Assembly: GCF_037094465.1 (NCBI RefSeq) | Contig: NZ_CP146609.1 | Location: 186,001-250,000 of the forward strand | Length of the DNA stretch: 64,000 nt | Direction of reading: 5' to 3' | Source of the DNA: Pseudodesulfovibrio sp. 5S69 | GTDB taxonomy: Bacteria > Desulfobacterota > Desulfovibrionia > Desulfovibrionales > Desulfovibrionaceae | In this document: positions 1-64,000 of the stretch, in pieces | Numbering within the stretch: position 1 is the stretch's first letter | Layout of the letters: every line of letters begins with the position of its first letter | Program-made: the position numbers and the translations under genes | The notes under the pieces: generated by a model | The model's input: the letters and a program-made list of their open reading frames with translations, nothing else | Told to the model about the DNA's origin: nothing | The model's database searches: none

Positions 1-1
1 G

Positions 2-481
2 ACCCAGGCCTACAACCGGGGCAAGTTCGAGGAGGTCATGACCCAGGAGCTGGGCAACGTCCGGCGCTACGGCCTGGACCTGTCCGGGATCATGCTCGAC
101 ATGGACGGATTCCGGGCCATCAACCAGGCCCACGGCTACTCCGCCGGGGACCGCCTCCTGGCCAACCTGGCCCACTTCCTGAACGCCAAGCTGCGGACCA
201 ACGACTTCCTATTCCGCTGGCACGGCGGCAAGTTCATCATCCTCTGCCCGCACACCGACATCGACCGGGCCGCCATCGTGGCCGAAAAGCTGCGCATGCT
301 CGTGGGCCACAAGATCTTCGGCGGCAAGATCCGCGTGTTCCTCTCCCTGGGCGTGGCCCAGGCCGAGGAGGACGACAGCGCCGAGACCTTCATGCAGCGT
401 CTCCAGTCCGGCCTGGCCGCGTCCAAGAACGGCGGCCGGAACCAGGTCACCGTGATCCGCGCCCCGCTCTTTCCATACTGA
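2..481 (+). CDS. GGDEF-domain protein, C-terminal part (degenerate signature)
   Basis: Open from the window edge, so the N-terminus and any sensor domain are missing. The frame runs upstream of the first Met (38), reading TQAYNRGKFEEVM. It matches the last ~160 residues of a diguanylate cyclase domain: LDMDGFRAINQAHGYSAGD corresponds to the metal and substrate helix, and SLGVAQ and the SKNGGRNQV tail are typical. The active-site loop reads RWHGGKF instead of RYGGDEF, so the catalytic acidic residue is lost. Inference: the domain is likely a non-cyclising GTP-binding or regulatory GGDEF, possibly partnering the bifunctional protein encoded 125 bp downstream. High confidence in the family, moderate in inactivity. 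Confidence 0.85.
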   Translation, partial: TQAYNRGKFEEVMTQELGNVRRYGLDLSGIMLDMDGFRAINQAHGYSAGDRLLANLAHFLNAKLRTNDFLFRWHGGKFIILCPHTDIDRAAIVAEKLRMLVGHKIFGGKIRVFLSLGVAQAEEDDSAETFMQRLQSGLAASKNGGRNQVTVIRAPLFPY

Positions 482-605
482 TCCGCGTGCCAGACGCGGG
501 CAGGTTCGGACGGGATGAAAACAACCGCTCCAACCTATTTCCTTTTTTTTTGGTTCTACGCTATATGGAGAGTGTGATAACCAGACACTGCGAACAGGAC
601 GGCCC

Positions 606-3092
606 GTGAACATGGTGCAGGACAAAACCGCGCACTACCTCAAATACGCCCCCACCAGGGTCCTGCTGCCCTCGGCGATGATGCTGCTGCTCTTCGCCGG
701 TTCCATCTTCCTGTACCTGCTGCCGTCCATCGAAGAGGCCCTGCTCGACGCCCAGAAGGAAAAGGTCGTGGAGATCACGGACACCGTGGTCGGCACCCTG
801 GCCCACCTGAACGAGATGGCCGAGCGTGGCGAAATCACCCTGAACTACGCCAAGCGGCTGGGCGCGGAATTCGTCAAGACCACCCGCTACGGTCCGCACG
901 CCAAGGACTATTTCTGGATAACGGACCTGACCCCGCGGATGATCATGCACCCCTACCGCCCGGACCTGGACGGACGGGACCTGACCGACTACCGGGACAA
1001 GGACGGCAAGCGGATATTCATGGAGTTCGTGCGCGCGGCCAGGAATAACCCGGACGCCTTCGTGGACTACTACTGGCAGTGGCAGGACCAGCCCGACCGC
1101 ATCGCCCGCAAGCTCTCCCACGTACGCCTGTTCGCCCCCTGGGGCTGGGTCCTCGGCACCGGGCTGTACACCGACGACGTGCATACGGAGATCGGCGTGT
1201 ACCGCGACCACGTGGCCCTGATCTTCCTGGGCATCCTGCTGCTGAGCTCCCTGCTCTCCCTGTACGTCATCCGCCAGGCCGGCATCACTGAAAAGAAAAA
1301 GGCCCAGATCCAGGGCCAGCGGGAAAAGCTCGTGCGCGTGCTCCAGGAGAGCGAGGAGCGCTACCGGACCATCGCGGACTTCGGCTACGATTGGGAAATC
1401 TGGATCGGCACGGAAGGCACCATCCATTACTGTTCCCCGGCCTGCCTGCGGATCACCGGCTACCCGCCCGAGCGGTTCTTCGAGAACCCCGGCCTGGTCC
1501 GCGAGATCATCCTCAAGGACGACCAGGACGCCTGGGACGCCTACCTGGTTGAGGCCGACTCCGACCGCGGCGACTCGCTGGACTTCCGCATCCTGACCGC
1601 GGACGGAAAGACCCGCTGGCTCGGCGTGGTCGGGCGGTCCGTGTCCGGCATCGGCGGCAAGCCGCTGGGCATGCGCCTGAGCTTCCGCGACATCACCGAC
1701 CGCAAGGCCATGGAGGAGCAGCTCCGCCACCAGGCCCTGCACGACCCCCTGACCAACCTGGCCAACCGCACCCTGTGCCTGGACCGGTTGGGCCAGGCCA
1801 TGCGCCGGGCCAAACGCCGCGAGAACTATTTCTTCGCGGTCGTCTTCCTGGACCTCGACCGCTTCAAGATCATCAACGACTCCCTGGGCCACCGCTTCGG
1901 CGACATGGTCCTGACCGAGACGGCCATCCGGCTGACCAGCGAGATGCGCCTCCTGGACACGGTCTCGCGGTTCGGCGGCGACGAGTTCGTTTTGCTCCTG
2001 GACGAGCTGTCCAGTCCGGGCGAGGCCATCCGGATCATCAAGCGCGTGCGCAAGCGGCTGTCCGAGCCCTTCCGCTTCAACGGCAACGAGGTCCAGACCA
2101 CGGCCAGCTTCGGCATCGTCCTAAGCCCGGTGACGGACGGCAAAGCTGCGGACGTGCTCCAGCACGCCAACATCGCCATGCACCGCGCCAAGGAGGCCGG
2201 GCGCAACCGCTTCAAGGTCTTCACCGAGCGCATGCTCGAAACCGCCGTGGACCAACTCACGCTCGAAAACGACATGCGCCGGGGGCTGGCCAACGACGAA
2301 TTCCACGTTGTCTACCAGCCGATCATGGACCTGGCCAGTTCGGACATCGTCGGCTTCGAGGCCCTGGCCCGCTGGAACCATCCGGACCGGGGGAGCATCC
2401 CGCCCATAGAGTTCATCCCCATGGCCGAGGAATCCGGGCTGATCATCGAATTGGGCGAGTGGGTCCTGCAGCAGGCCCTGCGGACCCTGGCCGGGTGGCG
2501 CAACGAGACGGACGGCGCGGACGACATCTTCATGTCCGTGAACCTGTCCAGCAAGCAGTTCGCGCGCATCGAGCTGGACAAGATCGTGGTCAAGGCCCTG
2601 GAGCGCTACGGGCTGCCGCCCTCCTGCCTCAAGCTGGAGATCACCGAGTCCTCCATCATGGGCAACCCCGAGTCCTCCCTGCGCATCCTGAACCGGCTCA
2701 GAAGGGCCGGAGTACGCTTCTCCATCGACGACTTCGGCACCGGCTATTCCTCCCTGTCCCAACTCCAGCAACTGCCCGTGGACACCCTCAAGGTGGACCG
2801 GACCTTCATCTCGCGCATGCGGACCGACCCGGAGAACATGGAGATCGTCAAGGCGGTCATCGCCCTGGGCCACTCTCTGGACCTCAATGTGGTGGCCGAG
2901 GGCGTGGAAAGCCCGGAGCAGCTCTGCTCGCTCCTGAACCTCTTCTGCAACTGCGTCCAGGGCTTCTACTTCCACGAGCCCATGAGTGCGGGCCTGGCCC
3001 AGACCCTGCTCAAGCAGCGCACCGGCAAGACCGCCGAGCAGACTCGCGAGAAGATGGAGCGGGCGCGCCGGGACTGCGGGCCCGACGAATAG
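606..3092 (+). CDS. Membrane Cache-PAS-GGDEF-EAL cyclic-di-GMP enzyme
   Basis: An 828-residue inner-membrane signalling protein. Order: TM helix (~18-40), periplasmic sCache-type sensor (~45-195, with KDYFWITD and MIMHPYRPDL typical of these domains), TM helix (~202-222), PAS domain (~248-375), GGDEF domain (~378-540) and EAL domain (~555-800). The GGDEF signature is intact (SRFGGDEF), as are EAL (GFEALARW) and the second EAL-domain motif DDFGTGYSSL, so both synthesis and hydrolysis of c-di-GMP are possible. The start is GTG 606, with ATG 612 as an alternative; neither has a strong ribosome site. It follows another GGDEF gene and ends at a bidirectional terminator. The Cache ligand cannot be read from sequence. 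Confidence 0.93.
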   Translation: MNMVQDKTAHYLKYAPTRVLLPSAMMLLLFAGSIFLYLLPSIEEALLDAQKEKVVEITDTVVGTLAHLNEMAERGEITLNYAKRLGAEFVKTTRYGPHAKDYFWITDLTPRMIMHPYRPDLDGRDLTDYRDKDGKRIFMEFVRAARNNPDAFVDYYWQWQDQPDRIARKLSHVRLFAPWGWVLGTGLYTDDVHTEIGVYRDHVALIFLGILLLSSLLSLYVIRQAGITEKKKAQIQGQREKLVRVLQESEERYRTIADFGYDWEIWIGTEGTIHYCSPACLRITGYPPERFFENPGLVREIILKDDQDAWDAYLVEADSDRGDSLDFRILTADGKTRWLGVVGRSVSGIGGKPLGMRLSFRDITDRKAMEEQLRHQALHDPLTNLANRTLCLDRLGQAMRRAKRRENYFFAVVFLDLDRFKIINDSLGHRFGDMVLTETAIRLTSEMRLLDTVSRFGGDEFVLLLDELSSPGEAIRIIKRVRKRLSEPFRFNGNEVQTTASFGIVLSPVTDGKAADVLQHANIAMHRAKEAGRNRFKVFTERMLETAVDQLTLENDMRRGLANDEFHVVYQPIMDLASSDIVGFEALARWNHPDRGSIPPIEFIPMAEESGLIIELGEWVLQQALRTLAGWRNETDGADDIFMSVNLSSKQFARIELDKIVVKALERYGLPPSCLKLEITESSIMGNPESSLRILNRLRRAGVRFSIDDFGTGYSSLSQLQQLPVDTLKVDRTFISRMRTDPENMEIVKAVIALGHSLDLNVVAEGVESPEQLCSLLNLFCNCVQGFYFHEPMSAGLAQTLLKQRTGKTAEQTREKMERARRDCGPDE

Positions 3093-3107
3093 GCCGGGTC
3101 CTCACGA

Positions 3108-3152
3108 CGTGAAAAAGCCCTGTCGGACGCAATCCGGCAGGGCTTTTTCACG
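3108..3152. terminator. Bidirectional intrinsic terminator
   Basis: A 15-bp perfect stem (CGTGAAAAAGCCCTG at 3108-3122 against 3138-3152), extended by three or four inner pairs, with A-tract and T-tract on the two arms. It lies between the convergent GGDEF-EAL gene and the TrmJ-like gene and can serve both. Confidence 0.9.
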
Positions 3153-3168
3153 GGCCTCGGCGCGGACG

Positions 3169-3927
3169 CTACTCCGCCTCGTCCCTGCCTTCGGGCCCGT
3201 ATTTGTCAACGAACCAGCGCACCTGGCGGCAGACGCCCATAAGCAGGTTGAATTCGTTGCGCTTCAGGTTGATCTTGCTGAAGAAGCGGCGCACCGGGAG
3301 CATCCAGTAGTCCGGGTTGTCGTCCTTGAGGAAATCGATGGCCAGCAGGGTCTCCTGGAGGTTGCCGAACAGGGCCTCCTGTTCCTTGACCGTGGTCGGC
3401 CGCTCCTCGGGCGGGCCGTCCGGGGTGAACGGTGCGGCCAGGGAGCGTTTGAAGCACTCGTACAGGACCACGACCACGGCCTGGGCCAGGTTCAGGGAAG
3501 TCCCCTCGCGGCTGGTGGGGATGGTCACCAGGCCGGAGCAGATGGAGGTCTCCTCGTTGGTCAGCCCCTTGTCCTCCGGGCCGAAGACCACGGCCACCCG
3601 GCCGCCGGTGCGCAGCCGCTCGTCGACCACGCCCGCCAGGGTGTCCGGAGCCATGATCCCCTTGCGCCAGCCCCCGGTGCGGGCCGTGGTCCCGAAGATG
3701 GCGGTGCAGCCTTCCACGGCCTGTTCCAGGGTGTCCACGATGCGCGCGGATTCGAGGATGTGCCGGGCGTGGGCCGTGGCCAGGGGCAGGGCCTTGTCCA
3801 TGTTGAAATTGTACGGGTCCACGACCACCAGCTCCGAGACGCCCATGTTCAGGCATGCGCGGGCCGCCGAGCCGATGTTCTCCGGGTATTTGGGGCGGAA
3901 CAGTACCACCACGAGCTTATCCAACAT
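3169..3927 (-). CDS. RNA methyltransferase, TrmJ/TrmH (SpoU) family
   Basis: A 252-residue SPOUT methyltransferase predicted to transfer a methyl group from SAM to a ribose 2'-OH of tRNA or rRNA in the cytosol. The family motifs are clear: RPKYPENIGSAARACLNMG near the N-terminus, FGPEDKGLTNEE (motif 2) and IPTSREGTSLNLAQAVVVVLYE (motif 3, forming the trefoil knot). The helical C-terminal tail (FLKDDNPDYWMLPVRRFFSK) is like TrmJ, which methylates position 32 of tRNAs. The start at 3927 was preferred to an upstream Met because AAGGAGG lies six bases before it. The gene stands alone, convergent with the GGDEF-EAL gene. Target nucleotide is inferred only. Confidence 0.88.
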   Translation of the reverse strand: MLDKLVVVLFRPKYPENIGSAARACLNMGVSELVVVDPYNFNMDKALPLATAHARHILESARIVDTLEQAVEGCTAIFGTTARTGGWRKGIMAPDTLAGVVDERLRTGGRVAVVFGPEDKGLTNEETSICSGLVTIPTSREGTSLNLAQAVVVVLYECFKRSLAAPFTPDGPPEERPTTVKEQEALFGNLQETLLAIDFLKDDNPDYWMLPVRRFFSKINLKRNEFNLLMGVCRQVRWFVDKYGPEGRDEAE

Positions 3928-4252
3928 GGAAACCCTCCTTGGGCGTTGACGACGAGGCATGTACCACACCGCCGGGGGATGTCAAAAGGCGTATTCCTTC
4001 CCGCCGCAGCCCCCGGCGGGCGGAAACCCCGGTCGTCGGAAACATAAGAACCGGTTATATAAAAGATAATTAAATCAGGCAGTGAGACCCACACCGTCAG
4101 AGAATTGCGTTGAAATATTTGTCATTCTGTGCAACAACGGGATACCGGGTGGAATAGTCTTTCCCCCGGGGGTGTGTTTACCGCGCATGATCATGCAGAC
4201 GGTAAAAAAAGTTGCGGTCCTCATTAACTTCTGTGGTTCCTTAGGAGGAAAC
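3928..4252. other. Divergent intergenic region upstream of TAXI-TRAP genes
   Basis: 325 bp without a convincing gene. A local AT-rich patch (TTATATAAAAGATAATT near 4053) is the best candidate for a minus-10 region for the TAXI gene; no matching minus-35 is evident. The Shine-Dalgarno sequence TTAGGAGGAAAC directly precedes ATG 4253, so a frame opening at 4082 is not used. Confidence 0.4.
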
Positions 4253-5221
4253 ATGAAACGGATTTACATCCTGGTCTTGGCCCTTGCCCTAGTTTTCGGC
4301 ATGTCCTTCAACGCGCAGGCCAAGAAGCGCTACGTGTTCGGCGGCGGCCCGGCCGGCGGTACGTTCCAGATCGTCGCCAACGCCATCCAGGTCTTCGGCC
4401 CCATCAAGAACAACCCCAACTTTTCGATCAAGGCCCAGTCCTCGGGCGGCTCCACCGAAAACCTGCGTACGGTCAACGCGGGCCGCTGCGCCTTCGGCAC
4501 CGTGTACGCGGGTGAGGTATACCTTGGCCGCAACGGCAAGCTGACCGGCGATCCGAACAAGTACGAGAACGTCCTGACCGTGGGCTACCTCTACGGCGCT
4601 CCCGCCCAGTTGGTCATCCGCAAGGGTTCGGGCATCAAGTCCACCCTGGACCTGGCCGGCAAGAAGGTCGGCGTGGGCAACGCCGGTTCCGGCGCGTTCG
4701 CCAACTGCGAGCGGTTCTTCACCCACCTGGGCATCTGGGACAAGATCGAACGCAACGCCATGGGCTACAATGACGCGGCCCAGGCCTTCGGCAACGAACA
4801 GCTCGACGCCTTCTGGCTGCTGACCGCCTACCCGTCCGGGGCCGTGATCATGGCCGCGCAGACCAACGACATCGACCTGGTCGACGTCGGGGCCGACGCG
4901 GAAAAATCCGGCTACTTCAAGGCCTACCCCTACTTCGGCAAGCTGACCATCCCGGCGGGCACCTACCGCGGGGTGGATCACGATACCCCCTCCTTCTTCG
5001 ATTCCGCGCTGCTCGTGGCCAACGCCGACGTGCCGGCCGAGGACGTCTACCAGCTCCTCAAGGCCATCTGGTCCGAAGCGGGCCTCAAGCACATGGTCGA
5101 GCAGAAGAAGACCTTCAAGGCCATGAGCGTGGCCGACGGCCTCAAGGGCGTGAACCCCGAAGCAACTCCCCTGCACCCCGGTGCGGTGAAGTTCTGGAAG
5201 GAAATGGGCGTCCTGAAGTAG
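4253..5221 (+). CDS. TAXI-family TRAP transporter solute-binding protein
   Basis: A 322-residue periplasmic protein with a Sec signal peptide (MKRIYILVLALALVFGMSF ending near NAQA). After cleavage it starts KKRYVFGGGPAGGTFQIVANAI, the glycine-rich motif that defines TAXI (TRAP-associated extracytoplasmic immunogenic) proteins. Further family motifs are SSGGSTENLR, GNAGSGAF and IPAGTYRG, and it ends in LHPGAVKFW. It captures a carboxylate for the fused TRAP permease 219 bp downstream. The start at 4253 has a strong AGGAGG. A stable hairpin after the stop (5244-5269) probably lets this protein outnumber the permease. Glutamate and C4-dicarboxylates are common TAXI ligands; the malic enzyme nearby favours a C4 acid, by inference. 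Confidence 0.93.
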   Translation: MKRIYILVLALALVFGMSFNAQAKKRYVFGGGPAGGTFQIVANAIQVFGPIKNNPNFSIKAQSSGGSTENLRTVNAGRCAFGTVYAGEVYLGRNGKLTGDPNKYENVLTVGYLYGAPAQLVIRKGSGIKSTLDLAGKKVGVGNAGSGAFANCERFFTHLGIWDKIERNAMGYNDAAQAFGNEQLDAFWLLTAYPSGAVIMAAQTNDIDLVDVGADAEKSGYFKAYPYFGKLTIPAGTYRGVDHDTPSFFDSALLVANADVPAEDVYQLLKAIWSEAGLKHMVEQKKTFKAMSVADGLKGVNPEATPLHPGAVKFWKEMGVLK

Positions 5222-5243
5222 ACCCCCGCTCCCGACATCGTGC

Positions 5244-5269
5244 ACGGGCGGGCCGCGCGGCCCGCCCGT
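5244..5269 (+). promoter_or_regulatory. Intercistronic hairpin after TAXI binding-protein gene
   Basis: Perfect 11-bp stem (ACGGGCGGGCC / GGCCCGCCCGT) with loop GCGC and no T-tract. The position between binding-protein and permease genes and the absence of a T-run suggest a 3'-end-stabilising or partially terminating hairpin rather than a full terminator. Confidence 0.6.
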
Positions 5270-5440
5270 ATCGCGCGTTCCCGGCCACCCCGGACCCAGC
5301 CGCCGGGCCCGCGCGCATCGAACCGATCCGCCCCGCACGGACCATGGTCCGGTCTCCCGTCACGGGCGGCCGGGAACGGTCCGGCCCAAGGTGCGGCACA
5401 TTCCCCAACCGCCGCCCGCCAGGGCGGCCGAGAGCGCGCA

Positions 5441-7369
5441 ATGTACGACAAATTAAACAGATTCGAGCGATTCCTCTTTGACTTCCTGTCGGTGGTCATG
5501 GTCCTGTTCTACTCCTGGTCGGCCATCTTCGAACCGGCGGCAACCCAATATCACCGGGGCATCTACGTCATCATCACGTATATCCTCGTCTTCCTGCTCT
5601 ACAAGTCCAGACACCGGATCACCCGGATCATGGACTACCTGCTCATGCTCGCCTCGCTGGTCTCGGTGGGCTATTGGATGCTGAACTTCGAGGTCATCAA
5701 CTACCGCATCGGCATGGAGAAGGACATAGACAAGGTCATGGCCATGATCGGGGTGCTCATCGGCATCGAGCTGGCCCGCCGCGTGGTCGGCAACGTCTTC
5801 GTCTTCATCGGCGTGCTCATGCTCCTGTACGGCATGTACGGCGCACACATGCCCGAGCTCATCGCCCACGCGGGCGCGAGCTTCCCGGACCTGTGCACCT
5901 CCATCTTCTACCGCTCGGACGGCGTGTTCGGCATCATGGCCAACGTGCTGGCCACCTACATCATTCTATTCGTGCTCTTCGGGGCTTTCCTGGAGAAATG
6001 CGGGGCCCAGCGGTTCTTCATCGACTTTCCCCTGGCCGCCGTGGGCCACAAGATCGGCGGCCCGGCCAAGGTCTCGGTCATCGCGTCGGGCCTGTTCGGG
6101 TCCATCTCCGGCTCGGCCATTGCCAACACCGTGTCCACCGGCACCTTCACCATCCCGATGATGAAAAAGGCCGGGTTCAAGCCCCACGTGGCGGGCGGTA
6201 TCGAACCCGCCGCCTCCATCGGCGGCATGTTCATGCCCCCGATCATGGGCGCGGGCGGGTTCATCATGGCGGAAATGACCGGCCTGCCCTACTCCCACAT
6301 CATGCTCGTGGCCATCTTCCCGGCGATCATGTACTTCTTCTCGGTCTTCGTCATGGTCCACTACGAGGCCAAGAAGAACAACATCGTGGGCGAACGCTAC
6401 AAGGCCGGGGCCATGGAAATTCTGCGCAAGGAATGGCTCTACACCCTGCCGCTCATCCTGATCACCATCTTCATGCTCGCGGGCTACTCCCCGGGATACT
6501 CGGCCATCGTCGGCCTGGCCGCCTGCATCGGCCTGTCCTTCAAGGACGAGGGCCCGCGCATCGATCCGACCCTGCTCGTGATCATGACCTTCATGGTCCT
6601 CTGCCCCTGGCTCGTCAAACTCATCGCCAAGGCCGGCGGGCCTGAAGCCGCCGCGACCATCAAGCCGTTCCTGTCCGGACGCGTCCTGCTCCTCTACGGC
6701 CTGGTCGTCTCGGCCGCCGTGTTCGCCTGGCGCAAACAGACCATGGCCGGGCTCAAGAACGAACTGGGCGGATTCGTGGCCGCCGCGCGCGAGGGGACCA
6801 TCAACTCCCTCAAGATCGGCGCCACCGTGGGCGTCATCGGCATCATCATCGGCGTGCTCACCTACTCCGGCCTAGTCCTGACCTTCGCCGACATCGTCAT
6901 CGAACTGGCCGACGGCAACCTCGTCCTGACCATCCTGCTCATCGCCCTGGCCTCGCTCGTGCTCGGCATGGGCGTGCCCGTCACCGCCGCCTACCTGATC
7001 ACCGCCGTGGTCGCGGTCCCGGCACTGACCCACCTGGGCGTCAACCTGGTGGCCGCACACATGATCGTCTACTGGCTGTCCCAGGACTCCAACATCACCC
7101 CGCCGGTCTGCATTGCCGCCTTTGCGGGCGCGACCATCGCCGGGGCCAACATGTGGCGGACCGCCTTCACCTCGTTCAAGTTCGCCAAGTTCCTCTACCT
7201 GGCGCCGTTCATCTTCGCCTACGTCCCGGCCTTCACCCTGGACGCGCCCACGCAGAACATCCTCATCTCGTTCTGCGCCATCACCGTGGCCGTGTTCGCC
7301 TATGCCTGGTTCCTCAGCTTCATCTGGGTCAAACCCCTCAAACGCATCCTCGGCTTCGCCCCGGCCTGA
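5441..7369 (+). CDS. TRAP transporter fused DctQM permease (TAXI-associated)
   Basis: A 642-residue inner-membrane protein in which the small (DctQ, four TM) and large (DctM, about twelve TM) TRAP subunits are one chain, as is usual for TAXI systems. The N-terminal ~150 residues hold four hydrophobic segments. The DctM part carries the conserved SGSAIANTVSTGTFTIPMMK, EPAASIGGMFMPPIMGAGGF and GMGVPVTAAYLI stretches that line the transport path. Na+-coupled secondary transport is the known mechanism. The start at 5441 gives a normal N-terminus (MYDKLNRFERFLFDFLS); upstream Met/Val codons in frame would add a GC-rich, Pro/Arg-rich stretch that looks non-coding. The ribosome site is weak (GAGAGC). 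Ends at a strong terminator. Confidence 0.93.
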   Translation: MYDKLNRFERFLFDFLSVVMVLFYSWSAIFEPAATQYHRGIYVIITYILVFLLYKSRHRITRIMDYLLMLASLVSVGYWMLNFEVINYRIGMEKDIDKVMAMIGVLIGIELARRVVGNVFVFIGVLMLLYGMYGAHMPELIAHAGASFPDLCTSIFYRSDGVFGIMANVLATYIILFVLFGAFLEKCGAQRFFIDFPLAAVGHKIGGPAKVSVIASGLFGSISGSAIANTVSTGTFTIPMMKKAGFKPHVAGGIEPAASIGGMFMPPIMGAGGFIMAEMTGLPYSHIMLVAIFPAIMYFFSVFVMVHYEAKKNNIVGERYKAGAMEILRKEWLYTLPLILITIFMLAGYSPGYSAIVGLAACIGLSFKDEGPRIDPTLLVIMTFMVLCPWLVKLIAKAGGPEAAATIKPFLSGRVLLLYGLVVSAAVFAWRKQTMAGLKNELGGFVAAAREGTINSLKIGATVGVIGIIIGVLTYSGLVLTFADIVIELADGNLVLTILLIALASLVLGMGVPVTAAYLITAVVAVPALTHLGVNLVAAHMIVYWLSQDSNITPPVCIAAFAGATIAGANMWRTAFTSFKFAKFLYLAPFIFAYVPAFTLDAPTQNILISFCAITVAVFAYAWFLSFIWVKPLKRILGFAPA

Positions 7370-7390
7370 GCCGAGAAGCAACGGCCGAAC

Positions 7391-7430
7391 AAACAAAAGG
7401 GGGGCGGTAAACCGCCCCCCTTTTGTTTTT
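7391..7430 (+). terminator. Intrinsic terminator of the TAXI-TRAP operon
   Basis: 18-bp perfect stem (7391-7408 / 7411-7428; AAACAAAAGGGGGGCGGT and its complement) with a two-base loop, followed by TTTTGTTTTT. Confidence 0.92.
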
Positions 7431-7543
7431 GCCTCCGGCGGCCGGGGGAAGGGGAGGAAAAACCCTTTGAAAAGGGTTCGTTCCCCCCCTTCCCCCGGCC
7501 CCCCATCCCCTCCTTTTCCCAAACTTTTTGTGCCGCTGCACGG
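7431..7543 (+). repeat. Dispersed GC-rich repeat, family A (copy 1)
   Basis: Starts directly after the terminator with GCCTCCGGCGGCCGGGG, carries the inner hairpin ACCCTTTGAAAAGGGT and a CCCCTTCCCC block, and ends AAACTTTTTGTGCCGCTGC. Copies with the same order of blocks occur at 11341 (-), 25874, 26056 (-), 27487, 28741/28893 (split) and 55031. The remaining 7544-7834 up to the next gene holds a TATAAT at 7713-7718 but no clear minus-35 and no gene. Confidence 0.75.
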
Positions 7544-7834
7544 ATGGCAGAGCCTGGGGAAGCCGTCCTCTTCTCCAGGCGTCTCAAGGCGCCGCAGGAC
7601 TATTTTCCCGCGTTCCGTCCGCCCCGTACGCGGCGTTGGCAACCGTTCCGAAGGGAGCACACCGGGCTCGGAAGTCCCGGCGGCCCGCAACGAAGGCAAT
7701 CCCACGGGTCATTATAATCTTCGGCCGCAGGGCGTTCGCGCGTTGTCTTAACGGACGGCGTGTGGCAAAAACCCGTCCATCCCGAAGGTTGCCGCACGAG
7801 GCGGCGCGCCCCACCCTTTGGTTCCGGAGGTTCG

Positions 7835-8854
7835 ATGCCGCGTTTGTTTCCCGTCCTGTCCGCCCTGTGCTGCCTGGCCCTTGTCGCGGCCATGGGCTGC
7901 TCGTCCGGGACGCCGGGCGAGGCGCATTCGGACAACCCACGGGCCAAGCCCCGGACCCTGACCTTCAACGGCGGCCCGCGCGGCGGCACCTTCAACCACT
8001 TCGCCAACAAGATGGCCGCGGTCATCTCCGAGGACGTGCCCAATCTGGACGTCCGGGCCAGGCAGTCCGGCGGCTCGGTGAGCAATCTCCTGGCCCTGTG
8101 CGCAGGCAAGGCGGACATGGCCATCGTCAACGCGGGCGACGCCTTCCTAGGCCGCACCGGCAAGCTGCGGTGCCTGGACAAGAAATACGCCGACATCCAG
8201 GCCATGGCGTTTCTGTACTGGGCCCCGGCCCAACTGGTGATCCGCGCGGACTCGAAGATTCACACCGTCCTGGACCTCCGGGGCAAGGTCATCGCCGTGG
8301 GCAACCCCGGCTCGGGCGCGGCCCTTTCCGCGGAGCGATTTTTCCGGCACCTCAAGCTCTGGACCCGATTCGAGCACCTCCCCGAGGGGTATGCCGAGGC
8401 GGCGGCCGATTTTGCGGCCGGCAAGGTTGACGGATTCTGGACCCTGGCGGGCGCTCCCACCACCGCGGTCATCGAGGCGGCAGCGGCCGTCCCGGTGCGG
8501 CTTATGGACCTGCACGAGGCGGCCACGATCTCCGGTTTCTACCAACTCTATCCCTTTTATTCGCGGGCGACCATTCCGGCCGGGACCTATCCGGGCCAGA
8601 CCGAACCCGTGGACACCTTCCAGGACGCGGCCCTGTGGTGCGTCCGCCCCGGCCTGGACAACAAAACCGTATACGACAGCCTCCAGGCCGTTTTCTCCGC
8701 CAAGCGGCTCAAGGAAATGCGCCGCATCCACGGCGCGGCCGGGTCGATGGGACCGGAGACCGGCATCGACAACCTGTCCATCCCCCTGCATCCCGGCGCC
8801 GTCCACTTCTGGTCCGAACACCGGCTGGAGATACCGCCCATTCTGATGCCCTAG
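7835..8854 (+). CDS. Second TAXI-type solute-binding lipoprotein (orphan)
   Basis: A 339-residue paralogue of the TAXI protein at 4253: it shares FNGGPRGGTFNHFANKM, RQSGGSVSNL, APAQLVIR, VGNPGSGA, TIPAGTYPG and the C-terminal LHPGAVHFW. The N-terminus MPRLFPVLSALCCLALVAAMGC is a signal peptide with a weak lipobox, so membrane anchoring at Cys23 is probable rather than certain. Start 7835 follows GGAGG by four bases. It has its own leader and no permease gene of its own, being separated from the fused permease by a strong terminator. It may feed the same permease with another ligand or act as a sensor; this is inference. Confidence 0.88.
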   Translation: MPRLFPVLSALCCLALVAAMGCSSGTPGEAHSDNPRAKPRTLTFNGGPRGGTFNHFANKMAAVISEDVPNLDVRARQSGGSVSNLLALCAGKADMAIVNAGDAFLGRTGKLRCLDKKYADIQAMAFLYWAPAQLVIRADSKIHTVLDLRGKVIAVGNPGSGAALSAERFFRHLKLWTRFEHLPEGYAEAAADFAAGKVDGFWTLAGAPTTAVIEAAAAVPVRLMDLHEAATISGFYQLYPFYSRATIPAGTYPGQTEPVDTFQDAALWCVRPGLDNKTVYDSLQAVFSAKRLKEMRRIHGAAGSMGPETGIDNLSIPLHPGAVHFWSEHRLEIPPILMP

Positions 8855-9129
8855 CGACATTCTTTCCCGCCTTCTCCCGGCGACAAATTGGTCCAACCTA
8901 TTGATTTGGCTGACCGCTCAACCAGTCGACCGCCAATCGCCCGCAATGCGTTGCCGTGCAAGGATAAATACTACTTGACGGAAATTGAAAAACCCTCGTA
9001 CGAATGGTCATCTATATTGCGGTCACACCAGTCTGTCGGGAGGTTGTCAGCCACGGGCCGCGCCGGTCCGCGCATCACTTTTCCGCTCTTCAACGACTGG
9101 GCCATAACTGAATCAAGGGAGGCCTGATC
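8855..9129 (+). other. Leader region upstream of malic enzyme
   Basis: 275 bp with no gene. A candidate promoter is weak: TTGACG near 8975 and TATATT near 9013 are not optimally spaced. A gene-proximal GGGAGG is the malic enzyme ribosome site. Confidence 0.3.
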
Positions 9130-10449
9130 ATGGCATTGTTCACCAAGGAAGAAGCGCTCAACTACCACTCCAGCAAACGCAAGGGCAAACTGGAGGTCAT
9201 CTCCATCAAGCCGTGCAGGAACCAGAAGGACCTGTCCATGGCCTACAGCCCCGGCGTGGCCGAGGCCTGCCGGGCCATCCACGCGGACACGGAAAAGGTC
9301 TTTGAGTACACCAACAAGGGCAACCTGGTGGCCGTGGTCTCCAACGGCACCGCCGTGCTCGGCCTGGGCAACATCGGCCCCGAGGCGGGCAAGCCGGTCA
9401 TGGAGGGCAAGGGCGTCCTGTTCAAGATCTTCTCCGACATCGACGTCTACGACCTGAACATCAATGCCAAGACGCCCGACGAGGTGGTCGCGTTCTGCAA
9501 GCTGCTGGAGCCGACCTTCGGGGGCATCAACCTGGAGGACATCAAGGCCCCCGAGTGCTTCGAGATCGAGACCCGGCTCAAGGCCGAGATGGGCATCCCG
9601 GTCTTCCACGACGACCAGCACGGCACGGCCATCATCTCGGCCGCGGGCATCATCAACGCCCTGGAGATCTCCGGCAAGAAGATCGAAGAGATCAAGATCG
9701 TGGTGTCGGGCGCGGGCGCGGCGGCCATCGCCTGCTCCAACCTGTACGTGCACATGGGCGTCAAGCGCGAGAACATCTTCATGTTCGACTCGCGCGGCCT
9801 GATCCACGCCGGGCGCGAGGGCCTCAACGAGTTCAAGGCCGCCTACGCCCAGGCCGAGGACAAGGGCTCCCTGGCCGACTGCATGGTCGGGGCCGACATG
9901 TTCCTGGGCCTGTCCGTCAAGGACGCCATCAACCAGGACATGGTCAAGACCATGGCCGACAACGCCATCATCTTCGCCTGCGCCAACCCGGACCCGGAGA
10001 TCACCTACGAGGCGGTCAAGGAAGTGCGCCCGGACATCATCATGGGCACCGGCCGGTCCGACTTCCCGAACCAGGTCAACAACGTGCTCGGCTTCCCGTT
10101 CATCTTCCGTGGCGCGCTCGACTGCCGCGCGAAGACCATCAACGAGGAGATGAAGATCGCCGCGGCCGACGCCCTGGCCCGCCTGGCCAAGGAGCCGGTC
10201 TCCCAGGACATCTGCGACGCCTTCGGCGTGGACAAACTCGAATTCGGCATCGACTACATCATCCCCAAACCGCTCGACCCGCGCGTGCTCACCTGGCTGG
10301 CCCCGGCCGTGGCCAAGGCCGCCATGGACACCGGCGTGGCCCAGATCGCACTGGACCTCGACCAGTACGCCAAGGACCTCGAAGCCCGCATGGCCGCCTC
10401 CCACGCCCGCACCAAGCTGGTGGTCGACTCCTTCGGGTACGACATCTAG
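9130..10449 (+). CDS. NAD(P)-dependent malic enzyme, short bacterial form
   Basis: A 439-residue cytosolic enzyme converting malate to pyruvate and CO2 with reduction of NAD(P)+. Visible motifs: [14 protein letters not shown], the malic-fold [14 protein letters not shown], metal-site FSDIDVYDL and [10 protein letters not shown], and the Rossmann SGAGAAAIA. It lacks the C-terminal phosphotransacetylase-like domain of MaeB, fitting the ~400-450 residue class. ATG 9130 is preceded by GGGAGG. Together with the TAXI-TRAP genes upstream this suggests uptake and oxidative decarboxylation of malate or fumarate-derived malate. Cofactor preference cannot be read with confidence. Confidence 0.95.
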
Positions 10450-10470
10450 TTGAAACGACGATACGCATTG

Positions 10471-10501
10471 AAAGGCCGGACGCATTGTCCGGCCTTTTTT
10501 T
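10471..10501 (+). terminator. Intrinsic terminator of malic enzyme gene
   Basis: Stem AAAGGCCGGAC / GTCCGGCCTTT with a small loop, followed by seven Ts. Confidence 0.92.
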
Positions 10502-10553
10502 GTGAAGAGGTGATGCCGTTGCGCAGGGGGACATTGTCATCTATGCTTTGCAG

Positions 10554-10733
10554 ATGGACGAAACCACCCTTCAAGAACTGCGCGCACTGGCTGAGCAGCA
10601 TGGCATCGACCCGGACCAACTACTGGCCATCGCCGGGGCCGACGGGCTGCCCGAGGCGCTGAGCGCGGCCATGGCCGAGGTGCTCGGCGACCTGACGATT
10701 TTCGGCCAGGCCCTGGACGGAAAGGACGAATAG
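10554..10733 (+). CDS. Small acidic protein, unknown function
   Basis: A 59-residue predicted soluble protein (MDETTLQELRALAEQHGIDPDQLLAIAGADGLPE...), rich in Ala, Leu, Asp and Glu and probably all helical. It ends two bases before the thpR start, so the two are likely translated together. A TTG at 10548 in the same frame is an alternative start; neither has a strong ribosome site. I do not recognise the family. The close coupling to thpR is the main support that it is real. Confidence 0.55.
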   Translation: MDETTLQELRALAEQHGIDPDQLLAIAGADGLPEALSAAMAEVLGDLTIFGQALDGKDE

Positions 10734-10735
10734 CC

Positions 10736-11290
10736 GTGCCCCGACTGTTCATCGGCATAGAGTTACCGGACGCTTATCGGCAAGAACTCAATCCCCTCAT
10801 CAAGGCACTTTCCAGCCTTACCGATGCCAGCACCAACTGGTCCAAGCCCGACACCTGGCACCTGACCCTGAAGTTTCTCGGCGAAACGGACGAGGCGCGC
10901 ATCCCGTCCCTGAAAGCGGCCCTGGCCGCCGTGGATTTTACCGCCTTCACCCTGCGGGCCGGAGGCGCAGGCGCGTTCCCGGACGCGAGACGCCCGAAGG
11001 TCCTCTGGCTCGGCCTGGCCGAGGGCGGCGAGCAGAGCGCGGACCTGACCGGGGCCATCGAAGACGGGCTGGCCGCCCTCGGCATCCCCCGTGAAAAGAA
11101 ACCCTTCCGCCCGCACCTGACGCTGGGCCGGGTACGCAGGCCCGCCCCCGGCGACTGGACCCCGGTCCTCGACGCGGCGGCCGCACACGAATGGCCGCCT
11201 TTCACCGTAACCCACTTCACCCTCTGGCAAAGCACCCTCACCCCCAAGGGAGCCATCCACACCGCCTTGGCCGAATTCCCGGCCCAATAG
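10736..11290 (+). CDS. thpR: RNA 2',3'-cyclic phosphodiesterase (LigT/ThpR, 2H family)
   Basis: A 184-residue member of the 2H phosphoesterase superfamily. Both catalytic HxTx motifs are present: HLTLKFLGE near residue 41 and HLTLGRVRR near residue 127, at the usual spacing. Family enzymes open 2',3'-cyclic phosphate ends of RNA and can show 2'-5' ligase activity in vitro. The start is GTG (MPRLFIGIELPDAYRQ), two bases after the preceding small gene. Physiological substrate is unknown. No intrinsic terminator is obvious; a family A repeat lies between it and the convergent exonuclease gene. Confidence 0.92.
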   Translation: MPRLFIGIELPDAYRQELNPLIKALSSLTDASTNWSKPDTWHLTLKFLGETDEARIPSLKAALAAVDFTAFTLRAGGAGAFPDARRPKVLWLGLAEGGEQSADLTGAIEDGLAALGIPREKKPFRPHLTLGRVRRPAPGDWTPVLDAAAAHEWPPFTVTHFTLWQSTLTPKGAIHTALAEFPAQ

Positions 11291-11340
11291 TTCAACCATC
11301 GCTTGAGCATCAAAACGCACGCATCCCCACGGAAGCGCGC

Positions 11341-11404
11341 CCCTGCCGAAGGCACCCAAAAAGTTTAGGAAGGAAGAGGGGATGGGGGCCCGGGGGAGGC
11401 ACCG
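11341..11404 (-). repeat. Dispersed repeat, family A (reverse partial copy)
   Basis: In plus orientation it reads CCGAAGGCACCCAAAAAGTT then TAGGAAGGAAGAGGGGATGG and CCCGGGGGAGG, the reverse of the 3' half of family A (core CTAAACTTTTT). Lies between two convergent genes. Confidence 0.6.
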
Positions 11405-11407
11405 CCC

Positions 11408-12175
11408 CTAAACGTCGATCTCCACCCCAATGGGGCAGTGGTCGGAGCCCATGACGTCGGGTTCGATCCAGGCGCGGACCACCTTGTCCTTGAGTTCCTC
11501 GGACACGAAGAAGTAGTCGATGCGCCACCCGGCGTTGTTCTTGCGGGCGTTGAAGCGGTAGGACCACCAGGAGTAGTGGTGCGGGCCGTCCTCGAACAGA
11601 CGGAAGGTGTCCACGTAGCCGTGCTCGATGAACTTGTCGATCCAGGCGCGTTCCACGGGCAGGAACCCGGACCGCTCGCTGTTGGCCTTGGGATTCTTGA
11701 GGTCGATCTCGCGGTGCGCGGTGTTGAAGTCGCCGCCGACCACGATGGGCTTGGTCTTGCGCAGCGCTTGGGCGTGTTCGAGGAAGGTGTCGTAGAAGCC
11801 CATCTTGAAGTCCAGGCGCTCGTCGGACATCTGGCCGTTGGGGAAATAGATGTTGAACAGGTGGAAGTCCGGGTATTCGAGGTGAAGCACCCGGCCCTCG
11901 TCGCGGAACCGGCCGTCGGGCAGGCCGGTGTCCCAGGACAACGGCTCGGGGTTGGCGAAGCAGGCCACACCGGAATAGCCCTTTTTTTTCTTGGACCAGT
12001 TCCAGTAGTGGTTGGAATAGGAGTCCGGCTCGCGATCCTCCGGGTCGAGCTGGTCCGGCTCGACCTTGGTCTCCTGCAGCATGACCACGTCCCCGCCGCA
12101 GCCGTCCAGCCAGTCGCGGAAATCCTTCTTGAGCACGGCCCGGTACCCGTTGATGTTCCAGGAATAGATGATCAT
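11408..12175 (-). CDS. xth: Exodeoxyribonuclease III (AP endonuclease, Xth/ExoA type)
   Basis: A 255-residue metal-dependent endonuclease/exonuclease/phosphatase-fold enzyme for base-excision repair: it cleaves at abasic sites and removes 3' blocking groups. Active-site motifs are all present: WNINGYRA (Asn), LQETKVE (metal Glu), GDFNTAHREIDL (Asp/Asn), RIDYFFVS and the C-terminal GSDHCPIGVEI (Asp-His). The start at 12175 was chosen over an upstream Met because AAAGGAG lies just before it and the protein then begins MIIYSWNINGYR, the family N-terminus. Confidence 0.95.
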   Translation of the reverse strand: MIIYSWNINGYRAVLKKDFRDWLDGCGGDVVMLQETKVEPDQLDPEDREPDSYSNHYWNWSKKKKGYSGVACFANPEPLSWDTGLPDGRFRDEGRVLHLEYPDFHLFNIYFPNGQMSDERLDFKMGFYDTFLEHAQALRKTKPIVVGGDFNTAHREIDLKNPKANSERSGFLPVERAWIDKFIEHGYVDTFRLFEDGPHHYSWWSYRFNARKNNAGWRIDYFFVSEELKDKVVRAWIEPDVMGSDHCPIGVEIDV

Positions 12176-12264
12176 TGCGTCTCCTTTTGGGAAAGGGAAA
12201 ATTGGGACAGGAGGCCGCTTCGCGGCGATGGTCGGGTGATTTGGCTCGCACTGTCCCGGAGCTC

Positions 12265-12320
12265 GCCCCTTCGGGGTCGCGCCTTTTGGCGCGGTCCAAA
12301 TCCGCTGTCCTGCGGATTTG
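12265..12320 (+). repeat. Hairpin repeat module G (copy 1)
   Basis: Composed of CCCCTTCGGGG, a small hairpin GCGCCTTTTGGCGC, then GTCCAAATCCGCTGTCCTGC and GGATTTG, itself a hairpin (CAAATCCGC / GCGGATTTG). A second copy at 27748-27807 keeps the outer sequence but has a different middle stem (GTTGCGGAAAGACCGCAAC). The rest of the 12176-12462 gap is GC-rich and contains small inverted repeats but no gene. Confidence 0.6.
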
Positions 12321-12400
12321 GCGCCTCCGGCGGGCAAGGGTCGCACCCTTGCATCCCCTTTTGCGCCTTCGGCGCGGAGGGTTGCGCATCTTGAAGGGGG

Positions 12401-12440
12401 CTGAAAAAAGCGAAGGGGAACCGGCCGGACCGATTCCCCT
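12401..12440 (-). terminator. Intrinsic terminator of the 29-residue protein gene
   Basis: On the minus strand an AGGGGAA / TTCCCCT stem with a paired GC-rich interior is followed by CGCTTTTTTC. It ends 22 bp beyond the small gene's stop and supports transcription of that gene. Confidence 0.7.
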
Positions 12441-12462
12441 CATGCCGCGTGCGCGGCGAAAA

Positions 12463-12552
12463 CTAGTGTCCGTTCGGGGAACTGACCTTGATCATGACCA
12501 GCGCGGCCACGGTCAGGAACAGCCCCAGGAAAAACCAGAAATAACCCATCAT
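12463..12552 (-). CDS. Tiny single-pass membrane protein (29 residues)
   Basis: Reads MMGYFWFFLGLFLTVAALVM then IKVSSPNGH. A hydrophobic segment (about residues 3-21) is followed by a short polar tail with one Lys, so one TM helix is expected. GGAGG lies eight bases upstream of the ATG and a terminator follows the stop, giving it a complete expression unit. No family recognised; size and shape resemble small accessory subunits of membrane complexes, but no partner gene is adjacent. A second in-frame ATG (12549) could also be used. Confidence 0.6.
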   Translation of the reverse strand: MMGYFWFFLGLFLTVAALVMIKVSSPNGH

Positions 12553-12625
12553 GTTCGCATCCTCCACGTATTGTAGGCAATTGTTGATTTGCTCATAGCA
12601 GAAACCGGCCGGGAAGGAAAGCGGA

Positions 12626-12652
12626 GCGGCCCGGAGAAATTCGCCGGGCCGC
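12626..12652 (-). terminator. Possible weak terminator after DJ-1/PfpI gene
   Basis: Nine-bp stem GCGGCCCGG / CCGGGCCGC with an eight-to-nine base loop, 30 bp beyond the DJ-1-family stop. No good T-tract on the minus strand, so read-through into the 29-residue gene is possible. Confidence 0.4.
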
Positions 12653-12681
12653 CTGTTTTCGATCGCTCGGAGAACCGTGGA

Positions 12682-13269
12682 CTAGGGCTCGATGGTCGAG
12701 CCGAGCACCTTGAGGAACTCGCGCATCCACTCGGGGTGGGCGGGCCAGGCCGGGGCGGTGACGAGATTGCCGTCCGTGCAGGCGTTGGAGGCCGTGGCGT
12801 TGACCTCGCACCAGGTGCCGCCCGCGCCGTCGATGTCCGGCTTGACCGCCGGATAGGCGGTGGAGGTCTTGCCCTTGATGACGTTCGCGGCGGTCAGGAT
12901 CTGCGGACCGTGGCAGATGGCCGCGATGGGCTTGCCCGCACTCGCGAAGTGCTGCACGCACTTGATGATGTCCGGGTTGAGGCGCAGATATTCGGGGGCG
13001 CGGCCGCCGGGGATGACCAGGGCGTCGTAGTCCTCGGCCTTGATATCCTCGAAGGTGGTGGTCACCCCGAAGTTGTGGCCCGGTTTTTCGGAGTAGGTCT
13101 GGTGCCCTTCGAAGTCGTGCACGGCGGTGGCCACGGTCTCGCCCGCCTTCTTGCCGGGGCAGACAGTGTGGACCGTGTGGCCGACCATCAGGAGCATCTG
13201 AAAGGGAACCATGGCTTCGTAGTCTTCCACGAAGTCGCCGACGAGCATCAGTATTTTCTTGGCAGCCAT
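12682..13269 (-). CDS. DJ-1/PfpI family protein
   Basis: A 195-residue protein of the class I glutamine amidotransferase-like superfamily. The nucleophile elbow AICHGPQIL carries the conserved Cys (~residue 118) next to His, and the N-terminal Glu of GDFVEDYEA fits the Glu that tunes the Cys in DJ-1 proteins. VIPGGRAPEYLR is also family-typical. Members act as protein or nucleotide deglycases, glyoxalases or chaperones; which applies here cannot be decided. ATG 13269 has GGAGG upstream and a near-consensus sigma-70 promoter, so strong housekeeping or stress expression is likely. Confidence 0.92.
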   Translation of the reverse strand: MAAKKILMLVGDFVEDYEAMVPFQMLLMVGHTVHTVCPGKKAGETVATAVHDFEGHQTYSEKPGHNFGVTTTFEDIKAEDYDALVIPGGRAPEYLRLNPDIIKCVQHFASAGKPIAAICHGPQILTAANVIKGKTSTAYPAVKPDIDGAGGTWCEVNATASNACTDGNLVTAPAWPAHPEWMREFLKVLGSTIEP

Positions 13270-13307
13270 TTTGCTTCCTCCAGAGTAGAGTTTTTACAGG
13301 TTCCGAA

Positions 13308-13335
13308 ATCATAGCCCCACCCTGTTTTTTGTCAA
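13308..13335 (-). promoter_or_regulatory. Sigma-70 promoter of DJ-1/PfpI gene
   Basis: Minus strand TTGACA (13335-13330), 16-bp spacer, TATGAT (13313-13308). This predicts a start near 13301 and a leader of about 32 bases. Confidence 0.75.
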
Positions 13336-13379
13336 CACGGTTTCGTGACAATCCAGGTCCCTTGCCGTAGAACCGGCGC

Positions 13380-14477
13380 ATGGACAGACTGGACGCCGTC
13401 ATACTCGGAGCCGGGGCCTCGGGCCTGTGGTGCGCCATGACCGCCGGGGCGCGCGGCCGCAAGGTGGCCGTCATCGACCACGGGCTGAAGACCGCGCGCA
13501 AGATCCGCGTGTCCGGCGGCGGCATGTGCAACTTCACCAACCTGCATGCCTCGCCCGAACACTATCTGTGCGAGAACCCGCATTTCGTGAAGTCCGCCCT
13601 GGCCCGGCTCTCGCCGTGGGACGTGGTCGGCTTCCTCGGAGAAAACGGCATCACCTACGAGGAACGCGACCACGGCCAGTTGTTCACCCTGGAAGGCGCG
13701 GGCCGCGTGGCCGGTGCCCTCGTTGAAAGATGCCAGCGGGCGGGCGTGGAATTCCTGACCGGCTGCGAGATCGGCAAGGTGTCCGGCGACGGGCCGTTCA
13801 CCGTGGAGGCGGGCGGCCGGAGCATCATAGCCGACAAGCTGGTCCTGGCGCTGGGCGGGCCGTCCTGGCCGCAGGTCGGGGCCACGGACCTCGGCTTCCG
13901 GCTGGCCGAACAATTCGGGCTCAAGCTCACCGCGACCCGGCCCGGCCTGGTCCCCCTGGTTTTCCCGAAGAAGCGGCAGGCCATGTGCGTGGAGATGGCG
14001 GGCAACGCCCTGCCCGCCACGGTCGAGACGGAAGGCGTGCGCTTCACCGACCCCCTGCTCTTCACCCACCGGGGCATCTCCGGCCCGGCCGTGCTCCAGG
14101 CGTCCAGCTACTGGCGCGAGAACCGGCCTGTGACCATCGATTTTCTGCCCGGCCAGCGGCTGGAAGCCATCGTCGAGGAGCACCGCGCCTCCAACCAGCA
14201 ACTGCGCAACCTGCTCGCCCGCATCCTGCCCAAGCGGCTGCCCCCCCTGCTCCTGGACGCCTCCCTGGCCGACAGCCCGGTCAGCCAACTGTCCAAGGCC
14301 CGGATAGAGACGGCCTGCGAGGCCATCCACAGCTTCTCCATCACCCCGTCCGGCACCGAGGGCTACGCCAAGGCCGAGGTCACGGTCGGCGGCGTGGACA
14401 CGGCCCGCATCTCGTCCAAGACCATGGAGGCCCGCGACGTGCCGGGGTTGTACGTGATAGGGAAACACTCGACGTGA
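13380..14477 (+). CDS. HI0933/BaiN-type NAD(P)/FAD oxidoreductase, frameshifted near C-terminus
   Basis: A flavoprotein with an N-terminal FAD-binding dinucleotide motif (AVILGAGASGLWCAMTAGARG), KIRVSGGGMCNFTN, and the family's LALGGPSWPQVGATDLGF. As read, it stops at codon 366 (...YVIGKHST). The expected ending continues in the +1-shifted frame: GETLDVTGHLGGFNLHWAFA and SGQACGEVL (14460-14548). One G is missing from the run in GTGATAGGGAAAC; the partial duplicate at 16130 has GATCGGGGAAAC. So ~25 residues forming the end of the FAD-binding fold are lost or fused to another frame. It could be a true mutation or an assembly error. Function in this family is poorly defined. Confidence 0.85.
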   Translation: MDRLDAVILGAGASGLWCAMTAGARGRKVAVIDHGLKTARKIRVSGGGMCNFTNLHASPEHYLCENPHFVKSALARLSPWDVVGFLGENGITYEERDHGQLFTLEGAGRVAGALVERCQRAGVEFLTGCEIGKVSGDGPFTVEAGGRSIIADKLVLALGGPSWPQVGATDLGFRLAEQFGLKLTATRPGLVPLVFPKKRQAMCVEMAGNALPATVETEGVRFTDPLLFTHRGISGPAVLQASSYWRENRPVTIDFLPGQRLEAIVEEHRASNQQLRNLLARILPKRLPPLLLDASLADSPVSQLSKARIETACEAIHSFSITPSGTEGYAKAEVTVGGVDTARISSKTMEARDVPGLYVIGKHST

Positions 14478-14548
14478 CCGGGCACCTGGGCGGGTTTAAT
14501 TTACATTGGGCGTTTGCGTCGGGGCAGGCTTGCGGAGAAGTGCTGTAG
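14460..14548 (+). pseudogene. Out-of-frame 3' end of the HI0933/BaiN gene
   Basis: Encodes the expected family C-terminus (GHLGGFNLHWAFASGQACG motif) ending at TAG 14546-14548, but in a different frame from the upstream gene because of the one-base deletion near 14460. Confidence 0.8.
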
Positions 14549-14600
14549 CGGGCTGTCCGAAGCCCTCCCTCATGAAGGGGCCGCAGTAGTGCATCAAAAC

Positions 14601-14637
14601 AAGGGCCTTGGTCGACACATTGTCGACCAAGGCCCTT
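14601..14637. terminator. Bidirectional terminator between flavoprotein gene and purT
   Basis: Perfect 17-bp stem (AAGGGCCTTGGTCGACA and its complement) with a three-base loop and A/T-rich outer flanks. A homologous hairpin with different but still paired stem bases lies at 16298-16338. Confidence 0.9.
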
Positions 14638-14682
14638 TTCTGCTCAAGCGGACGCTTTGAGTGAAAGCGGTTTCGCTTGCCG

Positions 14683-15864
14683 CTAATACGAAACAGTCAC
14701 GGCGGAAGAAACTCTTTTGGCCTTCTCCACGGCAGCCTCGACGTCGTCGGCAAGGGCCAGGGCAACGCCGAGACGGCGGACTCCGGCGCATTCGCCTTTC
14801 CCGAAAATCAGCACCTTTGTATCCGCCTCGCGAAGCGCGACGTCCACGCCGTCAAAGGCGGGCTTGTCCGATGTGCCGTTAGATAAAATCACACTTGAAG
14901 CGGCGGCTCCGTATTGCCGGATCCCCGGAATCGGCAAACCCAAAACGGCTCTCACATGCAGGGCGAATTCGCTTAAATCCTGAGAGATGACAGTGACCAG
15001 GCCGGTATCGTGGGGGCGGGGGGACACTTCACTGAAGATCACATCACCATCTTTGACAAAGAGTTCCACCCCGAAAAGGCCGCGCCCACCAAGGGCGTCC
15101 GTGATCTTGCGGGCATAGTCACGAGCTTGGGCAAGGGCCGCCTCACTCATGGGTTGCGGCTGCCAGGATTCGCGGTAATCCCCATTTTCCTGCCGGTGTC
15201 CGATCGGCTCGCAAAACGTTGTTCCGTCAACGTGACGCACGGTCAAGAGGGTGATCTCGTAGTCAAAAGGAACGAACTTTTCGATAATGACACGCCCTTC
15301 ACCGGTACGGCCGCCGGACTGGGAATAGTCCCACGCCTTTTGGATATCGGCCTCACTTTTTACCGTGGACTGCCCTTTTCCGGAAGAGCTCATGACGGGC
15401 TTGACCACGCAGGGGATACCGATTTCAGCCACCGCCGCCCGGTATTCCTCTTCCGTATCGGCGAAGCGGTACGGCGAGGTGGGCAGGCCGACCTCCTCGG
15501 CGGCAAGACGCCGGATGCCCTCGCGATCCATCGTCAGCCTGGTCGCATTGGCGGTAGGGACGACATTGAACCCCTCTTTTTCCAGCTCGACCAGCGTGGA
15601 CGTGGCGATGGCCTCGATCTCGGGCACGATATAGTCCGGCTTCTCGTCCGTAATGACCCGACGGAGCGCGTCGCCATCCAACATGGACATGGTGTACGAA
15701 CGGTGCGCCACCTGCATGGCCGGGGTATCTTCATAGCGATCGACCACAATCGTCTCGATGCCGAGACGCTGCGCTTCGATCACCACTTCCTTACCGAGCT
15801 CGCCCCCACCAAGAAGCATCATTTTCTTTGCCGATGCCGTTTTGGCCGTTCCCAATGCTGTCAT
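14683..15864 (-). CDS. purT: Formate-dependent phosphoribosylglycinamide formyltransferase (GAR transformylase 2)
   Basis: A 393-residue ATP-grasp enzyme making formyl-GAR from GAR, formate and ATP in purine synthesis. Motifs: [54 protein letters not shown] (ATP-grasp loop), [15 protein letters not shown] and GAAASSVI, all characteristic of PurT. Length is normal for the family. AAAGGGA precedes ATG 15864. Formate use suits a sulfate reducer, in which formate is abundant. The gene is flanked on both sides by copies of the flavoprotein 3' end and its terminator, suggesting acquisition or rearrangement at this spot. Confidence 0.96.
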
Positions 15865-16019
15865 ATCCGATCCCTTTGAGCTGATTAAAATTGTGCGTTA
15901 CACAAAGAAAGCTCTATGCCAAATTTCCCCCCGAATTGAAAGGATTTCCCATTGCGATTTCCGGGCGGATACGGCTCGCCGGACCAGGCAGGCGGGGGGA
16001 GAACGGATACAGCGTGGAA

Positions 16020-16229
16020 ACTGTCCACCGCTTCACCATCACCCCGTCCGGAGCCGAGGGCAACGCCAAGGCCGAAGTAACGGTCTGCGGCGTGGACACG
16101 GCCCGCGACGTGCCGGGGCGGTATGTGATCGGGGAAACGCTCGACGTGGCGGGGCATTTGGGCGGGTTCAATTTGCATTGGGCGTTCGCCTCGGGGCAGG
16201 CGTGCGGGGAGGCGGTGTTGGGTTGTTAG
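16020..16229 (+). pseudogene. Duplicated 3' fragment of the HI0933/BaiN flavoprotein gene
   Basis: Translates as VHRFTITPSGAEGNAKAEVT then VCGVDTARDVPGRYVIGETL and continues in frame to GQACGEAVLGC. It matches the end of the gene at 13380 but lacks nine codons (ISSKTMEAR) between two AR pairs and has no N-terminal part. It retains the intact reading frame across the GGGG run that is shortened in the main copy. Followed, as in the main copy, by a GGGCCTTG-type terminator. Confidence 0.8.
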
Positions 16230-16297
16230 CCAAAGCCTCACATCAGAAAAGGGCCAAATATGGGAACAGCACCTACGCCATTTGTTCAGTTCATCAG

Positions 16298-16338
16298 ATA
16301 AGGGCCTTGATTGACACGTTGTCAATCAAGGCCCTTAT
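16298..16338. terminator. Terminator-like hairpin, homologue of 14601-14637
   Basis: 18-bp perfect stem ATAAGGGCCTTGATTGAC with its complement. Compared with the copy at 14601, the inner stem changed from GGTCGAC/GTCGACC to GATTGAC/GTCAATC, keeping every pair. Confidence 0.8.
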
Positions 16339-16416
16339 TGCATCCTAAATGGGCACTTTGGGGATAAATGACTTCGTCAGTTTAGCGTATACCCTAGATG
16401 GACTGATTGTTGCGGG

Positions 16417-16512
16417 ATCGCGAAGGAACTGAACGCTCAGAAAATCAGGACCGCTCGTGACGGCAAGTGGCATCCTTCGTCTGTGAAAAGGCTGTTGGAT
16501 CGGTTAGGATGA
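16417..16512 (+). pseudogene. Remnant of a serine site-specific recombinase
   Basis: Translates as IAKELNAQKIRTARDGKWHP then SSVKRLLDRLG and a stop. This is the typical end of the recombinase helical domain in resolvase/invertase-family proteins. No catalytic N-terminal domain remains upstream; the frame is not open. Further downstream AYDLIAQVENLAGQWGKYKE (about 16523-16582) may be another relic. The whole 16340-16590 stretch marks a decayed mobile element. Confidence 0.6.
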
Positions 16513-16587
16513 CCTGTGGTAGGCGTATGACCTCATCGCCCAGGTTGAGAATCTAGCAGGGCAGTGGGGCAAGTATAAAGAGAGCCG

Positions 16588-16965
16588 TCACTGTAGAGAG
16601 AATCTCCAAATGCGATCATTCTTATCTACGCCAGTTTGTCCATAAATTAGTATGTTATGGACTGAGCTTTGATCTGAGTTGAAAATAGTTGCTTTAATTT
16701 GAACTATTGCTACTTGGTCTTCAGAAAACCAAATCAACGCAAAAAGATTGTTACTAGCATATGGTGAATACATTGAGTTACGTGTAGCGTTGTTGAGTTC
16801 ATCACCTGTAAGAAAGTCAACCTCGCGTTGATACTTGTCCGACCATCCTGTTTCTGTCTGATACTGAACATAACATACTAGTCGTGATCTAGAGGATGAA
16901 TTTGTGCTTATGAATAAGCAACATAATGTCAGTGCCGTTATTAAATAGAATCTGTTTAAGATCAT
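16588..16965 (-). CDS. Exported protein, unknown function (AT-rich island)
   Basis: A 125-residue protein with a hydrophobic N-terminal segment (MILNRFYLITALTLCCLFIS) typical of a signal peptide; the mature part has few charged runs and several Tyr/Asn. Base composition is clearly more AT-rich than the neighbours and codon use is different, suggesting horizontal origin. It starts three bases after the stop of the lipoprotein gene upstream (16969-17355), so the two form a pair. I recognise no domain. Confidence 0.6.
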   Translation of the reverse strand: MILNRFYLITALTLCCLFISTNSSSRSRLVCYVQYQTETGWSDKYQREVDFLTGDELNNATRNSMYSPYASNNLFALIWFSEDQVAIVQIKATIFNSDQSSVHNILIYGQTGVDKNDRIWRFSLQ

Positions 16966-16968
16966 ATG

Positions 16969-17355
16969 TTATTCTTCAACGGTAACTATTCTCCACCCTC
17001 TCTGGCTCATGCATGAATTAATGGCCATTGATCGGGAATCATTGTACCTCTTGTATTCATTCATTGCCTGTTCGTTCATCCTAGAAACAGCAGCTTGTTG
17101 ACTTCCGCACATACCTGCAAGTGTAATCCCTCTAGCTTGAGAGCAGTCTGGTAAGGGTTGTAGTTGAGGCGGGGATATTGCCGGGTAGACTCGCATGGCC
17201 TCTTGACGGCACATGGACAGGTCATTGTTATAAGCTGTTGGGTTAGCATCAGCAAATCCGTATGCAGGGTTGTATGACTTATTCGTCTTGCAAGACGTTA
17301 ATGGTAGGGCAATGAGGATTAACAAGCTGATTGCAATGAAATAGTTGCCTTTCAT
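16969..17355 (-). CDS. Putative lipoprotein, unknown function (AT-rich island)
   Basis: A 128-residue protein with a signal peptide and lipobox (LIALPLTSC, Cys at ~22), so probably membrane-anchored. It has four further Cys residues (SMCRQE, PDCSQA, AGMCGS, NSCMSQRG) that might form disulfides. AGGGAGGACAACC precedes ATG 17355. AT-rich like its downstream partner and bounded by a recombinase remnant and a tRNA fossil, so it is probably cargo of a lost mobile element. No known family recognised. Confidence 0.65.
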   Translation of the reverse strand: MKGNYFIAISLLILIALPLTSCKTNKSYNPAYGFADANPTAYNNDLSMCRQEAMRVYPAISPPQLQPLPDCSQARGITLAGMCGSQQAAVSRMNEQAMNEYKRYNDSRSMAINSCMSQRGWRIVTVEE

Positions 17356-17670
17356 GGTTGTCCTCCCTAGATGTGGTGACTAATTTATTGTTAAGAAATC
17401 GTTATCTAGCTTTAATATTTGGGTCAAATATTTCTTTTAGCCCTTCAACCGATATTGTCACCCTTGTGGATCATCCTGTAGCAGTTAGAGCAGAGCGGGA
17501 CCTAGCAGGTCAGGACGGTACTGTGAGGTGAGCCTCATTCTGCCCTTGATTTTTGCTACAGCAACTTGCTACAGCAGAGCTAGCAGTTGCTGCGGTGACT
17601 TGCTGAAAAACAGACCCTCGGAGAGCTTCTTTTGACTCCAGTTGCACTCGTATAACTGCCCGAATCAACT

Positions 17671-17760
17671 GAAGAAACCGAGTCCGACTTAAAGAGCACG
17701 CCTGCTAAGCGTGCTACGGGGGGGAACTCCAACGAAGGTTCACATCTCTCCTCTCCGCCG
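17671..17760 (+). pseudogene. tRNA-Ser(GCT) fossil, possible attachment site
   Basis: The anticodon arm is perfect: GCACGC, loop CTGCTAA, GCGTGC, giving anticodon GCT. It is followed by a class II variable arm region (TACGGGGGGGAACTCC), a degraded T arm (GGTTCACAT instead of GGTTCGAAT) and CTCTCCGCCG in place of CTCTCCGCCA. The D arm CCGAGTCCGACTTAAAGAGC is recognisable, but the 5' acceptor strand GGAGAG is missing at the expected place. Elements often integrate into tRNA-Ser genes, and this fragment borders the AT-rich island. The rest of 17356-18012 has no gene. Confidence 0.6.
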
Positions 17761-17787
17761 CCATTCCGCCCCCCCAAAAAACAACCC

Positions 17788-17863
17788 GCGATTTGCGCAA
17801 GGAAAACGCCGCACCATGATTGGATCATGGCACGGCGTTTCTCGTTTTTCTTGCGCAAATCGC
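17788..17863. repeat. Long imperfect inverted repeat (76 bp)
   Basis: Outer arms GCGATTTGCGCAAG / CTTGCGCAAATCGC pair perfectly; after small internal loops AAACGCCG / CGGCGTTT and CCATGAT / ATCATGG pair around a three-base loop. It could act as a terminator-like or cruciform structure downstream of rdgB (minus). Confidence 0.7.
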
Positions 17864-17938
17864 AAACCGGCACAGCGAGGGGCGTTCCTCCGGACCTCGC
17901 CGGAGGCGACATGGGGGTCCAGGGGGCTTTGCTCCCTG

Positions 17939-18001
17939 GCGGGTGCAGGGCAGCGCCCTGCCCGTCGGAGACGCCCCTGCGGCGAGCAGCCGCCGGAGGC
18001 C
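17939..18001 (+). repeat. Dispersed repeat, family C (copy 1)
   Basis: Contains GCGGGTGCAGGGCAGCGCCC followed by TG, CCGTCGGAGACGCC and CCGCCGGAGGCC; a second copy lies at 56137-56199. It abuts the 3' end of rdgB. Confidence 0.6.
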
Positions 18002-18012
18002 CCAACACAGGC

Positions 18013-18621
18013 CTACTTGTTGGCCTTCTCCCAGAAATCCGGCCACTGTTCCAGCAGCTTTTGCATGGCCTTGCCCCGGTGGGACTTGCCGTTCTTGACC
18101 TCGGGGTCGAGCTCGGCCACGTGGCAGCCGAAGTCGGGGTCGATGACGATGACGTCGTAGCCGAAGCCGCCCCGGCCTTTGTAGCCGTGGCCGACGGTAA
18201 TCTCGTAGGCGCCGTCCGCGGTGATCTCCGCGCCGTTGGGGGCGGAGGCGGCCATGACGCAGCGGTAGCGGCCGGTGCGTTTGTCCTCGGGCACGTCCTT
18301 CATCTCGGCCAGCATCTTTTCGTTGTTGTCGTGGTCGTCGTGTTGCTCGCCCGCGTAGCGCGCGGAATAGACGCCGGGGCGGCCGTCCAGGGCGTCGATT
18401 TCGATGCCCGAATCGTCGGCCACGGCCACCAGGCCGGTCAGCTCGGCCACGGTGCGCGCCTTGATGAAGGCGTTGTCCAGAAAGGTCTCGCCGGTCTCGG
18501 GGATGTCCCCGATCTCCGGGAATTCGGCCAGGCTCTTCACGGCCACGCCGAAGGGCTCGAGCATGACCGAGAGTTCCCGGATCTTGCCCTTGTTGTTGGT
18601 CGCCAGAACGATGGTGTCCAT
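18013..18621 (-). CDS. rdgB: Non-canonical purine NTP pyrophosphatase (RdgB/HAM1)
   Basis: A 202-residue enzyme hydrolysing ITP, dITP and XTP to the monophosphate, keeping deaminated purines out of nucleic acids. Family motifs: VLATNNKGKIREL at the N-terminus, VADDSGIEIDALDGRPGVYSARYAG, FGYD and the C-terminal SHRGKAMQKL. Length is normal. Its ribosome site (AGGGGG) lies in the stem of a hairpin between the upstream kinase gene and this start, suggesting coupling to kinase translation or RNA-structure control. Co-transcription with the kinase is likely (40-bp gap). Confidence 0.95.
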   Translation of the reverse strand: MDTIVLATNNKGKIRELSVMLEPFGVAVKSLAEFPEIGDIPETGETFLDNAFIKARTVAELTGLVAVADDSGIEIDALDGRPGVYSARYAGEQHDDHDNNEKMLAEMKDVPEDKRTGRYRCVMAASAPNGAEITADGAYEITVGHGYKGRGGFGYDVIVIDPDFGCHVAELDPEVKNGKSHRGKAMQKLLEQWPDFWEKANK

Positions 18622-18626
18622 GGATT

Positions 18627-18656
18627 ATCCCCCTGAGGTGGTTTGTTCAGGGGGAT
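18627..18656 (-). promoter_or_regulatory. Hairpin sequestering the rdgB ribosome-binding site
   Basis: On the minus strand ATCCCCCTGA and TCAGGGGGAT form a ten-bp stem over a ten-base loop. The second arm contains the only plausible Shine-Dalgarno (AGGGGG) six bases from ATG 18621, so the site is masked when folded. Confidence 0.6.
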
Positions 18657-18660
18657 GAAC

Positions 18661-20142
18661 CTACGCGGAGTCGCCCGAATCTTCAACCGCCAGGGTGGGC
18701 GGCAGGAACAGGGTGACCTTGGTGCCGACCCCCTCCATGGAGACCAGGTCCACCCGGCCGCCCAGCTCGCCCACGATCTTGTGGATCTGGGCCAGGCCCA
18801 GGCCGACGCCCTTGTCCTTGGTGGAGAAGAACGGGCTGAAAATCTTGTCGCGGATGTCCAGCGGGATACCCACGCCGGTGTCTTCCACGGCGAGCACGGC
18901 CATGTCCTGGTTCATGGCGGTGGTCACGTACAGCTTGCCGCCCGATTTCATGGCCTCCAGGGCGTTCTTGATCAGGTTGATGAGGCACTGTTTGATCAGG
19001 TCCGGGTTGGCGTGGACCCTGGCCATGCCCTCGTCCAGGGAGACGTGCGGGACCACATTCTGATTGGAGCACGGCAACTGCATGACGTCCATGGTGGCGC
19101 GGACCACCTCGTTCAGGTCCACTTCGGCCACCTGGGCCTCGGTGGGCCGGGTGAAGTTGAGCAAGCTGCGCAGGACCTCGTCCAGCCGCCGGGATTCGTC
19201 CAGGATGATGGACAGCTTCTCGCGCGCCTTGGTGCCCACGTCCTTGTCGCGCATGAGCGAATTGGCGAAGCCGCTGATGGAAAAAAGCGGGTTGCGGATC
19301 TCGTGGGCCATGTAGGTGGACAGTTCGCCGATGGAAGCCAGCCGCTCGGCCTGTTGCAGCCGGTTCTCCATGGCCCGGCGCTGGGTGATGTCCCGGCGCA
19401 TGGCGACCACGTGGTTGACCGCCCCGTCCTCGTCCGCCACCGGGCTGGTGTAGACCCGGAAATACTGCACCCGCCCGTCCGGGTCCACCAGGCTGGTGGT
19501 CGCCTCGGCCGGGGCGTGGGTCATCATGGTCCGCTCGAAGGGGTCCTCCCACTCCTCGCATTCCCCCTCCTTGGACCGGGTGAAGACGTCGCAGTAGTGC
19601 TTGCCCATCAGGGCCCGCTTGGGCAGGCCGGAGCGGTCCAGCACGGTCTGGTTCATGCCCACCACCATGCCGTCCCGGTTCAGAAACAGGATCTCCTGGT
19701 CCATCTGGTCGACGATGGTCTTGAGCATGGTCTGCGTATGCAGCAGGTCCACCTTGCAGGCCACCCACATCTGGTTGGAGGCCAGCAGGTTGATGAAGAA
19801 CTGGGCCGCGCCGCGCTCCACCAGGGTGATGGCCGGGGGCAGGTACTTGCGCAATTCGAAAACCAGGCTCGGGCGGCCCGTGGCCTCGATGATCATGTTG
19901 ATCTCGGGATGCTTTTCGAGCATGGCCTTGTAGCCCGCATAGGTGGGGACGATCCGGCCCGCGTCGGTGGCCTCGGGCAGCACGGACTCGCCCGGCAGGG
20001 CCACGGCCACCACGCCGATCTCCCTGAGGGTCTCGTCGTTGCTCTGGTCCTTGAACATCTCCCAGAGGGCGAGCAAGGCAGGGATGTCTCCGATGACTCC
20101 GATGACATATCGCTTTTCGTCCACGATGGATCCTTCGATCAT
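18661..20142 (-). CDS. PAS-domain sensor histidine kinase (soluble)
   Basis: A 493-residue protein. Residues ~10-130 form an unusual N-terminal part with a Rossmann-like feel (YVIGVIGDIPALLALWEMF ... EINMIIEATGRPSLVFELRK), followed by a PAS domain (~150-265), the phospho-acceptor helix MAHEIRNPLFSISGF (His near 290) and an HATPase domain with NLIKNALEAM (N box), VEDTGVGIP (G1) and KDKGVGLGLAQIHKIV (G2). No TM segment, so it senses a cytosolic cue. No response regulator is adjacent. ATG 20142 has GGAGGAGG upstream. Divergent from rimO. Confidence 0.92.
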   Translation of the reverse strand: MIEGSIVDEKRYVIGVIGDIPALLALWEMFKDQSNDETLREIGVVAVALPGESVLPEATDAGRIVPTYAGYKAMLEKHPEINMIIEATGRPSLVFELRKYLPPAITLVERGAAQFFINLLASNQMWVACKVDLLHTQTMLKTIVDQMDQEILFLNRDGMVVGMNQTVLDRSGLPKRALMGKHYCDVFTRSKEGECEEWEDPFERTMMTHAPAEATTSLVDPDGRVQYFRVYTSPVADEDGAVNHVVAMRRDITQRRAMENRLQQAERLASIGELSTYMAHEIRNPLFSISGFANSLMRDKDVGTKAREKLSIILDESRRLDEVLRSLLNFTRPTEAQVAEVDLNEVVRATMDVMQLPCSNQNVVPHVSLDEGMARVHANPDLIKQCLINLIKNALEAMKSGGKLYVTTAMNQDMAVLAVEDTGVGIPLDIRDKIFSPFFSTKDKGVGLGLAQIHKIVGELGGRVDLVSMEGVGTKVTLFLPPTLAVEDSGDSA

Positions 20143-20244
20143 TTGACCTCCTCCCCGACCTGTGCTCATCTGGCACGCGCCCAGGCTGGACTTTGCACCA
20201 ACACAAGATTACCCCATTCAAGTAACGTTATCAAAGGAAATGAC

Positions 20245-21573
20245 ATGGCGAAACCGGCAACCACACTCGTGCGAACATACACCGTCAGCCTGGGGTGTCC
20301 CAAAAACCGGGTGGACACCGAACGGCTGCTCGGCGCGCTCGGCTCGAACATGGTCCCGGCGGACGCCGTGGCCGACGCCGACCTGGTCCTGGTCAACACC
20401 TGCGGCTTCATCCAGCCCGCCATCGAGGAGTCCATCGGCACCATCCTGGACGTGGTCCGCGAGGCCTCGGAAGTGGCCGAGGGCCTGGGCCGCAAGCCGC
20501 TCGTCTGCGTGGCCGGGTGCCTGGTCTCGCGCTACGGCCAGGACCTCAAGAACGGGCTGCCCGAGGTGGACCTGTGGCTGAACACCGAGGAGATCGAGCT
20601 GTGGCCCGCCATGGCCGCCGAAGCCCTGGCCCTGAACCTGCCCGGCGACACACCGCGCAACCTTTCCACCGGCCCGGCGTACGCCTTTCTCAAGGTCTCG
20701 GAGGGGTGCTCACACAACTGCCGGTTCTGCACCATCCCGTCCATTCGCGGCCCGCACAAGAGCTGGCCGGTGGATTTCCTCCTGGACGAGGCCCGGCTGC
20801 TGGCTGGCCAGGTACCCGAGATCATCGTGGTCGGCCAGGACTCCACGGCCTACGGCTCGGACCTCGGCCAGGGTCACGACCTGCCCGCCCTGATCAAGGG
20901 GCTGGCCGCCATCCCGAACCTGGAGTGGCTGCGCATCATGTATCTCTACCCGGCCGGGCTGACCGAGTCCCTGCTCGGCCTGCTGCGCGACACGGGCGCG
21001 CCGTTCCTGCCCTATTTCGACATCCCGTTGCAGCACGCCCACCCGGACGTGCTCGCGTCCATGGGCCGCCCGTTCGCCCGCGATCCGGACAAGGTCGTGG
21101 ACCGGGTCCGGTCCTTCTTCCCGGACGCGGCCCTGCGGACCACCTTCATCGTCGGCTATCCCGGCGAGACGGACGAACAATTCGAAGCCCTCATGGACTT
21201 CGTGCGCCGCACCCGGTTCCACCACCTCGGGGTCTTCCCCTACTGGGCCGAGGAGGGCACCCCGGCCGCGGCCATGGAAAACCAGGTCCCGGACGAGGTC
21301 AAACAGGAGCGCAAAGACCGGCTCATGGAGCTCCAGGCCGAGATCAGCGCCGAGATTCTGGAAGGATATGTCGGCGAGACCCTGCCCGTGGTCATCGAGC
21401 GGGAGTCGGACGAGTGGCCCGGCCTGTACGTGGGCCGCGCCTGGTTCCAGGCCCCGGAGGTGGATGGGGTGACCTATGTAGGCGCGCCGCCCGACACCCG
21501 GTTGGAGTTGGGCGACATCCTCGATGTGGAGATTGAGAAGGCGGACACGTACGACCTTTCAGGTCTTGTGTAG
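20245..21573 (+). CDS. rimO: Ribosomal protein S12 methylthiotransferase
   Basis: A 442-residue radical SAM enzyme that methylthiolates an Asp of ribosomal protein S12. N-terminal MTTase domain with its three cluster Cys (SLGCPKNRVDTE, VNTCGFI, VAGCLVSRYG), radical SAM motif EGCSHNCRFCTIPSIRGPHK, then a C-terminal TRAM domain (~375-442). IRGPHKSW and PYFDIPLQHAHPDVL distinguish RimO from MiaB. ATG 20245 is preceded by AAAGGAA; in-frame sequence upstream overlaps the divergent kinase gene and is not coding. A terminator follows at 21606. Confidence 0.95.
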   Translation: MAKPATTLVRTYTVSLGCPKNRVDTERLLGALGSNMVPADAVADADLVLVNTCGFIQPAIEESIGTILDVVREASEVAEGLGRKPLVCVAGCLVSRYGQDLKNGLPEVDLWLNTEEIELWPAMAAEALALNLPGDTPRNLSTGPAYAFLKVSEGCSHNCRFCTIPSIRGPHKSWPVDFLLDEARLLAGQVPEIIVVGQDSTAYGSDLGQGHDLPALIKGLAAIPNLEWLRIMYLYPAGLTESLLGLLRDTGAPFLPYFDIPLQHAHPDVLASMGRPFARDPDKVVDRVRSFFPDAALRTTFIVGYPGETDEQFEALMDFVRRTRFHHLGVFPYWAEEGTPAAAMENQVPDEVKQERKDRLMELQAEISAEILEGYVGETLPVVIERESDEWPGLYVGRAWFQAPEVDGVTYVGAPPDTRLELGDILDVEIEKADTYDLSGLV

Positions 21574-21605
21574 GCCTTCTGCGGAAAGAGAAGAGGAAAA
21601 GGAAG

Positions 21606-21630
21606 GCCGCCCTTGGGGGCGGCTTTTTTT
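21606..21630 (+). terminator. Intrinsic terminator of rimO
   Basis: Stem GCCGCCC / GGGCGGC, short loop, followed by seven Ts. Confidence 0.88.
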
Positions 21631-21658
21631 GTGGGATAAAATGCGCGGTTGCACCGCT

Positions 21659-21698
21659 GAGAGCCGCTGTGCGGGGCTCAAGCCCCTGCACTTGCTCC
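21659..21698 (-). repeat. Hairpin repeat module D (reverse copy)
   Basis: On the minus strand: GGAGC, a hairpin with TGCAGGGGC/GCCCC-GCA arms, then ACAGCGGCTCTC. Other copies at 27665, 35643 (last unit of the tandem array) and 46250 (-) share GGAGC and ACARCGGCTCTC but have different paired stems. Confidence 0.65.
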
Positions 21699-21718
21699 AT
21701 GCCCTCCCGGCGGGGTCC

Positions 21719-21898
21719 ATTTTTTTGCTGGCCCAAAAAAATAGACGAAAAAAAGGGCCTTGGAGTGTAGCGCGGCCGCCCGGAGATCGGGGGATAAGAA
21801 GCTGATCCGCTCGGGCCGGCTCCCGAATCGAGGCTCGCTGCGCTCGCTGCGATTCGAAGAGCCGCCGCCCCTCGCGGTCAGCTTCTAACCCCCCGATC
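21719..21898 (-). repeat. Nested-hairpin repeat, family E (divergent reverse copy)
   Basis: Long imperfect palindrome 21785-21898: outer arms GATCGGGGGATAAGAAGCTG / CAGCTTCTAACCCCCCGATC, inner CGGCTC/GAGCCG and GAATCG/CGATTC pairs. In minus orientation it is followed by an A/T hairpin whose loop keeps GCCAGC (21719-21742), the same order as in the two full copies at 22040 and 22353. Confidence 0.65.
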
Positions 21899-22039
21899 AA
21901 GGGCTCGTTTGGGTGCAGGGAAGAGGATTGGCGGGGAGCGGGAGGGCGTGCCTCGGTGCGAGGCGCTCCATGGCTGCCGAAATAAGTTCCTGCCGATCCC
22001 AACGCCAAACCGAATGCGGCAGCCCGATTCTTACAGACC

Positions 22040-22290
22040 GAGGACAGCAATCGGAAGCGGACCCTAGAGCCCGTCTCCGGCGGCGAAGCGCAGGCTGGAT
22101 CGAGTCTGCGAAGCAGACATCCATCCAGTCAGCGAAAGCCGCCTACGGGCTCTTGGGTCCGCTTCCGACGCGCTCGCACCACAGCGCAGTTTTTGCTTCC
22201 TTTTTTCTGCGCCAGCAAAAAAGGAAGTCGCCGTAAAGGCGAAATCCAAAAGTAAGGCGGACAGCCAAAAGCCCCGACGCGGATGCGCGG
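22040..22290 (+). repeat. Nested-hairpin repeat, family E (copy 1)
   Basis: About 250 bp. A 23-bp outer stem (CGGAAGCGGACCC... at 22052 with GGGTCCGCTTCCG) has one mismatch; inside are GGCGGC/GCCGCC, CTGGAT/ATCCAG and GTCTGC/GCAGAC stems. A second hairpin CTTCCTTTTTT / AAAAAAGGAAG and a third TCGCC/GGCGA follow. Direct repeat of 22353-22603 with ~90 percent identity by eye. No credible gene lies in 21631-22696. Confidence 0.75.
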
Positions 22291-22352
22291 ACGCCCGCCC
22301 GCTCATGGCCTCTTCCGCCAGCCCATTCGCGACAAACCAATCCCCACAGAAG

Positions 22353-22603
22353 GAGGACAGCAATCGGAAGCGGACCCTAGAGCCCGTCTCCGGCGGCGAA
22401 GCGCAGGCTGGATCGCGTCTGCGCAGCAGACCTTCGATCCGGCCAGCGAAAGCCGCCTACGGGCTCTTGGGTCCGCTTCCGCGCGCCCGCACCACAGCGC
22501 AGTTTTTGCTTCCTTTTTTCTGCGCCAGCAAAAAAGGAAGTCGCCGTAAAGGCGAAATCCAAAAGTAAGGCGGACAGCCAAAAGCCCCGACGCGGATGCG
22601 CGG
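22353..22603 (+). repeat. Nested-hairpin repeat, family E (copy 2)
   Basis: Same organisation as copy 1, offset by 313 bp. Differences concentrate in the apical part, where CTGGATCGCGTCTGC and GATCCGGCC still pair although both sides changed relative to copy 1. Ends GACGCGGATGCGCGG like copy 1; a degenerate third tail (GTCGTGGGTGCGCGGAC) follows at about 22652. Confidence 0.75.
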
Positions 22604-22696
22604 CCATCCCCCCGAGCTCAACAAGGCCCGCCGCCAGGCGAACCACCACAACCCGTCGTGGGTGCGCGGACAATCCCCCGCGCACCACCTCTTCAC

Positions 22697-22740
22697 CCAA
22701 AAAGAAAGGGCCGGGAAAGCACTCGCTCTCCCGGCCCTTG
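22697..22740 (-). terminator. Intrinsic terminator of the hisC-cmk-serS operon
   Basis: Stem AAGGGCCGGGA / TCCCGGCCCTT; read on the minus strand it is followed by TTTCTTTTT. Confidence 0.9.
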
Positions 22741-22764
22741 TCGTCTCAAAAACCACCACGCCTG

Positions 22765-24042
22765 TTAAGGCGTAACCACTTCCAGCCCCCCCATGTACGG
22801 CCTGAGCGCCTCGGGAATGACCAGAGAGCCGTCGGCCTGCTGGTAATTTTCGAGCACGGCCACCAGGCAGCGGCCCACGGCCAGGCCGGAGCCGTTCAGG
22901 GTGTGGGGGTAGAGCTTCTTCTTGGAGTCCTTGGGCTGGAACCGGATGTTGGCCCGGCGCGCCTGGAAGTCCTCGCAGTTGGAGCAGGACGAGATTTCGC
23001 GGTACTTGCCCTGACCGGGCAGCCAGACCTCGATGTCGTAGGTCTTGGCCGCGGAGAAGCCCATATCGCCGGTGCACAGGGCGATGGTCCGGTAGTGCAG
23101 GCCGAGCAGCTCCAGGATGCGCTCCGCCGAACGGGTCATGTCCTCGAGCGCCTCATAGGAGTGGTCGGGATGGGCGAAGTTGACCATCTCCACCTTGTAG
23201 AACTGGTGCTGGCGGATGAGCCCCTTGGTGTCCTTGCCGTAGGAACCGGCCTCGGAGCGGAAGCACGGTGTCTGGGCGCAGAACTTGACCGGCAGCTTTT
23301 CCTCGGGGATGACCTCGTCGGCATAGATGTTGGTCAAGGGCACCTCTGCCGTGGGGATGAGATAGAATTCGCGCTCGTCGGTCAGCTTGAACAGGTCTTC
23401 CTCGAACTTGGGCAACTGCCCCGTGCCGGTCATGGTCTTCCTGTTGACGATGAGCGGGGGCAGGACCTCGGTGTAGCCGTGTTTTTCGGTCTGGGTGTCG
23501 AGCATGAACTGGGCCAGGGCGCGCTCAAGCCGGGCGCACCAGCCGAAGCTGATGGAGAACCGGGCCCCGGCCAGCTTGGCCGCGCACTCGAAGTCCAGGC
23601 CGCCGAGCGCGGTGCCGATCTCCCAGTGCTCCTTGGGCTCGAAATCCAGGACCGGCTTCTCGCCCCAGTAGCGCAGGACCGGGTTGTCCTCCTCGCCCGC
23701 GCCCTCGGGCACGGATTCGTGCGGGATGTTGGGCACGGCCATCATCCAGTCGAATTCGGCCTTCTCCACCTCGGCCAGCTCGCGGTCCAGATCCTTGGTC
23801 CGTTCGGCCACCCTGCCCATCTTGTCGAGCAGGTCCGAGACGTCCTCGCCCGCCCGCTTGCGCTTGGCGATCTCCGGGCCCACGGCGTTCTTCTCGGCCT
23901 TGAGGGATTCCACCTCACCGATAAGTTGTTTGCGCCGCTCGTCCAGTTCGGTGAATTCGGCCACGTCGATTTTCGAGTGGCGCTTCTCCAGGCTCTGCCG
24001 GACCATGTCCGGATTCTTCTGCATCAGTTTGAGATCAAGCAT
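22765..24042 (-). CDS. serS: Seryl-tRNA synthetase
   Basis: A 425-residue class II aminoacyl-tRNA synthetase. The N-terminal ~110 residues form the long antiparallel coiled coil that grips the tRNA-Ser variable arm ([20 protein letters not shown]...). Catalytic motifs: motif 2 [20 protein letters not shown] followed by QFYKVE, and motif 3 with [18 protein letters not shown]. Length is normal. It is last in a three-gene operon, 42 bp after cmk, and ends at a strong terminator. Confidence 0.98.
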
Positions 24043-24084
24043 GACTAAAATATCTCCTCACGTTGCTTCGAAACAGGATGTATC

Positions 24085-24744
24085 CTAGGCAACGGCTTCT
24101 TTCAAGGCGGCAAGGACCCGGTCCCGGTCCATGGCCGTGGTGTCGATGACGGCCGCATCACTCGCCGCCCGGAGCGGAGCCACGGCCCGGTTGCGGTCCT
24201 GGTCGTCCCGTTTGGCGATCTGTTCCTTGAGCGCATCCAGGTCGGCGGGCTTGCCCATCCCCTGAAGCTGCAGGAACCGACGGCGGGCGCGTTCGTCCAC
24301 CGAGGCGTCCAGGAAAAACTTGTACGGGGCGTCCGGGAAAATCACGGTGCCCATGTCGCGGCCCTCGGCCACCAGGGAATACTTCGCCCCGAGCGCCTGC
24401 TGGGCCTTCTTCAAAAAAGTGCGGATGACCGGCAGGGTGGCCATGTTCGAGGCCCACATGCCGACCTCCTCGGTACGGATCTCGTCCCCGATGGGCGTGC
24501 CGTTCAGGGACAGGACCGAGTCCTCGCCCACCCCGGACAGCCCGTACTCGAAGCCCGCCAGAGCCTGTTCCAGCCGTTCTTCGGGCCAGTCCCAGGCACC
24601 CTCGCCGAGTTTCCAGGCCACGGACCGGAACATGGCCCCGGTGTCCAGGTACGGGATGGACAGCAGCCGGGCCAACCGTTTGGCCATGGTGGATTTGCCC
24701 ACTCCGGCCGGGCCGTCGATGGTCACGATCAGGGTGTCACCCAT
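24085..24744 (-). CDS. cmk: Cytidylate kinase
   Basis: A 219-residue NMP kinase phosphorylating CMP and dCMP. P-loop DGPAGVGKSTMAKRLA at the N-terminus, LDTGAMFRSVA, and AEGRDMGTVIFPDA (CMP-binding) are diagnostic of Cmk; the C-terminal RDDQDRNRAVAPL lid is also conserved. The start codon overlaps the hisC stop (ATGGGTGA), so translation is coupled. Standard placement between hisC and serS. Confidence 0.97.
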   Translation of the reverse strand: MGDTLIVTIDGPAGVGKSTMAKRLARLLSIPYLDTGAMFRSVAWKLGEGAWDWPEERLEQALAGFEYGLSGVGEDSVLSLNGTPIGDEIRTEEVGMWASNMATLPVIRTFLKKAQQALGAKYSLVAEGRDMGTVIFPDAPYKFFLDASVDERARRRFLQLQGMGKPADLDALKEQIAKRDDQDRNRAVAPLRAASDAAVIDTTAMDRDRVLAALKEAVA

Positions 24745-25837
24745 TGAGGATGTCCCCCACGGCCTGGATGAACAGCTCGTTCTCCTTGTCCGTGCCCATG
24801 TTCACCCGGATGCAGTCGGCCAGACCGAAGCTGCCCAGGTGGCGGACGATGATGCCCCGCTCGAGCAGGGTCTGAAAGAGCGTCTTGGCGTCCATGGGCG
24901 GCCGGACCATGACGAAGTTGGACTGGCTCGGCCAGACCTTGCACCCGAGCTTCGTCAGCTCCCTGGTGAAATACTCGCGCCCGCGCATGACCACGCTTAA
25001 GGTCTCGTTGAAGAAGGTCTCGTCTTCGAGCGCGGCCAGCCCGGCCTCCTCGGCCAGCAGGTTGACCGTGAACGGAATGCGCGCGTTCCTGAGCAATGCG
25101 GCCAGGCTCGCGGGCATGATCCCGTAGCCGAGCCGCATGCCCGCCAGGCCGTAGGCCTTGGAGAACGTGCGCAGGCAGACCAGGTTCTCGAACTTGTCGA
25201 AGGCCTGGACCGGAGAATAGGACTCGGGCGGCCAGGCGAACTCGATGTACGCCTCGTCCACGACCAGCAGGCAGTCCTTGGGCAGCACGCCCGCCAGCAC
25301 CGTCAGGTCCTCCACCCCGGCGGCCAGCCCCGTGGGGTTGTCCGGGCTGGTGACCACGACCATGGCCGTGTTCTCGTCCGCGGCCTCGGCCAGCGCGTCC
25401 AGGGGCAGGGCGCAGTCCTCGCCGCGCGGGACCACCCGGTACTCCAGGCCGCACAGTTTGGCGCACATGCCGTACATGGCGAAGCTGTGCTCGTAAAAGA
25501 CCACGTTGGACTTGCCCGGCACGGCCTTCATGCGGAAAAGCATGTCGATGATCTCGTCCGAGCCGTTGCCCACCAGTACGCACTCGGCGGGCACGCCCGC
25601 GGTCTCGGCCACGGCCTCGGTCAGCCTCGGCGTATGGTTCTCCGGATAGCGGAAGGCCCGCGCCGCGTTGCGCTCGATGGCCTTCATCACCAGCGGCGAC
25701 GTGCCCAGCGGATTCTCGTTGCTGGCCAGCTTGATGACCGACGTGAGCCCGTACCGGGCCTGGATCTGCTCAATGGTCAGACCCGGCACGTACGGCGCGA
25801 AATCCATGATCTCCGGACGAACGGTAAATTCTCTCAT
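24737..25837 (-). CDS. hisC: Histidinol-phosphate aminotransferase
   Basis: A 366-residue class II PLP aminotransferase for the seventh step of histidine synthesis; it may also accept aromatic keto acids. Motifs: LASNENPLGTSPLV, NGSDEIIDMLFR, the Asp-Tyr pair in VVDEAYIEF, and the PLP lysine in TFSKAYGLAGMRLGYG. The start at 25837 is preceded by GAGGAG; the in-frame extension to 26173 runs through intergenic repeats and is not coding. First gene of hisC-cmk-serS. Confidence 0.96.
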   Translation of the reverse strand: MREFTVRPEIMDFAPYVPGLTIEQIQARYGLTSVIKLASNENPLGTSPLVMKAIERNAARAFRYPENHTPRLTEAVAETAGVPAECVLVGNGSDEIIDMLFRMKAVPGKSNVVFYEHSFAMYGMCAKLCGLEYRVVPRGEDCALPLDALAEAADENTAMVVVTSPDNPTGLAAGVEDLTVLAGVLPKDCLLVVDEAYIEFAWPPESYSPVQAFDKFENLVCLRTFSKAYGLAGMRLGYGIMPASLAALLRNARIPFTVNLLAEEAGLAALEDETFFNETLSVVMRGREYFTRELTKLGCKVWPSQSNFVMVRPPMDAKTLFQTLLERGIIVRHLGSFGLADCIRVNMGTDKENELFIQAVGDILNG

Positions 25838-25873
25838 CACTCTCTCCTCGAAAGATGGCCTCGCCGACGGGTG

Positions 25874-25996
25874 GCCTCCGGCGGCCGGGGCGCTGCCCCG
25901 GACCCTGCTGGGGCGCTGCCCCAGGCCCCGCTTAAGAACCTTCTGGAAAAGGTTCTTAAGAATCTCCAAAACTTTTTGTGTGCCTTCGGCAGGGCC
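25874..25996 (+). repeat. Dispersed repeat, family A (copy with long inner hairpin)
   Basis: Starts GCCTCCGGCGGCCGGGGCGC, holds a perfect hairpin CTTAAGAACCTT / AAGGTTCTTAAG, then AAAACTTTTTGTGTGCCTTC. It lies upstream of hisC, in a 394-bp gap shared with a reverse copy. Confidence 0.7.
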
Positions 25997-26055
25997 GTGC
26001 GGACGCGAGCGGCCGTGCCTAGCCGCTTCCCTTGTACAGCCCCCGCTTCCCTCGC

Positions 26056-26163
26056 CCCGCGAAGCGCCCGAGAAGCTCAGGAGGGGAGAGGGATGAGGGT
26101 CCGGGGAAGGGAGAGGGAAGCCCTTACGAAGGGTTCCCTCTCCCTTCCCGGCCGCCGGAGGCA
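26056..26163 (-). repeat. Dispersed repeat, family A (reverse copy)
   Basis: Reverse orientation: GAGGGGAGAGGGATGAGGGT, CCGGGGAAGGGAGAGGG, inner CCCTTACGAAGGG and GGCCGCCGGAGGC. With the copy at 25874 it forms a head-to-tail inverted pair between usp and hisC. Confidence 0.65.
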
Positions 26164-26172
26164 TTCTGTCCA

Positions 26173-26203
26173 TAAAAAAAGGAACGGCCGAGACCGTTCC
26201 TTT
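26173..26203 (-). terminator. Intrinsic terminator of the universal stress protein gene
   Basis: Stem AAAGGAACGG / CCGTTCCTTT; on the minus strand followed by a seven-T run. Confidence 0.9.
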
Positions 26204-26231
26204 ATATGGTTTAGGTCAGTCCGTAAAGGAA

Positions 26232-26672
26232 CTAGCTGGGCCGGACGGTGAGGACCGGGGCCTTGGAGCTCTTGACGACCTTTTCGGCCACGGAGCCGAA
26301 CAGGATGCGGTCGATGCCCTTGCGGCCGTGGGTGCCCATGACGACCATGTCGCACTTCTCGGCCTCGCAGATGGCCAGGATTTCCTCTGCGGGATAACCG
26401 GTGACGACCTTGCCTTCCACGTTGAGATCGTTGAAGTTCTCCTTGACAAAGGCATTCATGGTATCTTCGGCGCCGGTGACGATCTCGCCCACGAAGCTCT
26501 CAATGGAACTGGGCGGCACATGGAAGCCCACGTACTGGCTCAACGACGGCGCGACATACAGCACCAGGACCTGGGCCCCGGAGCACTTGGCCATCATGTT
26601 GGCGTAATCGGCGACCATGGGGCTATAATCGGAAAAATCGACCGCGCACAGAATCTTCTTGATTTCGGGCAT
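26232..26672 (-). CDS. Universal stress protein (UspA family)
   Basis: A 146-residue single-domain Usp. The C-terminal ATP-binding signature GTHGRKGIDRILFGSVAEKV matches G-2x-G-9x-G-S, so this is an ATP-binding type. N-terminal KKILCAVDFSDYS is typical. Members are induced by starvation and redox or energy stress; exact role is unknown. AAGGAGGAG precedes ATG 26672. Monocistronic. Confidence 0.95.
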   Translation of the reverse strand: MPEIKKILCAVDFSDYSPMVADYANMMAKCSGAQVLVLYVAPSLSQYVGFHVPPSSIESFVGEIVTGAEDTMNAFVKENFNDLNVEGKVVTGYPAEEILAICEAEKCDMVVMGTHGRKGIDRILFGSVAEKVVKSSKAPVLTVRPS

Positions 26673-26740
26673 GTGGTTCTCCTCCTTGCGTATTGTCTAC
26701 CCCTCCAAACCATGCGGAGGGAAATGAATCCAGCCTATTC

Positions 26741-26771
26741 ACTATATGCCTCTCCTGCCCCGGATAGACAA
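26741..26771 (-). promoter_or_regulatory. Candidate sigma-70 promoter of the usp gene
   Basis: Minus strand TTGTCT (26771-26766), 19-bp spacer, TATAGT (26746-26741). The spacer is long, so this is a moderate match. Confidence 0.4.
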
Positions 26772-26895
26772 CCATTTTCTTCTCCAGTACAGTTGCCGGG
26801 AGCCGGGGAGCCTCATTCCCGCTCCGGCGGCAGAATTTGCCGGGCTATTTCATAAAAAGAATAATATTTTCCAAGCGGTTGTCAATAGCCGAGCA

Positions 26896-26912
26896 TTGGC
26901 AAGGTCTTTGCA
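26896..26912 (+). promoter_or_regulatory. Sigma-54 promoter
   Basis: TTGGCAAGGTCTTTGCA: GG at 26898-26899 and GC at 26910-26911 with exactly ten bases between, matching the -24/-12 consensus (TGGCA-N-TTGCA). It lies about 36 bp upstream of the next gene. Confidence 0.75.
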
Positions 26913-26947
26913 GAATCTCAGGCAAACCACAGGATAGGAGTTGAACC

Positions 26948-27418
26948 ATGAAGATCCGTCCTGATCAGATCGAGGGCGTCCAATCGGAACAAACGCAGCG
27001 CCGCAACAAGGCGAAGCAGTCCGACGCGGCCTTCGGGGATCTTCTCAACCAGGAAGTGGCCCGGGGGGAAAAGACTGTCCCGCCGTCCGTAGCGCCGCCC
27101 CTGGTCGTGAATCCCCTGCTCGCCGCCGGACATATCGCCGCCGTGCAGCCCGTCTCCGAAGATGGAGCACAGGTCGCGGGTCAGGTGGAATCCATCCTCG
27201 ACAAGTGGGACGACTACGCCGCCACCCTCGCCGACCCCGAAGCCGGGCTCAAGTCCGCCTACGGGACCCTCGACGAAATCGCCGGCGACGTGGCCGCGCT
27301 CAAGGCCGAACAACCGGACCTCGAAAGCACCCACCCCGGGCTCAAGTCCATTGTCGACGAACTGGAAACCCTCGCCGCCACCGAACAGTTCAAGTTCAAC
27401 CGCGGCGACTACGCCTGA
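26948..27418 (+). CDS. Sigma-54-driven protein of unknown function
   Basis: A 156-residue soluble protein, acidic in its C-terminal half. The N-terminus (MKIRPDQIEGVQSEQTQRRN ... DAAFGDLLNQEVAR) is polar and Gln-rich, then a Pro/Val linker, then a helical domain (~75-156: QVAGQVESILDKWDDYAATL ...). GGAG lies seven bases before ATG. The sigma-54 promoter suggests activator-dependent expression, as for flagellar or stress genes; the FGDLL-type start and disordered Gln-rich region are reminiscent of flagellum-associated proteins but I cannot name a family. Followed by a terminator. Confidence 0.75.
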   Translation: MKIRPDQIEGVQSEQTQRRNKAKQSDAAFGDLLNQEVARGEKTVPPSVAPPLVVNPLLAAGHIAAVQPVSEDGAQVAGQVESILDKWDDYAATLADPEAGLKSAYGTLDEIAGDVAALKAEQPDLESTHPGLKSIVDELETLAATEQFKFNRGDYA

Positions 27419-27441
27419 CCCGACCCACGACCCATTTCGCC

Positions 27442-27478
27442 CGGCCCGGCCCACTCACGTGGGCCGGGCCGCTCTTTC
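27442..27478 (+). terminator. Intrinsic terminator
   Basis: 13-bp stem CGGCCCGGCCCAC / GTGGGCCGGGCCG with a four-base loop, followed by CTCTTT. Confidence 0.75.
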
Positions 27479-27486
27479 GAAGGCAT

Positions 27487-27600
27487 GCCTCCGGCGGCCG
27501 GGGAAGGGAGAAGGACACCCTTTGAAAAGGGCTTTCCTTCTCCCCTTCCCCGGACTCCATCCCCTCATCCTTCCTAAACTTTTTATGCCGCTTCGCGGGA
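27487..27600 (+). repeat. Dispersed repeat, family A
   Basis: GCCTCCGGCGGCCGGGGAAG, inner CCCTTTGAAAAGGG, CCTTCTCCCCTTCCCCGG, CCATCCCCTCATCCTTCC, TAAACTTTTTATGCCGCTTC. The clearest full-length copy; the two halves around GAAAAG are themselves largely complementary. Confidence 0.75.
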
Positions 27601-27664
27601 GCTATCCCATTACTATGGACCACCAATGAAGCAAGCCCCCCCTCCAGAGCGCACTCCCCCCTTT

Positions 27665-27702
27665 GGAGCGATTCGGGTGCGCAGCACCCGACAGCGGCTC
27701 TC
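27665..27702 (+). repeat. Hairpin repeat module D
   Basis: GGAGCGATTCGGGTGC, GCA, GCACCCGACAGCGGCTCTC: a TCGGGTGC/GCACCCGA stem inside the module's conserved ends. Precedes modules G and B in the same gap. Confidence 0.65.
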
Positions 27703-27747
27703 TCCCCCGCGCTCGGAGTAGGCTTTGATTCGCCCCGTCCTGGGGCT

Positions 27748-27807
27748 CACCCCTTCGGGGCGTTGCGGAAAGACCGCAACGTCCAAATCCGCTGTCCTGC
27801 GGATTTG
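27748..27807 (+). repeat. Hairpin repeat module G (copy 2)
   Basis: CCCCTTCGGGG, a hairpin GTTGC...GCAAC, and GTCCAAATCCGCTGTCCTGC with GGATTTG. Runs directly into the B palindrome at 27812. Confidence 0.6.
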
Positions 27808-27811
27808 TCGA

Positions 27812-27925
27812 GAGTGGGTCAGCTGTGCATTTTTCGAGGGTTCGCCTGACCGCAGCGTACCCCCGTACGTGAGGATTAGGCGGACCCTCGAAAAATGTGC
27901 AGATGACCCGCTGTCGGAAGCCGCC
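27812..27925 (+). repeat. Large palindromic repeat, family B (copy 1)
   Basis: Ends GAGTGGGTC ... GACCCGCT and a conserved tail to GCCGCC. Stem ATTTTTCGAGGG / CCCTCGAAAAAT, variable inner pairs TTCGCCT / AGGCGGA, and a conserved asymmetric tip with GACCGCAGCGTAC and GTACGTGAGGAT. Copies at 35702 and 46116 (-) keep ends and tip but have different, still pairing inner stems. Confidence 0.8.
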
Positions 27926-27953
27926 CCCCTGCGAAGCCGGACATACGCAAAGC

Positions 27954-27981
27954 CCCCCGAAAGCAACACGGCTTCCGGGGG
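27954..27981 (-). terminator. Intrinsic terminator of the liv operon
   Basis: Stem CCCCCGAAAGC / GCTTCCGGGGG (one mismatch, G-U in RNA); on the minus strand followed by GGCTTTG. Lies 27 bp beyond the livF stop. Confidence 0.65.
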
Positions 27982-28007
27982 ACCTACGAGCTCTATAACT
28001 TTGCCGT

Positions 28008-28730
28008 CTATTCGCCCAAATACGCTTTGCGTATATCAGGATTCGCCAACAACGCCTGAGCTTCGTCTTCCATGACGACGTTGCCTGTTTCAAGAACGTA
28101 GCCGCGAGTGGCGGCCTGGAGGGCGAGGTTGGCGTTCTGCTCGACCAGGACCACGGTGACGCCCTGCTCGTTGATCATCTTGACGATGTCGAAGATCTGC
28201 TTGACCAGGAGCGGGGCCAACCCCATGGACGGCTCGTCCAGGAGCAGGACCTTGGGGCGGCTCATGAGCGCCCGGGCCATGGCCAGCATCTGCTGCTCGC
28301 CGCCGGACAGGGTGCCGCCCAGTTGCTTGCGCCGCTCGCGCAGCTTGGGGAACAGGTCGAAGACGCGGTTCACGTCCTCCTTGACCCCGGCGGCGTCGCG
28401 GCGGAAGAACGCGCCCATGTCCAGGTTTTCGAGCACGGTCAGACGCGGGAAGATGCGCCGCCCTTCGGGCACCTGGCACAGCCCCATGGTCGGCAGGATG
28501 TCCGAGTTCACGGCGTTGATGCGCTCGCCCCGGTACAGGACGTCGCCCGAGACCGCCTTGACGATGTTGCAGATGGTCATCAGCGTGGTGGACTTGCCCG
28601 CGCCGTTGGCCCCGATGATGGAGACCACCTCGCCTTCAAAGACCTTCAGCGAGATGCCCTTCAGGGCCTGGATGCGGCCGTAGGCCGAGACCACGTTTTT
28701 CAGTTCGAGAATGGGCGTCTTGTCAGTCAT
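28008..28730 (-). CDS. livF: Branched-chain amino acid ABC transporter ATPase (LivF)
   Basis: A 240-residue ABC ATPase. Walker A GANGAGKSTTLM, Q-loop, signature LSGGEQQMLAMARAL, Walker B VLLLDEPSMGLAP and the H-loop region are intact. Short length without the LivG-type extension identifies the LivF partner. It is separated from livM by 234 bp that contain two pieces of the family A repeat, so it may have reduced or separate expression. Confidence 0.95.
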   Translation of the reverse strand: MTDKTPILELKNVVSAYGRIQALKGISLKVFEGEVVSIIGANGAGKSTTLMTICNIVKAVSGDVLYRGERINAVNSDILPTMGLCQVPEGRRIFPRLTVLENLDMGAFFRRDAAGVKEDVNRVFDLFPKLRERRKQLGGTLSGGEQQMLAMARALMSRPKVLLLDEPSMGLAPLLVKQIFDIVKMINEQGVTVVLVEQNANLALQAATRGYVLETGNVVMEDEAQALLANPDIRKAYLGE

Positions 28731-28740
28731 GTATGGTTGC

Positions 28741-28962
28741 TTTCCCCGGACCCCATCCCCTCTACCCTCCTAAACTTTTTAGGCCGCTTCGCGGAGAGGG
28801 GTGGTTGTCTGTAGTAGTATTCTCTATGGGCCGGACTTACGCCTTGCGCCCATCACGCCGCCATCTCGTCTTATGCTGCCCCCTTCCCCCTGGCGGCGCG
28901 CCAAAAAGTTCGGGAAGGGGGTCCGGGGGAGACCTCTTTCAAGAGGTTTCCCCCGGTTCTTT
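28741..28962. repeat. Split family A repeat between livM and livF
   Basis: 28741-28796 reads CCCCGGACCCCATCCCCTCT, CCTCCTAAACTTTTTAGGCC, GCTTCGCGG in plus orientation; 28893-28962 is a reverse piece (GCCAAAAAGTTCGGGAAGGG, ACCTCTTTCAAGAGGT hairpin). The two may be the ends of an inverted pair inserted into the operon. Confidence 0.65.
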
Positions 28963-28964
28963 TC

Positions 28965-30155
28965 TTAATCGGCTTCCTCGGACCGGCGGCCGACGCGTTT
29001 GGCGGGCCAGATGCCGGCCGGACGCACGAGCATCATCAGGGTCATGGCCCCGCCGAACACGAGCATGCGGTAGAGTTCGAATCCGCGGAAGAGCTCGGGC
29101 AGGGCCACCAGGGCGAGCACGCCGAGGATGACGCCGGGGATGGAGCCCATGCCGCCGAGGATGACCATGGCCAGGACCATGGCGGATTCCAGGAAAGTGA
29201 AGGACTCGGGGCCGACGAACTTCATGCGCGCGGCGAAGAACGCCCCGGCGAAACCCGCGAAGGTCGCGCCCATGGCGTAGGCCAGGAGTTTGAGCAGGAA
29301 GGTGTTCACGCCCATGAGCTCGGCCGCGGTCTCGTCCTCGCGGATGGCCTCCCAGGCGCGCCCGATGCGCGAATAGTTGAGCCGGTAGACCGCCAGGATG
29401 GTCACCACGGCCAGGGCGAGGATGACGTAGTACATGCTCGACAGGGAGCGGAACTCATAGCCGAAGAGCTCGGGCCTGGGAATGGACAGGATGCCGTTGG
29501 GCCCGTTGGTCAGGGACATCCAGTTGTTCAGGATGAGCCGGACGATCTCGCCGAAGCCCAGGGTGACGATGGCCAAATAGTCGCCGCGCATGCGCAGGGT
29601 CGGGTAGCCGATGATGCAGCCCGCGACGGCCGCGATGACGGCCGCGATGGGCAGGCAGAGCCAGAACGACAGGCCGTAATTGATGCTCAGGATGGCGTAG
29701 GTGTAGGCGCCCACGCCGTAGAAGGCGATGTACCCGAGGTCGAGCAGCCCGGCCAGTCCGACCACGATGTTCAGGCCCAGGCCGAGGCAGATGTAGATGA
29801 GCACGCTGATGGCCACGTCGTGGGCATAGCGCTGGGTGACCAGAGGATAGACTACGGCGGCAGCCAGGACGATGCCCAGCAGCAGCCATGTGGGGGCCTT
29901 TTCGTAGGCCCGGCTCAGCGCGTTGGTGGCCTGCTTGGCGGGTGTACCCACGGCGTCGAGGTAGCCCGCCTCCTTGACCTGATAGAAGAACATGATGAAG
30001 ACGGCGGCCACGGCCACGTAGCCGAAGACCTTGAAGGTCGCGGTGAACTCCAGTCCATCCGGCTTGATGCCGAGCAGGGGCCACAGCAGCAGCAGGAACC
30101 AGGCCAGCCCGACGCCGCAGGCCAGCCACAGTCGTTTAGACTCGCGTATCGTCAA
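28965..30155 (-). CDS. livM: Branched-chain amino acid ABC transporter permease (LivM)
   Basis: A 396-residue inner-membrane permease with about ten TM helices. The conserved loop AYEKAPTWLL is followed by LLDLGYIAFYGVGAYTYA, GDYLAIVTLGFGEIVRL and the cytoplasmic RIGRAWEAIREDETAAELMG helix that contacts the ATPases. The start is TTG at 30155 with GGGAGAG upstream, overlapping livH by 20 bp. Works with LivH, LivG, LivF and LivK. Confidence 0.94.
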   Translation of the reverse strand: MTIRESKRLWLACGVGLAWFLLLLWPLLGIKPDGLEFTATFKVFGYVAVAAVFIMFFYQVKEAGYLDAVGTPAKQATNALSRAYEKAPTWLLLGIVLAAAVVYPLVTQRYAHDVAISVLIYICLGLGLNIVVGLAGLLDLGYIAFYGVGAYTYAILSINYGLSFWLCLPIAAVIAAVAGCIIGYPTLRMRGDYLAIVTLGFGEIVRLILNNWMSLTNGPNGILSIPRPELFGYEFRSLSSMYYVILALAVVTILAVYRLNYSRIGRAWEAIREDETAAELMGVNTFLLKLLAYAMGATFAGFAGAFFAARMKFVGPESFTFLESAMVLAMVILGGMGSIPGVILGVLALVALPELFRGFELYRMLVFGGAMTLMMLVRPAGIWPAKRVGRRSEEAD

Positions 30156-31038
30156 CGTTCTCTCCCATGATGCCCGTGGGTTTGAAGTACAGCACGCCGA
30201 TCAGGATGATGAAGGCGAACACGTCCTTGTACTCGCCGGAGATGTATCCGGCGGCGAAGATTTCGACCATGCCGATGATCAGCCCGCCGACCAGCGCGCC
30301 GGTGATGTTCCCGATGCCGCCGAGCACGGCGGCGGCGAACGCCTTGATGCCGGGCACGAAGCCCATGGTATAGTTGACCGAGCCGTAGTACAGGCCGACC
30401 ATGATGCCCGCTGCGGCGGCCAGCCCGGCGCCCACGGCAAAGGTCAGGGCGATGATCCGGTTGGAGTTGATCCCGACCAGGGCGGACATGACCTTGTCCT
30501 GGGCCGTGGCGCGCATGGCCCGGCCTATCCGGGTCTTGAAGACCAGGATGTTCAGGGCCACGAGCAGGAAGGCGGTCAGGGCCACGATGAGAATCTGCAT
30601 GTAGGAGATGGAGATGGCCCCGATCTCGAACCCGCCGGAGGTGATCTCCGTGGGATAGGGCCGGTCGTACACGCCCTGGGTGAGCATCAGCCCGTTCTGC
30701 AGGAAGATGGACATGCCCAGCGCGGACAGCAGCGCGGCCAGGCGCGAGGCCTGCCGGAGCGGCTTGTAGGCGAGCTGCTCGACGGCCATGGCCAGCAGGG
30801 CGCAGTAGCCCATGGACAGGACCAGGGAGATGGCCAGGCAGGCGTAGGGGTTCACCCCTTGCGAGGAAAGATAGGAGATCAGGATCACGCCCATGTAGCC
30901 GCCCGCCGCAAAGAACTCGCCGTGGGCGAAGTTGATGAGCTGGATGATGCCGTAGACCATGGTGTAGCCCAGGGCGATGAGCGCGTAGACGCCGCCGAGG
31001 GTGATGCCGTTGATCAGCTGTTGGAGAAAAAAGTCCAT
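30136..31038 (-). CDS. livH: Branched-chain amino acid ABC transporter permease (LivH)
   Basis: A 300-residue permease with about eight TM helices. N-terminal MDFFLQQLINGITLGGVYAL and INFAHGEFFAAGGYMG are LivH signatures; RIGRAMRATAQDKVMSALVG is the coupling helix. It starts 62 bp after livK across a strong hairpin and overlaps livM, consistent with coupled translation of the two permeases. Confidence 0.95.
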   Translation of the reverse strand: MDFFLQQLINGITLGGVYALIALGYTMVYGIIQLINFAHGEFFAAGGYMGVILISYLSSQGVNPYACLAISLVLSMGYCALLAMAVEQLAYKPLRQASRLAALLSALGMSIFLQNGLMLTQGVYDRPYPTEITSGGFEIGAISISYMQILIVALTAFLLVALNILVFKTRIGRAMRATAQDKVMSALVGINSNRIIALTFAVGAGLAAAAGIMVGLYYGSVNYTMGFVPGIKAFAAAVLGGIGNITGALVGGLIIGMVEIFAAGYISGEYKDVFAFIILIGVLYFKPTGIMGENVDDTRV

Positions 31039-31051
31039 GTTGTTCCAGTAT

Positions 31052-31079
31052 CCGGGACCCCGCTTGAGCGGGGTCCCGG
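31052..31079 (-). promoter_or_regulatory. Intercistronic hairpin between livK and livH
   Basis: Perfect 13-bp stem CCGGGACCCCGCT / AGCGGGGTCCCGG with a two-base loop and no T-tract. Expected to protect the livK transcript end or terminate partially so that binding protein exceeds permease. Confidence 0.65.
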
Positions 31080-31100
31080 TTGGTTAGACGGGTTGAAGGT

Positions 31101-32252
31101 CTAGAGCTTTTGGCCGGTCAGGGAGTTCCAGTAGGGCACGAACTTGCCGTCCTGGACCTTGTACACGGTGTAGTTGGAGCCGGAGTCGCCGTTCTCCTCG
31201 TACTTGATCTGCTTGGAGGCGCCGGTGAAGTCGAGCTTGAGCAGCGCGTCGCGGACCTTGGCGGGATCGGTGGTGCCCGCATCCTTGACGGCCATCAGGT
31301 ACGCGGTGGCGGAGTCGAAGGCATAGGCGGAGTAGGCGCCGGGCTCGTTGCCGGTCTTGGCCTTGTACTTGGCCAGGAACTCCTTGTACTTGGGAGCGTT
31401 CTTGTCGATGGCGCCGAAGGTGCAGAACATGCCCTCGGCATCACCCTTGGCGATCTCGATGAGTTTCGGATGGTAGACGGCGTCCTGGCCCATGAGGATG
31501 GCGTCGATGCCCATGCGCTTGGCCTGGATGACCATGAGCGCGCCGGTGGCGGAGTTCTGCAGGGAGATGTAGAGCAGGTCCGGATGGGCGGCCTTCACCT
31601 TGGTCAGCACGGCGGAGTAGTCCTTGTCGCCCTGGTTGACGTGGTCGTGTTCCAGGACCTTGATGCCTGCGGCCTCTGCGGCCTTGGCGACGCCTTCGGC
31701 CAGGCCCTGGGAGTAGGTGGTCTTGTCGTCGACGATGAAGATGGTCTTCACGCCCTCGACGTCCTTCATGAACTTGACGGCGGCCGGGGCCTGGTGGTCG
31801 TCACGACCGCAGGTGCGGAACATGTACTTCAGGCCGCGTTCGGTGACCTTGGGGTTGGTGGAGGCCGGGGTCAGCATGAAGATGTTCTCCTCGGCCAGGG
31901 TCTCGGAAGCGGGAATGGTCGAGCTGGAGCAGTACGCGCCGACAACGGCGGTGACCTTCTCGTTGATCAGCTTGTTGGCTGCGGCAACGGCCTGCTTCGG
32001 GTCGCAGGCGGTGTCTTCGGAAATGATCTCGATCTTGGAGAAGCCGGGGATGCCGCCGGCCTCGTTGAAGACCTCCACGGCGATCTCGGCACCCTGGCGG
32101 ATGTCGTTGCCGTCTGCGGCGTAGGGGCCGGTCAAGGGGGACATGGTGCCGATCTTGAGGACTTTCTCGGCTTTTTGCTCTTCGCCGCCGCAGCCTGCCA
32201 GGAGCAGGCCCAGAGCGAGCAGGGCAACTGCGAGTACCAGTAAACGTTTCAT
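31101..32252 (-). CDS. livK: Branched-chain amino acid ABC transporter substrate-binding lipoprotein
   Basis: A 383-residue periplasmic binding protein (Leu/Ile/Val type). Signal peptide MKRLLVLAVALLALGLLLAG with lipobox LLAGC, so Cys21 is probably lipidated. The fold's hallmark KIGTMSPLTGPYAADGNDIR is followed by GAEIAVE and VVGAYCSSSTIPAS. The start at 32252 (GGAGAG upstream) removes a non-signal extension. Between livG and livH in the operon; ligand could be Leu, Ile, Val or another amino acid. Confidence 0.94.
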   Translation of the reverse strand: MKRLLVLAVALLALGLLLAGCGGEEQKAEKVLKIGTMSPLTGPYAADGNDIRQGAEIAVEVFNEAGGIPGFSKIEIISEDTACDPKQAVAAANKLINEKVTAVVGAYCSSSTIPASETLAEENIFMLTPASTNPKVTERGLKYMFRTCGRDDHQAPAAVKFMKDVEGVKTIFIVDDKTTYSQGLAEGVAKAAEAAGIKVLEHDHVNQGDKDYSAVLTKVKAAHPDLLYISLQNSATGALMVIQAKRMGIDAILMGQDAVYHPKLIEIAKGDAEGMFCTFGAIDKNAPKYKEFLAKYKAKTGNEPGAYSAYAFDSATAYLMAVKDAGTTDPAKVRDALLKLDFTGASKQIKYEENGDSGSNYTVYKVQDGKFVPYWNSLTGQKL

Positions 32253-32292
32253 AAACACTCTCTCCATTCGTTGCGGTTCAGCCAGCCTCTCT

Positions 32293-33048
32293 TTACTGGC
32301 CCAAATATGCCTCAATCACGTCGGGGTTCTTCTGAATCTCTTCAGGCAGCCCCTCGGCGATCATTACGCCGTGGTCGAGTACGACGATGCGGTTGCAGAT
32401 GCCCATGACGACTTTCATGTCGTGTTCGACCATGAGCACGTTGATGCCCAGGTCGGTGATCCGGCCGATGGACTCCATCAGCTCCTTGGACTCGGCCGGA
32501 TTCAGACCGGCTGCGGGCTCGTCCAGCAGGATGGTATGCGGCTCGCTGGCCAGGGCACGGGCGATTTCGAGCCTGCGCTGGTGGCCGTAGGGCATGTTCG
32601 AGGCCACCTCGTCGGCCCGGCGGCCCAACCCCATGAAGTCGAGCGCCTTCTGGGACTTCTCGATGATCCGTTCCTCCTCGCGCCGCTGTGAGGGGCTGCG
32701 CAGGATCGCGCCCGCCACGCCGGATTTGGAACGGCTGTGCTGGGCGACCATGCAGTTCTCCAGCGCGGTCATGTTCTGGAAGAGGCGGATATTCTGGAAA
32801 GTCCGGGCGATGCCCATGGACAGGACCTGATAGGGCCTGAGCCCGGTGATTTTCGTGCCGTCGTAGGAGACCGAGCCACTGGACGCCTTGTACACGCCGG
32901 TGATAACGTTGAACACCGTGGTCTTGCCCGCCCCGTTGGGACCGATCAGCCCCACGACCTCGCCCTCGGACACGGAAAAGGCCACATCGGTCAAGGCCTG
33001 CAACCCGCCGAAGCGGACACAGATATCGTCAAGAGTGAGATTTGCCAT
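32293..33048 (-). CDS. livG: Branched-chain amino acid ABC transporter ATPase (LivG)
   Basis: A 251-residue ABC ATPase with Walker A GPNGAGKTTVFN, the divergent LivG signature PYGHQRRLEIARALA, and Walker B TILLDEPAAGLNP. The helical insert (ENCMVAQHSRSKSGVAGAIL) is typical of LivG. First gene of the G-K-H-M-F operon; the ribosome site is weak (TTAGGT). C-terminal VIEAYLGQ tail is conserved in the family. Confidence 0.95.
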   Translation of the reverse strand: MANLTLDDICVRFGGLQALTDVAFSVSEGEVVGLIGPNGAGKTTVFNVITGVYKASSGSVSYDGTKITGLRPYQVLSMGIARTFQNIRLFQNMTALENCMVAQHSRSKSGVAGAILRSPSQRREEERIIEKSQKALDFMGLGRRADEVASNMPYGHQRRLEIARALASEPHTILLDEPAAGLNPAESKELMESIGRITDLGINVLMVEHDMKVVMGICNRIVVLDHGVMIAEGLPEEIQKNPDVIEAYLGQ

Positions 33049-33394
33049 ATTTACCTAATTAAATAGTAGAAATCATCCGCCACGCCAAGAGGGGCAGATC
33101 CCCTTTCTGCATTTCAATCGTCTGAAATGACGGTCCTTTTGGGATTAGACGCTATTACTTACCTTATTTGGCAAAAAAAGTCTAATGCTCGCTTAATTTC
33201 TGGTTCACCAGGTGAAAATTTGGCAAAATTGAAAAAAGAGTGAATTTTATTCATCGACTGTCCGGGATTACGCGGGCAAAAATGCGTTTTATTGTGAATT
33301 CGTGACTTCCGGTCACGATCGTGCCAGAATCTGCATGGTATTCCCGGTGCGCCGGACGGCGCACGTGTGTTCAGACAGACAAAGGAGCTCAACA
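33049..33394. other. Divergent regulatory region liv / SDR gene
   Basis: 346 bp, AT-rich in its middle, no gene. Contains several dyads: CATTTCA-N6-TGAAATG at 33110-33129, TTCACC-A-GGTGAA at 33204-33216, and CGTGAC-N5-GTCACG followed by CACGATCGTG at 33301-33323. Promoters for livG (minus) and the SDR gene (plus) must lie here; no clean minus-35/minus-10 pair was found. Confidence 0.5.
33204..33216. promoter_or_regulatory. Candidate operator palindrome
   Basis: Perfect TTCACC-A-GGTGAA, central in the liv/SDR divergent region. Compatible with a dimeric regulator such as an Lrp- or FadR-like protein, but the regulator is unknown. Confidence 0.45.
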
Positions 33395-34150
33395 ATGGCA
33401 AAAACCATACTCATCACCGGCGCCACCGCCGGGTTCGGACAGGCCATGGCCCACCGCTTCGCGGCAGAGGGCTGGAATCTCGTCATCACCGGCCGCCGCG
33501 CCCAGCGCCTTGAGGAACTCAAGGCCGCGCTCGCCCCTGCCGAGGTGTACACCCTGGCGTTCGACGTGCGCGACCGCGGGGCGTGCGAGCAGGCCATAAA
33601 AACCCTGCCCGGCGCGTTCGCGAACATCGACGTGCTGGTCAACAACGCGGGCCTGGCATTGGGCCTGGAGCCCGCCCAGGCGTGCGATCTGGACGACTGG
33701 GAGACCATGATCGACACCAACATCAAGGGGCTGACCTACATGACCCGCGCCGTGCTGCCGGGCATGGTCGAGCGCAACACGGGCCACGTGGTCAACCTCG
33801 GGTCCGTGGCCGGGACCTACCCCTATCCGGGCGGCAACTGCTACGGCGGCACCAAGGCGTTCGTGAACCACTTCTCCAAGAACCTGCGCGCCGACCTGCT
33901 CGGCACCAAGGTCCGGGTGACCAACATCGAGCCCGGCCTGTGCGAGACCGAGTTCTCCGTGGTCCGGTTCAAGGGCGACAAGGCGGCTGCGGACAAGGTC
34001 TACGAGGGCACCCAGCCGATCACCCCCGTCGACATCGCCGAGTGCGTCTTCTGGACCACCAACCTGCCCGCCCACGTGAACATCAACTCCCTTGAGGTCA
34101 TGCCCGTGCAGCAGGCCTTCGCTCCATTCGCCATTTCGCGCGACAAGTAG
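33395..34150 (+). CDS. Short-chain dehydrogenase/reductase (YdfG-like)
   Basis: A 251-residue classical SDR. NAD(P) motif TGATAGFG, NNAG (residues ~85), catalytic Ser in NLGSVAGTYPYPG and YGGTK (Tyr-x3-Lys). The sequence is closest in style to YdfG-type NADP-dependent 3-hydroxy acid dehydrogenases (serine, 3-hydroxypropionate and malonic semialdehyde reduction), including IEPGLCETEFS. ATG 33395 has AAAGGAG upstream. Arg after the glycine motif (TGRRAQRL) suggests NADP. Substrate is inferred. Confidence 0.92.
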   Translation: MAKTILITGATAGFGQAMAHRFAAEGWNLVITGRRAQRLEELKAALAPAEVYTLAFDVRDRGACEQAIKTLPGAFANIDVLVNNAGLALGLEPAQACDLDDWETMIDTNIKGLTYMTRAVLPGMVERNTGHVVNLGSVAGTYPYPGGNCYGGTKAFVNHFSKNLRADLLGTKVRVTNIEPGLCETEFSVVRFKGDKAAADKVYEGTQPITPVDIAECVFWTTNLPAHVNINSLEVMPVQQAFAPFAISRDK

Positions 34151-34173
34151 ACCACACTGCCGCAAGACCAAAC

Positions 34174-34204
34174 AAAAGGCCCTCTCGAACCGAGAGGGCC
34201 TTTT
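34174..34204. terminator. Bidirectional terminator
   Basis: 14-bp stem AAAAGGCCCTCTCG / CGAGAGGGCCTTTT with a three-base loop. Confidence 0.92.
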
Positions 34205-34273
34205 TTCCTGCCGTCCCGCCATCCCCAAGCAGCATTCCAGTATCGTTGCTCAGTCGCGGCGGGCGGTGTGAAA

Positions 34274-34840
34274 TTACGACCTGCCCTTGAAGCCGGCAGC
34301 CCCTATTCCGGCCCCGGCGGTCTTGACCGAGGTGACGAAGGCGTTATGCTGGAGCATCCGGTTGCCGGGCTGATCGGCCATGTCGAGGCGGTCCGGATCG
34401 TCGGGCATGAGGTCGCCCCGCCCGTTCTTCTCCTGGTCGCCCGGCCCGCCGAAGGCCTGATTCTCGGCCTTCTTAGCCGCAGCCTGATCCTTGGCCTTTT
34501 CGACGATGTTCTCGCCCATGGGCATCTTGGTGATCTTTCTGATCTGCTTCTGGATGTCCCTGAGTTCGGACTCCTGACCGGAAGTCAGGCCGTCCTCGGC
34601 CTGGGCGGCGAGAGCCTCGGCCCGGCTCTGGAGCATCTCGACCTTGGACTTGTCCTCCTCGGACATCCCGCCGGGCACGTACCCGGAGCCCGGCCGCGCC
34701 TCCTGGCGCTGCCGCTCCTCTTCCGCGGCGATGGAGCCGAAGAGGTCCTTGCGCCCCCCCTCTTCCCGTCCCGCACGAGCCTTGCTGATGAGGTTTTCGA
34801 AGCCGTAGGGTGACGACGTCAAATCACCTGATATATTCAT
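34274..34840 (-). CDS. Protein of unknown function with coiled-coil segment
   Basis: A 188-residue hydrophilic protein without signal peptide or TM helix. Residues ~60-115 are charged and heptad-like (SEEDKSKVEMLQSRAEALAA ... ESELRDIQKQIRKITKM), the middle is Lys/Ala-rich, and the C-terminus (MLQHNAFVTSVKTAGAGIGA) is Gly/Ala-rich and hydrophobic-leaning. The start at 34840 is supported by GGGAG; earlier Met/Val codons are less likely. Its layout (polar start MNISGDLTSSPYGFENLISK) resembles orphan proteins of this bacterial group; no function is assigned. Confidence 0.7.
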   Translation of the reverse strand: MNISGDLTSSPYGFENLISKARAGREEGGRKDLFGSIAAEEERQRQEARPGSGYVPGGMSEEDKSKVEMLQSRAEALAAQAEDGLTSGQESELRDIQKQIRKITKMPMGENIVEKAKDQAAAKKAENQAFGGPGDQEKNGRGDLMPDDPDRLDMADQPGNRMLQHNAFVTSVKTAGAGIGAAGFKGRS

Positions 34841-35082
34841 ATTCACTCCCTGGGTAAATATTTCTCCGTCCCACTGATAAGCAAGAACCGCTCCGGACAT
34901 TTTTACCCATCCTCCCGCCGACACACACTATTCCCACGAAACAACCCAAAGTATGCCTACCAGGACACAATCCCCCCACACCTGTGGCATCAAGACCCAC
35001 GCTATGCTAAATATTTCCACCTTAACCCGATCTTACTATCTTTTAAAAAATACCCGCCCCTCACCTTCTCAGCCTCCCCCAC

Positions 35083-35682
35083 GGAGCGCCTTTGAGGGCA
35101 ATGCCCCAAACAGCAACTCTCACCCCACCTCCCCATGGAGCGCCTTTGGGGGCAACGCCCCCCAAACAGCAACTCTCATACCCCCTCCCCATGGAGCACC
35201 TTTGGGGGCAACGCCCCCCAAACAGCAACTCTCACCCCACCTCCCCATGGAGCGCCTTTGGGGGCAACGCCCCCAAACAGCAACTCTCATACCCCTCCCC
35301 ATGGAGCGCCTTTGGGGGCAACGCCCCCCAAACAGCAACTCTCATACCCCCTCCCCATGGAGCACCTTTGGGGGCAACGCCCCCCAAACAGCAACTCTCA
35401 CCCCACCTCCCCATGGAGCGCCTTTGGGGGCAACGCCCCCCAAACAGCAACTCTCATACCCCCTCCCCATGGAGCGCCTTTGGGGGCAACGCCCCCCAAA
35501 CAGCAACTCTCATACCCCCTCCCCATGGAGCACCTTTGGGGGCAACGCCCCCCAAACAGTAACTCTCACCCCACCTCCCCATATGGAGCGCCTTTGGGGG
35601 CAAAGCCCCCCAAACAGCAACTCTCACCCCACCTCCCCATATGGAGCGCCTTTGGGGGCAACGCCCCCAAACAACGGCTCTC
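35083..35682. repeat. Tandem array of 11 units, ~56 bp, derived from hairpin module D
   Basis: Units start with GGAGC(G/A)CCTTTG at 35083, 35137, 35193, 35249, 35303, 35359, 35415, 35471, 35527, 35585 and 35643 (spacing 54-58). Each holds a hairpin TTTGGGGGC / GCCCCCAAA and ACAGCAACTCTC. Units alternate between CACCCCACC and CATACCCC tails and between GCG and GCA variants in a three-unit rhythm (35249-35358, 35415-35526). Sits in a 1.05-kb gap between an unknown gene and qmoD; 34841-35082 is AT-richer and contains no gene. Confidence 0.9.
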
Positions 35683-35701
35683 ACCGCACGGAGGCTGGGG
35701 A

Positions 35702-35817
35702 GAGTGGGTCAGATGTGGATTTTCCGGGGGCCGCTTTGACCGCAGCGTACCCCCCAGTACGTGAGGATCAAAGCGGCCCCCGGAAAATTCGCAGATGGCC
35801 CGCTATCGCCAGCCGCC
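35702..35817 (+). repeat. Large palindromic repeat, family B (copy 2)
   Basis: GAGTGGGTC to GCCGCC. Inner stem GGGGGCCGCTTTGA / TCAAAGCGGCCCCC is different from copy 1 yet perfectly paired; tip GACCGCAGCGTAC and GTACGTGAGGAT conserved. Immediately follows the last unit of the D array. Confidence 0.8.
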
Positions 35818-35841
35818 ACCCCCGGACCGACGGCGCAAAAA

Positions 35842-35870
35842 AAGGCCCCGCGCATATGCGCGGGGCCTTG
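35842..35870. terminator. Terminator of the apr-qmo operon
   Basis: Perfect palindrome AAGGCCCCGCGCAT and its complement, flanked by an A-run on one side and TTGTTTTT on the other. On the minus strand it follows the qmoD stop by 24 bp. Confidence 0.9.
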
Positions 35871-35893
35871 TTTTTGCGTCGGATGGTCCGGGG

Positions 35894-36547
35894 CTACCAA
35901 TCGCCGCCGAACGCATCGGAACCGAGACCAAAATCGGCCTCGGGCTCGCCGCCGACAGCCGGGCCGTCTGCGGAAGCGTCGCCAGCGGGGGCGGCAGCGC
36001 CATCACCGGCCACGCCGGCCACGACCACGCCCTGGCTCTTGACCTTTTCCACTTCGGCCATAAGGTCGTTAAGCTTCTTGGTCATCTCGTCGAGCTTGGT
36101 GGAGGCCACGGTGACCTTCTGCTCACCGGCGGCATTGGCCGCGTCCACGGTCTTGATCTTGGCTTCCATGGGTCCGATCTTGGCGGCCAGTTCCTTTTTC
36201 TCGGCTTCCAGGGTCTCGACCTGGGCCTTGAGGGCCGCGTTGTCGGCCTTGAGAGCGGCCAGGATGTCCAGGACGGCCTTGGCGCGGACGGCCTCGGACT
36301 CGGGCAGGGCCTCGATCTTGACCTGGTTGCCGAGCTTGGAGATGTCGCCCTCGGCGTAGGCGGTCAGGCCGGGTTCCTGTTCGTAGATCCAGGCTTTGGA
36401 CAGGGCCTGCGCCACAGGGGCGACGTCGGCGTCCAAAGTTTCAGCCTGGGTGATGTAAGCCAGCATATCGAGCTGAGTCTGGTCGGCGGCCTCGCCGCGC
36501 AGCACAGACACGAAAGCGTTCATGGGGAATACCTTAGCTTCAGCCAT
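35894..36547 (-). CDS. qmoD: QmoD-like protein, promoter-distal gene of the qmo operon
   Basis: A 217-residue soluble protein. N-terminal ~90 residues form a helical domain (NAFVSVLRGEAADQTQLDML ...), residues ~95-170 a long coiled coil (LKADNAALKAQVETLEAEKK ...), and the C-terminus is Gly/Ala/Asp-rich and probably disordered. It lies 50 bp after qmoC on the same strand and ends at the operon terminator. In Desulfovibrio vulgaris a hypothetical gene in this position accompanies qmoABC and was removed with it in a deletion that abolished growth on sulfate; the symbol rests on this position, not on a recognised domain. A scaffold or assembly role is plausible but unproven. Confidence 0.75.
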   Translation of the reverse strand: MAEAKVFPMNAFVSVLRGEAADQTQLDMLAYITQAETLDADVAPVAQALSKAWIYEQEPGLTAYAEGDISKLGNQVKIEALPESEAVRAKAVLDILAALKADNAALKAQVETLEAEKKELAAKIGPMEAKIKTVDAANAAGEQKVTVASTKLDEMTKKLNDLMAEVEKVKSQGVVVAGVAGDGAAAPAGDASADGPAVGGEPEADFGLGSDAFGGDW

Positions 36548-36597
36548 TTGATGCCTCCTTAACTAAGTAAGCTTCGTTTGTATGTTCACCCAGGCGA

Positions 36598-37869
36598 CTA
36601 TTTGTCGGCGCCCATGGGGATGCGGCCAATCTTCTTGGCGTAGGACAAGGCCACGGTGCGGTAGACCAGGTGGCCCAGCTTGGACCACGGCAGGTACGCC
36701 AGCAGCATGAACACGCTAATCAGATGCACGTAGTAGATCGGGTAGGCCAACAGGGCCACGCCCAGCAGACGGAATACGAAGGCGCCGAGACCGGTCAGGA
36801 AGATGGTCCAGATCAGGGTCAGCAGGTACCAATCGTACCAACTGGAGGACTGCTTGGACTGGTCCAGGTTGACCCGGCGTTTGGTCAGGGCCAGGAGGCC
36901 GTAGATGCCCAGGCCCGCGCCCACGTAGGCCAGCAGCTTGACCGGCGACCACCAGGGCATGGGGGTATGGCCGATGGCGGCCAGGATGTTGCCCAGTCCT
37001 TCGGCGCCGATCTGGCGGAAGAACCAGCCGCCCCAGTGGCCGGCGGCGACCACGCCGGTGACGACCATGAGGGCGATGAAGGCGAACATGAGCCAGCGAT
37101 GACCGGTGGCCCGATTGATGTCGAGCTCGTCGGAGTCCTCGTCGGTGCAATCCAGGAACTGGGTGTGCTGGAGGATCTCGTACTTGACCGTGTCGATCAG
37201 GCAGGCGCAGAAGCTCGGCTCGCCCTTGCGGCCCACGATGAAGGTCTTGGGCTGGTCGTCAAAGGCCTTGAGCATGTTCCGGACGCCCGCGTAGAAGCCC
37301 CAGAGCATGAACAGGAAGACCAGTCCGAAGATCGGGTCGATGAAGTAGTCGCCGACAAACAGGCCGCCAAAGGCGATCTGGCCGTCAGCAACGGCTTTCC
37401 ACGCGTGCGTCGCGTGGTCGAACTCGAAGGTGGGCAGGAAGGAGCCCAGACGCGAGGCCTGGAGAATCCAGATCAACGCGTAGATGATCGCCGGGATGGC
37501 GGCCAGGGGCAGCAGCCCGCTGGAGCTGGACATCCACTTGCCGATGATCGGCAGCGGGGCCAGGTTGCGGTAGGCCATGTTGCGCAGGGCGGACAGCAGG
37601 TCGCCCGGCTTGGCGCCGCGCGGGCACAGGTCGGAACAGGTGCCGCAGTTGTGGCAGAGCCAGATATCCATATCATTGACCAGGCGGTCCTTGAGACCCC
37701 ACTGGGCCCAGACCATCTCCTTGCGGGGATACGGGCTGTCGGCGGGGGACAGGGGACAGACCACCGAACAGGTGGCGCACTGGTAGCACTTCTTCAGGGA
37801 GTCGCCGCCCACGGCCTGCAACTCTTTAACGAACTTAAGGTCCGGTTGTACCTTGACGGTATTGGACAT
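36598..37869 (-). CDS. qmoC: Quinone-interacting membrane-bound oxidoreductase subunit C
   Basis: A 423-residue HdrCE-like subunit. The N-terminal part binds two [4Fe-4S] clusters (CYQCATCSVVCPL and CHNCGTCSDLCPRG). From ~residue 115 on it is a b-type cytochrome domain with about six TM helices and several His residues (GHRWLMFAF, AAGHWGGW, YYVHLISVF). It anchors Qmo and exchanges electrons with menaquinol, feeding APS reductase. ATG 37869 has AGGAGG upstream; eleven bases follow the qmoB stop. Confidence 0.96.
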   Translation of the reverse strand: MSNTVKVQPDLKFVKELQAVGGDSLKKCYQCATCSVVCPLSPADSPYPRKEMVWAQWGLKDRLVNDMDIWLCHNCGTCSDLCPRGAKPGDLLSALRNMAYRNLAPLPIIGKWMSSSSGLLPLAAIPAIIYALIWILQASRLGSFLPTFEFDHATHAWKAVADGQIAFGGLFVGDYFIDPIFGLVFLFMLWGFYAGVRNMLKAFDDQPKTFIVGRKGEPSFCACLIDTVKYEILQHTQFLDCTDEDSDELDINRATGHRWLMFAFIALMVVTGVVAAGHWGGWFFRQIGAEGLGNILAAIGHTPMPWWSPVKLLAYVGAGLGIYGLLALTKRRVNLDQSKQSSSWYDWYLLTLIWTIFLTGLGAFVFRLLGVALLAYPIYYVHLISVFMLLAYLPWSKLGHLVYRTVALSYAKKIGRIPMGADK

Positions 37870-37879
37870 GCCGTACCTC

Positions 37880-40162
37880 CTAGTAACCCTTGAACGGGTT
37901 GGGGCCGAAGTTGGTGGTGATGTTCTCGACGAACTCATCGATCATTTCAGGTACCTTGTCGTACATGTCGATGGAGACCTCGTACTGCTCGACGCGTTCG
38001 GGTTCGACACCGAGGCGTCCCAGGGACTCCGCGATGTTCTCCTTGCGGCGGTTGCACAGCTCGGAGCCCTTGACAAAGTGACACTGGTAGTCGTCGCCGT
38101 ACTTGCAGCCGAGCAACATCACGCCGTCAACGCCCTTGCTCATGGCGTCGGCGACCCAGATGGCGTTGACCGAGCCGAGGCAGCGCACCGGCAGGAAGCG
38201 GACATACGGGGACCAGGACTTGCCGCGCATGGCAGCCATGTCCAGGGCCGGGTAGGCGTCGTTTTCGCAGGCCAGGACGATGATGCGGGGACCGCCCTCG
38301 TCCAGGGTGTCGGGAACCTTCACTTCCTTGATGGCCTGGCCGATCTGGCTGATGCCGTAGTTGGCGAAGCTGATGACGCGCTCCGGGCAGGCACCCATGC
38401 AGGTACCGCAGCGGCGGCAGCGGGTCGGGTTGGGCATAGGCGTGCCCTTCTCGTCGTCGTCCAGAGCGCCGAACGGGCATTCCTCGGTGCAGCGCTTGCA
38501 CTGAGTGCAGCGCATGAAGTTGAACTCGGGGAAGCTCAGGTCGCCGGACCGGGGATGCACGGACACGCCGCGGTTGGCGGACTCGATGCACTGGATGGCC
38601 TTGAGGGCGGCACCGGCCGCGTCCTCGGCGGCGAGGCCCAGACCCATGGGCTGACGCACGCAACCGGCGGCGTAGACGCCCGTGCGGCGGGTCTCATACG
38701 GGAAGCAGATGTAGTTGGAATCCGCGAATCCGTCGAACAGCTCGAGGTCCGGGAAGGCCGGGCCCTGGCGGTAGACGAAGTTCATGGTCGGATCGGCCGC
38801 GGTGGTCGGGACGATGGCGGTGGGTACCACGACCATGTCGGCGACCAGTTCGACGTCCTCGCCGAGCAGTGTGTTCTTGGCCTTGACGACCACGGAGGAA
38901 CCGGCCTCGGAGACTTCCGTGACCGTGCCCTTGGTCAGCATGACGCCCGGATCGTCCTGGGCGGCCTGATAGTATTTCTCGTTGATGCCGGGGACCATCA
39001 TGTGGTCATAGACGATGTAGGCCACGGCGTCGGGGGCGAGTTCGCGCACGTAGTTGGCCTGCTTCAGGGCGACCAGGGAGGTCAGCTCCGAGGAGTAGGC
39101 CAGGTGCTTGGCGGATTCCTTGTCGGCGTACTGGTAGGTCTCGCACTCGTCCGAGCACTGGGACTCGTCGTCTTCCTTGCAGGGCATCTCCTCGGGTCCC
39201 TCGCAGGCTTCGCCGCAGGGATCGTAGGACACGTTCTTGGTCAGCAGGGAGGTGTCGACGATGAAGGCCACGGAGGACGGGGTCCTGCCGTCGGCGGTCT
39301 TGATGCCGCCGTTGGCCGCCATGTTCTCAAGCTCGGCGGTGGTGACCACGTTCTTGATGGTGCCGTAACCCAGCGGGGCCAGGAACTTCTGCTTGCCCGG
39401 AATCCAGCCGGTGGCCATGACGACCGCGCCGATCTCGTATTCCTTGCCCGCGATGGTGGCCTTGTACTGGGCCGGCGCGCCAGCCAGGGAATCCAGGGTG
39501 GCGCCGGTGATGACCGTGATCTTGTCGTTGGCCTCGACCTTGGCGATGACGTCCTTGATGTTGATCTGCTGCTCGCGCTCGGAATAGGGCGCGCCCAGCG
39601 GGAAGGACTTGTACATGGTGGCAGCCTTGCCGCCCAGGGTCTCGGCCTTTTCGACCAGGACCACCTGGTAGCCCAGGCTGGCGGCGTTCAGGGCCGCGTT
39701 CAGGCCGGTGAAGCCGCCGCCCACGACCAGGACGGTCTTGAAGGCGTCGGGCAGTTCCGGCGCGGGAATCCGGCTGTTGGCCAGCTTGATGATTCCCATG
39801 TTGCAGTAGTCCTTGGCGATGACTTCCATCTGGCCGGGGAATTTGGGGTCTTCCTCGTAGGACCAGACGCACTGCTCGCGCAGCGAGACGCGTTCCACCT
39901 GGACTTTGTCGCCGAACTTGAAGACGTCCCACTTGGCGCGGGGCGAGCAGGCGCAGCAGACCACGCCGTCGAGTTCGTTTTCGGCGATGTCGGCCTCGAT
40001 CATGGCCTTGCCCTCCGGGCTGCACAGCACCGGGTTGGACTTGGCCACGGCAACAACGGAGGAGTGTTTGCCGTTGGCGCAGAACTGGGCCAGGGCGTCG
40101 ACATCAAGGTTGGCCCCGATGTCACAGCCTCCACAGATATATACTCCAAGCTTTTCAGCCAT
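37880..40162 (-). CDS. qmoB: Quinone-interacting membrane-bound oxidoreductase subunit B
   Basis: A 760-residue soluble HdrA-type flavoprotein. FAD site VLVVGGGFTGLNAALNAASL near residue 145, an acidic Cys-rich insert (DPCGEACEGPEEMPCKEDDE), two ferredoxin-type clusters (CTQCKRCTEECPFGAL and CRRCGTCMGACPERVI) near residues 560-610, and a C-terminal MvhD/FrhD-like domain (RFLPVRCLGSVNAIWVADAM, LLGCKYGDDYQCHFVKGSEL). This is the hallmark architecture of QmoB. Starts three bases after the qmoA stop region. Takes part in electron transfer between quinone, APS reductase and possibly a soluble partner. Confidence 0.96.
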   Translation of the reverse strand: MAEKLGVYICGGCDIGANLDVDALAQFCANGKHSSVVAVAKSNPVLCSPEGKAMIEADIAENELDGVVCCACSPRAKWDVFKFGDKVQVERVSLREQCVWSYEEDPKFPGQMEVIAKDYCNMGIIKLANSRIPAPELPDAFKTVLVVGGGFTGLNAALNAASLGYQVVLVEKAETLGGKAATMYKSFPLGAPYSEREQQINIKDVIAKVEANDKITVITGATLDSLAGAPAQYKATIAGKEYEIGAVVMATGWIPGKQKFLAPLGYGTIKNVVTTAELENMAANGGIKTADGRTPSSVAFIVDTSLLTKNVSYDPCGEACEGPEEMPCKEDDESQCSDECETYQYADKESAKHLAYSSELTSLVALKQANYVRELAPDAVAYIVYDHMMVPGINEKYYQAAQDDPGVMLTKGTVTEVSEAGSSVVVKAKNTLLGEDVELVADMVVVPTAIVPTTAADPTMNFVYRQGPAFPDLELFDGFADSNYICFPYETRRTGVYAAGCVRQPMGLGLAAEDAAGAALKAIQCIESANRGVSVHPRSGDLSFPEFNFMRCTQCKRCTEECPFGALDDDEKGTPMPNPTRCRRCGTCMGACPERVISFANYGISQIGQAIKEVKVPDTLDEGGPRIIVLACENDAYPALDMAAMRGKSWSPYVRFLPVRCLGSVNAIWVADAMSKGVDGVMLLGCKYGDDYQCHFVKGSELCNRRKENIAESLGRLGVEPERVEQYEVSIDMYDKVPEMIDEFVENITTNFGPNPFKGY

Positions 40163-40165
40163 TGG

Positions 40166-41401
40166 TTACCTCCCTACCACGGTTTGAATCGCCTTCATCG
40201 CGGCGGCGGTGCCGGACTGGGCGGTCTTCATGACATCAAGAGGCTGCTTGGCGCAACCGGCGGCGATGATGCCCTCGCCGTCTATGACGAAACCGTCGGC
40301 GTCGATGGCTCCGGCCGGAACCTGGAGGCCGGCGCAGCTGGGCTGCATGCCGGTGGCCAGCACGACCATGTCGTACTTCTCGTCGGTCTTGATGCCGGTC
40401 AGGGCATTTTCCACGGTGACGATCGGATTGCCGTCGGCGTCCTCGACGATGGCGGCCACCTTGCCCTTGACCAGGCTGAGCTTGTCGTCAGCCTCGGTGA
40501 TGGACTTGAACTTGTCGTAGCGGCCGGGGGTGCGCAGGTCGATGTAGTAGATCGTCGCGCTCGCGTCGGAACGCTCCCGGACATAGCGGACATGCTTGAG
40601 CGAAGCCATGCAGCAGATGTACGAGCAGTAGTTCAGGTGGTTCTGATCGCGGGAACCGGCGCACTGGACAAAGGCGATCTTCTGGGGCTCGGCGCCGTCG
40701 GAAGGCCTCTTTATCTTGCCGCCGGTCGGGCCGTTGGGCGCGCACAGACGCTCGAACTGCATGTTGGTGACCACGTTCTTCAGCTTGCCCCCGCCCAGGT
40801 TGGTCAGGTTGGCCACGTCGTAGGGCTTCCAGCCGGTGGCCACGACGATGGCGCCGACGGCCAGATCGATGGACTTGGGCGCGTCATCGGTATCCACGGC
40901 GTCGTACGGGCAGGCGTTCTTGATGGCGGCCAACTCGGTCTCGGAGGCATTCTCGGCGTCCACCACGTAGCGCATGGGGAACATGAAGGGATGGGTCTTG
41001 TACGCCAGGCCGCGGGAGCCGGTGCCGAAGTCGAACTCGGAAGTCACCTTGGTGGAGGTGGCCTTCTCGCACTCGCCGCAGGCGGTACACTTTTCGTTCA
41101 CGTAGCGCGGGCGCTGCGTGATCTTCACGTCGTAGTTGCCGGCCGAGCCGGAAACCGACGTGACGTCGGCCATGGTGATGACCTTGACGTTGGGGTTGTT
41201 TTTGATGCGCTGGAACTGAATCTCCAGACCGCAGGAGGGGGGGCACAGCTTGGGAAAATACTGGTTCAGCTGCGCAACCCGTCCACCGAGGTAGGGATTG
41301 GTTTCAACGATGTACACCTCGTAGCCGATTTCGGCGGCTTCGAGGGCGGCGGTGATTCCTGCGAATCCTCCGCCTACGACGAGAATACTGTTATTCGACA
41401 T
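40166..41401 (-). CDS. qmoA: Quinone-interacting membrane-bound oxidoreductase subunit A
   Basis: A 411-residue HdrA-like flavoprotein. N-terminal SILVVGGGFAGITAALEAAE binds FAD; PKLCPPSCGLEIQFQRI and CTACGECEKAT are characteristic, and the C-terminal region keeps VLATGMQPSCAGLQVP. Known role: soluble Qmo subunit close to APS reductase AprBA. First qmo gene, 165 bp after aprA across a strong hairpin. QmoA-specific features (shorter than QmoB, no ferredoxin pair) are met. Confidence 0.96.
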   Translation of the reverse strand: MSNNSILVVGGGFAGITAALEAAEIGYEVYIVETNPYLGGRVAQLNQYFPKLCPPSCGLEIQFQRIKNNPNVKVITMADVTSVSGSAGNYDVKITQRPRYVNEKCTACGECEKATSTKVTSEFDFGTGSRGLAYKTHPFMFPMRYVVDAENASETELAAIKNACPYDAVDTDDAPKSIDLAVGAIVVATGWKPYDVANLTNLGGGKLKNVVTNMQFERLCAPNGPTGGKIKRPSDGAEPQKIAFVQCAGSRDQNHLNYCSYICCMASLKHVRYVRERSDASATIYYIDLRTPGRYDKFKSITEADDKLSLVKGKVAAIVEDADGNPIVTVENALTGIKTDEKYDMVVLATGMQPSCAGLQVPAGAIDADGFVIDGEGIIAAGCAKQPLDVMKTAQSGTAAAMKAIQTVVGR

Positions 41402-41515
41402 TCTCTTAACTCCTCCCGAATAAAGTTGAGGCTCAAGCCAAAAAATGGCCTAAACCCGGACCGGGAGCGGTTTTCCCGGCCCGGCTTCAGACCATTTTAG
41501 CCCCGGTAATTTTAA

Positions 41516-41545
41516 GAGAGCGCGGGTCCGGGGACCCGCGCTCTC
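41516..41545 (-). promoter_or_regulatory. Intercistronic hairpin between aprA and qmoA
   Basis: GAGAGCGCGGGTCC pairs perfectly with GGACCCGCGCTCTC (14 bp, two-base loop); on the minus strand it is followed by TTAAAATT. A second small hairpin CCGGG/CCCGG lies at 41460-41480. Suggests partial termination or 3'-end protection of aprBA mRNA. Confidence 0.7.
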
Positions 41546-41566
41546 GGGGTGATCATTACCTAATGC

Positions 41567-43564
41567 TTAGGCGTCGGGGATGATCTTGACGTAGGGCTTC
41601 TTGAAGACGGTGGTCACGCCGGTGGCGGGATCGTAGGTGGAGTTACAGAAGCACTTCCACTTGGAGTCATCCAGGCCCATGAAGTCGCCGCGGTAGTAGA
41701 AGCCCGGGTAACGGGATTCCTCGCGGAACTCGATGTGCTGCATGTGCAGGCGGACGGTCCACAGGCGATGGAACTGCTCCCAGCAGCGCATCAGCTCGTG
41801 CAGGTCACGGGCGGCGAGCTTCTTGGAGTCTTCTTCCATCATGCCGAGCAGCCAGAAGCCGGTGTTCAGCAGAGCCTTGGAGGTCATGTACAGGGTGCCG
41901 ACGCCACCGCCGTATTCATCGGTGCACTTGATGAGGCGCATCATGAAGTTGTGCGGGGTGATGTAGGCGGGGTTCACGACGGGATCGGTGGAACCGCCCT
42001 TGTTCTCCAGGTAGGTGTACATGGGCTGGTAGATTTCCTTGGCCAGATCAGCAGCGTTTTCCTTCAGGGTCGGGGTGAAGTCCTTGTGGTCGACACACCA
42101 ACGGACCAGCTGCTTGCCGACGATGCGGCCTTCAGCGTGGGAACCGGAGGAGAACTTGTGGCCGGAGGCGCCGACGCCGTCAGCGCAGGTGAACAGGCCG
42201 TTGACGGTGGTCATACGGTTGTAGACCTTGCCGTTGTCGGCTTTGACCTTGTAGGAATCCGGGACCCAGGCTTCGTCCGGACCGGAAACCCAGATGCCGC
42301 AGCAACCGGAGTGGGAACCCAGGAGGTAAGGCTCGGTGGGCATGATCTCGGAACCGCGATCCTCGGGAGCGCAGTTGGTGGCGGCCCACAGGTTGGCCTG
42401 GCCGACACACATGTCGAGGAAGTCTTCCCAAGCCTCGGACTCGAGGTGCTTCCACTCGGGACCGGTCAGGTCGCCGTTGACGGTGTTCAGCAGGGCGGTC
42501 TTGGTGTCCATGAAGATCGGGCCGCGGCCTTCACGCATTTCACGGAGCATCATGTGGTTGCGCAGGCAGGTGGGGATGATGTGACCCTTGGCGTAGCCGC
42601 GATCCTCGTAAGGCTTCAGCATGGCGCGGTTGGTCTCGCAGTAGTCCTCACCCTTGTAGTTGGTCGCCTTGGCCTTGAAGAGCAGGAACCAGGCGCCGAC
42701 CGGGCCGTAACCGTCCTTGAAGCGGGCGGGGACGAAGCGGTTTTCCATCATGGTCATCTCGGCGCCGACCTGAGCACACATGGTGTAGGTGGAACCGGCG
42801 TTCCAGACGGGGTACCAGGCGCGGCCCATGCCCTCACCGGTGGAGCGGGGGCGGTACACGTTGACGGCGCCGCCACAGGCGACGACGGCGGCGTTGCACT
42901 TGTAGACGTAGACCTTGTTCTCACGGGTGGAGAAGCCGACGGCACCGGCGATGCGGTTGGGCTCGTTGGCGTCCAGGAGCATCTTAACGATGAACACGCG
43001 CTCGACGTAGCGGTCTTCGCCCAGGGAGTTCTTGGCGGCTTCAGCAACGATGCACTTGTAGGACTCACCGTTGATCATGATCTGCCAGCGGCCGGAGCGG
43101 ACCGGAGCGTCGCCGTTGCGGATGGCGAGGCCTTCGGCCTTGGCTTTGGCGCCGTCGAGGTTCTTGCCGTCTTTCTTGACCCAAACGGGGAGGCCCCATT
43201 CTTCGAAGAGGTGGACGGAATCGTCAACGTGGCGGCCCAGGTCGAAGATCAGGTCTTCGCGGACGATGCCCATGAGGTCGGTGCGGACCATGCGGACGTA
43301 ATCGTCCGGGTCGTTCTCACCGCAGTAGGTGTTGATGGCGGACAGGCCCTGGGCAACGGCGCCGGAGCGCTCCAGAGCGGCCTTGTCGCAGAGCATGATC
43401 TTCAGGGAAGGATCGACTTTGTCGGCCCAGCGGACAGCTTCGAAAGCGGCACCGCAGTTACCCATGCCGCCGCCGACCATGAGGATATCAACGGTCTGTT
43501 CGATGATTTCCGGCTCGGCGAGAGCAACACCCTTGGAAGCTTCTTTGATGGGAAGCAGAGGCAT
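41567..43564 (-). CDS. aprA: Adenylylsulfate (APS) reductase alpha subunit
   Basis: A 665-residue FAD enzyme of the fumarate-reductase/succinate-dehydrogenase family that reduces APS to sulfite and AMP. N-terminal DILMVGGGMGNCGAAFEAVR binds FAD; LCDKAALERSGAVAQGLSAI, NRFVPARFKDGYGPVGAWFL, and SHSGCCGIWVSGPDE are highly characteristic of dissimilatory AprA. Length matches the known enzyme. Second gene after aprB (65-bp gap). Cytosolic, functioning with Qmo. Confidence 0.99.
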   Translation of the reverse strand: MPLLPIKEASKGVALAEPEIIEQTVDILMVGGGMGNCGAAFEAVRWADKVDPSLKIMLCDKAALERSGAVAQGLSAINTYCGENDPDDYVRMVRTDLMGIVREDLIFDLGRHVDDSVHLFEEWGLPVWVKKDGKNLDGAKAKAEGLAIRNGDAPVRSGRWQIMINGESYKCIVAEAAKNSLGEDRYVERVFIVKMLLDANEPNRIAGAVGFSTRENKVYVYKCNAAVVACGGAVNVYRPRSTGEGMGRAWYPVWNAGSTYTMCAQVGAEMTMMENRFVPARFKDGYGPVGAWFLLFKAKATNYKGEDYCETNRAMLKPYEDRGYAKGHIIPTCLRNHMMLREMREGRGPIFMDTKTALLNTVNGDLTGPEWKHLESEAWEDFLDMCVGQANLWAATNCAPEDRGSEIMPTEPYLLGSHSGCCGIWVSGPDEAWVPDSYKVKADNGKVYNRMTTVNGLFTCADGVGASGHKFSSGSHAEGRIVGKQLVRWCVDHKDFTPTLKENAADLAKEIYQPMYTYLENKGGSTDPVVNPAYITPHNFMMRLIKCTDEYGGGVGTLYMTSKALLNTGFWLLGMMEEDSKKLAARDLHELMRCWEQFHRLWTVRLHMQHIEFREESRYPGFYYRGDFMGLDDSKWKCFCNSTYDPATGVTTVFKKPYVKIIPDA

Positions 43565-43629
43565 AATATTTCTCCTAGTATTTAACGTGATTCAAGTAGT
43601 CTAATCAGACAAGGATTCGCAAACCGGCA

Positions 43630-44130
43630 CTAGACCAGGTTGGCGTAATCGTCCATCTTCCACTCTTTCTTCAGGTCGGCTTCGGTCACGGAAGCCTCTT
43701 CCATGGCGGTGGCCAGGGGAGCCTTCAGAGCGGACTCGGTGAAGAGCAGCTCGGAGTCCAGGTCGCCGGGCTCGGGCTTGCCGTCGAAGGGCTTGATCGA
43801 ACCTTCAGCAGTGGTGCGGATGGGGAACTTGAAGCGTTTCACGCTGCCATTACGGAATTTGATGGTCCACATGATGTCTTCAGCGGAACGCATCGGGATG
43901 GAGGTACCACCCATAGGGGCGAAGTCGGCGTACGGACGGGCTTCAATAGCGCCCTGGGGGCAAATTTTCACGCAGGAATAACATTCCCAGCAAGCGGACG
44001 GTTCCTGGTTGTAGGCCTTCATTTCGGCGGGATCCAGGATCATCAGATCGTTAGGGCAAATGTACATGCAAGCGGTCTTTTCGCCACCCTTGCAGCCGTC
44101 ACATTTTTCCGGGTTAACAAAGGTCGGCAT
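43630..44130 (-). CDS. aprB: Adenylylsulfate (APS) reductase beta subunit
   Basis: A 166-residue iron-sulfur protein with two [4Fe-4S] sites: CDGCKGGEKTACMYICPND and CWECYSCVKICPQGAIEARP. The C-terminal tail wraps around AprA in known structures. It starts the apr-qmo operon. ATG 44130 is preceded by AGGAGGAG. The N-terminus MPTFVNPEKCDGC is essentially the family consensus. Confidence 0.99.
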   Translation of the reverse strand: MPTFVNPEKCDGCKGGEKTACMYICPNDLMILDPAEMKAYNQEPSACWECYSCVKICPQGAIEARPYADFAPMGGTSIPMRSAEDIMWTIKFRNGSVKRFKFPIRTTAEGSIKPFDGKPEPGDLDSELLFTESALKAPLATAMEEASVTEADLKKEWKMDDYANLV

Positions 44131-44226
44131 AACTTCTCCTCCTAAATAGGGTTTTATTATTCACAATAACCGACATCCTCTACCTAAACAAAAATCGGCA
44201 CCCGTTTTAAGGCGGGCGGAATTGGG

Positions 44227-44253
44227 ATTAGCAAGACGAAACACCCTTGTCAA
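44227..44253 (-). promoter_or_regulatory. Candidate promoter of the apr-qmo operon
   Basis: Minus strand TTGACA (44253-44248), 15-bp spacer, GCTAAT (44232-44227). The spacer is short, but this is the best match upstream of aprB. Downstream in the leader lies TTATT-GTG-AATAA, a small dyad with the TTGTGA half-site common to CRP/FNR-type regulators. Confidence 0.45.
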
Positions 44254-44606
44254 CGTGAAAGTGAATTTTTGAACAAGCGTATATCGTCAACCGTATCTCG
44301 GGTTTTGAGCCGATGGCCGGAAAAGGCCCGGAATACAGGCGTTCGGGTACGCCGCGAGGCGGCGCCTGCCAATAAAAAAACACCTGTTGAAACCCATACC
44401 GTTTTTAGTTTAAACGAACAAAGAAATGCAAGCCTTTTTTCAATTTATAGAGTGTTATTGCGGTGACAACACAACAAGCTGAAAATACACGTAAAAAATA
44501 CACCAAAACAGGGCCTGTTTTCTAGACTTTCTCCCGAGAAGGTCTACCTCCCCCCCTGAGTGTGCAATCAGGCGCAAATTGTTGCAGGACGGGCGGAAAA
44601 AAGCGC

Positions 44607-44651
44607 TTGACACGACTTTCACAAACAGCCAATAAAGGCGGACCCTATAAT
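44607..44651 (+). promoter_or_regulatory. Candidate sat promoter region
   Basis: TTGACA at 44607-44612 with AATAAA 18 bp downstream (44631-44636) is one possible promoter; a perfect TATAAT at 44646-44651 lacks a good minus-35. The leader then contains a CATGGT/ACCATG hairpin (44663-44697). The 44131-44741 divergent gap (611 bp) otherwise holds no credible gene. Confidence 0.45.
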
Positions 44652-44741
44652 TGGGAAATACTCATGGTCATCCAAGCGGCCGAGGCGGCTCACCATGAAT
44701 CAAGGCAATGGAAACACTGACAAACTATTTAGGAGGCTTAC

Positions 44742-46028
44742 ATGTCTAACCTCGTAGCACCTCACGGTGGTAAAGGTCTCGTTTGCTGTCTGCTCGAAGG
44801 CGCTGAGCTCGACGCTGAAATCAAAAAGGCCGCTGGCCTGAAGACCCTCGACATTTCCGATCGCGCCAAGGGCGACCTGATCATGATGGGCATCGGCGGC
44901 TTCTCTCCGCTGAACGGCTTCATGAAGAAGGCCGACTGGGCCGGCGTCTGCGAAAAGTTCCTGATGGCCGACGGCACCTTCTGGCCGGTCCCCATCACCC
45001 TCGACACCGATGACGAAGACGTCAAGGTCGGTGACGAGGTCGCCCTGAAGGCCAAGGACGGCACCGTCTACGCCACCATGAAGGTCGAAGAAAAGTACGA
45101 GATGACCGAAGCCGACAAGAAGTGGGAATGCGAACTCGTCTACAAGGGCGAGGGCGAAGATTCCGCTGACGACAAGTTCTGGGAAGTCGCCATGGAAGAC
45201 CATCCCGGCGTCCAGATGGTCATGGCCCAGGGCAAGTACAACCTGGCCGGCCCGGTCAAGGTCCTCTCCGAGGGCGACTACGCCAAGCGTTTCCCGGGCG
45301 TCTACCTGACCCCCGCCCAGATCCGCGCCGAGATGGAAAAGCGCGGCTGGTCCAAGGTCGCCGCTCTGCAGCTGCGCAACCCCATGCACCGCTCCCACGA
45401 GTTCCTGGCCAAGATCGCCATCGAAGTGTGTGACGGCTGCGTCATCCACTCCCTGATCGGCAACCTGAAGCCGGGCGACATTCCGGGCAGCGTGCGCATC
45501 AAGTGCATCCAGACCCTGATCGACGGCTACTTCGTGGCCGACAACGTCATCAACGCCGGCTACCCCCTGGACATGCGTTACGCCGGTCCCCGCGAAGGCC
45601 TGCTGCACGCCACCTTCCGCCAGAACTACGGCATCAACAACATGCTCATCGGCCGTGACCACGCCGGTGTCGGCGACTTCTACGGCCTGTTCGAGGCCCA
45701 GGAGATCTTCAAGAGGATCCCCTACGTCACCGAAGCCTGCCCCGAGCCCGGCAAGGCCCTGCTCTGCCAGCCGATGAACATCGACTGGACCTTCTACTGC
45801 TACAAGTGCGACGGCATGGCTTCCATGCGCACTTGCCCACACACCAAGGAAGACCGCGTCATCCTGTCCGGCACCAAGCTGCGCAAGGCCCTGTCCGAAG
45901 GCGCCGAGGTCCCGGATCACTTCGGCCGCGACGAAGTCCTGGTCATCCTCCGCGACTACTACGAAAACCTCACCGAGAAGGTCGAGGTCAAGATGCAGAA
46001 GGCCGCTTCCGGTCAGGACATGAAGTAA
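44742..46028 (+). CDS. sat: Sulfate adenylyltransferase (ATP sulfurylase, dissimilatory)
   Basis: A 428-residue homodimeric-type ATP sulfurylase activating sulfate to APS. N-terminal PUA-like domain (~1-160), then the catalytic domain with [11 protein letters not shown] (the HxxH motif), the [12 protein letters not shown] loop and the zinc-binding [15 protein letters not shown] typical of sulfate reducers. AGGAGGCTTAC precedes the ATG. Codon use is strongly biased (for example GGC, ATC, CTG with few rare codons), as for the other highly expressed sulfate genes. Divergent from aprBA. First committed step of sulfate respiration. Confidence 0.99.
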
Positions 46029-46042
46029 GTCCTGCCGGTCGG

Positions 46043-46104
46043 TTTTGCTGACCACTCAAGGGGAGGTTGCTGACGCAACCTCCCCTTTTCGTTTGTCAGC
46101 AAAA
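46043..46104 (+). terminator. Nested terminator of sat
   Basis: Inner 13-bp stem AAGGGGAGGTTGC / GCAACCTCCCCTT (46058-46087) followed by TTCGTTT; an outer stem TTTTGCTGAC / GTCAGCAAAA encloses it. Two-layer structure suited to a highly transcribed gene. Confidence 0.9.
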
Positions 46105-46115
46105 CGCGACCGGGC

Positions 46116-46230
46116 GGCGGCGCGGGATAGCAGGCCGTCTGCGAATTTTTCGAGGGGGGCTCCGATCCTCACGTACAGGAAGTACGCTGCGGTCGGAGCC
46201 CCCCTCGAAAAATCCACATCCGACCCACTC
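46116..46230 (-). repeat. Large palindromic repeat, family B (copy 3, reverse)
   Basis: On the minus strand GAGTGGGTCGGATGTGG, ATTTTTCGAGGG, inner stem GGGCTCCGA / TCGGAGCCC, tip GACCGCAGCGTAC TTCCT GTACGTGAGGAT, tail to GCCGCC. Adjacent to a module D copy, as copies 1 and 2 are. Confidence 0.8.
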
Positions 46231-46249
46231 TTCCGCACCTCGATACGTC

Positions 46250-46289
46250 GAGAGCCGCTGTTTGGGGCGTGCCGCCCCAAAGGCGCTCC
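46250..46289 (-). repeat. Hairpin repeat module D (reverse copy)
   Basis: Minus strand GGAGCGCCTTTGGGGCGG, CA, CGCCCCAAACAGCGGCTCTC. Stem TTTGGGGCG / CGCCCCAAA. The unit is nearly identical in its ends to the 35083 array. Confidence 0.7.
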
Positions 46290-46349
46290 AATGGGCTATC
46301 GGGAGCCTGCGGCGCCAAGTCGCCTGGGGGGGGGGATGAGGTTGACGGC

Positions 46350-47072
46350 TCAGTAGATGAACGGGATGAACTTCCTGGTGGTCCGGGCGTAGGCCGGGAA
46401 GTCGTTCGGGTAGCGTTCGGCGAGGTAAGCGTCCAGGGCCGGGATGTGGTAGCCGACGAACATGGCGGCCATCAGGGCCGGGAGGACGAGGGCCCAGGGG
46501 ACGGCGGTCAGCAGGGCCCAGCCGGTGAACATGACCGTGTCGCCGAAGTAGTTGATGTGCATGGAGTATTTGAACAGGCCGCCGGTGTAGCAGCGGCCCC
46601 GGTTGGCCGGGTCTCGCTTCCACAGCTTGCGCTGGGTCTCGGAGGCCGTGTTCAGGTAGGAGCCCGCCAGGACCAGGGCCAGGGCGAACCAGTCCAGCGG
46701 GCGGAACAGGGGCGGCGTGTCGTTGAACAGGCCGCCGCCCGCGAGCAGCAGACCGACCTCGATCAGGCCGATGAACGCGAGCAGCCCGAGGACCTCGGGC
46801 CAGTCCACACGCCGCGCCAGCAGATAGAAGAGCGTCACCGCATGACGCAGCCAGTACAGGACCGCGCAACCGACCAGCAGCGCCGCCCGGCCACCGTCGG
46901 CAAAGGCCCACGTCTGGCCGAACAGGCGGCCTGTCCGCTCCAATCCGCCGCACGCCAGCCAGGCGCAGCAGAGCACAATGGCCAGATGCCCCAGGCAAAA
47001 GACCGCCCGCTGCGGCAGAGAGCGCCCGTGGACGCGGTCCACCCCGCCCTTGCCGCTTGAAGAATCACCCAT
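46350..47072 (-). CDS. DUF1295-type membrane protein (steroid-reductase/isoprenylcysteine methyltransferase-like)
   Basis: A 240-residue inner-membrane protein with about six TM helices. The C-terminal third carries GGLFKYSMHINYFGDTVMFT and the RYPNDFPAYARTTRKFIPFIY ending typical of DUF1295/ICMT-fold proteins (SAM- or NADPH-linked membrane enzymes). The start at 47072 follows AAAGGGGG. Enzyme activity and substrate are not known. Convergent with sat across the B and D repeats. Confidence 0.82.
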   Translation of the reverse strand: MGDSSSGKGGVDRVHGRSLPQRAVFCLGHLAIVLCCAWLACGGLERTGRLFGQTWAFADGGRAALLVGCAVLYWLRHAVTLFYLLARRVDWPEVLGLLAFIGLIEVGLLLAGGGLFNDTPPLFRPLDWFALALVLAGSYLNTASETQRKLWKRDPANRGRCYTGGLFKYSMHINYFGDTVMFTGWALLTAVPWALVLPALMAAMFVGYHIPALDAYLAERYPNDFPAYARTTRKFIPFIY

Positions 47073-47221
47073 CACGCCCCCTTTGTTCCTGGACCGGCAC
47101 ACTGCGCGCCCGGCCGTTGCCAGGGGAGTATGCCAAAAAACGGCCCGGATTTGGAGAATGATCACAAGCCCGTTGCTTCCCGCTTGCAAACGCCCCTTTT
47201 TTACCGCAGAAATAGCGAGTT

Positions 47222-48076
47222 ATGCCCGACAAGACCAAGGCCATACTGCTCATGGCGGCCACGGCGCTCATCTGGAGCTCCGGGGGGCTGGCCATCAAGC
47301 TGGTCCAGTGGAATCCCATGGCCATCACCGGAGTGCGCAGCGCGTTGGCCGCGGCGACCCTGTGCGTGCTCTTCCGGGGGCGGCTGACCTTCGGCTTCAA
47401 TCGTGTGCAGTGGGGGGCGGCCTTGGGCTATGCGGGGCTGCTCGTGACCAACGTGGCGGCCACCAAGCTGACCACCTCGGCCAACGCCATCCTGCTGGCC
47501 TACACCGCCCCGGTCTATGTGGCCCTGCTCGCCCCGTGGCTCCTCGGCGAGCGCACGCGCCGGTCGGACTGGGCATTCATCGCCGTGACCGTGGGCGGCA
47601 TGGCCCTGTTCTTCCTGGACCGCCTCTCGGCCACCGGATTGTGGGGCAATATTATTGCCGTAGGCACTGGTATTTCCTACGCAATATTTACCTTGTGCAT
47701 GCGTTCACAAAAGGACGCCTCGCCCGTGGAGTCCGTCGTCCTCGGGCATGTCCTGACCGCCCTGGCCGGGCTGCCCTTTCTCTTCGGCTCCCTGCCGTCC
47801 GGCGAGGGGTGGCTCGGGCTGCTCTACCTCGGCATCCTGCAACAGGGCGTGTCCATGGCCCTCTACGTCTGGGCCATCAAGCGGCTCGGCGCGCTGGAGG
47901 CGATCCTGATCATGATGCTCGAACCGATCTTCAACCCCGTGCTCGTGGCCGTGGGCTACGGCGAGCTGCCCGGCCCCTGGGCCGTGGTCGGCGGCGTGAC
48001 CGTCATCGGGGCCGTGACCCTGCGGGGCGCACTCGGCGCGATCAGGCGGCCCACGTTCCTGTCTCCCGGCCGTTGA
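47222..48076 (+). CDS. DMT-superfamily (EamA) transporter
   Basis: A 284-residue inner-membrane protein with ten predicted TM helices arranged as two EamA repeats (~5-140 and ~148-280). Motifs such as LIWSSGGLAIKLVQWNPMAI and TKLTTSANAILLAYTAPVYVA with YAIFTLCMRSQ are typical. Usually exporters of amino acids or other metabolites; the substrate is unknown. ATG 47222 has a weak ribosome site. Ends at a bidirectional terminator. Confidence 0.9.
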   Translation: MPDKTKAILLMAATALIWSSGGLAIKLVQWNPMAITGVRSALAAATLCVLFRGRLTFGFNRVQWGAALGYAGLLVTNVAATKLTTSANAILLAYTAPVYVALLAPWLLGERTRRSDWAFIAVTVGGMALFFLDRLSATGLWGNIIAVGTGISYAIFTLCMRSQKDASPVESVVLGHVLTALAGLPFLFGSLPSGEGWLGLLYLGILQQGVSMALYVWAIKRLGALEAILIMMLEPIFNPVLVAVGYGELPGPWAVVGGVTVIGAVTLRGALGAIRRPTFLSPGR

Positions 48077-48142
48077 CGCCGCCGGTCTCCCGCCTTCCGA
48101 CGGAGGAACGGCGACCGTTGTGCCGGACGGCGGGCGCAAAAG

Positions 48143-48166
48143 AACCCCGCCGTTGCCGGCGGGGTT
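48143..48166. terminator. Bidirectional terminator
   Basis: Ten-bp stem AACCCCGCCG / CGGCGGGGTT, loop TTGC; A-run on the left, TGTTTT on the right. Serves the DMT gene and the convergent lipoprotein gene. Confidence 0.85.
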
Positions 48167-48203
48167 CCTGTTTTCGGTTACGGGCCGTCAGGCCGTCCGG
48201 GCG

Positions 48204-48641
48204 CTACTGCTTGAGATGCCAGACACCCTTGTCGTCGCGCCAGGCCTTGGCCATGATGGTGTCGCCGTCCTTCTGGTCCTTGATGTAGACGTCGCGGTAG
48301 ACCTTGTTCTCGGACATGTAGGGCGGGCTCGGGGTGGCCGTGTAGCTGGCCCCGGTGTCGGGGTTGGTCCAGGACTGCGGCTGATCCGACTTGCCGGTCT
48401 CCAGGGTCCTCTGGACCTGGGCCTCGTCGTGCTTGTCCCACTCGTTGCCCACGATGTACCCGAACAGGGTGCCCACGCCCGCGCCCACGGCCGCGCCGAG
48501 CAGCTTGTTCTTGAACGTCAGGGCGCCGATGGTCGCGCCCGCTAGGCTGCCGACGGTGGCACCCTGCTGGGCCTTGCTGGCGCAGCCGTAGCCTGCGGTC
48601 ACGAAACAGGCCAGCAGCGCGGCTATCAGTACTTTCCTCAT
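48204..48641 (-). CDS. Glycine-zipper lipoprotein (17 kDa antigen/SlyB-like)
   Basis: A 145-residue envelope protein. Signal peptide MRKVLIAALLACFVTAGYGC with lipobox AGYGC. Residues ~30-70 form a glycine zipper (GATVGSLAGATIGALTFKNK LLGAAVGAGVGTLFGYIVGN, read as two adjoining segments), as in Rick_17kDa and OmpA-like zipper lipoproteins. The C-terminal ~65 residues (TGASYTATPSPPYMSENKVY ...) are a small soluble domain. GGAGG precedes ATG 48641. Probably outer-membrane attached; function unknown. Confidence 0.88.
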   Translation of the reverse strand: MRKVLIAALLACFVTAGYGCASKAQQGATVGSLAGATIGALTFKNKLLGAAVGAGVGTLFGYIVGNEWDKHDEAQVQRTLETGKSDQPQSWTNPDTGASYTATPSPPYMSENKVYRDVYIKDQKDGDTIMAKAWRDDKGVWHLKQ

Positions 48642-48880
48642 GGCTATTACCTCCAAGGAATTAAGGTGCTTTGCGTAACGACGCCGGACCGGGCAGAAAA
48701 AACCGGGACCGGCTCATTTCAATGTGCCCGTTGCGGCCCGGCTTGTCCAGTACGGAAACCTGAAGGACGCGTGCGGCCCGGCCCAACTGCCGGGTCTTGC
48801 ATATCCTGCGCTTTCGGGCTAGAGAATCCTTTCCCGGTTCGCCGGGGAACCATATCATTCATAAGGAAGACGGAAAGACG

Positions 48881-50680
48881 ATGATCAAGATCCGCAAAGA
48901 CGAAGGTCCCTTCGAGGACCGGCCCCGCAGGGACACCGCCCAGGGCGCTCCCGGCAATACCCCCAAATACGACAACGGCCGACCGCAACGCGACGAGAAA
49001 CGCGGCCCGCGCAAGTTCGACAAGCGCGGACCCAAGCGCGGCGGACGCGACTTTTTCGGGCGCAGGCCCGAAGCCCCGCCCGTGGACGACGACGCGCCGT
49101 CCAAGTCCGAGGTGGTCACCGGCCACCGCTACAACGACATCGCCGACATCGACGACCAGATCTTGGGCCTGCTCGAGAAGCGCGCCTTCCTGATCCGCAA
49201 GGAGGGGGCCTGGCGCAAGTCCCGGCAGAAGTCCCTGGTGGACCCCCAACTGGAAAAGCTGCTGCGCGGCGCGTTCGACCGCTCGGCGGGCCGCCTGGGC
49301 CTGGACGCCAAGCTGACCAAACAGCTCTTCACCCTGCTCAACCAGTTCTCCCTGGCCGACGCACGCAAGAAATTCGAAGGCGAGGGCTACAAACTCGCCC
49401 CGCGCGTGGAGCCCATCTCGGCGGGCATCGCCGGGCCCCGCTCCTTCCGATTCACCCGGATGATGCTGGCCATGGCCGCATCCGCCGGGACCCAGGTGAC
49501 CCTCTCCCCGGTGACCATGAACGCCCCGAACAAGGACCTGGCCAAGGCGCTCAAGCAGGTCGGCGCGCCCATCCACTGGGATGACGACTTCATCCGCAAC
49601 GACGGCGGCCGGACCCTGGAATTCGAGGGCAAGATGGCCTTTGTCGGCGAGGACAAATTCAACTTTTATATGCTGCTCTGCCTGGCGCTCGGCCACGCCG
49701 GGCGGTGCAAGTTCACGGGCAAGCCCTCCCTGCAATTGCTCGACGCGGCCTCCCTGAACAAGGTGCTGCCGTCGCTCGGCGCGCGGGTGGTGCCCATGAA
49801 TCCGAACAACCCCGGTCTGCCCGTGCGGCTGGAGTGCGGCGGCGCCATGGACGAGTCCGTGACCCTGCCCGGCGGCATCGACCCGGACTTCGCGGCCGCC
49901 CTGACCCTGGCCGCATGGTCCTTCCCCGGCGGGCTGACCGTCAAGGGACTGACCTCGGAAGCCCGCGAGCGGGTGGCCGAGGCCGTGACCGTGCTCCAGG
50001 CCTGCGGCATCGAGGCCAAGCTCGGCAAGGACTCGGTCAGCGTGCCCGACGGCGTCCCGGCCATCGAGGCGCAACCCCAACTGCCCCTGTCCGTGCGCCT
50101 GAACGCCATGCTCCTGGCCCTGCCCGCCTTGAGCGGCGGCCGGATCAACCTGGAAGGAACCTGGCCCAGGAACGAGCAGGCCGACCGCGTGCTCGAACAG
50201 CTCCGGGCGCTCGGCCTGCGCATCGACGTGGCCACCGAGAATGTGGTGGCCGTCATGGAGGGCGAACTGCCCGAATCCGCGGACATCCCGCTGGGCGCGT
50301 CCCCGGACCTCATGCCCCTGGCCCTGGCCCTGGCCCTCAAGGTGGGCGACGCCAAACTGGCCGGCGCGGACAACGACGTGGCCGTGGAGCTGCTCGACCG
50401 CATGGGCGCGAGCTACGAGATCGACGGCGACGTCATCCATATCAAGCCCGGCAAGCCGCAGTGGGACGGCACCTGGTTCAGTCCGGAGCCGGTCTGGTCC
50501 ATGGGCTGCGCCCTGGCCGCCTACGCCGTGCCCGGCATCGTGCTCGAGAACCACGGCGAAGTGACCGCCACCTGGCCCGAGTTCTGGAACTTCTACAACT
50601 CCCTGCCCACCGGCAAGATGAAACCCAAACCGGAACGCGAGAAGAAGGATGACACGAGAAGACGAATCAAAATCCGGTGA
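48881..50680 (+). CDS. EPSP synthase-like protein fused to a chorismate mutase-like domain, catalytically degenerate
   Basis: 599 residues. Order: basic, Arg/Gly-rich disordered tail (~1-70, RRDTAQGAP ... KRGPKRGGRDFFGRR); AroQ-like chorismate mutase helices (~80-165: RYNDIADIDDQILGLLEKRA); EPSP synthase-like double-barrel (~175-575). The usual PSKS-N-R loop appears as GPRSFRFTR (Lys lost), the GNAGTAMRP loop as VGEDKFNFYML, and the SSQ segment as DPDFAA. Thus it keeps the AroA fold (ARERVAEAVTVLQACGIEAK, WPEFWNFYNSLP) but not the catalytic residues. It may be a pseudoenzyme or a new activity. No shikimate genes are adjacent. Start 48881 has GGAAAG upstream. Confidence 0.75.
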   Translation: MIKIRKDEGPFEDRPRRDTAQGAPGNTPKYDNGRPQRDEKRGPRKFDKRGPKRGGRDFFGRRPEAPPVDDDAPSKSEVVTGHRYNDIADIDDQILGLLEKRAFLIRKEGAWRKSRQKSLVDPQLEKLLRGAFDRSAGRLGLDAKLTKQLFTLLNQFSLADARKKFEGEGYKLAPRVEPISAGIAGPRSFRFTRMMLAMAASAGTQVTLSPVTMNAPNKDLAKALKQVGAPIHWDDDFIRNDGGRTLEFEGKMAFVGEDKFNFYMLLCLALGHAGRCKFTGKPSLQLLDAASLNKVLPSLGARVVPMNPNNPGLPVRLECGGAMDESVTLPGGIDPDFAAALTLAAWSFPGGLTVKGLTSEARERVAEAVTVLQACGIEAKLGKDSVSVPDGVPAIEAQPQLPLSVRLNAMLLALPALSGGRINLEGTWPRNEQADRVLEQLRALGLRIDVATENVVAVMEGELPESADIPLGASPDLMPLALALALKVGDAKLAGADNDVAVELLDRMGASYEIDGDVIHIKPGKPQWDGTWFSPEPVWSMGCALAAYAVPGIVLENHGEVTATWPEFWNFYNSLPTGKMKPKPEREKKDDTRRRIKIR

Positions 50681-50954
50681 CAAGCGGCTGAGCGACGACA
50701 TCCACGTCCTTGAGGCGGAGGTGGCGCAGTTGAACGTGGAACTCGAGAAGACCAAGCTGGCCGTCCGGCAGCTTCGCGACGAAGAGGACCCGGCCAGGGG
50801 CGTATACCGCCACGAGGAGATATTCCAGGCCCAGCAGGACAAGCTGCGTCTGGACGTGGAGATCCAGTTCCGCACCAACAAGATCAACCGGATCAAGCTC
50901 GGCATCGAGGACATGGAACCCTCGGAAGGCGTCAAGAACGGCTTCCTGTTCTGA
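50649..50954 (+). CDS. Small coiled-coil protein, unknown function
   Basis: A 101-residue hydrophilic protein, almost wholly helical and charged (LEAEVAQLNVELEKTKLAVR ... DKLRLDVEIQFRTNKINRIK), with no signal or TM segment. It overlaps the 3' end of the AroA-like gene by 32 bp in another frame, so translation is probably coupled and the two may work together. GAAGAAGG precedes the ATG. No family recognised. Confidence 0.7.
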   Translation: MTREDESKSGDKRLSDDIHVLEAEVAQLNVELEKTKLAVRQLRDEEDPARGVYRHEEIFQAQQDKLRLDVEIQFRTNKINRIKLGIEDMEPSEGVKNGFLF

Positions 50955-51082
50955 TCTCCGTACCGATTGTACTATTTAGGACATGGACCACCCCGTACGG
51001 GGCGCGGCCGGGAGGTGAGAGACCCGGACCACGCCGCCCCCGGACGGTACCGAGAGAGACCCAACGCATTGTAGGAGAGACC

Positions 51083-53005
51083 ATGGGCAAGAACATCACC
51101 CGCAAAATCATCGAGAAGCACCTCGTTTCCGGGAACATGGTTCCCGGCGAAGAGGTCGGCCTGCGCATCGACCAGACCCTGACCCAGGACGCCACCGGCA
51201 CCATGGCCTGGCTCCAGTATGAAGCCATCGGCATCGGCCGCGTCCGCACGGACCTGTCCGTGAGCTACGTGGACCACAACACCCTGCAGATGGGCTTCCG
51301 CAACCCCGACGACCACCGCTTCCTGCGCACCGTGGCCGCCAAGTCCGGCGCGGTCTTCTCGCCCGCGGGCACCGGCATCTGCCACCAACTCCACCTGGAG
51401 AATTTCGCCAAGCCCGGCGCGACGCTCATCGGCTCGGACTCACACACCCCCACCGCGGGCGGCATCGGGGCCATGGCCATGGGCGCGGGCGGCCTGTCCG
51501 TGGCGTTGGCCATGGCGGGCGAGGCCTATTTCATCCCCATGCCCAAGGTGGTCAAGGTCGAGCTGACCGGCGAGCTGACCGGCTGGGCCCAAGGCAAGGA
51601 CGTCATCCTCGAACTGCTCCGCCTGCTGACCGTCAAGGGCGGCGTGGGCAAGGTCTTCGAGTACGCCGGTCCGGGCGTGGCCTCCCTGTCCGTGCCCGAC
51701 CGCGCGACCATCACCAACATGGGCGCCGAACTGGGCGCGACCACGTCCATCTTCCCGTCCGACGAAACCACCCGCGACTTCCTGGCCAAGATGGGCCGGG
51801 CCGACGACTGGACCGAACTGGTCGCCGACGCGGACGCCGAATACGACGAGGTCGTGACCATCAACCTGTCCGAACTGGAGCCCCTGGTGGCCCAGCCGCA
51901 CATGCCGGACCAGGTCTGCAAGGTCAAGGACCTGGCCGGAAAGAAGATCGACCAGGTGGCCATCGGCTCCTGTACCAACTCCTCCTATTCCGACCTCAAG
52001 AACACCGCCCAGATCCTGGCCGGGCACATCACCCCGCCCGAGACCGACCTGATGATCTCCCCCGGCTCCAAGCAGGTGCTCAAAATGCTCTCCCGCGAAG
52101 GGCTGATCGAACCGTTGCTGGACGCGGGCGCGCGCCTGCTCGAATGTTCCTGCGGCCCGTGCATCGGCATGGGCGGCTCCCCGGTCTCGGCCGGCGTGTC
52201 CGTGCGCACCTTCAACCGCAACTTCGAGGGCCGCTCCGGCACCCAGGACGGCCAGATATTCCTGGTCTCGGCCCAGACGGCCGCCAAGCTCGCCCTGGAA
52301 GGCGAGTTCTCCGACCCGGCCGGATGGGGCCCGGCGCCCGAGCGCGTCACCCTGCCCGAGGACGTGCCGTCCATCCGCGACCTGTTCGTCTTCCCGCCCG
52401 AGGACGGCGCCGCCGTGGAGGTCCTGCGCGGACCGAACATCGTGGCCCTGGAGGACTTCGACAAGCTGCCCGAGACCGTGGAGGCCAAGGTCCTGCTCAA
52501 GGTCGGCGACAACATCACCACCGACCACATCCTCCCCGCGGGCGCGCAGATCACGGCCCTGCGCTCCAACATCCCGGCCATCAGCCAGTACATCTTCTCC
52601 CGCGTGGACGAAGGGTTCGTCGGGCGCATGAAGGAGCACGGCAAGGGCATCATCCTGGGCGGCGAGAACTACGGCCAGGGCTCCAGCCGCGAACACGCCG
52701 CGCTCGGACCGCGCCACTTGGGCGTCAAGGCCGTGGTGGTCAAGTCCCTGGCCCGCATCCACCGGGCCAACCTGATCAACTTCGGCATCCTGCCCCTGCT
52801 CTTGGTTGAGCCCTCGGACTACGATAAGCTGGAAGAGGGCGTGGACCTGACCATCCCGGCCTCGGCAATCACCCCCGGCGGCACCGTGGACATGGTCGCG
52901 GGGAACGGGGCAACCGTTCCGGTCACAAATGATTTGACCGAAAAGGAACTACAGATTATCCAGGCAGGTGGCCTCCTGAACGCCGTTCGGGAAGGCAAGT
53001 CCTAA
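51083..53005 (+). CDS. Aconitate hydratase (single-chain, LeuC/LeuD-like small form)
   Basis: A 640-residue [4Fe-4S] dehydratase interconverting citrate and isocitrate. It is shorter than AcnA (~890) and AcnB, matching the putative-aconitase subfamily found in anaerobes and deep-branching bacteria. Cluster cysteines: GSCTNSSYSD (~295) and CSCGPCIGMGGSP (~355). The C-terminal swivel domain has NITTDHILPAGAQ and GGENYGQGSSREHAALGPRH. AGGAGAG precedes ATG. It would serve glutamate/2-oxoglutarate synthesis in an organism with an incomplete TCA cycle. Followed by a UUCG-capped hairpin then ppiD. Confidence 0.95.
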   Translation: MGKNITRKIIEKHLVSGNMVPGEEVGLRIDQTLTQDATGTMAWLQYEAIGIGRVRTDLSVSYVDHNTLQMGFRNPDDHRFLRTVAAKSGAVFSPAGTGICHQLHLENFAKPGATLIGSDSHTPTAGGIGAMAMGAGGLSVALAMAGEAYFIPMPKVVKVELTGELTGWAQGKDVILELLRLLTVKGGVGKVFEYAGPGVASLSVPDRATITNMGAELGATTSIFPSDETTRDFLAKMGRADDWTELVADADAEYDEVVTINLSELEPLVAQPHMPDQVCKVKDLAGKKIDQVAIGSCTNSSYSDLKNTAQILAGHITPPETDLMISPGSKQVLKMLSREGLIEPLLDAGARLLECSCGPCIGMGGSPVSAGVSVRTFNRNFEGRSGTQDGQIFLVSAQTAAKLALEGEFSDPAGWGPAPERVTLPEDVPSIRDLFVFPPEDGAAVEVLRGPNIVALEDFDKLPETVEAKVLLKVGDNITTDHILPAGAQITALRSNIPAISQYIFSRVDEGFVGRMKEHGKGIILGGENYGQGSSREHAALGPRHLGVKAVVVKSLARIHRANLINFGILPLLLVEPSDYDKLEEGVDLTIPASAITPGGTVDMVAGNGATVPVTNDLTEKELQIIQAGGLLNAVREGKS

Positions 53006-53018
53006 AGATCGGCACGAC

Positions 53019-53044
53019 GTTGCCTCCCCTTCGGGGGAGGCAAC
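53019..53044 (+). promoter_or_regulatory. UUCG-capped intercistronic hairpin
   Basis: 11-bp stem GTTGCCTCCCC / GGGGAGGCAAC closed by the extra-stable tetraloop TTCG. No T-tract follows (CTGTTC), so it is either a weak terminator or an RNA-stabilising element between the aconitase and ppiD genes. Confidence 0.65.
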
Positions 53045-53070
53045 CTGTTCATCATAGCTATGGAGCAAAC

Positions 53071-54972
53071 ATGTTAGAAATAATGCGCAACAACGCATCC
53101 GGCTGGATCGTCAAGATACTCTTCGCCGTCATCATCTTCATCTTCATCTTCGCCTTCGGCATGTCCGGGCTGAACAGCTCCGGCGACCCGACCGTGGCCA
53201 CGGTGAACGGCCAGGCCATCAGCCGGGCCGAGTACGAGCAGATGTACCAGCGCGCGGCCGAGAACATCCGCCGGACCAACCCGGACGTGGACCAAGCGCA
53301 GCTCAGGTCGCCCCAGTTCAAGCAGATGGTCCTGGGTCAGTTGATCAGCGAGAAGCTCCTCCTCGACCAGGCCCAGAAGCTCGGCATCCGCGCCTCCGAC
53401 AAGGAAGTGGCCGCGGGCATCGCCGCGGTGGCCGCCTTCAAGGACGCCAACGGCAACTTCGACAAGCAGCGCTACCAGGCCGCCCTGCGCGGGATCCACA
53501 TGACCCCGGCCGAATTCGAGGAAAACTACCGCAAAGACCTGACCATGCAGCAGGTCAAGGACGCCGTGGGCGCCCCGGCCGACGTGTCCGAAGCCCAGGC
53601 CCGGCAGATTTTCGACTGGATCAGCGAACAGGCCCGGCTCGACTACATCGAGGTCCTGCCCGTGGACTTCCGCAAGGATGTGACCGTCGGCGAGGCCGAG
53701 ATCGAGGCCTACTACAAGGCCAACCAGGACCGCTTCAAGATTCCGGCCCAGGTGACCCTGCGGACCCTCGCCTTCACTCCGGCCAACCTGGCCAAGTACC
53801 AGACCGTCACCGACGACGAGATCAAGAAATACTACGCGGCCAACCAGGACGCCATGCAGGAGCCCGAACAGATCCACGCCCGCCACATCCTGGTCGCGGT
53901 CAAGGACTCCGACTCCGAAGCCGCCAAGAAGAAGGCCAAGGAGCGCATCGACAAGATTTATCAGGAAGCCAAGGCCGGTGCGGACTTCGCCAAGCTCGCC
54001 AAGGACAACTCCGACGGCCCCAGCGCCCCCAACGGCGGCGACCTGGGCTGGTTCGGCAAGGGCGCCATGGTCCCCGACTTCGAGAAGGCCGCCTTCGCCC
54101 TGAACAAGGGCGAGGTGTCCGAGCCGGTCAAGACCCGGTTCGGCTGGCACGTCATCAAGGTCGAGGACAAGAAGGCAGGGACCACCAAGACCCTTGAGGA
54201 GGCCAGGGACGAGATCAAGAGCCGCCTGGCCGAGGAAAAGGCCTCGGACAAGGCCAACGACCTCCTGGACCAGGCCACCGACCGCCTCGTGTCCGGCATG
54301 TCCCTGACCAAAATCGGCTCCGAGCTCGGCCTCGAACCCCAGACCACCGACCCCATGCCCGCCCAGTACCTGGCCCAGACCTTCGGCATGTCCGCAGACG
54401 CGGCCAAGGCCGTAGCCGCGCTGGCTCCCGGTACCGCCTACAAGAGCCCGGTGGCCGTCAACGGCGGCTACATGCTCGTGGAGAAGGTCGAGGACACCCC
54501 GCCCTCGGTCATGGCCCTGGACCTGGTCCGCCCGACCATCGTCAACACCTTGAAAGACCAGAAGGGCGCGGAACTGGCCCAGAACGCGGCAGACAAGATC
54601 CACGCGGCCCTGACCGGCCCCGACGCCGCGGCCGCCGCCAAGAAGTACGCCTCGCGCATTAAGACCACCAAGCCGTTCAACCGCCAGGGCAACATCCCCG
54701 AACTGGGGCAGAGCCAGCCGCTGGCCAAGGCCGCCTTCAACGCCAAGAACAAGGATTGGTTCAAGCTCGTCTACAACATGCCCGGCGGCGGCGCCGTCGT
54801 GGCCCGCCTCAACGAGCGCATCCCGGCCTCCGACGCCATCTGGAAGGAACAGAAAAAGTTCTGGATGGACCAGGCCGGTCAGAACTACCGCCGCGAAGCC
54901 GTGGCCGCCTTCATGGACGACCTGAGCAAAAACGCCCAGGTCAAAATCGCCAGGCCGGATATCCTGAAATAG
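53071..54972 (+). CDS. ppiD: Periplasmic folding chaperone, PpiD/SurA-type peptidyl-prolyl isomerase
   Basis: A 633-residue inner-membrane-anchored protein. One N-terminal TM helix (~13-33, WIVKILFAVIIFIFIFAFGM), a SurA_N-like chaperone domain (~35-260), one parvulin domain (~265-370: IHARHILVAVKDSDSEAAKK ... GGDLGWFGKGAMVPDFE), then a long helical C-terminal region. Architecture and length match PpiD, which helps newly exported proteins at the Sec translocon. The start at 53071 places the TM helix directly after a short cytosolic end; GGAG is upstream. Terminator follows. Confidence 0.93.
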   Translation: MLEIMRNNASGWIVKILFAVIIFIFIFAFGMSGLNSSGDPTVATVNGQAISRAEYEQMYQRAAENIRRTNPDVDQAQLRSPQFKQMVLGQLISEKLLLDQAQKLGIRASDKEVAAGIAAVAAFKDANGNFDKQRYQAALRGIHMTPAEFEENYRKDLTMQQVKDAVGAPADVSEAQARQIFDWISEQARLDYIEVLPVDFRKDVTVGEAEIEAYYKANQDRFKIPAQVTLRTLAFTPANLAKYQTVTDDEIKKYYAANQDAMQEPEQIHARHILVAVKDSDSEAAKKKAKERIDKIYQEAKAGADFAKLAKDNSDGPSAPNGGDLGWFGKGAMVPDFEKAAFALNKGEVSEPVKTRFGWHVIKVEDKKAGTTKTLEEARDEIKSRLAEEKASDKANDLLDQATDRLVSGMSLTKIGSELGLEPQTTDPMPAQYLAQTFGMSADAAKAVAALAPGTAYKSPVAVNGGYMLVEKVEDTPPSVMALDLVRPTIVNTLKDQKGAELAQNAADKIHAALTGPDAAAAAKKYASRIKTTKPFNRQGNIPELGQSQPLAKAAFNAKNKDWFKLVYNMPGGGAVVARLNERIPASDAIWKEQKKFWMDQAGQNYRREAVAAFMDDLSKNAQVKIARPDILK

Positions 54973-54994
54973 ACGGGCGCATTACCGACAAGTC

Positions 54995-55029
54995 AAAAGG
55001 GCTGTTCCTGATGGAGCAGCCCTTTTTTT
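54995..55029 (+). terminator. Intrinsic terminator of ppiD
   Basis: Stem AAAAGGGCTGTTCC / GGAGCAGCCCTTTT (one mismatch) followed by a T-run. Confidence 0.9.
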
Positions 55030-55030
55030 G

Positions 55031-55087
55031 CACCTCCGGCGGCCGGGGCGCTACTTCGGCCCCCGTCAGGAAACCTTTTGGAAAGGG
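55031..55087 (+). repeat. Dispersed repeat, family A (truncated)
   Basis: CACCTCCGGCGGCCGGGGCG, then AACCTTTTGGAAAGGGG. Only the left half of the family. The remainder of 54973-55302 (330 bp) has no gene I can support. Confidence 0.55.
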
Positions 55088-55302
55088 GCAAGACTGGAAC
55101 AGCGGTCTTTCCCGGGCATGCATTCAGCGGCAATTCACCGAAATGCGGGCCAAAAATGGCGAGCCTTGAATGGAAGCGGCGAGGCGTCCGTTTTCCTGGA
55201 GCATGGCCGGGCAAGCGCCGTTTTTTCAAGATGACAGACTCGATACAGGGGCATAAGGGTTGAAGTGCCGGTTCCCCTTCGGCAAGAAAATTGAGAGGTA
55301 CT

Positions 55303-55992
55303 ATGTCGCATATACTGGATATCATCAGCAACGATTGGATTTTCGTCGTCCGCCTCCTGGTGGCCATGCTCCTGGGCGGCCTGGTCGGGGTGGAGCGGCA
55401 GATCAGGGGCCGGGCCGCGGGGTTGCGCACGAACATTCTGGTGTGCATGGGGTCGGCGGCCATCATTGTCACGTTCCAGAAACTCTCCATCGAGATGAAC
55501 ATGGGAGCGGACTCCGCCATCCGCATGGACCCCGCTCGCACGGCCGCGGGCGTGATAACGGGCATCGGCTTTCTCGGGGCCGGAACCATCGTGAAGAGCC
55601 AGGATTTCGTGCGCGGGCTGACAACGGCCGCCTCCATCTGGGTGGTCTCGGCCATCGGCGTGACGGTCGGCCTGGGCGAGTACGTCATCGCTGTCCCGCT
55701 GACCATGCTGGTCCTGATCGCCCTGTACGCGCTCCATCGTCTGCCCATCAGCGGCGACCAGTTCTATTCGCTGCGCCTCGAATGGACGGGCGGCCTTGAC
55801 CTGCTCGACGAGGTGACGGAACGGATTCATGAGGAACAGATCGAGATCATCGAACGCAACGTCTCCCGCCAGCCCAATACAAAGCAATGCCGGGTGAACT
55901 TGGGCCTGCGAATGCGGGACAGGCACCGCCGCGTCTCCTTCTTCGACCTGCTGCAGGCGGACGAACGGTTCACCGAAGTCGGCCTGAGCTGA
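55303..55992 (+). CDS. MgtC/SapB family membrane protein
   Basis: A 229-residue protein. Four to five TM helices in the first ~140 residues with the family core LLGGLVGVERQIRGRAAGLR, RTNILVCMGSAAI and GVITGIGFLGAGTIVK; then an ACT-like cytosolic domain (~150-229). MgtC proteins support growth at low magnesium and modulate the F1Fo ATP synthase in pathogens; the role in a free-living anaerobe is unclear. GAGAGGT precedes ATG 55303. Terminated at 56013. Confidence 0.92.
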   Translation: MSHILDIISNDWIFVVRLLVAMLLGGLVGVERQIRGRAAGLRTNILVCMGSAAIIVTFQKLSIEMNMGADSAIRMDPARTAAGVITGIGFLGAGTIVKSQDFVRGLTTAASIWVVSAIGVTVGLGEYVIAVPLTMLVLIALYALHRLPISGDQFYSLRLEWTGGLDLLDEVTERIHEEQIEIIERNVSRQPNTKQCRVNLGLRMRDRHRRVSFFDLLQADERFTEVGLS

Positions 55993-56012
55993 CCCCCTGA
56001 GAGTGAACGAAC

Positions 56013-56043
56013 AACGCCGGGCATCGCAGCCCGGCGTTCTGTT
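56013..56043 (+). terminator. Intrinsic terminator of the mgtC-like gene
   Basis: Stem AACGCCGGGC / GCCCGGCGTT followed by CTGTTTTT. Confidence 0.9.
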
Positions 56044-56136
56044 TTTCGATCGGCGGAAGGCACCCCGTCACAGCCTTGGGCCGCCGCACGCCCTTGAGCG
56101 AAGCGAACACGGAATTCTCAAGGTCCTCGGCCTTGA

Positions 56137-56199
56137 GCGGGTGCAGGGCAGCGCCCTGACCGTCGGAGACGCCCGCCCGGCGAGGGCCCGCCGGAGGCC
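56137..56199 (+). repeat. Dispersed repeat, family C (copy 2)
   Basis: GCGGGTGCAGGGCAGCGCCC, TGACCGTCGGAGACGCC, CCGCCGGAGGCC. Like copy 1 it sits at the 3' end of a minus-strand gene. Confidence 0.6.
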
Positions 56200-56219
56200 T
56201 TCTCTCCCTCGCCTCGCCG

Positions 56220-56864
56220 CTAACCGGGCATCTTCACGACGGCATAGAAGCCGTTGGAATGGTGCCCGTGCATGGTTTCATACCCCACCTCTTCGAAGAC
56301 CAGAGTCTCGAAGCCGGAGAACAGGGCCTCCATGTGGTTGCGGTCGTGGTGGCGCAGGGTGCCGCCGTCGTCCACGTCGAACACGCCGTAGAGGCCGTAT
56401 TTTTCCTGGCCGAGCTGGTAGCGGTCGAGGTTGCGGCGGTCGCGGTTGAGCAGGAAGTCGTTGACGTAGAGCACGCCGCCGGGCTTGAGCACGCGCTTCA
56501 GTTCGAGCAGGGCCTCGGCCTGGGTGCGGGTTTCGAGCATGCAGGTGAAGACCGCGAGCATGACGGCGGCGTCGAAGGTGTCGTCGGCGTACGGCAGGGG
56601 CCCGCCGGGGTAGGCGGCCAGGTTGAGCTCGGGGTGTTCCGCAAGGCCGCGCCTGACCAGGGGCTCGGAAAAGTCGATGCCGGTCAGGTCGGTGTACCCG
56701 GCCTGCGCCAGTTCGGCCATGATCCGGCCGTAGCCGCAGCCGAAATCCAATATGCGCGCCTTCGTGTCCGGGACGTGCTTGTTGAACACGTCGAGCCGGA
56801 ACGGGGTGGTGAATGTCTTGGCCGCACACTTGTCGGCCCAGTAGCGTTGTTGGTCGGGTGGAAT
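56220..56864 (-). CDS. Class I SAM-dependent methyltransferase, probable ATT start
   Basis: A 214-residue Rossmann methyltransferase: motif I ILDFGCGYGRIMAEL, then DLTGIDFSEPLV, LPYADDTFDAAVMLAVFTCM and LKPGGVLYVNDFLLN. The obvious GTG at 56789 would remove part of the fold. In-frame sequence upstream reads PPDQQRYWADKCAAKTFTTP then FRLDV, as expected for this family, and begins at an ATT (56864) seven bases after AAAGGAG. No ATG, GTG or TTG exists in that stretch. It lies 14 bp after the degP stop, so it is in the htpX-degP operon. Substrate unknown. Confidence 0.82.
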   Translation of the reverse strand: MPPDQQRYWADKCAAKTFTTPFRLDVFNKHVPDTKARILDFGCGYGRIMAELAQAGYTDLTGIDFSEPLVRRGLAEHPELNLAAYPGGPLPYADDTFDAAVMLAVFTCMLETRTQAEALLELKRVLKPGGVLYVNDFLLNRDRRNLDRYQLGQEKYGLYGVFDVDDGGTLRHHDRNHMEALFSGFETLVFEEVGYETMHGHHSNGFYAVVKMPG

Positions 56865-56878
56865 GGGAAAGCTCCTTT

Positions 56879-58207
56879 CTAGAGGGTCAGCCGGACGGTG
56901 TAGAGGTTGCGCCCGCGCTGGACGCGCATCATGACCGTCTTCTGCATGCGGTTGCGCAGAAAGGCGTTGAGCAGGTCGATGCCGGAACGCAGGCGGCGGT
57001 TGCCGATCTGGTGGATGATGTCGCCCTGTTTCAGGCCGAGCTTGGCCGCTGCCGAGCCGGGGACCACGGTGGTCACTTCAGCGCCCGGCCCCTGCGGCCT
57101 GTCGGCCAGCTCGAAGCCCCAGCGGGTGCGCACCAGGTCGAGCGCCTTGGCCTTGTCCAGGACCTGGGGCCGGAGGTGCAGGCGGATTTCATGCCCGTCG
57201 CGCAGGGCGACCAGGTTGACGGATTCGGACTTGGTCACGCTGAACAGGCGGGTCAGGTAGTCGCTCTTGTTGGCCAGGGGCCGGCCGTTGAAGGAGACGA
57301 TCACGTCGCCGGGCTTGAGCAGGGCCTCCGCGGCCGGGGTGCCGGGATAGACCTCGGTGACGAGCATGCCGTTCAGGTCCTTGAGGTTGAAATAGCGGGC
57401 CGCGGCCTGATCCACGTCCTGGCCGAACAGGCCGAGCCAGATGGGCGAGACGTGGCCGGTGTCGAGGAGCTCGGCGATGACGTGCTTGGCCTTGTTGATG
57501 GGGATGGCGAAGCCGATGCCCTCGGCCCGGGCCTGGATGGCGGTGTTGATGCCGATGAGCTCGCCGTTGATGTTCAGGAGCGGGCCCCCGGAGTTGCCGG
57601 GGTTGATGGCCGCGTCGGTCTGGATGAAGCTGCCGTACGCCCCGCCGTTGGTCTTCATGGGCCGGTTCAGGGCCGAAACCACGCCGGTGGTCACGGTGTT
57701 GGAGTAGCCGAAGGGGTTGCCGATGGCGATGACGGTCTCGCCGATATAGATGTTTTCCGAGTCGCCCATGGAGACCTGGGGCAGGTCCTTGGCGTTTTCC
57801 AGCTTAAGCACGGCCAGGTCGAAGTCGGCGTCCGAGCCCACCAGGTCGGCCTTGAACTCGCGGCCGTCCTTGAGGCGGACCGAGATGTCGCCGCCCGAGG
57901 CGATGACATGGGCGTTGGTCAGGACCAGCGCCTTCCTGCCGTCGATGATCACGCCCGAGCCGAGGCTCTGGGATTGGCGGGGCCGCTGGTCGTAATATCC
58001 CTTGAAGAGCTGGTCGAAGAAGGGGTCGCCGAAGGGTGAACGGCTGCCGCCCTTGACCGTGGAGGTCACGGTGATGTTGACCACCGAGGGGCTGACCGCC
58101 TCCACGGCGAGGACCACCGGGGTGCGGCGGTCGGCGGCTTGGGCGGGGATGGCGGCGAAGCCGAGGATAAGGAAAAGGAACAGAAGGGAAAATGCGGATC
58201 GTTTCAT
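56879..58207 (-). CDS. degP: Periplasmic serine protease, DegP/HtrA (Do) family
   Basis: A 442-residue secreted protease-chaperone. Signal peptide to AQA (residue ~24). Catalytic triad visible: His100 (TNAHVIASGG), Asp130 (DFDLAVLKL), Ser206 (PGNSGGPLL). Two PDZ domains (~245-335 and ~355-440). The Q-linker/LA loop (FGDPFFDQLFKGYYDQRP) is shorter than in E. coli DegP. One base separates it from htpX upstream, so the genes form a protein-quality operon. Degrades or refolds damaged envelope proteins. Confidence 0.95.
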   Translation of the reverse strand: MKRSAFSLLFLFLILGFAAIPAQAADRRTPVVLAVEAVSPSVVNITVTSTVKGGSRSPFGDPFFDQLFKGYYDQRPRQSQSLGSGVIIDGRKALVLTNAHVIASGGDISVRLKDGREFKADLVGSDADFDLAVLKLENAKDLPQVSMGDSENIYIGETVIAIGNPFGYSNTVTTGVVSALNRPMKTNGGAYGSFIQTDAAINPGNSGGPLLNINGELIGINTAIQARAEGIGFAIPINKAKHVIAELLDTGHVSPIWLGLFGQDVDQAAARYFNLKDLNGMLVTEVYPGTPAAEALLKPGDVIVSFNGRPLANKSDYLTRLFSVTKSESVNLVALRDGHEIRLHLRPQVLDKAKALDLVRTRWGFELADRPQGPGAEVTTVVPGSAAAKLGLKQGDIIHQIGNRRLRSGIDLLNAFLRNRMQKTVMMRVQRGRNLYTVRLTL

Positions 58208-58208
58208 G

Positions 58209-59054
58209 TTACCTGCCTTGGGCCATGGCCCTGAGGCGCGCGATGCGGTCTTCTATGGGCGGATGGGTGGCGAACAGGGACGCGGCCCTGCGCCCGCTGA
58301 ACGGATTGACGATGAACAGGTTTTCCGTGGCCGGGCTGCCCTGGAGCGGCACCCGCTGGGAGGCGGCGTCGAGCTTGGACAGGGCGTCGGCCAGGGCGTT
58401 CGGGTCGGACAGGCGCGCGCCGGTGGCGTCGGCCAGGTACTCACGCGAACGGGAGATGGCCATCTGGATGAGGGTGGCGGCGATGGGCGCAAGAAAGGCC
58501 ATGGCCAGCGCGGCCAGGGGATTGCCGCCCTCGTCGTCGCGGGAGAAGCCGCCGAAGATGGCCGTGAACTGGAGCATGTTGGCGATGAACACGATGGCCC
58601 CGGCCAACACGGCCGCGATGGTCTGGATGAGGATGTCGCGGTTGACGATGTGGCCGAGTTCATGGGCCAGCACGCCGCGGAGCTCGTCGGGGTCCAGAAT
58701 ATTGACGATGCCGCGCGTGACCGCGACCACGGCGTTCTGCGGGTTCCGTCCGGTGGCAAACGCGTTGGGCGCGTCCTGGGGGATGAGCACGATGCGCGGC
58801 TTGGGGATTCCCGCGGCCTGCGCCATCTCGCCCACCACCCGGTGGATGTGCGGAGCGTCGCCCGGAGACAGGGGCCTGGCCTTGTACATGCGCAGGACGA
58901 TCTTGTCCGAATACCAGTAGCTGCCCACGTTCATGAGCATGGCGAATCCGAAGGCCAGGAACAACCCCGCGCGGCCGCCCATGGCACCGCCCAAGGCCAT
59001 CAACAGGCCGGTGAGCAGGCTCAGGAGCAGTAGGGTTTTGATCTGACTGGTCAT
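58209..59054 (-). CDS. htpX: Membrane zinc metalloprotease HtpX (M48B)
   Basis: A 281-residue inner-membrane protease with four hydrophobic segments (two at the N-terminus, two after the active site). Zinc motif HELGH at residues 131-135 with downstream Glu in SREYLADATGA. FATGRNPQNAVVAVTRGI is also conserved. Cleaves misfolded membrane proteins, complementary to FtsH. First gene of htpX-degP-methyltransferase. Confidence 0.96.
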   Translation of the reverse strand: MTSQIKTLLLLSLLTGLLMALGGAMGGRAGLFLAFGFAMLMNVGSYWYSDKIVLRMYKARPLSPGDAPHIHRVVGEMAQAAGIPKPRIVLIPQDAPNAFATGRNPQNAVVAVTRGIVNILDPDELRGVLAHELGHIVNRDILIQTIAAVLAGAIVFIANMLQFTAIFGGFSRDDEGGNPLAALAMAFLAPIAATLIQMAISRSREYLADATGARLSDPNALADALSKLDAASQRVPLQGSPATENLFIVNPFSGRRAASLFATHPPIEDRIARLRAMAQGR

Positions 59055-59206
59055 AAGGGGTGATATCCTCCGGTCATCATGATGACTGCGGAACCACTAG
59101 ATAGGTATTTGCCCGGAAAGGTCAAGACCCGATGCGCCCTCCGGCCCGCGGGCCATGCCGATCCTGTGATTTTCTGTTATAGTATTGGGAAAAAACACAG
59201 ATACAG

Positions 59207-59234
59207 TTTGCCCACACGGGAAAATCATTATAAT
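59207..59234 (+). promoter_or_regulatory. Candidate promoter of phosphofructokinase gene
   Basis: TTTGCC (59207-59212), 16-bp spacer, perfect TATAAT (59229-59234). Predicts a leader of about 38 bases to the GTG start. Confidence 0.6.
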
Positions 59235-59278
59235 ACGGTAGGTCAATGGACCATTGCTGCATTCGGGAGGTCGATACA

Positions 59279-60607
59279 GTGAAAACATGCAATTCTGAGA
59301 GCCCTACACCCAAATCCACCGAAATTTCCACCGTGGGCACGGCCAAGATCGCCAACCCCATCAAGTTCGGTCGGTTCGTCGAGGAAGACGACGCCGTGCT
59401 GGTGAACATCTCCCGCAGGACCGTGGAGGGCGCGTCCAAGAGCCGCAAGAAGCCCCAACACATCTTTTTCGAGCCCGCCGGTCCCCGCGACAAGATCTAC
59501 TACGACCCGAGCAAGACCAAGTGCGCGGTGGTCACCTGCGGCGGACTGTGCCCCGGCCTGAACGACGTCATCCGGGCCATCGTCATGACCGCCTTCCATG
59601 AATACAAGGTCCCGGCCGTGCTCGGCATCCAGTACGGCCTGGCCGGGTTCGTGCCCGAGCAGGGTTACGACGTCATCGAGCTGACCCCGGACTTCGTCTC
59701 GCGAATCCACGAGTTCGGCGGCACGGTGCTCGGCAGTTCGCGCGGTCCCCAGGAACCGGAGGCCATCGTGGACGCGCTGGAGCGCATGAACGTCTCCATC
59801 CTGTTCATGGTCGGCGGCGACGGGACCATGCGCGCGGCCGCCACGGTGGTGGCCGAGATCGAGAAGCGCGGGCTGTCCATCTCCGTGGTCGGCCTGCCCA
59901 AGACCATCGACAACGACATCAACTACGTCTCGCCCTCCTTCGGCTTCGACACCTCGGTGGAGACCGCGGCCATGGCCATCAAGGGGGCACATGTGGAGGC
60001 CACGGGCGCGCCCTGGGGCATCGGCATGGTCAAGGTCATGGGCAGGGACGCGGGCTTCATCGCGGCCCAGAGCGCCCTGTCCTGCCAGGAGGTCAACTTC
60101 TGCCTCATCCCGGAGGAGCCCTTCGACATTTACGGCCCCAAGGGCTTCCTGGCCGCCCTGGACGAGCGCATGAAACGGCGCGGCAACGCGGTCATCGTGG
60201 TGGCCGAAGGCGCGGGCCAGGACCTGCTGGAGGCATCGGGCAAGCAAGACGCCTCGGGCAACGTCAAGCTGAGCGACATCGCCGCCCTGCTCAAGAGGGA
60301 GATCCTCGACCATTTCAGGAAACAGGGCATCGAGGCCACCCTCAAGTACATCGACCCGAGCTATATCATCCGCTCGGTCCCGGCCAACGCCAACGACCGC
60401 ATCTACTGCTCGTTTCTAGGCATCCACGCGGTCCATGCGGGCATGTCGGGCCGCACCGGCCTGGTCATCTCCCGCTGGAACGGCCGGTACGTGCACATCC
60501 CCATGGCCGTGGTCACCCGGGGCAAGAAGCGCATCAACACCTGCTCCAACTACTGGCGGGCCGTGCTCGAATCCACGGGCCAGCCCCTGTCCATGAAAAA
60601 TGATTAA
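59279..60607 (+). CDS. 6-phosphofructokinase (ATP-type, group with N-terminal extension)
   Basis: A 442-residue enzyme phosphorylating fructose 6-phosphate. GGLCPGLNDVIRAIV, VGGDGTMRAA, GLPKTIDNDINY and GRDAGFIAAQSAL are the nucleotide, phosphate and sugar-phosphate motifs. GGDGT rather than GGDD argues for ATP over pyrophosphate. The ~90-residue N-terminal extension is typical of this long clade (also in plants and spirochetes). GTG 59279 is chosen because GGGAGG lies eight bases upstream; an ATG 33 bases earlier lacks a site. Stands alone between htpX and cydA. Confidence 0.93.
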   Translation: MKTCNSESPTPKSTEISTVGTAKIANPIKFGRFVEEDDAVLVNISRRTVEGASKSRKKPQHIFFEPAGPRDKIYYDPSKTKCAVVTCGGLCPGLNDVIRAIVMTAFHEYKVPAVLGIQYGLAGFVPEQGYDVIELTPDFVSRIHEFGGTVLGSSRGPQEPEAIVDALERMNVSILFMVGGDGTMRAAATVVAEIEKRGLSISVVGLPKTIDNDINYVSPSFGFDTSVETAAMAIKGAHVEATGAPWGIGMVKVMGRDAGFIAAQSALSCQEVNFCLIPEEPFDIYGPKGFLAALDERMKRRGNAVIVVAEGAGQDLLEASGKQDASGNVKLSDIAALLKREILDHFRKQGIEATLKYIDPSYIIRSVPANANDRIYCSFLGIHAVHAGMSGRTGLVISRWNGRYVHIPMAVVTRGKKRINTCSNYWRAVLESTGQPLSMKND

Positions 60608-60625
60608 CAGGAACAATAATTATTC

Positions 60626-60682
60626 TTGATTTGTTCGAGAGCCGGATGTATGCATCTTTGAACGTTAAGCATTTTGTTAACG
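60626..60682 (+). promoter_or_regulatory. cydAB promoter with dyad operator
   Basis: TTGATT (60626-60631), 17-bp spacer, TATGCA (60649-60654), then a dyad CGTTAA-N8-TTAACG at 60663-60682 near the expected start site. The half-sites resemble Rex (TTGTTAA) sites though the spacing is two longer; a redox repressor is plausible. Confidence 0.45.
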
Positions 60683-60722
60683 GTATGAGGTATGTCAAAG
60701 CAATATCCACAAGGGGGTTTGT

Positions 60723-62036
60723 ATGGATGTGCTGATGCTTTCCCGGCTGCAATTCGCCGCAGCCACCATGTTCCACTTCATTTTCGTGCCGCTGACGCTG
60801 GGGTTGTCGATCCTCATCGCGTGCATGGAAACGGCCTACGTACGCACCGGCAACGAGGTGTACAAGAAAATGGCCAAGTTCTGGGGTAAACTGTTCCTGG
60901 TGAACTTCGCCCTCGGCGTGGTCACCGGCATCACCCTGGAGTTCCAGTTCGGCACCAACTGGTCCCGGTACTCCATGTACGTGGGCGACATCTTCGGTTC
61001 GCTCCTGGCCATCGAGGCCACGGCGGCCTTTTTCCTGGAATCCACCTTCATCGGCGTCTGGCACTTCGGCTGGGACAAGCTCTCGCCCAAGGCCCACGCC
61101 ATCACCGCCTGGCTGGTGGCCGGCGCCTCCAACCTGTCGGCCATCTGGATTCTCATCGCCAACGGCTTCATGCAGAATCCCGTGGGCTACGTCCTGCGCA
61201 ACGGCCGGGCCGAGCTGACCGACTTCTGGGCGGTCATCACCAACAAGTACGCCTGGCTCGAATTCTTCCACGTGGTCCCGGCCTCCCTGCTCCTGGCCGG
61301 GTTCTTCATCGTCGGCATCTCGGCGTGGCACCTGCTGCGCAAGAGCAACACCGAGTTCTTCCGGAAATCCTTCAACCTGGGCATCTCCGTGGCCTTGGTC
61401 TTCGCCCTGTTCACCGCGGCCGAGGGCCATATCCACGGCAACAACCTGTCCGACACCCAGCCCGCCAAGCTGGCGGCCATGGAATCCCACTGGGAAACCC
61501 AGAGAAACGCTCCCATGTATCTCCTGGTCATTCCGGGCGAGAACGGCAACCACCTCCAGGCCCTGCCCCTGCCGGGCATGCTGAGCTTCCTGGCCTACAA
61601 CGACTTCAACGCCGAAGTGAAAGGGCTGAGCGACTTCCCCGCAGCGGACCGCCCGCCCGTGGTCATTTCCTTCCTCTCCTTCCGGCTGATGGTCGGCCTA
61701 GGCACCCTGTTCATCCTGCTCGCCGGCTTCGGCTTTCTGGTGCGCAACAAGATCGACAGATACCCTCGCCTCCTCAAGGTGCTGCCCTTCTGTATCCCGC
61801 TGCCCTACTTCGCGTTGTGGGCGGGCTGGACGCTGACCGAAGTGGGTCGCCAGCCGTGGATCGTCTACGGGCTCATGCGCACCTCGGACGCGGTCTCCCC
61901 GGTGGGAGCCGGTGAGGTGGGCTTCACCCTGGTGCTGATGACCCTGCTCTACGCCCTGCTCGGCGCCGTCGGCATCTGGCTGATGGTCAAGCTGGCCAAG
62001 AAGGGTCCCGAGGACAACACGCCCATCCAGGCCTAA
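60723..62036 (+). CDS. cydA: Cytochrome bd quinol oxidase subunit I
   Basis: A 437-residue membrane subunit with about nine TM helices. Heme b595/d-region His18 (ATMFHFIFVPLTLG), the second axial His in EFFHVVPAS and the GRQPWIVYGLMRT motif are present. The Q loop is short, as in CydA of the S-form. The oxidase reduces O2 to water with menaquinol and in Desulfovibrio contributes to oxygen tolerance. ATG 60723 with GGGGG upstream. 25 bp before cydB. Confidence 0.97.
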   Translation: MDVLMLSRLQFAAATMFHFIFVPLTLGLSILIACMETAYVRTGNEVYKKMAKFWGKLFLVNFALGVVTGITLEFQFGTNWSRYSMYVGDIFGSLLAIEATAAFFLESTFIGVWHFGWDKLSPKAHAITAWLVAGASNLSAIWILIANGFMQNPVGYVLRNGRAELTDFWAVITNKYAWLEFFHVVPASLLLAGFFIVGISAWHLLRKSNTEFFRKSFNLGISVALVFALFTAAEGHIHGNNLSDTQPAKLAAMESHWETQRNAPMYLLVIPGENGNHLQALPLPGMLSFLAYNDFNAEVKGLSDFPAADRPPVVISFLSFRLMVGLGTLFILLAGFGFLVRNKIDRYPRLLKVLPFCIPLPYFALWAGWTLTEVGRQPWIVYGLMRTSDAVSPVGAGEVGFTLVLMTLLYALLGAVGIWLMVKLAKKGPEDNTPIQA

Positions 62037-62061
62037 TCCCAGCGAATAAAGGAGAAAATCT

Positions 62062-63111
62062 ATGACTACTTTGATGGAAACCGGTTCGCTGCACTACTAC
62101 CTGGCGATGATTTGGTTCATCCTCTGGGGCGTGCTCTGGGCCGTCTACTTCATCCTCGACGGCTTCGACCTGGGCGTGGGCACCCTGCTGCCCTTCCTGG
62201 CCCGGTCCGAGACCGACAAACGGGCCATCCTCAACGCCACCGGTCCCTTCTGGGACGGCAACGAGGTCTGGCTCATCGCGGCCGGCGGCGTGACCTTCGC
62301 CGCCTTCCCCTACGCCTACGCGCAGATGTTCAGCGGCCTGTACCTGGCGCTCATGCTGCTCCTGTTCACCCTGATCGTGCGCGGCGTGTCCTTCGAGTTC
62401 CGCTCCAAGGTGGAGAGCGCGGCCTGGAAAAAGGTCTGGGACACCGCCCACGCGGTCTGTTCGTTCCTGCCCGCCCTGCTGCTGGGCGTGGCCTTCGGCA
62501 ACATCTTCCAGGGCATCCCCCTGGACGAGACCGGGTTCTCCCAGGCCGGACTGTTCGGTCTGCTCAACCCCTACGGTATCGCGGGCGGCATCCTGTTCGT
62601 GACCATCTTCATGATGCACGGGGCCCTGTGGCTGTGCATCCGGACCACCGGCGAGCTCAAGGCGCGGGCCGAGAGCGTGGCCACCAAGCTGTGGCCCGGC
62701 GTGGTCGTCCTGACCGTGCTGTTCCTGGCCTACACCGCCATGTCCACGCAGTTGTTCGCCAACTACATGGTCTACCCGATCCTGTTCGTCATCCTGCTCC
62801 TGCCCGTGGCCGGGCTGGTGCTCATGCGCACCTACCTCGGCGCCGGCAAGTACTGGATGGCCTGGGCCGCCAGCGGCCTGTACATCGGCGGCACGGCCCT
62901 GTTCGGCGTGGTCGGGATCTTCCCGGCGATCATCCCGTCCAACCCCAATCCGGCCAACAGCCTGACCATCATGAACTCCGCGTCGAGCGCCCTGACGCTG
63001 GAGATCATGCTCGTGGTGGCCGTGATCTTCGTGCCCCTGGTCATCGGCTACCAGTCCTGGGTCTACAAGCGGTTCGCCACGGCCATGAGCGAGGACGACC
63101 TGCAATACTAG
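62062..63111 (+). CDS. cydB: Cytochrome bd quinol oxidase subunit II
   Basis: A 349-residue membrane subunit with about eight TM helices. DGFDLGVGTLLPFLARSETD and GPFWDGNEVWLIAAGGVTFA are the CydB signatures. AAAGGAGAAAATC precedes the ATG. Partner of CydA; no CydX-like gene follows directly. Terminated at 63140. Confidence 0.97.
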   Translation: MTTLMETGSLHYYLAMIWFILWGVLWAVYFILDGFDLGVGTLLPFLARSETDKRAILNATGPFWDGNEVWLIAAGGVTFAAFPYAYAQMFSGLYLALMLLLFTLIVRGVSFEFRSKVESAAWKKVWDTAHAVCSFLPALLLGVAFGNIFQGIPLDETGFSQAGLFGLLNPYGIAGGILFVTIFMMHGALWLCIRTTGELKARAESVATKLWPGVVVLTVLFLAYTAMSTQLFANYMVYPILFVILLLPVAGLVLMRTYLGAGKYWMAWAASGLYIGGTALFGVVGIFPAIIPSNPNPANSLTIMNSASSALTLEIMLVVAVIFVPLVIGYQSWVYKRFATAMSEDDLQY

Positions 63112-63139
63112 GGGACCGGCTTCCCCGAATTGAAAAACC

Positions 63140-63175
63140 GCCCGGTCCGGCATCCCGCCGGACCGGGCTTTTTTT
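63140..63175 (+). terminator. Intrinsic terminator of cydAB
   Basis: 12-bp perfect stem GCCCGGTCCGGC / GCCGGACCGGGC with a five-base loop, followed by TTTTTTT. Confidence 0.93.
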
Positions 63176-63495
63176 CGTATTTTCATGGAAAAACAGTTTC
63201 CGGGCCGCTTTCCCCCTTTCCCGGTCCCTCCCGAAGGGCCATGTAACGAAAATCCGGTAGAACAAGGGGGAAAAAATACCGTGCCGGCCCCCGGCAACCC
63301 CCGCCGTGCCTGCCTTTGCGCCGCCAAGCTCCCTTTCTATCTTTTTTACAACCCAAAGCAGTTCTGCTAGGTTGCACCATTCTTTGCACAAATCCTTATG
63401 GCATTGAGGTCGGCCCCATGTGAGCGCCACCTGATAATGCTTTTATATAATTCGTTATCCGGCGACCTGTCGCCGTTTTTCAAGGAAGGATTCCG
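63176..63495 (+). other. Leader region of a second TRAP transporter
   Basis: 320 bp without a gene. A TATAAT at 63446-63451 is a candidate minus-10 without a clear minus-35. TTGCACCATTCTTTGCA near 63372 looks like a sigma-54 site but lacks the GG and is one base off in spacing. Confidence 0.35.
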
Positions 63496-64000
63496 ATGGC
63501 AATTCTGCTCGGCTTAGTGCGAAGCATCGACCGGCTCAACGATTGGGTCGGCAAACTGGCGGGGTACATCTCCCTGCTTATGGTCGTGGTGGTGACCACG
63601 GACGTGATCATGCGATACGCGTTCGATACCACCTTCGTGGCGGTTCAGGAACTGGAATGGCACCTGTTCGGAGCCATGTTCCTGCTCGGCGCAGGCTACA
63701 CCCTGCTCAAGGACGAACACGTGCGCGTGGACGTCATCTACCAACGCCTCAGCCGCAAGGCCCGGGCCTGGATCAATTTTCTCGGCGTGCTCTTCTTCCT
63801 GCTGCCCGGCTGCTTCCTGGTGCTGGCCACCTCCTGGAAGTTCTTCAGCATGTCCCTGGCCATTCACGAGGGGTCGCCCGATCCCGGCGGGCTCCCGGCC
63901 CGCTACGTGCTCAAGGCCTTCATCCTCATCGGCTTCGTCCTGGTCGCCCTGCAGGGCGTGTCCATGGGCATCAAGGCCTTTCTGGAGATCATCGGCAGGC
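63496..64000 (+). CDS. TRAP transporter small permease subunit DctQ (C-terminus cut by window)
   Basis: 168 residues seen. Four TM helices; the first has YISLLMVVVVTTDVIMRYAF and the second VQELEWHLFGAMFLLGAGYT, both typical of DctQ (the conserved QELEWH). VRVDVIYQRLSRKARAWINF follows. AAGGAAGG lies six bases before ATG 63496. A separate dctM gene and binding-protein gene are expected beyond the edge. This TRAP system is unrelated to the fused TAXI permease at 5441; ligand unknown. Confidence 0.9.
   Translation, partial: MAILLGLVRSIDRLNDWVGKLAGYISLLMVVVVTTDVIMRYAFDTTFVAVQELEWHLFGAMFLLGAGYTLLKDEHVRVDVIYQRLSRKARAWINFLGVLFFLLPGCFLVLATSWKFFSMSLAIHEGSPDPGGLPARYVLKAFILIGFVLVALQGVSMGIKAFLEIIGR

Follow-up and report, generated by a model that had tools for sequence, protein, structure and literature searches.

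The three long hairpins in the window, which is the whole 64,000-nucleotide stretch of Pseudodesulfovibrio sp. 5S69 analysed here, are members of a family of dispersed palindromic hairpin repeats marked by a short asymmetric tip, and in several phyla the same tip is found on long hairpins that otherwise differ. Where sister species are compared at orthologous sites, the cores of these repeats have been replaced, and sometimes inverted, within outer arms that are retained. We lean towards regarding them as non-autonomous palindromic repeats of about 120-130 bp, of the MITE/REP/RPE kind, that probably behave as very small mobile or recombining elements.

All three copies lie where an earlier note on this DNA had placed them, as confirmed in the sequence and with the covariance model R1 (Table 1), and each has the common ends, the asymmetric tip and the loop of 4-6 bases described there; under R1 the copies are 128-130 bp long and extend beyond the limits first given. 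The tip pattern CGCAGCGTAN{3,10}TACGTGAGG occurs three times in the window and in none of 100 dinucleotide shuffles. The kinship of the copies and the variation of their stems stand as first described, but the statement that the stem sequence differs completely does not, as copies 1 and 3 both have TTTTTCGAGGG beside the variable part. A short hairpin that we term module A (TGGAGCG-hairpin-ACAGC) is found no more than 200 bases upstream of 25 of the 36 genome copies and downstream of none of the 36 (150 bases examined); the pattern matches in the array beside copy 2 start at 35136, 35248, 35302, 35414, 35470, 35584 and 35642.

Table 1. Hairpin repeats, tips and module A hairpins in the window; model R1, whose scores are given, was trained in part on these same three copies
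Feature	Position	Strand	Basis
Hairpin repeat copy 1, with outer arms, a variable core and the tip	27801..27928	+	Covariance model R1, 112.1 bits
Conserved asymmetric tip of copy 1, CGCAGCGTA..TACGTGAGG	27851..27874	+	Pattern match
Hairpin repeat copy 2	35691..35820	+	Covariance model R1, 128.2 bits
Conserved tip of copy 2	35741..35766	+	Pattern match
Hairpin repeat copy 3	46113..46241	-	Covariance model R1, 119.2 bits
Conserved tip of copy 3	46167..46191	-	Pattern match
Array of at least 7 short module A hairpins upstream of copy 2	35136..35690	+	Pattern; array end approximate
Module A upstream of copy 1	27664..27700	+	Start set by pattern match; approximate end
Module A upstream of copy 3	46254..46290	-	5' end at 46290, other end approximate

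More copies had been expected beyond the three, and the 4.16-Mb genome holds 36 exact tips and 87 matches to R1, some of which may be the two strands of one palindrome. The tip, mostly of the form C-GVA-GCGTA-loop-TACGY-GA-G, is present in 15 of 60 genomes, our own included, all 15 being of the same genus, and the number of exact-tip copies varies from 0 to 36 among species of that genus. The proposal of a palindrome family with the tip as its mark is supported. The outer arms, GGCTT..AAGCC, are terminal inverted repeats as in MITEs and are paired, depending on the pair, in 59-67 of 68 aligned copies.

Pairing is seen in 93.4% of 3523 cells across these 68 copies, which were chosen by their tip. 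Two-sided change is seen at 33 of the 53 stem pairs, and the number of double-change cells is 378; shuffling gives 121 on average (the observed value is reached in 0 of 500), and sliding the partners by -1 and +1 gives 153 and 139. The observation that the opposite arm is altered to match thus extends from three copies to 68; the argument built on it, that selection acts on pairing, is not supported as it was made, since whole cores, both arms and the tip together, are exchanged as blocks. Base-pair covariation exceeds the shuffles but is confounded by this block exchange and by relatedness, and neutral palindrome drift, which the earlier note had set as the null, is only partly answered, as block exchange also changes the two arms together. 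Because cores move as blocks, and because the same core is found in different outer arms within one genome, arms can change in concert without base-by-base selection, and the exchange of palindromic cores as blocks accounts for some of the matching change.

The exchange is seen most directly at orthologous sites in sister species, where the outer arms are often kept while the inner stem and tip are replaced, sometimes in inverted orientation. Both flanks exceed 250 bp in 26 of 38 flank-matched pairs, and among these 26 the core identity is below 0.7 in seven, while five have a tip that runs opposite to its flanks. Across 21 pairs (five of the 26, with a 57-bp insert or swapped arms, being dropped) the 16 bases adjoining the tip are 77% identical, the 7 that follow 96% and those further out 84-92%. 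One core type occupies five sites in a single genome (G012) with outer arms that are not all alike. Random non-orthologous copies are likewise more alike in their outer arms than in their cores, so part of the arm/core pattern is family conservation. Over 390 kb compared with a sister species, 9 of 13 sites have a tip in both species and 2 more have a variant tip; the orthologous sites compared showed no clean new insertion accompanied by a target duplication, and two possible empty sites (L059 and L060), with no duplication, could equally be deletions. Since no clean insertion was seen and most sites are common to both species, the visible process is exchange and not recent jumping. The core swaps are a naturally preserved trace of the tracts exchanged around a hairpin tip.

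The tip is constrained in form, although not strictly invariant. Changes in its inner stem are compensated (TGTA..TACA), its closing pair is G.U or G-C, and it occurs in GTA, GCT and GCAA forms and with a GCC/AA loop. A scan for the 16 tip bases alone found at least 80 loci in several phyla, and among the matches listed 77 of 99 tips, spread over 65 of 78 loci, are flanked by 22 or more arm pairs, the arms being no part of the search; among control CGTA..TACG stems taken at these loci, 5 of 20 have such arms, and all five carry recognisable tip variants. Tip copies reach 159, 79 and 71 per genome among 37 genomes picked for holding a tip, the reversed tip pattern being found in none of the 37, and three records titled Rickettsia carry 27, 71 and 41 copies. 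A looser pattern, CGNAGCGTA..TACGYGAG, is matched in 13 of 297 genomes and its reversed control in 7, so single matches to it are no evidence. We tentatively entertain the possibility that many palindromic repeat families, each known from its own genus, form one multi-phylum superfamily in which a single unrecognised mechanism would read the tip as a folded single strand, exchanging or inserting the hairpin at gene 3' ends.

A location of copies near stop codons is supported by gene calls that, except for annotated plasmids, come from our own open reading frame heuristic. In diverse taxa, a set that left out eleven Paenibacillus loci, the stop codon is near the right end in 24 and near the left end in 4 of 39 placed copies (27 and 8 of 56 once the filter was changed), and seven of nine annotated plasmid cases (ten of 30 hit records opened, one of them unannotated) are next to stop codons. 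The right and left counts are 13 vs 1 in our genome (G000) and 9 vs 3 in G032. A fixed orientation to the stop codon, at first strong, was weakened by 37 further hairpins from four genomes (right 12, left 9; codirectional 8 vs 3) and by 20 copies in G012 (right 6, left 4; codirectional 5 vs 6), and we retain it only as a tendency; the bias is absent or reversed in G012, in G379 (0 vs 4) and in G231 (none near).

This stop-codon proximity, in the diverse taxa and in the annotated plasmid cases, would be expected if the repeats were RNA elements with a function in the 3' untranslated region, whose hairpin would act in the mRNA (in stability or end formation, or through RNase III or a tip-binding protein) with its pairing kept by selection. 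The base-pair covariation points the same way, as does the fact that a Geobacter family whose central palindrome matches was published under the heading of predicted short RNA elements (excerpts of PMC2700814). We nevertheless judge an RNA role unlikely. When an adjacent convergent gene is transcribed, the mRNA strand has A.C as the tip closing pair in place of G.U or G-C; the tip is inverted in the five ortholog pairs noted above, exact-tip number ranges down to 0 within the genus and the orientation bias is missing or reversed in three genomes. Stem G.U asymmetry is pronounced in three genomes of the genus (501 vs 114) but does not hold across diverse taxa (145 vs 130) and runs to 12 vs 38 in Rickettsia, and the inference of RNA from wobble asymmetry was accordingly dropped as a general argument; being limited to the genus, the asymmetry looks like shared ancestry.

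The repeats could instead be passive palindromes of long standing between genes, kept alike by nothing more than the usual RecA gene conversion and by template switching from arm to arm during replication, with the tip conserved as the shared homology and no dedicated enzyme. Such palindromes would fit the varied length of the exchange tracts, the chimeric cores (L125 in G012 and L045 in G000), a G000 copy (L412) that is now almost perfectly palindromic at the tip, and the finding that most sites over 390 kb are common to the sister species. Within-genome conversion driven by homology would not, however, give the same tip on unrelated arms in several phyla, and the compensated inner-stem changes of the tip also argue against a passive origin, which we regard as doubtful. 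Size and dispersal like those of ERIC, RUP, Correia and RPE elements (tabulated in the portion of PMC2229807 consulted) are what would be expected if the repeats belonged to a RAYT/REP system or were a conventional MITE, descended from an IS with a transposase that acts on the hairpin ends; both are very improbable given that no target duplication was found, that conservation peaks at the tip (itself the selection criterion of the aligned copies) and that the Y1/REP-associated transposase for which the earlier note had proposed to look was not found, with 0 matches to PF01797 in the genome in a search that was positive in 5 of 14 control genomes.

On our preferred reading, that of a small element which moves or recombines, one strand of the tip would fold so as to form an internal loop GVA/GA, and in this form the tip would be the recognition site of a putative trans-acting hairpin-processing enzyme. 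Processing at the tip would start ectopic repair from another copy, by which cores would spread between sites while the arms stay palindromic, and gene 3' ends would be where insertions land or are tolerated. SbcCD, although an obvious candidate among hairpin nucleases, was rejected as the tip nuclease: SbcD was found neither in G000 nor in 8 of the 9 other genomes tested in the genus, by a model whose threshold was reached in just 8 of the 14 control genomes. One genome (G011) has SbcD and no R1 match, and another (G014) has neither; the absence of SbcD is not a requirement, because tip-bearing Paenibacillus (G363) and Pseudomonas (G368) have it. A retron or other reverse transcriptase was set aside, the one RVT_1 protein found being encoded at a single locus (2186351). 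Rfam gave nothing near a gathering score over the three window copies (E up to 10), the weak matches over the right end of copy 2 being Leu_leader (35789-35871, 27.6 bits vs 50 needed) and isrJ (35793-35869, 22.5 bits vs 37 needed), and nothing at gathering scores over tips in 16 other loci. A short asymmetric motif bound to structure and found across distant phyla is a bait for a protein that binds or cuts the tip. By what route small transposase-less palindromic repeats spread among bacteria is a long-standing question.

A search for the tip letters in open-access paper texts gave nothing relevant among the titles listed, in a kind of search that misses supplements and figures and that missed the Geobacter family. 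The Bru-RS repeats of Brucella are about 100 bp in size. Bru-RS1 and Bru-RS2 are, like the present repeats, repeated palindromes, in a relative of tip-carrying taxa, and are likened here by their description in part of PMC2266754. The RPE, ERIC, RUP and Correia/NEMIS elements share a length of about 100-200 bp, long stem-loops and dispersal with the present repeats, but are reported as separate families, with no cross-phylum tip mentioned in the available portion of PMC2229807, RPE being compared by descriptions only. The GTAG- and CGTC-tagged REPs are also palindromic and dispersed in several phyla, yet measure 20-40 bp, their stems being 5-13 bp long and their tag terminal (PMC3733652, in part), whereas the present repeats, at about 128 bp and 53 counted pairs, lie outside the REP/RAYT range of size and stem and have a conserved tip. 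Transposase genes accompany GTAG REPs, unlike the repeats of our genome with its lack of a PF01797 match, while CGTC repeats seem to be without a dedicated transposase, and the CGTC-1 and CGTC-4 repeats of R. conorii correspond to RPE-6 and RPE-4 (same excerpts of PMC3733652). The earlier note had recognised no described family, which needs qualifying, as a related-looking family was described from Geobacter in 2009 (PMC2700814, in part): G. metallireducens has 24 "predicted short RNA elements", multicopy palindromic sequences that are intergenic and dispersed like ours, with similar sequences reported in other Geobacter species and Desulfotalea. Of the printed central palindrome, GRCGTAGCGCTGCTACGCC, 17 of 19 bases (CGTAGCGCTGCTACGCC) are identical to tips in another genome of our genus (L420, L421 and L423 in G005), a match that may be partly convergent as the 17 bases are palindromic. 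Compared by that printed central palindrome, the present family may be a relative of the Geobacter palindromes.

The three palindromes reported in the earlier note are genuine copies, on inspection of the sequence and by their scores under a covariance model, R1, trained on 68 copies from three species (Table), and the window holds three tip-pattern matches versus none in 100 shuffles. The window covers positions 186001-250000 of this genome (G000), which is 4.16 Mb in a single contig. The exact tip occurs 36 times in G000, 17 times forward and 19 reverse, and in 15 of 60 genomes, our own counted, every carrier belonging to the same genus and counts ranging from 0 to 36. At E up to 1e-4, with 93 candidates scored per genome, R1 finds 87 matches in G000 and is matched in 21 of 37 genomes, counts in which some matches may be both strands of one palindrome. 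All nine inspected G000 matches without the exact tip carry variant tips, and in two of the nine the inner stem shows a compensated change, TGTA..TACA.

Table. Hairpin copies, associated modules and related loci
Feature	Position or loci	Strand	Remark
Hairpin copy 1	27801-27928	+	covariance model, 112 bits
Hairpin copy 2	35691-35820	+	covariance model, 128 bits
Hairpin copy 3	46113-46241	-	covariance model, 119 bits
Module A array	window 35136-35690		at least 7 consecutive hairpins, ending before copy 2 (upstream)
Module A at the other two window copies	27664; 46290	46290 (-)	
Alternative upstream module	window about 27775-27815; L031, L048, L054, L062		
GGCG/AACG outer-stem motif	L012, L074, L211, L220, L225, L250 and others		
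Six near-identical tip-bearing long hairpins	L399-L404		virus-like contigs
Sole RVT_1 match, L179	G000:C1:2186351-2186962		621-aa ORF

Most of the 36 G000 copies fold as a single hairpin of ~120 nt, the exceptions being copies in which one arm is damaged or the arms are swapped, and those carrying a 57-bp insert. The outermost arms are GGCTT..AAGCC, then GAGTGGGTC..GCCCGCTATC; inward of these come two mismatches that recur among copies and a stretch rich in A/T. A variable core of ~16-20 bp then leads up to the tip, which RNAfold resolves into C-G, an internal loop GCA/GA, G.U, C-G, G-C, T-A, A-T and a short loop. Because the tips of relatives vary in the loop strand (mostly GCA, GAA or GGA) and in the closing pair (G.U or G-C), we write the general form as C-GVA-GCGTA..TACGY-GA-G; some tips have one extra base per side, and GTA, GCT or GCC forms are also found. 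By eye, a second recurrent outer-stem motif sets left-arm GGCG opposite right-arm AACG. The recurring insert of ~57 bp (AGTGAATTGTAGGCGAG..) splits one arm at L033, L043, L045, L047 and L050, and also at L016. At L412 (G000:C1:426398-426625) the tip has turned nearly perfectly palindromic, CCGCAACGTA..TACGCTGCGG, as though an arm had been copied onto the opposite arm.

Short hairpins of the form TGGAGCG-hairpin-ACAGC (module A) stand upstream of 25 of the 36 copies and within 150 bases downstream of none, and are possibly a second repeat family travelling with the hairpin repeat. Their stem sequence also differs from copy to copy. Four of the 36 have, in place of the common left flank, an alternative upstream module, CAAATCCGC..GCGGATTTG with its neighbours.

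The earlier note held that stems diverge while the opposite arm changes to match. The arms do change together: in 68 aligned copies 93.4% of cells are paired, 33 of 53 stem pairs show two-sided change, and double-change cells number 378 versus 121 in shuffles that ignore relatedness, or 153 and 139 when partners are slid by one. Stem covariation of this kind establishes co-change but not what drives it. The sister species G012 is syntenic with G000 at about 90% identity, and in the 390-kb stretch compared the tip is found at the orthologous place for 9 of 13 G000 elements; of the remaining four, two have a variant tip in G012, and the hairpin is partly lost there in one case and absent in the other. 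At G000:4364 the outer arms are almost base-for-base those of G012, around an inner stem and tip loop that form a different palindrome in the two species. Relative to its flanks, the tip points the other way at G000:386644 and G000:58639. Among 38 flank-matched pairs from G000, G012 and a second sister species, G032, both flanks exceed 250 bp in 26, of which seven have core identity below 0.7 and five an inverted tip, one of the five possibly being a second, neighbouring element.

In an identity profile of 21 orthologous pairs, from which five with the 57-bp insert or swapped arms were left out, the two 8-base bins flanking the tip show 76.5% and 76.8% identity; the value rises to 95.9% over the following 7 bases and then stands at 84-92%. 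The loop is identical in five of the 21 pairs. Random non-orthologous pairs give 60%, 63%, 86% and 76-82% in the same bins outward, with the same loop in 12%. One core can also recur with differing outer arms within a genome, as at five G012 sites, one inverted, and chimeric cores with unmatched arms are found at L125 of G012 and L045 of G000. As judged from these alignments, palindromic cores are exchanged between copies, in tracts around the tip. Given this exchange at orthologous sites and the shared cores, the "compensatory" change is in part block exchange. Still, the core types of G000 are many (31 clusters among 38 copies), so something also keeps diverging cores paired. At L060, two hairpins in G000 correspond to a single small hairpin, AGGCTTGGGAGAGCAAGCCGC, near 393325 of G012 C4, which fits an empty site as well as a deletion.

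Beyond the genus, the 16-base tip occurs in 7 of 297 genomes of the phylum, or 5 of 199 genera, our own counted. Scanned for in one genome per species, the tip was met in at least 116 stretches, with at least 80 loci among the matches listed. Chance alone, by our own estimate, would yield about a thousand matches in the DNA scanned, so it is complementary arms that matter as evidence: although no part of the search pattern, arms with at least 22 pairs, counted in 45 bases per side, flank 77 of 99 measurable tips (65 of 78 loci) among the matches listed. Control CGTA..TACG stems at the same loci reach 22 pairs in 5 of 20 cases, all five carrying tip variants. Armed tips among the matches listed stand in records whose titles include Rhizobiales, Sphingomonadales, Rickettsia, Holosporales, Acidocella, Pseudomonas, Arcobacter, Paenibacillus, Alkaliphilus, a Bacteroidetes and a Saccharibacteria bin, some of the records being metagenome bins that could be mis-binned. 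Other tips, among them those in Amycolatopsis, Bathyarchaeota, Eremiobacterota and Comamonadaceae, have no arms and look like chance. In 37 scan genomes, chosen for holding the tip, each has between 1 and 159 tips and none has the reversed pattern. The 159 exact tips are those of Paenibacillus camelliae (G363, the genome of L198), where many of those listed are ~185 bases apart. Nine viral contigs carry the tip, seven within long hairpins, six of which are near-identical; the element may thus also reside in or beside prophages.

Our preferred reading is a hairpin element that is non-autonomous, with a tip that a putative trans-acting enzyme would read as a folded strand, and with repair from another copy to follow. 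Searches for the usual candidates did not yield such an enzyme. The Y1 transposase suggested in the earlier note was not found in G000, and an RVT_1 search there returned a single protein, L179, whose ORF we take to resemble a retron-type reverse transcriptase extended at its C terminus. SbcD (TIGR00619) was not found in G000 or in 8 of 9 other genomes of the genus; G011 has SbcD and no R1 match, and G014 has neither. That the palindrome is purely passive is a live rival.

A role of the hairpin as RNA in 3' UTRs is also a live rival, on which location and strand bear. With stop codons placed by our own ORF heuristic, except on annotated plasmids, the elements are found a short way from stops: of 39 placed hairpins in a diverse set without Paenibacillus, 24 have the nearest stop by their right end and 4 by their left (27 and 8 of 56 under a changed filter), and right versus left in G000 is 13 and 1. 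Of 30 plasmid matches ten were examined, nine of them annotated; a convergent gene ends 2-45 bp to the right of the match in seven of the nine, and a gene ends 8 and 35 bp to the left in the other two. The right-end bias fails in G012 (6 vs 4), G379 (0 vs 4) and G231 (none near), and four further genomes pooled show it weakly (12 vs 9). What we claim, therefore, is that gene 3' ends are preferred, with orientation a tendency and no rule. Stems of our own genus favour G.U on the tip-forward strand (501 vs 114; 98 copies, three genomes), a preference missing in diverse taxa (145 vs 130) and reversed in Rickettsia (12 vs 38). Read on the tip-forward strand, the tip closes with G.U or G-C; on the opposite strand it closes with A.C or G-C. 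The strand evidence that carries over beyond the genus is the tip itself, via this closing pair.

No printed occurrence of the tip letters was found in the open-access papers searched, judged by titles among the matches listed. Some of the hairpins may already have been named as RPE, Bru-RS, RIME or CIR copies. As a kind, small palindromic repeats for which no transposase is known have been described before (PMC2229807, PMC3733652), and the tips of copies L420, L421 and L423 of G005, a genome of the same genus, contain 17 bases, CGTAGCGCTGCTACGCC, that make up the core printed for a Geobacter multicopy family (PMC2700814). What appears to be new is an asymmetric tip common to several phyla, together with the exchange of cores around it.
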